From a virus: 26,063 nucleotides of DNA. The notes beneath the pieces are model-generated. The model had not been told where the DNA came from, searched no databases, and worked only from the letters and a program-made list of their open reading frames with translations. Positions within the stretch are counted from its first letter, which is position 1. Every line of letters starts with the position of its first letter. Where the stretch lies: positions 1-26,063 of IMG/VR virus record IMGVR_UViG_3300036398_000164, one strand, 5' to 3'. A program made the position numbers and the translations under genes. Positions 1 to 26,063 of the stretch are shown here, piece after piece.

Positions 1-279
1 CAGCCGCGAACGACCGATGGTCAGATGGCTGACCAGAACGGCAACAATCTGGCTCGCTGCCGGATTAAAGCCGTTTATGGCGTCTCTGGCACGAACGCTG
101 GCTCTGTTGTCTTCAAGGACGGCGGGGCAAGCGGCGTGACACTGATGACCATGAACTCACCCGCTGCCGCAGCATCTGGAGTCTTCTGGCTCCCGATGCC
201 CGGTGAAGGCATTCTGGTGGAAACCAATCTGTACGTTGATCTGACGGACGTGGCTTCCATCATGGTGATCTACGGGTGA
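1..279 (+). CDS. Small virion-type protein, 5' end cut by the window
   Basis: The frame is open from the window edge to TGA at 277-279. An internal ATG at 25 has no good ribosome binding site, so the true start probably lies just upstream. The visible 92 residues are short beta-type segments (SVVFKDG, EGILVETNLYVDL, SIMVIYG). From memory this pattern (xGSVxFKDGxxxG, then LPGEGIL, then a V-YVxLT-V-S stretch and a C-terminal YG) matches a small protein of about 95 residues that recurs in uncultured aquatic phages next to capsid genes. A capsid-decoration or other minor virion role is inference. The gene sits 4 bases upstream of the glycosyltransferase gene. Confidence 0.6.
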   Translation, partial: QPRTTDGQMADQNGNNLARCRIKAVYGVSGTNAGSVVFKDGGASGVTLMTMNSPAAAASGVFWLPMPGEGILVETNLYVDLTDVASIMVIYG

Positions 280-283
280 TGTC

Positions 284-1027
284 ATGCAATCAGAGGCTTC
301 TTTCAACCTGCATGGCAAGAAACTGTTCATCGGGTTGCCTGCCTATGACGCCAAAGTCTCGGTCAAGTTAGCGATTGCGCTTTCCGAGTTCTGCGTCAAG
401 GCACAGCAACACGGTATTCAGATTCAGTTGTTGAACGTCTCGGGATGCTCTGTGGTGTCCCGGGTTCGTAACATCATTGCCGACGAATTCCTGCGTTCGA
501 ATTGCGACCATCTCTTCATGGTCGATTCGGACATGACCTTCAACGCCGATGACGTTCTGCGTCTTCTGTCGTGGAGTCAAAATAAAAACATCGTGGCAGG
601 TGTTGGGGCCGCTCGCAAGAAGGAGAAGGTCTACTTCTCGACTCTTGATCAAGACGAAGACGGCAACATCCTCATGGACAAGATGGGTCTGGTCAAGGTC
701 CAGCGCGTTGGCACTGGCTTCATCATGATCCAGCGCCAAGTCTTTGAGACGCTGCGGGACGCTCACCCAGAATGGAAGTACATGGATCAGAACTCCAACA
801 AAGTTCTCCAGTCCTTCTTCGACTTCAAATCCACCCCAGACGGCTATGTTGGCGAAGACTACGTCTTCTGCGACCGTGCTCGCGAGCATGGCTTTAGCGT
901 TTGGGTGGACCCGACCATTAAGTTGGGCCACATGGGCATCCACGAGTACGAGGGTGCTTTTGGTGAAGACTTCCTATACCCGCTCTTGAAGCCCATCGTG
1001 GAAGAAAGGCAGGTCGCCAATGGTTAA
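284..1027 (+). CDS. Family 2 (GT-A fold) glycosyltransferase
   Basis: A 247-residue protein with the parts of a GT-A nucleotide-sugar transferase: an N-terminal Rossmann-like half with the R-x-R-N-x-I element (VSRVRNIIADEF), a metal-binding DSD at residues 81-83 after LFMV, a GTGF loop, a GED at 190-192 as candidate acidic catalytic segment, and a late His (LGHMG, H216). It would move a sugar from an activated donor, acting in the cytoplasm. There is no signal peptide or membrane segment. It overlaps the next gene by 8 bases and lies in the virion operon, so modification of a virion protein is possible; modification of host surface glycans or of DNA are alternatives. The donor and acceptor cannot be read from the sequence. 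Confidence 0.75.
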   Translation: MQSEASFNLHGKKLFIGLPAYDAKVSVKLAIALSEFCVKAQQHGIQIQLLNVSGCSVVSRVRNIIADEFLRSNCDHLFMVDSDMTFNADDVLRLLSWSQNKNIVAGVGAARKKEKVYFSTLDQDEDGNILMDKMGLVKVQRVGTGFIMIQRQVFETLRDAHPEWKYMDQNSNKVLQSFFDFKSTPDGYVGEDYVFCDRAREHGFSVWVDPTIKLGHMGIHEYEGAFGEDFLYPLLKPIVEERQVANG

Positions 1028-1313
1028 GCCGGTCAAGAAGTCGGCGATGCCATGCAACTCGCCCAAATCCACTCCCACGCACCCAAAGAAGTCTCACGTT
1101 GTGAAGGCGTGTGAGGGCGGTAAGGAGAAGGTGATTCGTTTTGGTCAGCAGGGCAAAAAAGTTGGCACTGTGTCTGGCACGGCAGGCAAGCCCAAAGCGG
1201 GTGAGTCTGATCGCATGAAGGCAAAGCGCAAATCGTTTAAAGCACGTCACGGAGCAAACATTGCCAAGGGCAAGATGAGCGCGGCGTACTGGGCTGATAA
1301 GGTGAAATGGTAA
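1020..1313 (+). CDS. Small basic protein of unknown function
   Basis: A 97-residue Lys-rich protein with a Ser/Pro/Lys N-terminus, a central glycine-rich basic stretch (IRFGQQGKKVGTVSG) and a C-terminal segment KRKSFKARHGANIAKGK ending in SAAYWADKVKW. The ATG lies inside the end of the glycosyltransferase gene (8-base overlap), with AAAGGCAGG upstream. From memory the RMKAKRKSFKARHGxNIAKGKMSAAYWADKVKW end recurs in proteins of uncultured aquatic phages. The charge suggests nucleic-acid binding or a packaged basic protein, but that is inference; no catalytic motif is visible. It starts a run of small basic genes. Confidence 0.65.
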   Translation: MVKPVKKSAMPCNSPKSTPTHPKKSHVVKACEGGKEKVIRFGQQGKKVGTVSGTAGKPKAGESDRMKAKRKSFKARHGANIAKGKMSAAYWADKVKW

Positions 1314-1564
1314 TGGAAATGATGATATGGAATGTGATCCTCACAGCCATTGTTGCCTTGTTGGGGTTCATCGTGAAAGAGAAGTTTGCTGAACTGAACA
1401 GGCTCGGCATCCTGCTCAACAAGACCCGAGAGGAGGTGGCTCGTGATCACATCACTCGCGCAGAAGTTCACCGCGACATGGAGAAAATCATGGAGCGGTT
1501 TGATGCTGGCATTTCTCGTCTGGAGGCAAAAATTGACGACCTCCGCAAAGAACAGAAAGGATGA
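1313..1564 (+). CDS. Membrane-anchored coiled-coil protein (spanin-like or accessory)
   Basis: An 83-residue protein with one membrane segment at about residues 5-21 (WNVILTAIVALLGFIV), followed by a charged helix to the end that reads as coiled coil (NRLGILLNKTREEV, MEKIMERF, LEAKIDDLRKEQ). I chose the ATG at 1313, which forms TAATG with the previous stop and stands 9 bases after AAGGTG; an ATG at 1307 would add two residues but has poorer spacing. The topology, N-in with a long periplasmic coil, is that of phage i-spanins, but it lies far from the lysis cassette at 12735-14401, so a virion or membrane-anchoring role is equally possible. Confidence 0.65.
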   Translation: MEMMIWNVILTAIVALLGFIVKEKFAELNRLGILLNKTREEVARDHITRAEVHRDMEKIMERFDAGISRLEAKIDDLRKEQKG

Positions 1565-1566
1565 TC

Positions 1567-1824
1567 ATGGGAATCAAGTTTGAAGACCTGTCTCCGATTG
1601 CCGGGATCATGAGTGGCAAGGGCGCAATGGGCGAGTTGGCCCGTAGCGGCATGATGGGCATTGCTCCTGCCGCAATCTCTCGCAACGCCTATGAAAAAGC
1701 CGAGGAAGAGCGCAAGGCGAAAGAGGCAGAAACGCCCATGAAGAAGGGCGGCAAGGTGTCTTCTGCGTCCCAGCGAGCAGACGGCATTGCCCAGCGCGGC
1801 AAGACACGAGGACGGATCGTATGA
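1567..1824 (+). CDS. Small protein with the RADGIAQRGKTRGRIV C-terminal tag
   Basis: An 85-residue protein. The ATG at 1567 follows AAAGGA by 5 bases; an ATG at 1561 overlaps the previous stop (ATGA) but would leave no room for a binding site. The first part is Gly/Met-rich (IAGIMSGKGAMGELARSGMMG), then a charged helix (KAEEERKAKEAE), then a basic C-terminus KKGGKVSSASQRADGIAQ followed by RGKTRGRIV. That C-terminus recurs almost unchanged at the end of the 2522-2977 gene and in degenerate form in 1821-2252. From memory it is a frequent C-terminal element in proteins of uncultured aquatic phages; its function is not known to me. The body has no recognisable domain. Confidence 0.65.
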   Translation: MGIKFEDLSPIAGIMSGKGAMGELARSGMMGIAPAAISRNAYEKAEEERKAKEAETPMKKGGKVSSASQRADGIAQRGKTRGRIV

Positions 1825-2252
1825 ACAAGGTCCGCACCGTGATGAAAGAGTTCAAGTCGGGGTCGCTTAAGTCCTCCTCCGGCAAAAAGGTCACTAACCC
1901 AAAGCAAGCGATTGCGATTGCGTTGAGTGAGGCAGGTAAGTCTAAACCCAAACTGAAAGAAGGTGGTCACATGAAAGAGTCTAAAGAAATGATGAAGAAG
2001 GAAGTGTCGTTCATGAAAAAGAAGGGCGCTCCCAAATCGATGGTCAAGCACGAAATGGCTGAGATGGGCATGAAAAAGGGCGGCATGGCGAAGTACGCCA
2101 AAGGCGGCGGCGTTGCCTCCAAGATGGGTACGGTCAAGACCGCAGCCCCTAGCCGTGATGGCGTTGCTGTCAAAGGCAAGACCAAAGGCACGATGGTCAA
2201 GATGATGAATGGCGGCATGACCAAGAAGATGATGTCAGGCGGGAAGTGCTGA
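1821..2252 (+). CDS. Lys/Met/Gly-rich basic protein with a DUF6496-like N-terminus
   Basis: A 143-residue, very basic protein that starts inside the previous stop (ATGA). Residues 1-40 read VMKEFKSGSLKSSSGKKV then NPKQAIAIALSEAGKS, which I match from memory, with moderate confidence, to DUF6496 (KQAIAIALSEA core). The rest is low complexity: Lys-Met runs (MMKKEVSFMKKKG), KGGMAKYAKGGG, a degenerate copy of the neighbours' tag (PSRDGVAVKGKTKG), and MMNGGMTKKMMSGGKC. It has no hydrophobic segment and ends in Cys. A DNA-coating or packaged basic protein is plausible from composition; no enzymatic role is visible. Confidence 0.7.
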   Translation: MNKVRTVMKEFKSGSLKSSSGKKVTNPKQAIAIALSEAGKSKPKLKEGGHMKESKEMMKKEVSFMKKKGAPKSMVKHEMAEMGMKKGGMAKYAKGGGVASKMGTVKTAAPSRDGVAVKGKTKGTMVKMMNGGMTKKMMSGGKC

Positions 2253-2253
2253 C

Positions 2254-2529
2254 ATGATGCCCTCGCGTGGCATGGGGGCCATCAATCCCGCCAAGATCAG
2301 ATCGATCAAAAAGCGGGATGGTGACGAGCCTGTCAAACTGTTTAAACAGGGTGGTGAAACTCGGGTGAACGAAGCCGGGAACTACACCAAACCCAGTATG
2401 CGGAAACGCCTTTTTGAGTCCATCAAGGCTCAAGAAGTACAGGGTACTAAGGCTGGTCAATGGAGTGCCCGTAAGGCTCAATTGCTGGCGAAAAAGTACA
2501 AAGAGAAAGGCGGGGGTTATCGTGGGTAA
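2254..2529 (+). CDS. DUF5872-like protein, N-terminal-half type
   Basis: A 91-residue basic protein. The second half holds YTKPSMRKRLFESIKAQEV and then a strongly conserved GQWSARKAQLLAKKYKEKGG followed by GYRG. From memory the GQWSARKxQLLxxxYxxxGGGYxG block belongs to DUF5872, in which it is followed by a W-T/E-x-x-W-x-T-K-S-G block; here that second block sits in a separate gene at 2974-3216. The N-terminus (MMPSRGMGAINPAKI) matches small proteins of uncultured aquatic phages. The function is unknown. A GTTTAAAC site lies inside the gene at 2340. It starts one base after the previous stop. Confidence 0.7.
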   Translation: MMPSRGMGAINPAKIRSIKKRDGDEPVKLFKQGGETRVNEAGNYTKPSMRKRLFESIKAQEVQGTKAGQWSARKAQLLAKKYKEKGGGYRG

Positions 2530-2977
2530 AAAAAGACTTGGAAACCTAGCCACCGTTCTTGGTGGTCTTGGTGCGGCGTATGCACTTGCCAATACGATGG
2601 GCGGCAGGGTTCGGCCTGAAGATGTCGAGAATAGCCCGGAAAAACAAAGAATGGCGGCAGACTTCGCTGCTCTTTCTCGTCGCCCTGTTCACCAGCCTTC
2701 CGCAGTTGAACTGGAGGAGAGGGCGCGTGAAGATGCCCGTAGACGTGCGGGGCTGCCCCTCGTTACAGATGCCGAGCAGGCTCAATACTTTTCGGGCATC
2801 AAAAACCTTGCGCGTACTGAAAGCGGCGTCCCCATTCGAACCTCCGATGGCTTTCTGGGCACGACATACAAAAAGGGCGGCAAGGTGTCGTCCACCAAGG
2901 TCAGCAAGGTTTCGTCTGCGTCTAAACGTGCAGATGGGATTGCTCAACGTGGCAAGACTCGCGGGAGAATCGTTTGA
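2522..2977 (+). CDS. Small protein with a hydrophobic N-terminus and the RADGIAQRGKTRGRIV tag
   Basis: I place the start at GTG 2522, inside the previous gene's end, giving 151 residues. An ATG at 2414 in the same frame would mean a 116-base overlap and an implausible Arg-rich leader. The N-terminus (LATVLGGLGAAYALANTMGG) is a Gly/Ala helix that could enter a membrane or pack in a virion. The middle is charged (ELEERAREDARRRAG). The C-terminus carries KKGGKVSSTKVSKVSSASKR and then ADGIAQRGKTRGRIV, the tag of the 1567-1824 gene with KVSS duplicated. The gene sits between the two DUF5872-like half genes. Its function is unknown. Confidence 0.6.
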   Translation: MGKKRLGNLATVLGGLGAAYALANTMGGRVRPEDVENSPEKQRMAADFAALSRRPVHQPSAVELEERAREDARRRAGLPLVTDAEQAQYFSGIKNLARTESGVPIRTSDGFLGTTYKKGGKVSSTKVSKVSSASKRADGIAQRGKTRGRIV

Positions 2978-3216
2978 AGACTTCTCAGCAATCGCTCAAA
3001 AACTGGACGGCGCAAAAGTGGCGCACCAAGTCCGGCAAACCGTCTTCCAAGACGGGGGAGCGGTATTTGCCTGAGAACGCGATCAAGAACCTGACACCGG
3101 CAGAGTACGCTGCGACCACTCGTGCGAAGCGAGCCGGTAAAAAGGCTGGAAAGCAATTTGTGCCGCAGCCCCCCAAAATCGCCAAGAAGGTGGCAGTGCA
3201 TAGGAAGGCGACATGA
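2974..3216 (+). CDS. DUF5872-like protein, C-terminal-half type
   Basis: An 80-residue basic protein that begins at TTG 2974, overlapping the previous stop (TTGA). It reads SLKNWTAQKWRTKSGKPSS, TGERYLPENAI, TPAEYAATTRAKRAGKKAGK, QFVPQPPKIAKKV. From memory these blocks (W-T-x-x-x-W-x-T-K-S-G, then G-x-RYLP, then ATxRxKRxGxxxGKQFVPQP) match the second half of DUF5872 proteins, whose first half resembles the gene at 2254-2529. The role is unknown; the charge and the company of other basic virion-operon genes suggest nucleic-acid contact. It overlaps the next gene by 4 bases. Confidence 0.65.
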   Translation: MKTSQQSLKNWTAQKWRTKSGKPSSKTGERYLPENAIKNLTPAEYAATTRAKRAGKKAGKQFVPQPPKIAKKVAVHRKAT

Positions 3217-3953
3217 CAACATCGGGAACAGCAGGATTCAACCTCGACCTCAACAACATCGTTGAAGAGGCTTTCGAGCGTTGCGGGAAGGAATTGCGTA
3301 GTGGCTACGATCTTCGTACCGCTCGGCGCAGCCTGAACCTGCTCACCGTTGAATGGGCCAACCGTGGTGTCAACCTCTGGACCATCGAGCAGGGTTCGAT
3401 TGCCCTGAACGAGAACCAAGCGATCTACGACCTGCCGGTGGACACCATCGACCTTTTGGAGCACGTCACGCGCACCGGTACGGGCCAGAACCAGCAAGAC
3501 CTTGCGATCACCCGGATCAGTGTTTCTACCTACGCAACCATCCCGAACAAGAATGCCACAGGGCGTCCGATTCAGGTGTGGGTGGATCGTCAGTCTGGAG
3601 CCACTTATCCGGCTGGTGGCAGGCCGCAAGGAACCGATCCGACCAACGGCATCGACTACCCCAAGATTTACGTCTGGCCTGCGCCGGACCAGAGCAACTA
3701 CTACACGTTCGTGTACTGGCGTCTGCGCCGCATTCAGGATGCTGGCAATGGGGGTATGACCACCCAAGACATCCCGTTCCGTTTCCTGAACTGCCTCATC
3801 GCAGGTTTGTCTTACTACCTCGCGCAGAAGATTGCGCCTGACCGTTTGCAGATGCTCAAGATGCAGTACGACGAGCAGTGGAAGTTTGCCACCGAGGAGG
3901 ACCGCGACAAGTCCGCAGTCCGTTTTGTCCCACGCCGCTACTTCACCGAGTAA
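3213..3953 (+). CDS. Head-tail connector / tail accessory-type protein
   Basis: A 246-residue protein that starts in ATGA with a good AGGAAGG upstream. The N-terminal helical part (NNIVEEAFERCGKEL, YDLRTARRSLNLLTVEWANR, then WTIEQGSIAL) and the following turn to a beta segment (NQAIYDLPVDTIDLLE) are the pattern of phage adaptor proteins that dock beneath the portal (P22 gp4 / T7 gp11 type). The C-terminal part holds PKIYVWPAPD, YYTFVYWRLRRIQD, and a helix with a Tyr/Lys-rich end. It likely forms a ring extending the portal channel. A second adaptor-type gene lies at 4764-5471. The fold assignment is by pattern, not by search. Confidence 0.65.
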   Translation: MTTSGTAGFNLDLNNIVEEAFERCGKELRSGYDLRTARRSLNLLTVEWANRGVNLWTIEQGSIALNENQAIYDLPVDTIDLLEHVTRTGTGQNQQDLAITRISVSTYATIPNKNATGRPIQVWVDRQSGATYPAGGRPQGTDPTNGIDYPKIYVWPAPDQSNYYTFVYWRLRRIQDAGNGGMTTQDIPFRFLNCLIAGLSYYLAQKIAPDRLQMLKMQYDEQWKFATEEDRDKSAVRFVPRRYFTE

Positions 3954-3956
3954 AGC

Positions 3957-4385
3957 ATGGGTAACAGATTTGCCTCCGGTAAGAATGCGATTGCAGAATG
4001 TGATCGCTGTGCTTTTCGTTACAAGTTGAAAGAGTTGAAGCGTTTGATCATCAAGACCAAGAACGTAAACATCTTGGTTTGTCCGGAGTGCTGGGAGCCT
4101 GATCAGCCGCAGTTGCAGTTGGGTATGTACCCGATTGATGACCCGCAGGCGCTTCGCAACCCGAGGCCGGACATCAGTTACCGGACCTCTGGTCTGAGTG
4201 GTTTGCAACTGGTCAATTCGACCGGTCCAAACAAGGATCAGACTGGTACGGCAGAGGGTGGCAGTAGGATTTTCCAGTGGGGGTTCGCCCCTGTTGGAGG
4301 GGCAAGAGCCAACGATGTGGGGTTGACACCTAACAACTTGGCGCTTGGAATTCAACTGGGAACAGTGACGGTTGCAACGACATAG
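3957..4385 (+). CDS. Zinc-ribbon protein of the connector region
   Basis: A 142-residue protein with two CxxC knuckles: C-D-R-C near residue 15 and C-P-E-C near residue 43, spaced as in a zinc ribbon, with FRYKLKELKRLIIKT between. WEPDQPQLQLGMYPIDDPQA and then LRNPRPD follow, a block I remember as conserved in uncultured aquatic phages. The last 80 residues are Gly/Thr/Asn-rich and probably beta or disordered. The gene lies between two connector-type genes, so a structural zinc protein at the portal vertex is plausible; a DNA-binding role is the alternative. A GCCCCT/AGGGGC hairpin at 4287-4303 lies inside the gene and lacks a U-tract. Confidence 0.7.
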   Translation: MGNRFASGKNAIAECDRCAFRYKLKELKRLIIKTKNVNILVCPECWEPDQPQLQLGMYPIDDPQALRNPRPDISYRTSGLSGLQLVNSTGPNKDQTGTAEGGSRIFQWGFAPVGGARANDVGLTPNNLALGIQLGTVTVATT

Positions 4386-4395
4386 GAGCATGAAA

Positions 4396-4566
4396 ATGGA
4401 AACCAGCAAGATGAAGAAAATTGCCAAGACTGAAGTCAAGGCGCACGAGAAGAAGATGCATGGCAAGGGCTATGCAAAGGGCGGCGTGACTTCTTCGGCG
4501 ATGAAGCAGTACGGGCGCAACGTGGCTCGCATGATGAATCAACGTTCTACTTCGCGAGGTGGCTAA
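4396..4566 (+). CDS. Small basic protein of unknown function
   Basis: A 56-residue protein. The ATG at 4396 is 7 bases from GGAG; in-frame ATGs at 4390 and 4372 are too close to, or upstream of, that site. It reads KMKKIAKTEVKAHEKKMHGK, YAKGGVTSSAMKQYGRNVAR, MMNQRSTSRGG. From memory the KKIAKxEVKxHxKxMH ... KGGVTSxxMKxYGRNxARxMNQRS form is common in uncultured aquatic phages. It is strongly basic and has no hydrophobic segment. The function is unknown. It overlaps the next start by one base (TAATG). Confidence 0.65.
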   Translation: METSKMKKIAKTEVKAHEKKMHGKGYAKGGVTSSAMKQYGRNVARMMNQRSTSRGG

Positions 4567-4760
4567 TGAACACAGACAAGTTCGAATACTTCCCGGCTGA
4601 CATCAAGGAGCCGTGCGAGAAGTACGTCCAGCCCAAGCCATACACACAGCCAACGCCCAACTCTGGCTATCCGAATGCCGTCCCGAACACGCAGACTCAG
4701 CGTACTCGCGGCACGAAGAACACCACCCGTGGGTTTGGTCACACCAAGAAGATGGGGTAA
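4566..4760 (+). CDS. Small Pro/Thr/Asn-rich protein of unknown function
   Basis: A 64-residue protein starting at TAATG with the GAGGTGG stretch just upstream. The N-terminal half is acidic and aromatic (FEYFPADIKEPCEKYVQPK), the middle is Pro/Thr/Gln-rich, and the end is basic and Gly-rich (GTKNTTRGFGHTKKMG). A TRGFG ending like this is common in small virion-operon proteins of aquatic phages, as I remember them. It probably lacks a stable fold on its own. It sits between the preceding basic protein and the adaptor gene, as if co-expressed with them. No function can be assigned. Confidence 0.6.
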   Translation: MNTDKFEYFPADIKEPCEKYVQPKPYTQPTPNSGYPNAVPNTQTQRTRGTKNTTRGFGHTKKMG

Positions 4761-4763
4761 GCG

Positions 4764-5471
4764 GTGAATTACACGGAACTGAAAGCCAGAATCAAGGCGT
4801 ACTGCGAGAACGACTTCCCACAGGCAGTCGGCGCGGGCGGCTTGACTTCAGACGAGCAGATCAACACGTTCATCCAGCAGGCTGAACAGCGCATCTACAA
4901 CTCGGTTCAGTTCCCCTCGCTGCGTAAGAACGTCACCGGTTTAACGACCAACGGCAACAAGTACCTTTCGGCCCCGGGCGATTTCTTGGCGGTCTATTCG
5001 ATTGCCGTCATTGACAACGTGACTGGCGAGTACCTGTACCTGCTCAACAAGGATGTGAACTTCATCCGTGAATCGTTTCCGTCCCCGGCAGATCAGGGTA
5101 AACCCTATTACTACGCTCTCTTTGGTCCGACCACGACAAACAACACGCCGCCCGTTATCACCAACGAGTTGACCTTCCTGCTGGGTCCAACGCCTGATGC
5201 GGTGTACAGCGTCGAGTTGCACTACTACTACTACCCCGAGTCGATCACTGTGGCCTCCAGCGGTCAAACATGGCTAGGCGACAACATGGACTCTGTGCTG
5301 CTTTATGGCGCAATGATGGAGGCAGCGTCCTTCATGAAGTCCGAGAAGGATGTGGTCGAGATGTACATGGGCCGCTACAACGAAGCCCTGATGCTCGCCA
5401 AGCGTCTGGGTGATGGCATGGAGCGTCAGGATGCCTACCGTTCTGGTCAGTTCAGGATGGAGGTGAAGTGA
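4764..5471 (+). CDS. Phage adaptor protein (gp11-like, DUF6682-type)
   Basis: A 235-residue protein with a GTG start at 4764, 3 bases after the previous stop. It has the layout of a phage adaptor: NYTELKARIKAYCEND, INTFIQQAEQRIYNSVQFPS, then beta elements (NKYLSAPGDFLAVYSIAVI, YLYLLNKDVNFIRESFPSP, PYYYALFG), then VELHYYYYPE and a C-terminal helical part (LLYGAMMEAASFMKSEKDVV). From memory this is the adaptor family often numbered DUF6682, related in position to T7 gp11; it would form the ring between portal and tail nozzle or hub. Together with the gene at 3213-3953 it gives two stacked connector candidates. Confidence 0.75.
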   Translation: MNYTELKARIKAYCENDFPQAVGAGGLTSDEQINTFIQQAEQRIYNSVQFPSLRKNVTGLTTNGNKYLSAPGDFLAVYSIAVIDNVTGEYLYLLNKDVNFIRESFPSPADQGKPYYYALFGPTTTNNTPPVITNELTFLLGPTPDAVYSVELHYYYYPESITVASSGQTWLGDNMDSVLLYGAMMEAASFMKSEKDVVEMYMGRYNEALMLAKRLGDGMERQDAYRSGQFRMEVK

Positions 5472-5887
5472 TGGCTTTCACTGGCAACTACACCTGCAAT
5501 ACGTTTAAACTGGGACTGCCGAGCGGTGAATTTAACTTCGCCACCGGCACGACTGACGTGTTCAAGATTGCCCTGTACACCAACGCCGCATCGCTGGATG
5601 AAAACACTGCGGCATACACCACGGATGGTGAGGTGTCTGCGACTGGATACACGGCTGGCGGGGAGGTTTTAACCCCCACTGTGGCGGTTTCCGATGGCAC
5701 ATCGTTCATTGATTTTGGCGACGTGTTTTGGAATGGGGCATTCACTGCCCGTGGGGCGCTGATCTACAAAAACGGTGGAGCAGCAATTTGTGTATTGGAT
5801 TTTGGTGCAGATAGGACATCGACATCTGTTTTTCAGGTGCAATTTCCTGCCAACACCAACAGTTCCGCTTTAATTCGGATTTCATAA
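5471..5887 (+). CDS. Virion or tail structural protein, beta-rich
   Basis: A 138-residue protein. The ATG at 5471 forms TGATG with the previous stop and follows AGGTG; the GTG three bases earlier is less likely. It starts FTGNYTCNTFKLGLPSGEF and continues as alternating beta strands (DVFKIALYTNAASL, TSFIDFGDVFWNG, ARGALIYKNGG, AAICVLDFGADRTS, FQVQFP). The sequence is Thr/Gly/Ala-rich, as in phage tail or fibre proteins, and resembles from memory a common small virion protein of uncultured aquatic phages. A role in the tail or as a fibre base is inferred from the neighbours. A GTTTAAAC site lies at 5503-5510 (codons for T-F-K). Confidence 0.65.
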   Translation: MAFTGNYTCNTFKLGLPSGEFNFATGTTDVFKIALYTNAASLDENTAAYTTDGEVSATGYTAGGEVLTPTVAVSDGTSFIDFGDVFWNGAFTARGALIYKNGGAAICVLDFGADRTSTSVFQVQFPANTNSSALIRIS

Positions 5888-5897
5888 GGAGCATGAG

Positions 5898-6482
5898 ATG
5901 ATCAACAGCAAAGCAAAATCCACCGACAAGATCAGCGCCGAATTGGCGATTGGTGGTGGCGCTCAAGAAGGCGTTCGCGGTGGCGGCGTCTTCTTTTTTG
6001 AGTGCTATGACAAAGACGGCAACCTCAAGTGGAAAGAGCAGTCGAAGAACCTTGTCGTGAACGTCGGTCTGAAAGACATGAACGACAAGTATTTCACTGG
6101 CTCTACCTATACCGCCGCTTGGTATCTGGGTCTGATTACTGGTCCGGGTTCTGGTACGACAATTTCTGCTGGTGACACGATGTTGTCTCACGCTGGCTGG
6201 AATGAAGATGTGGCGTACAGCCAAGCAACTCGTCCTGCTTGCACCTTTGGCGCTGCAACGACTGCCGATCCTTCGGTGATCAGCAACTCGGCTTCCGTGG
6301 CTGTGTTCAGCATCAATGGCACAACGACAATTGCTGGCGCATTCTTGACCAGCAACAACACTAAGAGCGGCACAACCGGCATCTTGTTTTCGGCCTCTGA
6401 TTTCCAGTCGCCGGGTGATCGCGCTGTTGTGAGCGGTGACACACTGAACGTCACCTATCAATTCAGCCTCGACGCAGTTTAA
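5898..6482 (+). CDS. Virion or tail structural protein
   Basis: A 194-residue protein with AAGGAG 6 bases before its ATG. The first 30 residues are charged and Gly-rich. The segment GGVFFFECYDKDGNLKWKEQ and KNLVVNVGLKDMNDKYF is followed by a beta/Thr/Ser/Gly-rich body (AAWYLGLITGPGSGTTISAG, FSINGTTTIAGAFLTSNN, GILFSASDFQSPG) ending in LNVTYQFSLDAV. The pattern of a hydrated beta protein with few cysteines is that of a phage minor tail or fibre protein, and it resembles a recurring protein of aquatic phages. The exact place in the particle is not readable. Confidence 0.65.
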   Translation: MINSKAKSTDKISAELAIGGGAQEGVRGGGVFFFECYDKDGNLKWKEQSKNLVVNVGLKDMNDKYFTGSTYTAAWYLGLITGPGSGTTISAGDTMLSHAGWNEDVAYSQATRPACTFGAATTADPSVISNSASVAVFSINGTTTIAGAFLTSNNTKSGTTGILFSASDFQSPGDRAVVSGDTLNVTYQFSLDAV

Positions 6483-6493
6483 GGAGCACAACA

Positions 6494-6673
6494 ATGGCTA
6501 CTAAATTCACCAAAGGTCAAACCCTCAAACTGAATGCGACCGTTCCTCAAGGACCGGTTATTGCGCTTCGGATGGACGAGGACGGCACATTCTTCTACCT
6601 GATTGAGTGGACTGACGCCTCTGGCGTTAAGCATCAACGCTGGTTTGAAGAGTCTCAACTGACTGCCGCATAA
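6494..6673 (+). CDS. Small SH3-like (YodC/DUF2158-type) protein
   Basis: A 59-residue gene. The ATG at 6494 has an ideal AAGGAG 7 bases upstream and the frame runs to TAA at 6671-6673. It reads MATKFTKGQTLKLNATVPQG, VIALRMDEDGTFFYLIEWTD, HQRWFEESQLTAA. The F-x-K-G-Q-x-V/L-x-L opening, the PxG-V turn, a beta strand ending in I-E-W, and a closing W-F-E-x-x-x-L resemble, with modest confidence, the compact DUF2158/YodC SH3-like fold. It sits between two virion genes, so a small structural or chaperone part is possible. The 8-base gap to the next gene suggests coupled translation. Confidence 0.7.
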   Translation: MATKFTKGQTLKLNATVPQGPVIALRMDEDGTFFYLIEWTDASGVKHQRWFEESQLTAA

Positions 6674-6681
6674 GGTCGGTA

Positions 6682-8064
6682 GTGTTTGGCCTGCTGTCCT
6701 ATTCGGCTGCTCCATACTCATCGCTTGCTGGCGCTGTATATGCGGTAACAGTCGCAGAAACTGCCCGCGCTTCAGACACCCTGAGTGCGCTGGGTCAGTT
6801 CGCCTCTTCAATCAGTGAATCGGCGAGGGCAACAGACAGCATTACCGCTCGCGTTGTTTACACAACCACCGTCACCGAAAGCGCAAGAGCCTCTGACTCC
6901 ATAAGCGCAGCGGTCACCTACCGGGTGACAGTCATTGAACTGGTAACCGCCGCAGACTCTATTTCGGCAGCAGTAACCTTTGGCGGCAACATCGCAGAAA
7001 GCGCCAGAGCGTCCGATACAGTCAGCGCATCCGGCATTTTTGTCTCTCAGGCATTTGAGAGTGCCACCGCATCCGAGACTGCTGTTGCCCGGGTCATTTT
7101 TGTCTCAACGGTCAATGAGTCTGCAAGCGCCTCAGACGCCGTATCAGCCAACTTCATTGTCAATTCTGCTGTTTCTGAGCAGGCGAGCGCATCAGATTCA
7201 ATTTCTGCCTCCGCTCTGTTTTCCAGCAATGTGCAAGAAGCCGCCACGGGTTCCGAGCAGGCATCTGCATCGGTGATCTTTGGTAGCAATGTCAATGAGT
7301 CTGCATCTGCATCTGAAACCGTTTCTGCCGCTGCAACGTTCGCAACCTCTGTTGAAGAGTCTTCCAGTGCAGCCGATCAGGTTTCTGCAATTGCTGAATT
7401 CAACGCCACGGCATCAGAGACCGCAAATGCAGCCGATTCCATTTCTGCTGGCGCTGTGTTTGTCACAGCCGTTTCTGAGCAATCAAACGCCTCTGATGAA
7501 ATTTCTGGATCGGTGATCTTTGGAAGCAGTGTCACTGAGTTTGCCGAAGCGAGCGATTCGATTGCTGCTCAAGTGGAATTTGGCGTCAGCGTTGATGAGT
7601 CGGCTACGGTGTCTGAACTTGTATCGGCAATCGGTTCTTTTGTTGCCACTGCGGCAGAGTCCGCAACCGCAGAGGATCAGACCTTTGCGTCTTTTGCAAT
7701 CAATGCTTCTGTTGAGGAACTGGCATCTGCTTTAGACGAGCAATTTGCTGGCGTCATCTTTATCGCAACCTTGGCAGAAGACGCAACAGCAGCCGATGCG
7801 GTCAGTAGCCTTGTTGACTTTGGCGCTTTGGTGACCGAGCAGTCGTCTGCCGAAGACTCGTCAACCACAAAGCAGATATTCAATGCGTCGGTTTTTGAAC
7901 TTGCCAACGCATCTGACAGCCTTTTGGCTCGTCTGCTGTGGGAAATCATCAACGACAGTCAGTCTGGAACATGGAGTGTGATCAACGCGCAAAGCAGCGG
8001 TACATGGAGCGTTATCAATAACGCTGACACAACAACTTGGAATGTCATAAAGACATCGAACTGA
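6682..8064 (+). CDS. Fibre-like protein of twenty 20-residue repeats
   Basis: A 460-residue protein from a GTG start at 6682. Residues 1-21 are a hydrophobic-small-residue leader (LLSYSAAPYSSLAGAVY). Residues 22-421 are exactly twenty tandem 20-residue units with no insertion or deletion, of pattern x-x-V-x-E-S-A-x-A-S-D-x-x-S-A-x-x-x-F-x. Unit position 5 is Glu in all twenty, position 11 is Asp or Glu in all twenty (16 Asp, 4 Glu), and position 19 is aromatic in 18. Residues 420-460 switch to an 11-residue period anchored by Trp 420, 431, 442 and 453 (SGTWSVIN). Invariant length and a phased acidic ladder suggest a beta-solenoid or triple-beta shaft of a tail fibre; this is inference. Position in the virion region agrees. 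Confidence 0.75.
   Translation: MFGLLSYSAAPYSSLAGAVYAVTVAETARASDTLSALGQFASSISESARATDSITARVVYTTTVTESARASDSISAAVTYRVTVIELVTAADSISAAVTFGGNIAESARASDTVSASGIFVSQAFESATASETAVARVIFVSTVNESASASDAVSANFIVNSAVSEQASASDSISASALFSSNVQEAATGSEQASASVIFGSNVNESASASETVSAAATFATSVEESSSAADQVSAIAEFNATASETANAADSISAGAVFVTAVSEQSNASDEISGSVIFGSSVTEFAEASDSIAAQVEFGVSVDESATVSELVSAIGSFVATAAESATAEDQTFASFAINASVEELASALDEQFAGVIFIATLAEDATAADAVSSLVDFGALVTEQSSAEDSSTTKQIFNASVFELANASDSLLARLLWEIINDSQSGTWSVINAQSSGTWSVINNADTTTWNVIKTSN
6745..7944 (+). repeat. Twenty in-frame 60-base protein repeats
   Basis: Twenty consecutive 60-base units, each encoding 20 residues, lie in one frame of the 6682-8064 gene. They are diverged at the DNA level: I see no long identical blocks, but the encoded Glu (unit position 5) is invariant and position 11 is always Asp or Glu. 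This is a coding repeat kept by selection on the protein, not a CRISPR array or simple satellite. Confidence 0.85.
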
Positions 8065-8065
8065 T

Positions 8066-8536
8066 ATGCCACTTGTCGTCAAAGATCGCGTCCGAGAAAC
8101 CACCACGACCACGGGTACGGGGACGGTGACGCTTGCGGGTGCAGTGACCGGCTTTCAGTCGTTCTCGGCGATTGGAAACGGCAATACCACCTTCTACACC
8201 ATCGCAGGTCAGGGAACCAGCGAGTGGGAGGTGGGCGTAGGTACATACACGTCCTCTGGCACAACGCTGTCCCGCGACAGTGTTTTGGCCTCTTCGAACA
8301 GCGGATCGAAGGTTAACTTCTCCGCAGGAACGAAGGATGTGTTTGTCACCTATCCGGCTGGCAGAACCTTGACAGGAGGCGGTGGAGGCGTTGGTGCGCT
8401 GGTTGTGAACAACACCACAGTGACCGAAAACTACACCGTAGATACCGGAACGAACGCGCAATCAGTCGGACCCATCACTGTGGCAAGTGGTGTCTCTGTG
8501 ACTGTTGCATCTGGTCAAAGATGGCTGGTTGTGTAA
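8066..8536 (+). CDS. Tail fibre or receptor-region protein with a shared C-terminal domain
   Basis: A 156-residue protein that starts one base after the previous stop. The N-terminus VKDRVRETTTTTGTGTVTLA and GFQSFSAIGNGNTTFYTIA is the entry module of many uncultured phage tail proteins, as I remember it. The middle is beta/Gly-rich with LTGGGGGVGA as a linker. The last 42 residues (NNTTVTENYTV, SVGPITVASGVSVTV, QRWLVV) recur in the next protein, at the end of 8560-9321. A role at the distal tail is inferred from composition and neighbours. It is short for a whole fibre and may be one part of a multi-chain tip. Confidence 0.65.
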   Translation: MPLVVKDRVRETTTTTGTGTVTLAGAVTGFQSFSAIGNGNTTFYTIAGQGTSEWEVGVGTYTSSGTTLSRDSVLASSNSGSKVNFSAGTKDVFVTYPAGRTLTGGGGGVGALVVNNTTVTENYTVDTGTNAQSVGPITVASGVSVTVASGQRWLVV

Positions 8537-8559
8537 TCATTTGACAAGAGGAAAAGAAT

Positions 8560-9321
8560 ATGCCATCCACATACTCAACCAACCTAAAGATTGAACTCAT
8601 CGCACTAGGTGAGCAGGTTGGTACTTGGGGAACCACAACCAACGGCAACCTCGGTACGGCGCTGGAACAAGCCATCGTTGGTCGTGTCACTGTCTCGTTT
8701 GCTTCGGATGCGAACAAGACCCTGACCCTCTCCAACACGAACGCCGCGCAGGATGCCCGTGCGCTGTTCCTGAACCTCACATCGGGCGTCAGCCTCACCA
8801 CCACCCGTGACCTGATCGTTCCGGCAATCAACAAGAACTACATCGTTAAGAACGCCACCTCTGGAGGCCAGAGCATTCGGGTTATCGTGGCTGGTGTAGG
8901 TGTGACCATCCCGAACGGCAAGACCGCGCTGATCTACAACGACGGAACGGACATCACCTACCAATTTGATTTCGCGGGTGACCTGACCGTTTCAACGCTG
9001 ACATCGTTGGGCGATGGCACATTCAGCGGCACTGGACAGGTCAAGTTACCTGCCGGAACCACGGGTCAGCGTAGCGGTTCCCCAGTCAACGGGATGATCC
9101 GATACAACTCCAGTCTTTCCCAGTTTGAGGGTTATGGCGCTGGGCAGTGGGGCGGTATTGGTGGCGCACAGGCAGGTGGCGCAATCATGACCAACAAGGA
9201 CGTTGCTACGGTGAGTTACACCATCGCAAGCGGCGAGAATGGCTTGAGTGTTGGACCGGTCACCATCGACTCAGGTGTGACAATCACAGTTGCAACGAAC
9301 CAGCGTTGGTTGATTCTGTAA
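8560..9321 (+). CDS. Tail fibre-type protein
   Basis: A 253-residue protein with GAGGAAAAG upstream. It starts STYSTNLKIELIALGEQVGT and WGTTTNGNLGTALEQAIVGR, an opening widely present in tail-fibre proteins of uncultured phages (Trp-Gly-Thr-Thr-Thr-Asn block), then a beta-rich body (VTVSFASDANKTLTL, FLNLTSGVSLTTTRDLIVPA). Near residues 170-205 is a stretch common in phage fibres (LPAGTTGQRSGSPVNGMIRY, SLSQFEGYGAGQWGG). The last 42 residues repeat the C-terminal domain of the preceding protein. A receptor-binding or fibre-base role is likely; the ligand is not readable. Confidence 0.7.
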   Translation: MPSTYSTNLKIELIALGEQVGTWGTTTNGNLGTALEQAIVGRVTVSFASDANKTLTLSNTNAAQDARALFLNLTSGVSLTTTRDLIVPAINKNYIVKNATSGGQSIRVIVAGVGVTIPNGKTALIYNDGTDITYQFDFAGDLTVSTLTSLGDGTFSGTGQVKLPAGTTGQRSGSPVNGMIRYNSSLSQFEGYGAGQWGGIGGAQAGGAIMTNKDVATVSYTIASGENGLSVGPVTIDSGVTITVATNQRWLIL

Positions 9322-9331
9322 GGAGAGAAGA

Positions 9332-10492
9332 ATGACTTTGATTTTGAATGGAACGACTGGTCTGTCCGATGTTGACGGTACAGCCGCAGCCCCTGCAATT
9401 CGTGGGACTGATGCTGACACTGGTTTGTACTTCCCCACCGCGAACGAAGTTGCCGCTGCCGCTGGTGGCGTTGCTGTTTGGAATGCTGCCAGCACGTTTG
9501 GCTTCAAGAACCGCATCATCAACGGCGCGATGGTGATCGACCAGAGGAACGCTGGGGCGAGTGTTACTTTTGATAACGGTGTGTACCCAGTTGATCGCTT
9601 TAGAAGTAACGCCTCGCAGACAGGTAAGGCAACAGCGCAACAAAACGCTGGTTCCGTAACTCCGCCAAGCGGTTTTAGTAACTATCTTGGGATTACATCC
9701 TCTAGCGCATATTCTGTTTCATCTTCGGATTACTTCACAATTCAACATAACATAGAAGGTTTGAATGTGTCTGATCTTGGGTGGGGCGCTGCTGGGGCAC
9801 AAACCGTAACACTGTCTTTTTGGGTTCGGTCAAGTCTGACGGGCACTTTCGGCGGCGCGTTGTCAAACAGCGCGTTTAATAGGTCTTACCCGTTCTCGTT
9901 CACAATTAGCGCCGCTAACACATGGGAACAAAAGTCTGTCACTATTGCCGGGGATACCAGCGGGACTTGGTTGACCACAAACGGCGTTGGCATCAGATTG
10001 TTTTTTGGGTTGGGGGTTGGCTCAACCGTTTCCACTACTGCTGGCGCTTGGGCGGCTGGTAATTACTATGCACCCACAGGCGCAACCAGCGTAGTCGGAA
10101 CCAACGGAGCCACCTTTTACGTCACAGGAGTTCAGTTTGAGCGCGGTAGCGCAGCAACGAGTTTTGACTTCCGTGACTATGGGCGTGAGTTGATGCTGTG
10201 TCAGAGGTATTACCAAGAGATTGGTACCGCAGCGGGTAACGAAATAATTTATCTCTTTTATACAGCCGCTGCTACTACTTATTATCTTCCCATGCCGCTA
10301 CCAGTACCAATGAGAGCAACGCCAACGGCAACAGTAGCGGGAACTTGGGGTGTAGGCAGTGTAAATACACTGACAGTTTCATCTGGCACTAACTCGTTTC
10401 GCTTTAACATTGCCACATCAAGCGGTGGGAATAATGCTTTCTTCCAAAATAACGGTGCTGGTGCCAAATTAACATTTGCAATTGAGTTGTAA
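9332..10492 (+). CDS. Receptor-binding fibre protein with a galactose-binding-like module
   Basis: A 386-residue protein with AAGGAG upstream. Residues 1-55 are the anchor ([30 protein letters not shown]). From about residue 60 there is a module [52 protein letters not shown] and [20 protein letters not shown], a set I recognise from many phage tail proteins and which resembles carbohydrate-binding jelly-roll modules. The last quarter is a different, more variable region ending in the FAIEL stop. Base composition visibly shifts to AT-richer DNA after about 9600, suggesting replacement of the receptor part by recombination. A small gene at 10495-10668 follows at once. Confidence 0.75.
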
Positions 10493-10494
10493 TC

Positions 10495-10668
10495 ATGTAC
10501 AAACATCTTCCATCATCAATTCTTGACGCTGACAAGTTTATTCAACGGGTCAGCGATAACGCCTGCATCCCCTTCGACCCCGCCAACACCGATTACCAGA
10601 AGTACCTCGCGTGGCTCGCGGAGGGCAACACGCCTGAACCCGCTGACGAACAAGGAGCACAACCATGA
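10495..10668 (+). CDS. Small tail-fibre assembly-type protein
   Basis: A 57-residue gene. The ATG at 10495 is 2 bases after the fibre stop; the end overlaps the next start (ATGA at 10665-10668). It reads [52 protein letters not shown]. The I-P-F-D-x-x-N-x-D-Y-x-x-Y-L-A-W-L-A-x-G-N-x-P-x-P block is one I recognise from small genes beside phage tail genes, where it is usually taken as a tail assembly protein. It may help fold the fibre encoded just upstream; that is inference. It contains an AAGGAG at its end that serves the next gene. Confidence 0.7.
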
Positions 10669-11252
10669 GCAGAGTAGCCATTTCAGGTGACGCAAGCGGA
10701 ACCGGTACGTTCACCATTGCGTCTCCGAACTCAAACAGTAACTACACGCTGACGCTTCCAACGAACAGTGGAACCGTTCTTACAACCTCATCCAGTCTTG
10801 CGGGTTTAACCGGGGTTGGGAAAATTTTGCAAGTTGTTGAAGGGGGGCAGTTTAACTCCGTAAGTACTTCTTCAGGGAGCACTACGTTCTCTTCCACTAC
10901 TATTTCAATCACCCCGTCGTTGTCCAGTAGCAAGATTTTAATTTTGTGGTCTGCGGCAGTTTCTATAGACGTAGACAATGACTCACAGGGGGCTAATAAC
11001 GGGTTTGTACGCCCAGAATATCAAATTGGCGGTACTGGTGGTGCGTGGTCTTTATTGGGGACTAATAATATATATGTACCGGGGCGTGGCGGTAATGGTA
11101 CGTTTACAAACGCTGTTTATCTTTTATCCCCCGCAACTACCAGTACAGTCTATTTCAGAGTAGGTATAGGAAAATTAGAAGGTGCTCGCTCTATCCTGAT
11201 TAATAACGACTGGGGGGTTAATAGAATGTACCTTTTGGAGGTGGGAGCATGA
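10665..11252 (+). CDS. Tail fibre-type protein, AT-richer than neighbours
   Basis: A 195-residue protein that starts in ATGA with AAGGAGC upstream. The N-terminus ([38 protein letters not shown]) is a repeated adaptor-like opening of phage fibre proteins. The rest is a beta-rich domain ([56 protein letters not shown]) ending in MYLLEVGA, of the kind seen in receptor-binding ends. Codon use from about 10830 to 11240 is visibly AT-richer (runs such as AATAATATATATG), unlike the neighbours, suggesting recent acquisition of the distal domain. The exact receptor is unknown. Confidence 0.7.
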
Positions 11253-11548
11253 CAACGATTGCAAAAGCACTTTACTCTCTGCGTCCCGGCGCTGAGTGGG
11301 CGATACATGGTAAAGATCAGTTGGAATGGCTCGACCAAAAACAAACGCGCCCTACTGATGCCGAAATTCAAGCCGAGGTCGCTCGCCTTCAGGCCGCAGA
11401 GCCTGCGCGTATTGCAGGAGAAAAGCGCCGAGTGGCTTACACCTATGAAGCCGATCCTCTGTTCTTCAAAGCACAACGAGGCGAAGCCACGCTGGCTGAG
11501 TGGCAAGCCAAAGTGGCTGAAATCAAAGCCCGTTACCCAAAGGAGTAA
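11249..11548 (+). CDS. Small tail-fibre assembly-type protein (XkdW-like pattern)
   Basis: A 99-residue protein starting in ATGA. It has an N-terminal beta turn region (LRPGAEWAIHGKDQLEWLDQ), a helical middle (PTDAEIQAEVARLQAAEPAR) and a conserved C-terminus (YEADPLFFKAQRGEATLAEW, KVAEIKARYPKE). The L-E-W-L-D-x-x-Q-x-x-P-T-D-x-E-I pattern recalls XkdW-type tail proteins, and the ADPLFFKxQRGEAT block recurs in small genes next to phage fibres. It follows the AT-rich fibre gene and ends 3 bases before the next fibre gene, so a chaperone or fibre-assembly role is the best guess. Confidence 0.65.
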   Translation: MTTIAKALYSLRPGAEWAIHGKDQLEWLDQKQTRPTDAEIQAEVARLQAAEPARIAGEKRRVAYTYEADPLFFKAQRGEATLAEWQAKVAEIKARYPKE

Positions 11549-11551
11549 ACC

Positions 11552-12226
11552 ATGCCCAGCATAATCAACAGTGATGACGGAGTAGTCTCCGGTACGTCTG
11601 GTCTAAAGACCACGGGCGGGAATGATGGCATCCTTGCCCTGCAAAACAACGGCACGACCAATGTCACCGTAACTGCTGCGGGTAACGTGGGGATTGGTAC
11701 TGCTTCGCCTGCCCGTAAATTGGATGTTCGCGGTGGCATCGGTATGCAGGTAAATGAAGATGGCGCAGGAACAAAAGTTATCTCAATGCGGTCAGATTTT
11801 GCTGGTCTAGGCCCGGCAATTAACGTAACAACAAATGACCCGCTGCTATTCCTTACCAATAACACCGAACAAGCCCGGATTACCGCAGCAGGTCTTTTCC
11901 AATTCAACTCCGGTTACGGCTCAGTAGCCACAGCCTACGGTTGCCGTGCATGGGTGAACTTTAACGGCACGGGTACAGTCGCTATTCGTGCTAGTGGGAA
12001 TGTGTCGAGTATTACGGATAACGGGGTTGGCGCATACACAATAAACTTCACGACCGCTTTTCCAGATGCTAATTATTCTTTAACTGCCGCAGTTGGGCCA
12101 GCAAGTGCTGGCGGCGAGTGTGTACAAACAAATACCCTTCTCGCATCGGCAGCGGTTATCAATACTTCAAACAATAACACCGGTTTGTTAGACAGGGCGA
12201 ATGTAGGAGTCGCCATTTTCCGCTAA
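11552..12226 (+). CDS. Tail fibre-type protein
   Basis: A 224-residue protein with AAAGGAGTAAACC upstream. Its N-terminal third (ILALQNNGTTNVTVTAAGNV, GIGTASPARKLDVRG) has the GNVGIGT-x-SPxxKLDVxG element known from phage tail-fibre and endosialidase-neighbouring proteins. The distal part (CRAWVNFNGTGTVAIRASGN, GAYTINFTTAFPDANYSLTA) is a common receptor-type beta module. The distal half is AT-richer than the N-terminus, again consistent with domain exchange. It is followed by two small genes, 12242-12499 and 12496-12732. Confidence 0.7.
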   Translation: MPSIINSDDGVVSGTSGLKTTGGNDGILALQNNGTTNVTVTAAGNVGIGTASPARKLDVRGGIGMQVNEDGAGTKVISMRSDFAGLGPAINVTTNDPLLFLTNNTEQARITAAGLFQFNSGYGSVATAYGCRAWVNFNGTGTVAIRASGNVSSITDNGVGAYTINFTTAFPDANYSLTAAVGPASAGGECVQTNTLLASAAVINTSNNNTGLLDRANVGVAIFR

Positions 12227-12241
12227 TCAAAGGAGTAAATC

Positions 12242-12499
12242 ATGAACCAAAGAATCATTTTTCAAAACGACGAAGGTGGCGTGTCCGTCCTTATTCCCGC
12301 ACCTGAGTGCTTGCAAGAGCACACGATTGAAGAGATTGCTGCCAAGGACGTTCCTGCTGGCAAGCCCTACAAGATCGTGGACGTGGCAGACATTCCGTCT
12401 GACCGCACTTTCCGCAACGCTTGGGAAGTCGATGTCAACACATTGACCGATGGTGTTGGCGCTGAGTCCAACGAGTTCCCTGTGAAGGAGGAAGCATGA
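12242..12499 (+). CDS. Small acidic protein of the fibre region
   Basis: An 85-residue, mostly acidic protein with AAAGGAGTAAATC upstream. It reads IIFQNDEGGVSVLIPAPECL, TIEEIAAKDVPAGKPYKIVD, VADIPSDRTFRNAWEVDVNT. The DVPxGxPYKIVD and DRTFRNAWEVD blocks are a pair I recognise from small proteins encoded near phage fibre genes. Its own start has a good ribosome binding site and its end overlaps the next start. It probably assists fibre assembly together with the next protein; this is inference from position. Confidence 0.7.
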   Translation: MNQRIIFQNDEGGVSVLIPAPECLQEHTIEEIAAKDVPAGKPYKIVDVADIPSDRTFRNAWEVDVNTLTDGVGAESNEFPVKEEA

Positions 12500-12732
12500 T
12501 TTCCATCAACATGACCAAGGCGAAAGAGATCGCCCACATCGCTCGTCGCGCTGCTCGTGCTGCCGAGTTTGAGCCGCATGATGCCATCATCATGAAGCAG
12601 ATTCCCGGCGTTGATGCTGCTGCCGCAGAAGCCGCTCGTCAGGCAATCCGCGACAAGTACGCTGCCATGCAAACGCAGATGGATGCTGCTCAGACCCCTG
12701 ATCAACTGAAGTCTCTGATGCCGCAGGTGTAA
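12496..12732 (+). CDS. Small helical protein of the fibre region
   Basis: A 78-residue all-helical protein, starting in ATGA after AAGGAGGAAGC. It reads KAKEIAHIARRAARAAEFEP, DAIIMKQIPGVDAAAAEAAR, AIRDKYAAMQTQMDAAQ. The I-P-G turn followed by an Ala-rich helix is a form I recall beside the RTFRNAWEVD-type protein. The two genes overlap and are likely translated together, as partners in fibre assembly. There is no hydrophobic segment. An exact function cannot be given. Confidence 0.65.
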   Translation: MISINMTKAKEIAHIARRAARAAEFEPHDAIIMKQIPGVDAAAAEAARQAIRDKYAAMQTQMDAAQTPDQLKSLMPQV

Positions 12733-12734
12733 TC

Positions 12735-13148
12735 ATGATCTTCAAAGACAAAGACCTACACAAAGAGCACCTTCTTGTAGACGCTGAGATGAAGCGTCTG
12801 GAGGCGGCTTCACCCGCCAAAGAAGTGGCGGGCAAGTCCATCGGCAAGTGGGGTCTGCTGTGCATCACGGTGATTGTGATGATCGGCGTAGGTGCAAGTC
12901 TTGTTCTTGAAGAATCCAAGATTGCCGCTGTGATTGGTCTGGTCTCCGCTGCGCTGACGGCGTTGATTGCCATGCTCAACGGCATTGCTGGTGCAACTCC
13001 AAAGCAGGAGAAGCCTGAGTTTGAGGTGATGAAGCAGTTGATCGAGCGTCTTGACCGCATGGCAGACAGAGACCCTATGCACGTTCATGTCGATGGAGAG
13101 AAAGTCACCGTTAAGAAGGGTGACAGCGAAATGACTTCGGGGAGGTAA
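12735..13148 (+). CDS. Two-transmembrane protein, possible holin or lysis accessory
   Basis: A 137-residue protein with two membrane segments, at about residues 39-58 (WGLLCITVIVMIGVGASLVL) and 63-85 (IAAVIGLVSAALTALIAMLN), separated by a short charged loop (EESK). The N-terminal 38 and C-terminal 50 residues are charged, so both ends likely face the cytoplasm. Near the end, MHVHVDGEKVTVKKGD is a beta segment. It is the first gene of the lysis block, 2 bases after the previous stop. Holin, antiholin and accessory membrane protein are all possible; it does not match a holin family that I can name. Confidence 0.6.
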   Translation: MIFKDKDLHKEHLLVDAEMKRLEAASPAKEVAGKSIGKWGLLCITVIVMIGVGASLVLEESKIAAVIGLVSAALTALIAMLNGIAGATPKQEKPEFEVMKQLIERLDRMADRDPMHVHVDGEKVTVKKGDSEMTSGR

Positions 13149-13150
13149 AG

Positions 13151-13420
13151 ATGGCATGGTCTGACGTACTCAAAGCAGTCATCCCCATCGTGGTGGCTGC
13201 ACTGGCTTGGCTGCTGGGGCAGGTGGCTTCTTTCTCGGAACGCCTGACCAAGATTGAAGGGCAGATGCCTGCTCTCATCACCAAAGAGGGCATCCCGACA
13301 GACAGTCCGATCAGCGCCGAGCGCAGGGCCATGATGAAGGAAAACCTGATGCTGCACATCAACGAGTTGCAAGTGAAGGTCCGGCTCCTTGAGGAGCGTG
13401 AAAAACTGAACAAGAAATAA
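13151..13420 (+). CDS. Single-pass membrane protein with C-terminal coiled coil, possible i-spanin
   Basis: An 89-residue protein with GGGAGG before its ATG. One membrane segment lies at about residues 5-25 (DVLKAVIPIVVAALAWLLGQ). The rest is charged, with a C-terminal helix (MMKENLMLHINELQVKVRLL, EEREKLNKK) that reads as a coiled coil. This is the layout of a phage inner-membrane spanin, and it sits directly before the holin and endolysin. No lipoprotein o-spanin is visible inside it or beside it, so the spanin idea is not proven; an accessory holin is the alternative. The gene at 1313-1564 has a similar layout. Confidence 0.6.
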   Translation: MAWSDVLKAVIPIVVAALAWLLGQVASFSERLTKIEGQMPALITKEGIPTDSPISAERRAMMKENLMLHINELQVKVRLLEEREKLNKK

Positions 13421-13435
13421 CCGACAGGAGGACGC

Positions 13436-13936
13436 ATGGACTGGCTTAAACAGATTGCCCCAACAGTTGCTACAGCCCTCGGTGGCCCACTGGCAGGAAT
13501 GGCGGTGTCTGCCATTTCCAAAGCCATCGGCGTCGATCCTGACAAGGTCGAAGACCTGATCTCCAGCAACAAACTGACTTCGGATCAGATTGCCCAGATC
13601 AAGATTGCCGAGATCGAACTTCAGAAGCAAGCCCAAGAACTGGGTTTGAACTTTGAGAAACTGGCAGTCGATGACCGCAAGAGCGCCCGTGAGATGCAGG
13701 CGGTGACCCGTTCGTGGGTTCCTCCCCTGCTGGCTGCTTCGGTGACTGTGGGATTCTTCGCCATCCTCGGCGGCATGATGTTCGGTCAGATGTCCGTGGC
13801 TGACAACACGGCACTCACCATGATGCTTGGCTCTCTGGGCACGGCTTGGACTGGAATCATCGCCTACTACTTCGGCTCGTCTGCTGGCTCTCAGGCCAAG
13901 ACTGACCTGCTCTCTAAAGCACCACCTGTCAAATAA
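13436..13936 (+). CDS. Holin of the 3TM gene-transfer-agent type
   Basis: A 166-residue protein with ACAGGAGG upstream. It has an N-terminal Gly/Ala hydrophobic segment (residues 15-32), a charged helical region with DDRKSAREMQ at 79-88, then two membrane segments at about 94-116 (WVPPLLAASVTVGFFAILGG) and 120-142, ending YYFGSSAGSQAKTDLLSK. The DDRxSAREMQ element and the YYFGSSAGSxxKTxLL end are, from memory, signatures of the Holin_3TM family associated with gene-transfer-agent release (PF11351). It would form the lesion in the inner membrane that lets the endolysin at 13946-14401 through. Placement immediately upstream of the endolysin supports this. Confidence 0.8.
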   Translation: MDWLKQIAPTVATALGGPLAGMAVSAISKAIGVDPDKVEDLISSNKLTSDQIAQIKIAEIELQKQAQELGLNFEKLAVDDRKSAREMQAVTRSWVPPLLAASVTVGFFAILGGMMFGQMSVADNTALTMMLGSLGTAWTGIIAYYFGSSAGSQAKTDLLSKAPPVK

Positions 13937-13945
13937 GGAGTACCC

Positions 13946-14401
13946 ATGCCATTCCAACTTTCTCAGCGCAGCCTCGACAAACTGGTGGGCGTTCGCCCTG
14001 AACTGGTCGAGGTGGTTAAGCGCGCTATCGAGATCACCACCGTTGATTTCGGTGTCACTGAGGGATTGCGGACCAAGGAGCGCCAGATTGAACTCTTTGA
14101 GAAGGGCGCATCTCAGATCAAAGACGGCGGCACTCACGTCGATGGCAGAGCGGTGGATTTGATGGCCTACATCGGGGATCGTGGCAGTTGGGAACTCAAC
14201 CTGTACGACAACATCGCTGATGCGGTGAAGCAGGCAGCAATCGAGAAGAACGTGGCGATCCGCTGGGGTGCTGCGTGGAACGTGCCTGACATTCGCCTCT
14301 GGCGCGGCACGATGGAAGAGGCCATGAACTTTTACATTGACGAGCGCCGCAAGCAGAACCGGCGTCCTTTCATCGATGGGCCGCATTTTGAGATGGTTTA
14401 A
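13946..14401 (+). CDS. Endolysin, M15 family L-Ala-D-Glu-type peptidase
   Basis: A 151-residue protein with AAGGAG upstream. It has the M15 (VanY-like, M15C) zinc peptidase signs: the substrate-side GLRTKERQIELFEKGAS, then THVDGRAVDL with H64 and D71 as the first two metal ligands, and a final GPHFEMV with H147 as third ligand. The length of about 150 residues is usual for single-domain phage M15 endolysins, and there is no signal peptide, so release through a holin is expected. It cleaves peptidoglycan stem peptides. It follows the 3TM holin directly, and its stop codon lies inside a GTTTAAAC palindrome at 14396-14403. Confidence 0.88.
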   Translation: MPFQLSQRSLDKLVGVRPELVEVVKRAIEITTVDFGVTEGLRTKERQIELFEKGASQIKDGGTHVDGRAVDLMAYIGDRGSWELNLYDNIADAVKQAAIEKNVAIRWGAAWNVPDIRLWRGTMEEAMNFYIDERRKQNRRPFIDGPHFEMV

Positions 14402-14403
14402 AC

Positions 14404-16284
14404 ATGGCATTCACGAAGGTCAAGATCAAACCGGGGGTCAATCGAGACACGACTAACTACGCCAACGAGGGTGGTTACTACGAGTCCGAGAAGGTCCGCT
14501 TCCTCTCCGGCTACCCGCAGAAATTGGGTGGCTGGGAGAGTGACCCCACGGTTTCGATCAAGGGTATTTGCCGCAGCCTGTTCAACTACATCACCAGCAA
14601 CAGCGACAACATCCTCTGGATCGGCACGACCAACCACCTCTATGCGGAGGTAGGCGGTAACCTGCAAGACTTGACCCCCGCTCGGGCAACGTTTACATCG
14701 CCAGCCAGCAATAACTGCTTTGACACGACGAACGGCTCAAGGATCGTCAACGTCAACATTGTGGGCCACGGCGTGACTGCTACCGGGCAATTTGTGACCT
14801 TTTCCGGTGTAGTTGGGTCCGGCTCTCCTGCGACGATTGGCGGCATCCCGGAGGCAGAGTTCAACGCCGAGTTTCAGGTCTACGCGATTGTTGATGCCAA
14901 CAATTTTCAGATTGAGACGACCACCGCTGCCACCAGCACCACCAGCAATCAAGGTGGTACTGGCATTACGGCAGTCTTCCCCATCATCCCGGGCAACGAT
15001 ATTGACTTGTACGGCTATGGCTGGAGTGCCGGTCCTTGGAGCCGTCTGGGCTGGGGAACGGGTACGGTGACACCTCTGGTGATCGGTCAACGAGATTGGT
15101 GGTACGACAATTTCGACAACGATTCGGTGATGAACATCCGTAACGGTACGCCCTACTACTGGGCGTATGAGGCCACCATCAGCGTGAGAGCCATACCCAT
15201 GTCCACGGCTGCGACGAATGCCGGGTTTGTGGGTGCTGACGTTCCCGCCGAGGTGATGCAGTTGATGGTGTCTCAGAACGACCGCCATCTTTGCGCTTTT
15301 GGTGCAACGCCGTTTGGCGGTGGCAACTTTGATCCCATGCTAATTCGCTGGGCAACGCAAGGACAGCCACTCAACTGGACGCCCACAGCCACCAACTCGG
15401 CTGGCTTTTATCGGGTCTCTCGTGGCTCACGGATTGTTCGGGCAATCCCGACCCGTCAGGAAACCCTGATCTTGACAGACTCCAGTATGTACTCGATGCA
15501 GTTCACGGGTACGACCGACGTATTTGCTTTCCAAGAGTTGGCTGACAACATCTCGATTGCCAGCCCTCGATCCATCGTTGTGGCAAACAACGTGGCTTAC
15601 TGGATGGGTCAGGACAAGTTCTATATGTACTCCGGTCGCGTTGAGACGCTGCCCTGTACTCTCAGGAACGAGGTCTTCAACAACATCAACTTTGAGCAGC
15701 AGGCCCAGATCATCTGCGGGACCAATGAACGCTGGAACGAGGTGTGGTGGATTTACCCGACAGGCAACAACACATCGCCGGACTCCTACGTCATATACAA
15801 CTACGCCGAGCAGATTTGGTACTACGGGACCATTGAGCGCACGGCATGGCTGGATTCGCCTCTGCGTCTTTACCCGCAAGCAATCAACGGGCAGTACCTG
15901 TACAACCATGAAGTAGGGATTGATGCAGACGGTCTGCCGATGACCTCCTACATCGTCACGTCCGACTTTGACATCGTCGATGGGGATGAATTCCTGTTGA
16001 TCAAGCGGATGATTCCTGACATCAACTTTGCCGGATCGACGGCTGCAACTCCTCGGGTGTTGCTGACAGTCAAGCCGAGAAACTTCCCCGGCTCCAACTA
16101 CAACACCACCAACCAGCCGCTGGTGGAGTTGTCATCGACTGTGCCGGTTGAGCAGTACACGGAGCAGATTTTCATTCGCGCTCGCGCTCGTCAGATGGGT
16201 CTGAAGATTTACTCCGACGAGTTGGGTGTGATGTGGCAAATGGGTCTTCCGCGACTCGACGGACGGAAAGATGGCAAGCGATGA
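14404..16284 (+). CDS. P22 gp10-like tail hub / packaged-DNA stabilisation protein
   Basis: A 626-residue protein whose ATG follows GTTTAAAC with no spacer and no strong Shine-Dalgarno. The start KIKPGVNRDTTNYANEGGYY, SEKVRFLSGYPQKLGGWE is one I know from large podovirus hub proteins of the P22 gp10 type; the rest is repeated beta blades with Trp/Tyr-rich strands (LLFNYI-like, NILWIGTTNHLYAEV, LILTDSSMYSMQFTG, YVIYNYAEQIWYYG). Residues about 100-200 are a Thr/Ser/Gly-rich insert (VNIVGHGVTATGQFVTFSG, PEAEFNAEFQVYAIVDANNF), like an added beta domain common in such phages. It is longer than P22 gp10 (472 residues). It likely forms the hub that closes the portal channel. Confidence 0.7.
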   Translation: MAFTKVKIKPGVNRDTTNYANEGGYYESEKVRFLSGYPQKLGGWESDPTVSIKGICRSLFNYITSNSDNILWIGTTNHLYAEVGGNLQDLTPARATFTSPASNNCFDTTNGSRIVNVNIVGHGVTATGQFVTFSGVVGSGSPATIGGIPEAEFNAEFQVYAIVDANNFQIETTTAATSTTSNQGGTGITAVFPIIPGNDIDLYGYGWSAGPWSRLGWGTGTVTPLVIGQRDWWYDNFDNDSVMNIRNGTPYYWAYEATISVRAIPMSTAATNAGFVGADVPAEVMQLMVSQNDRHLCAFGATPFGGGNFDPMLIRWATQGQPLNWTPTATNSAGFYRVSRGSRIVRAIPTRQETLILTDSSMYSMQFTGTTDVFAFQELADNISIASPRSIVVANNVAYWMGQDKFYMYSGRVETLPCTLRNEVFNNINFEQQAQIICGTNERWNEVWWIYPTGNNTSPDSYVIYNYAEQIWYYGTIERTAWLDSPLRLYPQAINGQYLYNHEVGIDADGLPMTSYIVTSDFDIVDGDEFLLIKRMIPDINFAGSTAATPRVLLTVKPRNFPGSNYNTTNQPLVELSSTVPVEQYTEQIFIRARARQMGLKIYSDELGVMWQMGLPRLDGRKDGKR

Positions 16285-17654
16285 TCATCAAAAAGTTCGT
16301 CGCCCCGGCTCTTCCGATCCCGAAGAGGGATTACGACCAGACGCAGCAAACGGATTTGATCCGCGCCCTGCGTCTTTATTTCAACCTGTTGGATGACTAT
16401 CTAAACCAGATCACAAACGAGGTAAACGGATTTATGGACCCATTCTCACCAACATCGCTCGATGCGTTCGGCAGGCTGCGGGTTAGTGAGCCGTATACCC
16501 TCTTTGACAGCCAGAACCGCTACGCCGCCGACAACCAGTTTGATGTCGCAACCACCGGCACGGGCACAACAACCTTCCTATCCAACGAGGCAGCAATCAA
16601 GATGGAGGTCACTGGGGCTGGTGTTGGCTCGGTGACTCGTCAGTCTTATCGCTCTTTTCCCTATCAGCCGGGTAAGGGTCTTTTGCTGCTTGCGACTTTC
16701 GTGATGGACTCCAGCACCAGCGCCAACTTGACGCAGAGCGTGGGTTACTTCAACGACAGCAATGGTGTGTTTTTTAAGCGCACTGGGTCAACCAACTCGT
16801 TTGTGCTGCGCTCCAGTTCCACCCCTACCCCCGGAACACCCAGTGACGTTCGCACAGTCAATCAGGCAGATTGGAATGGCGACAAACTCGATGGCACTGG
16901 CGAGTCTGGGTTGACCCTTGACCCAAGCAAAGCGCAGATTCTCTGGATGGACTTTGAGTGGCTGGGCGTGGGTTCGGTGCGCTGCGGATTCATCATCGAT
17001 GGGACGTACATCACTTGTCACACCTTTGACAACGCAAACGAAATCACATCGGTCTACATGACCACGGCGATCCTGCCTGTGCGGTATTCAATTACCAGCA
17101 CAACCGCTGCCGTGGCTGCATCGATGAAAGCCATTTGCTGCTCAGTAATTTCTGATGGCGGCTTTGAGCAAACATCTATAGATCATGTGGCAAGACGGAC
17201 AACGGTGTTTTCCAACATCGATACCGCAGCGACGTTTTACCCCATCGTCTCTATTCGCATGGCGTCTGGGCGCACAGGATCGGTAGTTTTGCCCAATCGG
17301 ACGCAGTTCCTGCCTTTGACCAATCAGAACTATGAAGTGGTTCTTTTGAAGAACCCGACACTGACTGGCGCAACGTGGGCAGCAACCGTCCCCAGTGACA
17401 GCAACGTTGAATTTGATGTCGCAGCAACAGCGATTTCCAGTGTTGGGACTATTGCCCAGACTGACTACGTCACCTCAAGCGGTAGCGGCGGCACAAGCAT
17501 TACAGCCGCCCCCACGGGATACAACTGGGATTTGCAGTTGGGAGCAACCGTTGCCGGGGTCAGCGACATCTACACATTGGCAGTTCGCACCGTGGACGGT
17601 GCAACTAAGGGTAGCGGGGTAGGTTCCCTGTCCTTTTACGACCTGACCCAATAG
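16281..17654 (+). CDS. Large tail protein (fibre or appendage base)
   Basis: A 457-residue protein. I chose ATG 16281, which forms ATGA with the hub stop; an ATG at 16233 would add 16 residues inside the hub gene and is less likely. It starts IIKKFVAPALPIPKRDYDQT and DLIRALRLYFNLLDDYLNQI, an attachment helix with the Pro/Tyr-rich entry typical of fibre proteins. From about residue 75 it is a beta-rich body (FDSQNRYAADNQFDVATTGT, GVGSVTRQSYRSFPYQPGKG, LWMDFEWLGVGSVRCGFIID), like lectin-like or LamG-type folds. Position next to the hub suggests it attaches there. No enzymatic motif is seen. Confidence 0.65.
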   Translation: MIIKKFVAPALPIPKRDYDQTQQTDLIRALRLYFNLLDDYLNQITNEVNGFMDPFSPTSLDAFGRLRVSEPYTLFDSQNRYAADNQFDVATTGTGTTTFLSNEAAIKMEVTGAGVGSVTRQSYRSFPYQPGKGLLLLATFVMDSSTSANLTQSVGYFNDSNGVFFKRTGSTNSFVLRSSSTPTPGTPSDVRTVNQADWNGDKLDGTGESGLTLDPSKAQILWMDFEWLGVGSVRCGFIIDGTYITCHTFDNANEITSVYMTTAILPVRYSITSTTAAVAASMKAICCSVISDGGFEQTSIDHVARRTTVFSNIDTAATFYPIVSIRMASGRTGSVVLPNRTQFLPLTNQNYEVVLLKNPTLTGATWAATVPSDSNVEFDVAATAISSVGTIAQTDYVTSSGSGGTSITAAPTGYNWDLQLGATVAGVSDIYTLAVRTVDGATKGSGVGSLSFYDLTQ

Positions 17655-17660
17655 GAAACA

Positions 17661-17688
17661 TTGACGTTTAAACACGAACAAGGATAAT
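17661..17688 (+). promoter_or_regulatory. Candidate sigma70-type promoter overlapping a GTTTAAAC palindrome
   Basis: In the 40-base gap before the gene at 17695, one of the longest gaps in the window, TTGACG (17661-17666) stands 16 bases from GATAAT (17683-17688), close to the -35 and -10 consensus. GTTTAAAC (17666-17673) overlaps the -35 end, and TTGAC...GTCAA forms a 5-base inverted repeat. The expected start of transcription falls on or next to the ATG at 17695, and the ribosome binding site AAGGA overlaps the -10, so promoter and Shine-Dalgarno readings compete here. Confidence 0.35.
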
Positions 17689-17694
17689 GTCAAC

Positions 17695-19581
17695 ATGAAC
17701 CAAACCGCTCAATATCTAGCCAGTAAAGGTCGGAATGGCGACACGATGCTGGTGCATATGTCCCCGCAAGAAGTCGGTGGACTCCAGACGCTTGCCCGGA
17801 ACAATGGCACGACGCTGACCGTCAACCCGCAAACCGGTCTGCCCGAAGCCTTCAACCTTGGGCGTCTGCTGCCTATGGTGGCTGGCGCTGGCCTGACCAT
17901 GCTGTCTGGCGGCACACTGTCCCCCTTGACCATTGGCTTGATGACGGGCGGTCTTGGTGCTGTGGCAACCGGTAGCCTCAAAGAAGGTCTCATGATGGGC
18001 CTAGGGGCCGCTGGTGGCGCTGGACTGGCTGGTTCGATGGCAAACCTTGCTGCTCCTGCCGCAACGTCTGCCGCTCCCGCTGCGGGTAGCGGATTGACTG
18101 TTCCGACCGCATTGCCTCCCCCGACTCCAGTTGCTGCGCCTTTGAACTTCTCCCAACCGTTGGCTCCGCAGGTTGCTGCCAACACAGCCTTCCCGCCGAC
18201 TGATCTTTCTCTGACAAGCGGCATGAACCTACCGCCAGCCGGTGGCGGCTTGCAGACCCTCAAGGCTCCAGTATCCTTGGCAGAAGCCCCGCCACCTCTG
18301 GACTTTAGTCAGGGTGCGCCTTCGTTGTCTTCGCAAATTGCAACGCGCACTGCCCCGCTTGAGTACACCGCATCACTTCCGGCACAGCCTCCAGCAGGAT
18401 CATTGATTGGTCCCCCCAAAGTTTCGCTGGCAGCACCACTTGAGCCGCCTCCGCTGGACTTTTCTCAGCCCCTTGGGCCGCAAATGGCTGGGCGTTATCC
18501 TTCTGAACTGAATAAGTCTCTGATTGGCGGTACACCTACGCCACCGCCTCCGTCTTATGGAAGCCGTGTGTTGGAAGGCGGCAAGAAAGCATTTGGGTCA
18601 ATGGAGTCGGCTGGTGACTTCTTGAGCAACAACAAGATGAATCTGGCAATGAGCGCCGCACCTGCGCTACTTGCTGATCCGGAGTACGCTGGCCCTCCAG
18701 AATCGAACTCCATGATGCGCCCGTACTCGCTGGACATCGACAACACTTCTGATATTGCAGCCTCTCCGGTGGGTCGGGAAGACGAGCGTCTACGCTATCG
18801 CTACACGGCAGGTACGCCGTACAAGGCGGCGCAGGGCGGCATCATCGCTTTTGCCGAGGGCGGCAACACGACAGATGGTCAAGAAATCGGCAGCAATCCA
18901 CTGTCTCCTGAAGCCGCTCGTGTGTATCAGTCGATTGCTCGCATCCAAGGTCAGGCAGGCTTGCCGCAGATTGATCTTTCAACCATGCCAGTTGTGCAGC
19001 AAAGCCCTGTAGCCCGTTTAAACACTCAACCTGCTGCGCCAATGTATCGACCGGTGGACTACAGAGTTCCGATGCCGCAGTACATGGACTCGGAGACGTA
19101 TCGTCAAATAGATCAAAAGCGCAAAGAAGGGCCGTTTGGCGATTTCTTTGACTCTTTCTCCAACGTTTCCACTGGTTTTGCTGGAGGCGGTCAGGCAAAG
19201 TATCGCGATGTCCGCAAGAAGATTGATCGCATGGCTGATCCGTATGGCTTCACAGGCTACCAGCGCGGTGAAGGAATGTACGAGTCGGCACAAAGAAACT
19301 TTGCTGGTGGCGGCGGTCTGGGCAACGTTCCTCGCTTCCTTTCTGGCGGCGGTGATGGCATGAGTGACTCCATTCCTGCGACGATCAATGACCGTCAACC
19401 GGCTCGTCTGGCAGACGGTGAGTTTGTGATCCCTGCGGACGTGGTCAGCCACCTCGGCAACGGCTCCAGCAAGGCTGGAGCGAAGCAACTGTATGCCATG
19501 ATGGATCGTGTGCGTACCAAGCGCACTGGCAAGAAGAAACAAGCGCCTGCGGTTAATTCGAAGAAGATGATGCCAGCATGA
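17695..19581 (+). CDS. Ejection-type internal virion protein with 52-residue repeats
   Basis: A 628-residue protein. Residues 18-50 hold LVHMSPQEVGGLQTLARNNG and NPQTGLPEAFNLG, an N-terminus I recognise from large proteins of aquatic phages. Next is a Gly-rich hydrophobic stretch (LLPMVAGAGLTMLSGG, LGAVATG, about residues 58-120) that could cross or perturb membranes. A Pro/Ala-rich part carries PLxFSQ at F152, F204 and F256, exactly 52 residues apart. At about 380-390 is GGIIAFAEGG. The C-terminus holds GDGMSDSIPATINDRQPARL, ADGEFVIPADVVSHLGNG and AKQLYAMMDRVR, an ending common in such proteins. It probably is packed in the head or tail and ejected; this is inferred from composition and neighbours. 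Confidence 0.65.
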   Translation: MNQTAQYLASKGRNGDTMLVHMSPQEVGGLQTLARNNGTTLTVNPQTGLPEAFNLGRLLPMVAGAGLTMLSGGTLSPLTIGLMTGGLGAVATGSLKEGLMMGLGAAGGAGLAGSMANLAAPAATSAAPAAGSGLTVPTALPPPTPVAAPLNFSQPLAPQVAANTAFPPTDLSLTSGMNLPPAGGGLQTLKAPVSLAEAPPPLDFSQGAPSLSSQIATRTAPLEYTASLPAQPPAGSLIGPPKVSLAAPLEPPPLDFSQPLGPQMAGRYPSELNKSLIGGTPTPPPPSYGSRVLEGGKKAFGSMESAGDFLSNNKMNLAMSAAPALLADPEYAGPPESNSMMRPYSLDIDNTSDIAASPVGREDERLRYRYTAGTPYKAAQGGIIAFAEGGNTTDGQEIGSNPLSPEAARVYQSIARIQGQAGLPQIDLSTMPVVQQSPVARLNTQPAAPMYRPVDYRVPMPQYMDSETYRQIDQKRKEGPFGDFFDSFSNVSTGFAGGGQAKYRDVRKKIDRMADPYGFTGYQRGEGMYESAQRNFAGGGGLGNVPRFLSGGGDGMSDSIPATINDRQPARLADGEFVIPADVVSHLGNGSSKAGAKQLYAMMDRVRTKRTGKKKQAPAVNSKKMMPA

Positions 19582-20027
19582 TTAACAACAAGCGTGGACA
19601 ACTTGATTGGTTCGGCGGCAATGAAGATGCATTGAATATGTATCGGATGCTTGTTGATCTTGTCCACACATGGGACGACTTGGTGGACAAGGACAAGGAG
19701 GTCTCTGAGAAAGAGATCAACAATGCCTTCTTGATTGCCTTGGTGTATATGCCAAGCAATCCGTTTTACAGACTCATTCAGGACCAAGTGCTGCCAATGT
19801 GGACCACGGTTCTGATGGCTTACGAGACAGCCAACAAGTTCGAAAGAGAGAAAGACGAGCACGGCCTTGAGATTGCACACAATCTTCGTTACGCCGCAGG
19901 TCATGTTGTTTCTTACATGATCCAAATCTGCGTGGGATACGAAAAAGCAAGGGAAATCGTGCCGGATGTCTGGAAGTCAATTGTTGATGACCGGATCGAA
20001 GACTATCGCAAGGAGCACTTGAAATGA
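19578..20027 (+). CDS. All-helical protein of unknown function between ejection-type genes
   Basis: A 149-residue acidic, helical protein that starts in ATGA. It reads GQLDWFGGNEDALNMYRMLV, DLVHTWDDLVDKDKEVSEKE, NNAFLIALVYMPSNPFYRLI and AHNLRYAAGHVVSYMIQICV. The WDDLVDKD segment superficially resembles the acidic motif of terpenoid synthases, but the protein is far too short and no second metal motif is visible. From memory the form recurs in aquatic phages between the same neighbours. There is no signal peptide or clear membrane segment. A packaged helper of ejection is possible, but the function is unknown. Confidence 0.65.
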   Translation: MINNKRGQLDWFGGNEDALNMYRMLVDLVHTWDDLVDKDKEVSEKEINNAFLIALVYMPSNPFYRLIQDQVLPMWTTVLMAYETANKFEREKDEHGLEIAHNLRYAAGHVVSYMIQICVGYEKAREIVPDVWKSIVDDRIEDYRKEHLK

Positions 20028-21001
20028 TTATTCCGAACAAATTTAATGGCTACTCGGACGATGGTCGCAGGCTGTACTTTTTTGATGGCGGCGGTGATGG
20101 TGGCGGCAGCGCCCCTCCTGCCAACACGACTCAAGTCACGATCCCCGAGTACGCTGCTCCCTACATGGAGCGCCTGCTCGGTAAAGCCGAGGCTCTAACG
20201 GGAAGCCCTTACCAGACATACCGAGGAGAGCGGATTGCTGGCATCAGCGATATGCAGCGCGAGGCTCGTGGCGATGTGGCTGGCATGGAAGGCCCGGGGC
20301 AATACGATGTTGGCACTGGCATGGCTGGCGCTGGCGGTATTGCTGCGCTGGGTGCTGGTGAGCGTTACCTTGGCGCGGTCACCGACCCGAACGTCACCAA
20401 GGCATTCATGTCGCCCTATATGCAGAACGTGGTGGACCTGCAAAAAGCGTCTGCCATTCGTGATGCACAGAAGGCTCAACTCGGCGCAGACCTTGGTGCT
20501 GCTCGTCAAGGTACATACGGTGGCGCTCGTCAATTGCTGGCAACCACTGAGCGTGAACGCGCTCTTGGCAGTCAGATGGCTGACATCCAAGCCCGTGGCA
20601 CTCAGGCTGCTTACGAGCAAGCCTTGAAGAATATGCAGTTCGGCACTGACGCAACTCTGCGAGGCGCTGCAACGGGCATTCAAGGCGCTCAGACGCTGGG
20701 TCAGTTGGGGACGGCGCAGCAGCAATCTGCCCTTGACTTGGCTCGGGCGCAGGAAACATTTGGTGGTTTGGAACAGGGCGAGAAGCAACGTGCGCTGGAC
20801 TTGGCGTATCAGGACTTCCTTGCCCAGCAGCAGTACCCGTATAAACAACTTGGCTTCATGTCCGACCTGCTGCGCGGTAGCGCAAACTTGGCACAAACGG
20901 GCGCTAAGGCTGTATACGAGGCTCCTCCAAGCCAGTTGTCACAGATCGTGGGTCCGGGCCTCTTGGGTCTGGGCATCTACCGCGAATTCATGAAGAGTTA
21001 A
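20024..21001 (+). CDS. Ejection-type internal virion protein, Ala/Gln-rich helical
   Basis: A 325-residue protein that starts in ATGA with AAGGAGC upstream. After a short Gly-rich entry (FFDGGGDGGGSAPPANTTQV) the body is helical and Ala/Gly/Gln-rich: PYMERLLGKAEALTGSPYQT, FMSPYMQNVVDLQKASAIRD, GTYGGARQLLATTERERALG, QMADIQARGTQAAYEQALKN. The MSPYMQxVVDxQ ... G-GGxRQ pattern is one I recall from internal or ejection proteins of T7-like and aquatic podoviruses. The C-terminus (PSQLSQIVGPGLLGLGIYRE) is mildly hydrophobic and may meet a membrane. It likely is co-ejected with the neighbours. Confidence 0.65.
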   Translation: MIIPNKFNGYSDDGRRLYFFDGGGDGGGSAPPANTTQVTIPEYAAPYMERLLGKAEALTGSPYQTYRGERIAGISDMQREARGDVAGMEGPGQYDVGTGMAGAGGIAALGAGERYLGAVTDPNVTKAFMSPYMQNVVDLQKASAIRDAQKAQLGADLGAARQGTYGGARQLLATTERERALGSQMADIQARGTQAAYEQALKNMQFGTDATLRGAATGIQGAQTLGQLGTAQQQSALDLARAQETFGGLEQGEKQRALDLAYQDFLAQQQYPYKQLGFMSDLLRGSANLAQTGAKAVYEAPPSQLSQIVGPGLLGLGIYREFMKS

Positions 21002-21010
21002 GGGGCGGGT

Positions 21011-22831
21011 ATGAATCTGATCGAAATCTCTGAGCAACTGAAGGATGTTCCTGATCAGTTGCTGATGAAGGAGGTGCAAGCCCCGAGCGGCGCGTACCCG
21101 GCCTACCTCGTGGTCACCGAGATGTCTCGGCGCAAGCGTATGCGCGATCAGGCGCAGAAAGAGGCTCCGACCACCACGGTTGCACAAGACCTGATGCAAC
21201 CCAGCCGTGAGCAGATGATGGCTGCGATGGCGGCTACGCAGCAGCGGATGGGTCAGCAAACCCCTCCTCCTTCTCAACTAGTATCAGGTCAAGGTCCACA
21301 AGGTCCACAGGCTCAAATGATGAGCCAGCCTGCTCCTCGTTTAAACGCTGGAATTATGGCTGCACCCCAAGCCGCCAACGCTCTTTCTGCCCAAGACGTG
21401 ATGGCTGCGGAAGAGCCGCGCCGCATGGCTGGTGGCGGCATGGTTGCGTTTGCAGAGGGTGGCGACATCAAATACGATGATCGAGGTGTTCCTCGTTTTC
21501 AGTCTGGGGCGTTTCTTTTCCCAGAGGGTTCTTGGCTTGGTCAACTGCAACGAGGCACATTTTTTAGGGACGCCGCTCCCGGTTCTTTGCTGGGCCAGTT
21601 CCAAGAGTCTTATGCAAACGACCCAGCGATTTTGAGAGAACAGGAAGAGCGCCGCCGCCGAGAAGAAAATGCAGCGGAATTGCGAAGAATTCAAAATCGC
21701 GCAGCCAGCGAACAAGCCGCTTTTGCTCGGGCGCAAAGCGCATCTGCTGCGGCTCAAAGCGCAACCCCTCCGGCGCAAAACGCACCTGCTCCCGGCACAA
21801 GCGGCCCTCGTCCGGCTGGGCAGTCAAATGTTGGCGTCAGATTGCCTGATGTCAGCAAACTCGGCCCTGCACCCGGTGCTCTGACTTTGACCCCTGTCAC
21901 CATCCCGTATGACACAGAGGCTAAAGATTTGTCCACTCGCTTTGCCGCTATGCGAGAGCCAACCGCTCAAGAAATTGCGACTGCTCGCGCAGCAGAAGAA
22001 ACTCGGTATGGCGAGAAAGTCCCTTTTCGTTACGGCTTTCTTGAGAAGGACATTGCCAAGCGCGAAAGGGACATTGAGGGCCGCAGAGGGTCCAACATCA
22101 ATGAGGCCTTGATCCAGACAGGTCTTGGGATTATGGGTTCCAAATCTCCGCGCTTCTTGCAGGCGGCGGGAGAGGCTGGCACTGCTGGTTTAAACGCTTA
22201 TCGTCAGGGTCTGAAAGACATCCGCGAGGGTGAGCGCGACATCTTGCAATCGAAGACTGCGTTTGCTAACGCTCAGACTCTGTACGACCAAGGCAAATTC
22301 AGCGCAGGCGAGAAGGCAGAAGAGAAAGCCTACAAACAATATGAGCGCGGCCTGAATCGGATTGGCACAGAAAGCGCCATTCTTGCTCGCAATCAAACCG
22401 CTTCATTGCAAGCCCAGCAACTGCGTCAGCAGGGTGAACTTGGGGCGTACACGGCTGGCCTCAATGCATACAAGACACAGATGGACGCGCTGAAACTGCC
22501 TTATGAACTCGGCGTTCTCAGGGAGCAGGCTGGATACTACAGCCGCGCTCCTGCCGCAGGTCAAGGCAGAGGACCAGACACTACGCCTAGTCCGGCAGAA
22601 ATTGCCGCCGTGAAAAAACTCGCCTTTGACTCAGTCAATGCTGATATTTTCGCGAAAAAGTCAACATTGAAACCAATGAGTCCTGAATTCAACGCAGAGG
22701 TTGAGCGTCGTATGCAGCAGATTTTTAGAGACACTGTTGGCAAAAATTACAATCCAATATCACCGGCAGCACCGGGAACTTCTGGACCTCCAGTTAGGAA
22801 CTCACAACAAGCACCTCTTGGAGGGCCGTAA
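21011..22831 (+). CDS. Large ejection-type internal virion protein with an AFAEGG motif
   Basis: A 606-residue protein with AAGGGGCGGG upstream. The N-terminus has NLIEISEQLKDVPDQLLMKE, TEMSRRKRMRDQ and a long Gln/Pro/Ala-rich linker with two PQGPQ-like runs. GGGMVAFAEGG lies at residues 141-151, as in the gene at 17695. A charged coil (REQEERRRREENAAELRRIQ) follows, then an Ala/Ser-rich linker, and a helical half with KRERDIEGRRGSNINEALIQ, TGLGIMGSKSPRFLQAAGEA and YRQGLKDIREGERDILQSKT. Composition and context fit a virion-internal or injected protein. Two GTTTAAAC sites (21339, 22188) lie inside, read as R-L-N and G-L-N. It overlaps the next gene by one base. Confidence 0.65.
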   Translation: MNLIEISEQLKDVPDQLLMKEVQAPSGAYPAYLVVTEMSRRKRMRDQAQKEAPTTTVAQDLMQPSREQMMAAMAATQQRMGQQTPPPSQLVSGQGPQGPQAQMMSQPAPRLNAGIMAAPQAANALSAQDVMAAEEPRRMAGGGMVAFAEGGDIKYDDRGVPRFQSGAFLFPEGSWLGQLQRGTFFRDAAPGSLLGQFQESYANDPAILREQEERRRREENAAELRRIQNRAASEQAAFARAQSASAAAQSATPPAQNAPAPGTSGPRPAGQSNVGVRLPDVSKLGPAPGALTLTPVTIPYDTEAKDLSTRFAAMREPTAQEIATARAAEETRYGEKVPFRYGFLEKDIAKRERDIEGRRGSNINEALIQTGLGIMGSKSPRFLQAAGEAGTAGLNAYRQGLKDIREGERDILQSKTAFANAQTLYDQGKFSAGEKAEEKAYKQYERGLNRIGTESAILARNQTASLQAQQLRQQGELGAYTAGLNAYKTQMDALKLPYELGVLREQAGYYSRAPAAGQGRGPDTTPSPAEIAAVKKLAFDSVNADIFAKKSTLKPMSPEFNAEVERRMQQIFRDTVGKNYNPISPAAPGTSGPPVRNSQQAPLGGP

Positions 22832-25800
22832 TGCCTTACCAGATTAAGTTGCCAGATGGCAGTCTGGTGTGGATTGCGGACAATGTGCCGCAAAGCAAGG
22901 CAATGGAGTTGGCGAAAACGTCTTACCCGGACGCCTTCCCTGCCCCTCCCGGTGTCGGCAGTCAATTGTTGTCCGCGCCCAAGGAGTTCATCAAGGGCGC
23001 TGCATCTGGTCTGGTTCAAGCCGCAGGTGGTCTTGGTGCTTTGCCTTATGCCGGTGCTCGGTACTTCATGCCGGAACTCAAGCCGTTTGAACAAACCGGC
23101 TTTGGTCAGGCAATCACAGGCGCAGAACGCTATCTAGCCCCCAGCGACGAGGGTGTGGTCACCCAACTGGCTGGCGGTCTGGGTTCGTTCGCCTCCATCC
23201 TTGGTCCGCAGGTTGCCCTGCGAGGGCTGGGTGCTGCTGGTCGCTTTGCTGGTATGGCTCCTCGTGCAGCAATGCCTGTGGCTGTGGCTCAGACGGCAGG
23301 TCTGGGCGTAGAAGAGGCGCGTCAGCGCGTTGAGATTGCTCGCGGGGACAACATAACGGTTACCCCGGGTCAAGAGTTGGCTTCTCTGTCGGTTGGTGTT
23401 CCGCTTGGCCTGACCGAACTTCTGCCTGTTGAAAAACTCTTCCGTGGTCTGGACAAGACTTTGTCTGGCGCAGTCAAACTCGACATCGCCAACTACATCA
23501 AGCGCGGTCTGGCTCAAGGCGGTATCGAAGGCGCACAGGAAGCCGCATCCGGTCTCCTGCAAGACCTGTCTGCCAAGGGCATCTACAACCCCAATCTTGA
23601 GGTGGGTCAGTCCATTCTGGGCGATGCTGCTCTGGGTGGTGGTGTGGGCTTCATTGCTCAGACCGGTCTGGACTTCCTGCTCCGCAAAGACATTGGTCGT
23701 GCCTATCAATCCAAACTGGCGCAGGATCGTCAGACACAACTCAACACCGAACTGGAGCGGATGCAGCAGCAGAAAGACGCCCAGATCGCAGACACCAAAC
23801 AGAAACTGGGTGTACCCGATTCGAACGTCTTGGCTCTACCTGCCCCGGCTCCGAAGGTCGAAAAGCAAGAAGCCAGAGACCCATTGATGAATCCGGTGGG
23901 TTTCTTCAATGCAGGAGAACTTACCCCTGCGTACCTGAAGGCAGTCAACGACATCCGCAAGACTGAAGGCAAGCGTGGTATCTCCCAGTTCTCGATTGAG
24001 GACTTGGCTGATGCTGGCGCACCTCAAGCAGAACTGGATCGTCTCCTGACCTACAAGACAGGCTACGACGGTCAGACCAAGTTGTCCTCTGAGGATGTAC
24101 TGAACCTTGCCGCAGAGAAGAACGTTGATACATCCACCGTTGGCTTCATGGACTTTTTGCGCCGTGCGACAGGCTCCGAAGACCTGACGACCATGAGCCA
24201 GCCGCAACTGTTCTCTGCGTTTAAAGCACTGGACGGCTTGCAGGCCAGCGAGCAAACCCAGATTCTGCCTCCCGGCACGAACGCCACCCGCTTCAGCGAT
24301 GACCAGTACAACAAGTCCCTGAAGAACCTGACCACCATGTTCCCGAAGAACAACATGATGTCTCGGGACAAGGCAGTGCAGGAGATCAAGGACTACAGCG
24401 GTCTGGAAAGCGACCGCGATGCAGAGTCCCTGCTTCAAACAGCCATTCGCAATGGCGACCTGACTACGACCAACCGCACGGTCTACGAACTGGGCATCCC
24501 GGGTGACCAGACCTCTCCTGCGGTACGCCGTTACACCACCCGTGAGGCGGCAGAACGCAATGCAGCCCGTCTGGGTCTTGAGGTGCGTGAGCGTACCCAT
24601 CAGGACGTGGCTCTCCCCGGGACCGCAGCCCAACTACCGGGCGGGCCGGACATCCGTCAGGGAACGTTTAAACAAGGTGTTGCGCCTGCGGGCTACGAAA
24701 TCCGCAGCCCCGACGCCGTCCTGCAAGTTGCCCCGACTCAGGAAGAGGCAGACGCCAAGGCTGATCGCCTCCAGCAACTCCGTGCCCAGAAAGCCAACGG
24801 CTACCTTGGTGACATCGCCAAGAAAGAAGCCGAGATGGCGAAGAGCCAGCGCAAGTTGGAGAGCATGGAGGCTGACGGCAAATCCAACACTCTTGAGTAC
24901 AAGAAGATTGCGGCGGGTGTGGCGGCTCAGAACAAGCGCCTCCTCAACGAGATCAACGCACTCAAGCAGAAGGTCCAGAACTACACCGCCCCGCTGGAAA
25001 TCGCCCCCAAGGGCGAGAAGCCGGTTACCCGTGATGGCTTTACCCTGTTTGAACAGAACCAGCCTGTAGCCACCTTCCCGTCCCAACAAGCCGCAGAAGA
25101 GGCGGCATTGCTGCGTCTGCCTGACGAGACTTTGGAGACCATCGTCAAATTGGCTCCGTCCCAGAAAGGTCTCATGCCCAAGCGTCTGGGCAAGATGGCA
25201 GAGGCCGAACTACGCCGCCGCCGTGGCGAGCAACCGGCTGGCTTTGGCATTCAGTTCACGGGTGACCGTGCCGCAGCCGAAGCCCGTCTGGCAGAGGCGG
25301 GTGTCTTCACGCCCGAGTTCCAGAAGGCAGCAGACGAACTGGCGAAGAAACTCCGTCCGCTCATGGAGCGCCTCGGCCTTGGCGATCTGCGTTTAAACAT
25401 CCTGAAGGCGATCAAGACCGCAGGCGGTCAGTCCGCAGATGGCTACTACGCCCAGCGTCTGATCGCGATTGCGATGGACGCAGAGAATCCGATCCGTACC
25501 CTGCGTCATGAAGGCATCCATGCCCTGAAAGAACTGGGCGCATTTACACCCCAGCAATGGAAGGTGCTTGAGGACAAAGCCAAGTCCGAGTGGATGGGCA
25601 AGTACAACATTGCCAGCCGCTACGCCAACATGAATATGTCCCAGCAGGACATGATCGAGGAAGCGATTGCGGATGCCTTCTCTGACTTCGATCAGACCAA
25701 GGCTCCTCCGGGCATGATCGGTGCGCTGTTCAACAAGATCAAGCAGTTCTTCACCGCATTCGGCAATGGTCTGCGTGGCCTTGGCTTCCAGACTGCCGAG

Positions 25801-26063
25801 GACATCTTCCAGACCGTCGAAACAGGTGGCCTGAAACGCATTCCAGAACAGGCCCGTGCGGCAGGTATCCGTCCGGGTGGTGAGGCAGAACCTCGCTATC
25901 AGTTGCCCCGTGTGATGAGCACTGGCAAGATCGTCGGCGCTCCTCCCGGCATGGCAACGGAAGAGGATCGTACCCGTCTGGTCGAGCAGATGACGAACCT
26001 GCTCTCGCACCCGTACTCTTTGTATGACGAGTCCAAGAACTGGTATGAGGACAGCGGTGCGGC
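22831..26063 (+). CDS. Giant polyvalent-type protein with an HEGIH zincin domain, 3' end cut by the window
   Basis: The frame is open from ATG 22831 (TAATG overlap) to the window edge, 1077 codons and no stop, so the gene continues. Residues 1-36 (PYQIKLPDGSLVWIADNVPQ, then SKAMELAKTSYPDAF) match an N-terminal module of large phage injected proteins, as I remember it. Gly/Ala-rich stretches (VTQLAGGLGSFASILGPQVA, GLAQGGIEGAQEAASGLL) follow, then a coiled coil near 660-720. HEGIH at 893-897, in TLRHEGIHALKELGAF, is an HExxH zinc motif, with EEAIADAF at 943-950 as possible third-ligand region, and a FQTAEDIFQTVETGGLKRI segment after it. This fits the metallopeptidase of phage polyvalent proteins. 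It probably enters the host with the DNA. Later domains are out of view. Confidence 0.7.
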   Translation, partial: MPYQIKLPDGSLVWIADNVPQSKAMELAKTSYPDAFPAPPGVGSQLLSAPKEFIKGAASGLVQAAGGLGALPYAGARYFMPELKPFEQTGFGQAITGAERYLAPSDEGVVTQLAGGLGSFASILGPQVALRGLGAAGRFAGMAPRAAMPVAVAQTAGLGVEEARQRVEIARGDNITVTPGQELASLSVGVPLGLTELLPVEKLFRGLDKTLSGAVKLDIANYIKRGLAQGGIEGAQEAASGLLQDLSAKGIYNPNLEVGQSILGDAALGGGVGFIAQTGLDFLLRKDIGRAYQSKLAQDRQTQLNTELERMQQQKDAQIADTKQKLGVPDSNVLALPAPAPKVEKQEARDPLMNPVGFFNAGELTPAYLKAVNDIRKTEGKRGISQFSIEDLADAGAPQAELDRLLTYKTGYDGQTKLSSEDVLNLAAEKNVDTSTVGFMDFLRRATGSEDLTTMSQPQLFSAFKALDGLQASEQTQILPPGTNATRFSDDQYNKSLKNLTTMFPKNNMMSRDKAVQEIKDYSGLESDRDAESLLQTAIRNGDLTTTNRTVYELGIPGDQTSPAVRRYTTREAAERNAARLGLEVRERTHQDVALPGTAAQLPGGPDIRQGTFKQGVAPAGYEIRSPDAVLQVAPTQEEADAKADRLQQLRAQKANGYLGDIAKKEAEMAKSQRKLESMEADGKSNTLEYKKIAAGVAAQNKRLLNEINALKQKVQNYTAPLEIAPKGEKPVTRDGFTLFEQNQPVATFPSQQAAEEAALLRLPDETLETIVKLAPSQKGLMPKRLGKMAEAELRRRRGEQPAGFGIQFTGDRAAAEARLAEAGVFTPEFQKAADELAKKLRPLMERLGLGDLRLNILKAIKTAGGQSADGYYAQRLIAIAMDAENPIRTLRHEGIHALKELGAFTPQQWKVLEDKAKSEWMGKYNIASRYANMNMSQQDMIEEAIADAFSDFDQTKAPPGMIGALFNKIKQFFTAFGNGLRGLGFQTAEDIFQTVETGGLKRIPEQARAAGIRPGGEAEPRYQLPRVMSTGKIVGAPPGMATEEDRTRLVEQMTNLLSHPYSLYDESKNWYEDSGA

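Follow-up and report, generated by a model that had tools for sequence, protein, structure and literature searches.

A dispersed palindrome, GTTTAAAC, in the genomes of uncultured phages and a candidate ribbon-helix-helix reader

Dispersed DNA sites in phages and cells

Judged by analogy of form, the closest described counterpart of the phage sequence analyzed here is HIP1, the highly iterated palindrome of cyanobacterial chromosomes. HIP1 is an 8-bp palindrome in genome-wide excess, mostly intragenic and present about once per 1–2 kb; it is linked to methyltransferases, and its overrepresentation is possibly a by-product of biased repair (PMC4390886). The octamer GTTTAAAC shares the excess, the density and the mostly intragenic location, but whereas HIP1 belongs to cyanobacterial chromosomes and orphan methyltransferases, GTTTAAAC is tied to a module of phage genes, and the phages have no DNA adenine methylase in common. 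The stoperators of Cluster A mycobacteriophages (L5 and its relatives) are likewise tens of short sites, spread genome-wide, for one phage-encoded DNA-binding protein, and their consensus differs among related phages. They are, however, asymmetric, mostly oriented with transcription and linked to lysogeny, whereas here we find a palindrome with Y/R flanks on both sides, a candidate reader of the ribbon-helix-helix (RHH) type, and a gene module whose integrase-like gene is missing from most of the phages. Chi-like sites are asymmetric, strand-oriented octamers, as are the known Chi sites themselves, and differ in this from GTTTAAAC, the core of which is a perfect 8-bp palindrome.

The RHH fold is found in nucleoid proteins that organize DNA through many chromosomal sites, among them MatP, whose matS sites are confined to the terminus region, and CdbA. 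For CdbA, more than 500 sites have been described (PMC7156744). Both are cellular proteins, and CdbA has a direct repeat of high GC content as its consensus, in contrast to the AT-centered palindromes on viral genomes reported here. RHH repressors of the Arc/CopG/MetJ type recognize short palindromic boxes, of which the MetJ box is an example, as the candidate described below putatively does, but they serve one or a few operators, compared with 16–44 sites per genome and a conserved FPSGKSF region C-terminal to the RHH domain in the present case.

Excess of GTTTAAAC in a 26,063-bp phage record and its relatives

The window analyzed is the whole 26,063-bp virus record. It covers the late half of a podovirus-like genome, the one with the structural genes, and encodes an endolysin and a DNA-ejection-like protein besides the virion structural proteins, together with the beginning of one very large internal protein. 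GTTTAAAC occurs in it as nine exact copies, against 0.23 expected from dinucleotide shuffles, none of which reached nine, and 0.39 expected under an order-3 Markov model (Poisson P ∼4e-10), a conservative figure because the model was trained on sequence including GTTTAAAC itself. These values agree with the initial annotation, which had counted nine copies where ∼0.4 would arise by chance and had placed seven of them in the last 12 kb; seven indeed lie after 14 kb. The runner-up 8-bp palindromes reach three copies and none exceeds that number, while nine of the 11 TTTAAA hexamers in the window carry the full G...C flanks. Megablast of the second half of the window against isolated phages returned no match.

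Seven of the nine copies lie inside genes, four as CGT/GGT TTA AAC and three as TTT AAA C, so that the earlier reading of two frames, with the Leu codon TTA in four of seven coding copies, was correct. TTA is also as rare elsewhere as had been supposed, with 19 of the 627 Leu codons in the window (3%), and four of those 19 fall within GTTTAAAC. The first site (2340..2347; none of the nine is assigned a strand) is read as CTG TTT AAA CAG in ORF 2254-2529 and is retained in all four alignable clade relatives (context identity 76–95%), and the second (5503..5510), read as ACG TTT AAA CTG in ORF 5468-5887, is retained in five of five. The copy at 14396..14403 overlaps the TAA stop of the endolysin ORF 13946-14401, directly before the ATG at 14404, and the related records G002 and G004 have copies at an almost equivalent position; that at 17666..17673 lies in the intergenic gap 5′ of ORF 17695-19581, in a context matched in G001, G002, G004, G005, and G006. 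The remaining five are all intragenic. CGT TTA AAC accounts for the sites at 19016..19023 (ORF 17695-19581), 21339..21346 (ORF 21011-22831; retained in G001) and 25391..25398 (ORF 22831-26061; retained in G002 and G004), GGT TTA AAC for that at 22188..22195 (ORF 21011-22831; retained in G002 and G004), and ACG TTT AAA CAA for that at 24666..24673 (ORF 22831-26061), which is retained in G002 and replaced by CTTCAAGG in G004. Across all alignable comparisons between the window and its relatives, the site was retained in 17 of 18.

Searching with the structural protein encoded at 14404-16281 recovered 80 related loci, the closest of which (at least 80% identity) have the GTTTAAAC excess, whereas relatives at 54–65% do not. 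Single records contain 25 copies in 56.4 kb (G004), 19 in 45.9 kb (G003), 16 in 46.7 kb (G005), and 13 in 29.6 kb (G002), and 13 near-complete or partial relatives hold 16–44 copies per genome where 0.6–3.5 are expected, with GTTTAAAC nearly always the top-ranked 8-mer. Markov counts in these longer records, a check proposed in the initial annotation, thus revealed a genome-wide excess: when all 8-mers were ranked by z-score, GTTTAAAC came first in each clade genome tested, and under a slightly different score the overlapping CGTTTAAA just exceeded it in G002. Because the flanking bases are mostly Y and R on both sides (in ∼80% of the sites within the clade and in 74% of the 473 distinct contexts), we take the unit to be YGTTTAAACR. 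A search with the G004 primase-helicase yielded 80 loci at 64–100% identity, and GTTTAAAC is the top palindrome in nearly all of them (26 copies in 21.7 kb in the densest); it also stands at or near the top of the 8-mers in 78 RHH-linked loci. The GC content of the motif-positive phages ranges from 0.38 to 0.57. Site spacing follows no strong regularity, two of 12 genomes (G036 and G042) being more even than random (p 0.01–0.02). Across a large set of uncultured phages, most of them aquatic, GTTTAAAC is written into the genes at nearly every place where the protein sequence permits it. In the open-access literature, GTTTAAAC was not found as a motif, only in cloning or primer uses or unrelated matter.

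Two other repeats were seen along the way. Eleven copies of CCTGCAGG are clustered within ∼10 kb of one record (L023/G014, 13.3–23.7 kb), a local cluster that was rejected as a second motif, and the 58-kb record of L391 has eight copies of GAATATTC in 21 kb against 0.3 expected, possibly another phage palindrome.

Synonymous codon choice points to strong selection on the DNA. In codon-anchored alignments of five genes of the early module described below, restricted to unchanged amino acids and with ∼60% nucleotide identity, the site was kept in 92% of comparisons and random 8-mers in 13%. At primase codons 298-300, 95 of the 96 rows that retain Leu use TTA, and the Phe at the RusA site is TTT in 127 of 129. 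Saturation is comparably pronounced: across 14 genomes, GTTTAAAC is the spelling used for 156 of the 264 [RSGC]-L-N strings and for 155 of the 218 x-F-K-[PHQLR] strings, compared with 2 of 68 and 4 of 35 of the corresponding strings in four negative genomes, and overall ∼60–70% of the codon strings able to spell GTTTAAAC do so. Usage of permissive strings is similar in the module (0.68) and elsewhere (0.61; for G044 and G055 the limits of the early span were overly generous), and the lower site density of the late genes thus stems mostly from fewer permissive strings. Permissive strings also make up a larger share of FK and LN dipeptides than they do of FR, YK, LD, and IN. Among one-mismatch neighbors, GTGTAAAC is enriched 5-fold and ATTTAAAC 2.6-fold and centre mutants are depleted, which is the pattern expected for recognition by a protein. 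Saturation and synonymous conservation together lend strong support to the initial proposal that selection acts on the DNA rather than the protein and that the site is a used one. Since the gene calls behind these figures are ad hoc and the genomes related, the figures convey the strength of the effect and not a number of independent events.

The early gene module and a candidate RHH reader

All 12 motif-positive genomes that reach the early region encode SprT, RusA, an exonuclease, an SSB-like protein, the protein p11162 and an RHH protein (whole-contig comparison), the SprT, AAA, and VWA genes being the most divergent of this module. None of nine motif-negative siblings has the module, yet their capsids are 84–91% identical to that of G004, and in their structural genes they resemble the window about as closely as the positive genomes do. 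The excess thus tracks the replication/recombination module, not the structural genes. Because structural genes do not distinguish positive from negative genomes, a packaging signal, one of the roles first offered for the palindrome, is disfavored. The window's own structural proteins are 88–90% identical to those of G004 and G002, and since the window ends short of the module, the gene for a reader protein would lie outside it, as judged from these relatives. In one early module (L085:722-4593), the SprT-like protein, a CbbQ/NorQ-like AAA ATPase and two VWA/CobT-like proteins form a chelatase-like set.

The RHH protein is the candidate reader. Its profile matches 13 of 13 positive and none of five negative genomes, and in profile searches it matches SvtR (E 2e-4), VapB26, and CopG. 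The predicted structure (pLDDT 88; helices at residues 16-28 and 33-45) aligns over residues 2-59 with NikR, CopG, Arc, PutA, and CdbA at Z 5.7–6.5, the match to the first four (Z ∼6) covering residues 5-50. By profile and predicted structure, the protein thus belongs to the ribbon-helix-helix superfamily, with a beta-alpha-alpha RHH domain. Relatives of the protein were not found in the isolated-phage collection or in GTDB genomes.

Presence and divergence of the RHH gene match the presence and change of the motif. The contigs L341-L360 encode the exonuclease, RusA, primase, SSB, and p11162 without RHH and contain no GTTTAAAC, and the isolated Planktothrix phage Pag-Yong1 also has none, a weaker null given its GC content of 0.69. 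Where the RHH protein is distant (L449-L454; records G061 and G062), a different dispersed palindrome appears, TGACNNGTCA, with 18 copies in 57 kb and 17 in 49 kb versus ∼1 at other spacers, and with 0–1 copies in nine comparison records lacking that RHH type. The preferred site also varies with RHH lineage, being ATTTAAAY in G046, ATTTAAAC in G054, GTGTAAAC in G059, and VTTTAAAC in G040. Pag-Yong1 (L339/L340, OL906435.1) has a dispersed repeat of its own around CAGGCTGAACCGGAT, often near gene boundaries and possibly representing promoters or operators; its CGGTTCAG occurs 34 times against 4.6 expected.

We consider it probable that GTTTAAAC, as YGTTTAAACR, is the genome-wide binding site of this small phage-encoded protein. 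The RHH gene would be carried within the module of the same phages, outside the window, and a dimer of its product would recognize the 10-bp palindrome by means of the beta-ribbon. Selection for one site per 1–2 kb across all phage DNA would then account for sites filling most permissive codon strings. Both binding and its effect are inferred; the bound protein would likely serve to coat, organize or mark the genome on behalf of the phage's replication/recombination machinery, or alternatively to control transcription. Among the roles initially proposed, a phage regulator or DNA-organizing protein fits best.

Several genomes complicate this picture. L124 (record G057) and L119 have RHH proteins of 85% identity, but L124 contains just three GTTTAAAC in 17.5 kb; its module is 75–95% identical to that of L119 at the DNA level, and the homologous L119 sites are broken by point mutations, some of them synonymous (two such changes in the RusA site). 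The sites must therefore be dispensable or open to counter-selection. Conversely, G067 has no detectable RHH gene, yet seven GTTTAAAC in 59 kb (z 5.6), five of them in the structural half and perhaps imported with the structural genes. The distant RHH relatives L390, L400, and G069 have no clear motif (the L390 and L400 contigs being short), and G045 has a weak motif or none. As all genomes are related, none of these counts represents independent events.

Alternative explanations and implications

The RHH gene is only one of several linked module genes, and RusA, the exonuclease and p11162 also accompany GTTTAAAC in every complete positive genome. One of these (the RusA-like resolvase, the PD-(D/E)XK exonuclease or p11162) might instead read the palindrome, which could then serve in recombination or nuclease control in the manner of a two-sided Chi. 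We regard this as unlikely: contigs with homologues of RusA (∼60% identical) and of the exonuclease and p11162 (∼40–45%) but no RHH are devoid of the motif, as is Pag-Yong1, and Chi is asymmetric while GTTTAAAC is palindromic.

Also unlikely, in our view, is that the phages mirror their hosts, whose genomes would be rich in GTTTAAAC or methylated at it, as the HIP1-type palindromes would suggest by precedent (PMC4390886). The motif tracks one phage module rather than tail or structural genes, spans the wide GC range given above, and shifts where the RHH protein is divergent, all of which makes host mirroring less likely; the enriched one-mismatch neighbors, in turn, fit degenerate recognition. 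With respect to methylation, the group shares no phage DNA adenine methylase, which also disfavors the phage-encoded methylation mark among the first-offered roles: in a screen for phage-encoded adenine and N4 methylases, PF01555 was detected in three of 13 positive genomes and PF02086 in none. An N6/N4 DNA methylase gene adjoins the RHH gene in three of the 13 (G035:40204-41004, G037:22271-23239, and G043:19788-20609). By analogy with HIP1, a repair by-product model is possible, here mainly via a host enzyme. A search for hosts with the structural protein and the RHH protein in 84,980 genomes found no relative.

Stoperator-like transcription control, in which a repressor bound at sites throughout the genome blocks elongation during lysogeny as in Cluster A mycobacteriophages, appears improbable. 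It draws support from the dispersed phage repressor sites already known, whose consensus drifts alongside the repressor (PMC6550527), and from the erased sites of L124, which resemble an escape variant. Against it, GTTTAAAC is palindromic and has no orientation with transcription, near-saturation inside genes exceeds the needs of an operator set, and the module's integrase-like gene is found in only two positive genomes, G004 and G036, in a screen limited to homologues of the G004 gene.

That the sites serve recognition or priming by the Toprim primase-helicase, with whose gene the motif was first noticed to co-segregate, is highly improbable and largely refuted, since G055 and G056 lack that gene and still have 36 and 28 sites, and the motif is missing from contigs that encode a 44–47% identical primase but not RHH. 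In G055, what we take from reading the sequences to be a DnaB-like helicase and a DUF1376-like initiator replace the primase-helicase. An operator of the HutC/GntR type (GT-N-TA-N-AC), suggested by the degenerate neighbors, was dropped because no GntR-type gene was present in the early genes scanned and the RHH gene tracks the motif.

Returning to recognition by the RHH protein, dense coverage of the whole genome would itself be the selected trait, as for a nucleoid-type or self-marking protein working with the neighboring recombination genes. More tentatively, and with less confidence than we place in binding as such, the protein and its palindrome may form a self-labeling system that spreads over every acquired gene until permissive codons are nearly exhausted, allowing phage DNA to be recognized as self or compacted by the replication/recombination apparatus, with each RHH lineage having a palindrome of its own (GTTTAAAC, ATTTAAAY, GTGTAAAC or TGACNNGTCA).

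If the RHH reading is right, widespread uncultured phages carry a genome-wide protein-binding code that dictates synonymous codons and enriches permissive amino-acid strings. The site variants, RHH variants and site-erased lineage form a natural series for studying the coevolution of DNA-binding specificity and a whole genome, and these phages would offer a test of viral DNA organization or marking without base modification.

What the first reader, a model, noticed from the sequence alone, without database searches (positions are those of the whole stretch)
6745..7944. Fibre-like protein built of exactly twenty 20-residue repeats with an acidic ladder
Twenty units of exactly 20 residues run without an insertion or deletion. 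Unit position 5 is Glu in all twenty, position 11 is Asp or Glu in all twenty, position 19 is aromatic in 18. Such invariant phasing implies a regular fold, probably a beta-solenoid or trimeric beta shaft, and the forty stacked acids could bind a row of cations such as calcium. DNA repeats are diverged, so the phase is kept by selection on structure. I know of no named family with this exact consensus.
Basis: partly seen in the sequence, partly recalled or inferred. Interest (0 to 1): 0.75.

Follow-up and report, generated by a model that had tools for sequence, protein, structure and literature searches.

The report
Phage fibre with a swappable core
A protein in a virus of aquatic bacteria, probably part of its tail, looks like a rod built from 20 equal-length sheet-forming segments with a line of acids along it, and related viruses carry longer, shorter or differently built rods between the same two end pieces at the same place in the genome.

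Summary
ORF 6682-8064 (460 aa) is a 21-aa N-cap, exactly 20 units of 20 aa, and a 39-aa C-cap; Glu at 5 in 20/20, Asp/Glu at 11 in 20/20, aromatic at 19 in 18/20. In 85 distinct family proteins 1023 of 1084 unit spacings are 20 aa, 59 are 21, 2 are 22. Odd positions are conserved, even ones vary: beta alternation through the whole unit. Two AlphaFold2 models of low to middling confidence give two strands per unit, nearest to curli CsgA; AF2 is known to over-predict such folds. The gene lies between an SU10_adaptor gene and tail-fibre genes and diverges faster than its neighbours. New: the C-cap is a second exact repeat (Trp every 11 aa, 287 of 288), and the same caps at the same locus enclose a different 22-aa core (VTGVQxTGxVG) in other phages, so the core is exchangeable. 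No Pfam or PHROG family matches. Most likely a tail-fibre shaft; cation binding is unproven. New variant of a known kind.

The parts
6682..8064 (+). repeat-fibre gene (REP), GTG start, 460 aa plus stop
   Evidence: GTG aligns with the ATG of relatives (MYGLLPYS...) in A1
6682..6744 (+). N-cap, 21 aa (VFGLLSYSAAPYSSLAGAVYA); family motif around F-[SA]-x-[AT]-P-[FY]-[SA]-[SA]-[LT]
   Evidence: N-cap HMM also hits 3 ORFs with the other core
6745..7944 (+). 20 tandem units of exactly 20 aa, consensus x-x-V-x-E-S-A-x-A-S-D-S-I-S-A-x-V-x-F-x
7939..8061 (+). C-cap: WEIINDSQ followed by Trp every 11 residues (the first Trp-Glu are positions 19-20 of unit 20)
4764..5471 (+). SU10-type adaptor protein (head-to-tail), upstream anchor of the locus
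   Evidence: Pfam PF24175 E 7.8e-25
5468..5887 (+). conserved neighbour, PHROG 644 (unknown function)
   Evidence: in 66 of 68 loci
5898..6482 (+). conserved neighbour, PHROG 8123 (unknown function)
   Evidence: in 67 of 68 loci
6494..6673 (+). small 59-aa ORF directly before REP
8066..8536 (+). downstream tail-fibre-like gene (first ~97 aa match proteins annotated as tail fibres in named phages)
   Evidence: in 62 of 68 loci
8560..9321 (+). downstream gene; weak hits to tail-fibre and virion PHROGs
   Evidence: in 42 of 68 loci
9332..10492 (+). tail fibre protein (PHROG 4492)
   Evidence: E 3.9e-58

Best explanation
REP is a structural protein of the tail-fibre cassette of a short-tailed-type phage. 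A short N-cap docks it, a run of 20-aa beta units forms a stiff rod whose length is set by the number of units, and an 11-aa Trp-repeat C-cap ends it. In each unit the odd positions (V3 E5 A7 A9 D11 I/V13 A15 V17 F19) face the core and the even ones face outward; the core most likely folds as a two-strand beta-arch (curli-like solenoid) with Glu5 and Asp11 on either side of the small A7-x-A9 arc, forming two acid ladders along the axis, probably neutralised by cations. The outer face is free to vary. The whole core is an exchangeable cassette: other phages carry a 22-aa VTGVQxTGxVG core between the same caps at the same place. Shown: repeat anatomy, phase, face constraint, locus, core exchange. 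Inferred: virion location, tail rather than head, docking and capping roles. Weakly inferred: solenoid fold and cation binding.
For: Exact anatomy. 85 distinct proteins, 1084 spacings: 1023 of 20, 59 of 21, 2 of 22. 940 distinct units: acid at 5 in 96.4%, at 11 in 97.7%, both in 94.4%; information in odd columns 16.89 against 5.72 bits in even (149 of 200,000 column permutations as high); 50 of 61 long spacings keep E5, D11 and the F19-type residue. In units 1-7 against 8 relatives, pN is 0.11-0.17 at odd and 0.36-0.45 at even codons. AF2: two strands per unit in both models, top structural match CsgA 8c50 Z 30.6 (310 aligned, rmsd 8.2) and Z 23.9 (230 aligned, rmsd 8.4), next rows 17.2 and 15.6. 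Locus: SU10_adaptor upstream (in 10 of 11 relative records), neighbours conserved in 62-67 of 68 loci, tail fibre genes downstream. REP is the most diverged gene of the block: against L015, adaptor 94%, REP units 53-65%, next gene 97%. Core exchange: C-cap HMM hits 27 of 3726 ORFs in the other-core loci, best 1.2e-10; N-cap HMM hits 3; the other-core ORF is downstream of the PHROG 644 gene in 60 of 80, within 28 nt in 46 of those 60; 0 of 134 REP loci carry one; core type changes 4 times on the adaptor tree. L089 carries between units a ~190-aa domain shared with tail proteins of Rhodobacter and Dinoroseobacter phages.
Against: No virion proteomics or structure was found for any member, so tail location is by gene order alone. 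Mean pLDDT 62 and 53, C-caps under 50; AF2 wrongly builds solenoids with stacked acids from perfect repeats, and an uncompensated inward acid ladder is exactly that warning sign (our repeats are diverged, which lowers but does not remove it). Foldseek gave no PDB match at E <= 0.001. Phage fibres of known structure are mostly trimers (recalled; SU10), and a trimer could not be modelled. The other core lacks an acid ladder yet fills the same slot, so the ladder is not required for the function. Column coupling between neighbouring units was weak and did not discriminate folds. Without the deepest rows well-supported branches force only 2 core changes.
Confidence: 0.6

Rival explanations
1. Same role, different fold: three chains wrap into a trimeric beta shaft (triple beta-spiral or triple-stranded beta-helix), the odd face packing on the three-fold axis, acids meeting around cations there.
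For: SU10 long and short tail fibres are trimers (PMC9509320, passages read). Alternation fits any beta shaft. A monomer model cannot show it and would come out with low confidence, as seen.
Against: Both monomer models agree on regular strand pairs, with block pLDDT up to 85 in the middle of the window protein. Position 9 takes Gly in about a third of units, but no position shows the invariant Gly or Pro turn that adenovirus-type shafts have (shaft consensus recalled, not fetched).
Confidence: 0.3
2. REP is not in the tail: it decorates the head or is a non-virion protein of the late operon.
For: No proteomics; neighbours PHROG 644 and 8123 have no known function.
Against: It sits between the adaptor gene and tail fibre genes in nearly all loci; SU10's adaptor gp11 and long tail fibre proteins gp12, gp13 are consecutively numbered; L036 joins REP units to a 644-aa Gly-rich part with a weak match to PHROG 863 'tail fiber assembly'; L089 holds a domain shared with phage tail proteins.
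Confidence: 0.15
3. The repeats are a low-complexity, disordered linker (Ala/Ser rich) whose period comes from slippage.
For: Composition is 86 Ala and 77 Ser of 400; pLDDT falls below 50 at the last units and C-cap.
Against: DNA units are too diverged for recent slippage (third codon positions 30% identical); strict phase across 85 proteins; strong face-specific constraint; Val, Ile, Phe at fixed positions.
Confidence: 0.05

Closest known systems
VTGVQ-type 22-aa repeat proteins of the same phage locus (e.g. DSL-LC04 WJZ48131.1; Pelagibacter phage HTVC023P gp68), annotated hypothetical
   Same: Same locus, same N-cap type in part of them, same 11-aa Trp C-cap
   Different: Core unit 22 aa (249 of 260 counted spacings), Gly-rich, no acid ladder; the unit HMM of REP finds none of them
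Curli subunit CsgA (PDB 8c50) and curlin repeats
   Same: Two strands and two arcs per unit, alternating inward/outward residues, whole-unit length variation; top structural match of both models
   Different: Curlin unit averages 23 aa with an N-x-psi-x-psi-x-Q core and Asn/Gln ladders (PMC10192328, passages read); REP is 20 aa with Glu/Asp ladders, no Pfam curlin hit, a phage gene
SU10 long tail fibre proteins gp12/gp13 (Kuravirus)
   Same: Position next to the adaptor; fibre role proposed here
   Different: gp12 is 786 residues and has a coiled-coil part; no sequence relation was tested
Ca-dependent antifreeze and RTX beta-solenoids
   Same: Inward acid stacks with bound calcium are a real precedent (statement in PMC11795689)
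   Different: RTX and antifreeze units are about 18-19 aa with Gly-rich Asp loops (recalled); REP has no GGxGxD motif

Membership tests
Curlin (CsgA) family | curlin sequence motif recognised by its Pfam model | tested here: not met
   Pfam scans of P0001 and five relatives give no curlin hit
Curlin (CsgA) family | inward Asn and Gln ladders, N-x-psi-x-psi-x-Q, about 23 aa per unit | tested here: not met
   positions 5 and 11 are Glu/Asp; unit 20 aa; definition
Curlin (CsgA) family | two-strand beta-arch solenoid | tested here: inconclusive
   AF2 models resemble it at low confidence, with a documented AF2 bias
RTX calcium beta-roll | GGxGxDxUx nonapeptides (recalled) | tested here: not met
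   no such motif in the printed units; no Pfam RTX hit
Phage tail fibre (role) | encoded in the tail-fibre cassette | tested here: met
   adaptor upstream, fibre genes downstream
Phage tail fibre (role) | present in the virion tail | not testable with these tools
   no record with the acid-ladder core found among 50,697 phage records
Phage tail fibre (role) | homotrimer | not testable with these tools
   only monomer prediction offered
Cap-core-cap repeat fibre (proposed here) | N-cap, WE[IL]INDS junction, C-cap with Trp every 11 aa | tested here: met

The most novel reading that the evidence does not exclude
These phages use a metal-stiffened single-chain beta-arch solenoid as a fibre shaft: two parallel rows of buried carboxylates about 4.8 A apart bind a file of cations, so the rod would stiffen or soften with calcium or magnesium in the water. 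Length is tuned by whole units (5 to 48), and the whole shaft is swapped as a cassette with a Gly-rich shaft that needs no metal, while the docking and tip caps stay.
Probability: 0.22. Interest if true: 0.8.

Novelty: new variant of a known kind. Interest (0 to 1): 0.5.

Why it matters
It gives an unnamed class of aquatic-phage proteins a clear anatomy: two conserved caps and an exchangeable, length-variable beta core. The acid-ladder core is a clean test case for whether a buried row of like charges in a repeat protein is real (metal-filled) or an AlphaFold artefact, and a possible scaffold for rods of chosen length. It also points to a gene that changes much faster than its neighbours, likely at the phage-host contact.

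Tried and rejected
Multiples-of-five idea: close relatives have 15 or 20 units, others 5 and 25, but the wider set has 6, 9, 11, 12, 14, 16, 17, 19, 22, 23 and 48, so no rule of five; slight extra likeness at unit distances 4 and 5 fits block duplication. Column coupling within and between units as fold evidence: signals were small and mixed with lineage effects. Named family: none in Pfam or PHROGs for REP; relatives of A1 had only scattered weak PHROG hits, best 0.0064; PADLOC and NCBIfam were not searched. PDB by sequence: only chance hits. Bacterial genomes: 2 stretches matched WE[IL]INDSQ in the 84,980-species collection, none a relative; this scan rests on one C-cap pattern. Phage records: no tblastn hit for three members, but BLAST's low-complexity filter was on. 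Literature: searches for phage 20-residue repeats, curli-like fibre, and repeat number showed no paper on this family in the listings; that is the only basis for saying it is not in print. My first belief that DSL-LC04 is an isolate was wrong: its paper says metagenome-assembled (passages read); an early note of mine still says isolate. Triple beta-spiral papers were only listed.

Full report
OBSERVATION. The gene is larger: a GTG-started ORF 6682-8064 with a 21-aa N-cap and a 39-aa C-cap. Codon positions 1, 2, 3 of the units agree 55, 55 and 30%, so the period is kept by selection on protein.

FAMILY. One scan of IMG/VR with the protein gave 68 loci; a scan with the alignment gave 166 relatives, 80 kept. 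Parsing every ORF with WE[IL]INDS gave 85 distinct proteins and 1169 units, the window's included. Two rows are fragments with 2 units; the other 83 have 5 to 48. Spacings: 1023 of 1084 are 20, 59 are 21, 2 are 22, although 12 to 31 were allowed. In 50 of the 61 long spacings the acids and the aromatic-type residue all stay in place, the extra residue lying between Asp11 and position 19; the other 11 lack one or more of these residues. Of 940 distinct units, 96.4% have an acid at 5, 97.7% at 11, 94.4% both. Lys or Arg occur at none of positions 3, 5, 7, 9, 11, 13, 19; net charge averages -2.3 per unit, -44 for the window's 20.

FACES. Column information is 16.89 bits over odd and 5.72 over even positions; 149 of 200,000 permutations reach this. 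Position 17 is an exception, no more conserved than 16. Against eight close relatives, in units 1-7, nonsynonymous difference is 0.11-0.17 per site at odd codons and 0.36-0.45 at even ones (synonymous sites are near saturation, so ratios are rough). This is what one expects of strands with a fixed inner and a free outer face.

FOLD. AF2 on the window protein with 26 sequences: mean pLDDT 62.3, pTM 0.52, blocks within residues 21-290 at 64-85, strands at unit positions 20-7 and about 11-17. A second protein, the 11-unit relative L097, with 24 sequences: pLDDT 52.9, same strands. VIA-align puts CsgA 8c50 first for both (Z 30.6 and 23.9, rmsd 8.2 and 8.4), well above the next rows (17.2, 15.6); Foldseek has no PDB hit at E <= 0.001, and in BFVD five hits at E <= 0.001, four of them uncharacterised proteins of uncultured Caudovirales phages. 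Against this, PMC11795689 shows that AF2 makes confident false solenoids from perfect repeats, with stacked acids as a warning sign, and names calcium-dependent antifreeze solenoids as a real exception (passages). Our units are diverged (38% mean identity), but the caution stands. I hold 'beta rod' as likely, 'solenoid' as somewhat better than even, 'cation row' as open.

LOCUS. The order adaptor (SU10_adaptor), PHROG 644, PHROG 8123, REP, tail-fibre-like gene is kept: these are found in 65, 66, 67, 67 and 62 of 68 loci; L024 is one locus where the order differs. Ten of 11 relative records hold SU10_adaptor; the eleventh (that of L036) does not. In phage SU10 the adaptor is gp11 and the long tail fibre gp12 and gp13. 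Genes for virion proteins, an endolysin and an ejection-type protein follow in the window; the protein at 16233-17654 is 70% identical to one of DSL-LC04 and 44% to one of Puniceispirillum phage HMO-2011.

RAPID CHANGE. Against L015 amino-acid identity runs 94 (adaptor), 93, 85, REP 65 and 53, C-cap 79, then 97 and 94%; synonymous divergence peaks in REP. This fits exchange of alleles centred on REP. Units 1-7 and several of the last six correspond between relatives; the five extra units are in the middle.

EXCHANGEABLE CORE. At the matching place DSL-LC04 has a 376-aa protein with 22-aa VTGVQxTGxVG units and the same type of C-cap. A scan with it gave 115 relatives, 80 kept. A C-cap HMM from the REP family hits 27 of 3726 ORFs there at E <= 1e-3, best 1.2e-10; 22 of the 44 ORFs that pass a strict VTG pattern are among them. 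An N-cap HMM hits 3, all with the VTG core by eye, and none of the 44. Of 80 VTG ORFs (looser pattern) 60 have the PHROG 644 gene upstream, 46 within 28 nt; 58 have the adaptor; 0 of 134 REP loci hold a VTG ORF (loci overlap in part). On a tree of 75 adaptors the core type changes 4 times, with long-branch warnings; without the 7 deepest rows still 4, of which 2 are forced. L167 (VTG) and L027 (REP) share 75% of the adaptor. HTVC023P gp68, of a Pelagibacter phage, has the same layout by eye.

OTHER JOINS. L089 has 4 units, then about 190 aa without Pfam or PHROG match that resembles part of tail proteins in 26 phage records, 22 of them Rhodobacter phages, then 22 units. L036 has a 644-aa part, Gly-rich in its second half, in place of the N-cap, weakly matching PHROG 863 (1.3e-5). 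The C-cap has Trp every 11 residues in 287 of 288 spacings.

VERDICT. An ordinary place (phage tail-fibre cassette) with an unnamed, very regular and modular protein; new variant of a known kind.

Noticed in passing
7939-8061 and C-caps of relatives: The C-cap is a second exact-phase repeat: Trp every 11 residues in 287 of 288 spacings over 85 proteins; 2, 3, 4 or 6 Trp per cap, never 5.
   Followed up: partly
1774-1824 and 2927-2977: Two otherwise different small proteins end in the same tag, KVSSAS(Q/K)RADGIAQRGKTRGRIV; 22 loci of relatives have it, up to 3 copies each. Could be a virion or nucleic-acid tag.
   Followed up: partly
3213-3953 and 4764-5471; records behind L106, L123, L063 and others: Relative genomes often hold two SU10_adaptor matches, suggesting a duplicated adaptor; whether 3213-3953 is the second one was not tested.
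   Followed up: no
8066-8536 and 8560-9321: Two neighbouring fibre-like proteins share a C-terminal end (SVGPITVASGVSVTVASGQRWLVV and SVGPVTIDSGVTITVATNQRWLIL), by eye.
   Followed up: no
6494-6673: A 59-aa ORF preceded by AAGGAG lies just before REP.
   Followed up: no
L089:4611-5195: A domain inserted within the REP array is shared with GTA-like tail proteins of Rhodobacter and Dinoroseobacter phages.
   Followed up: partly
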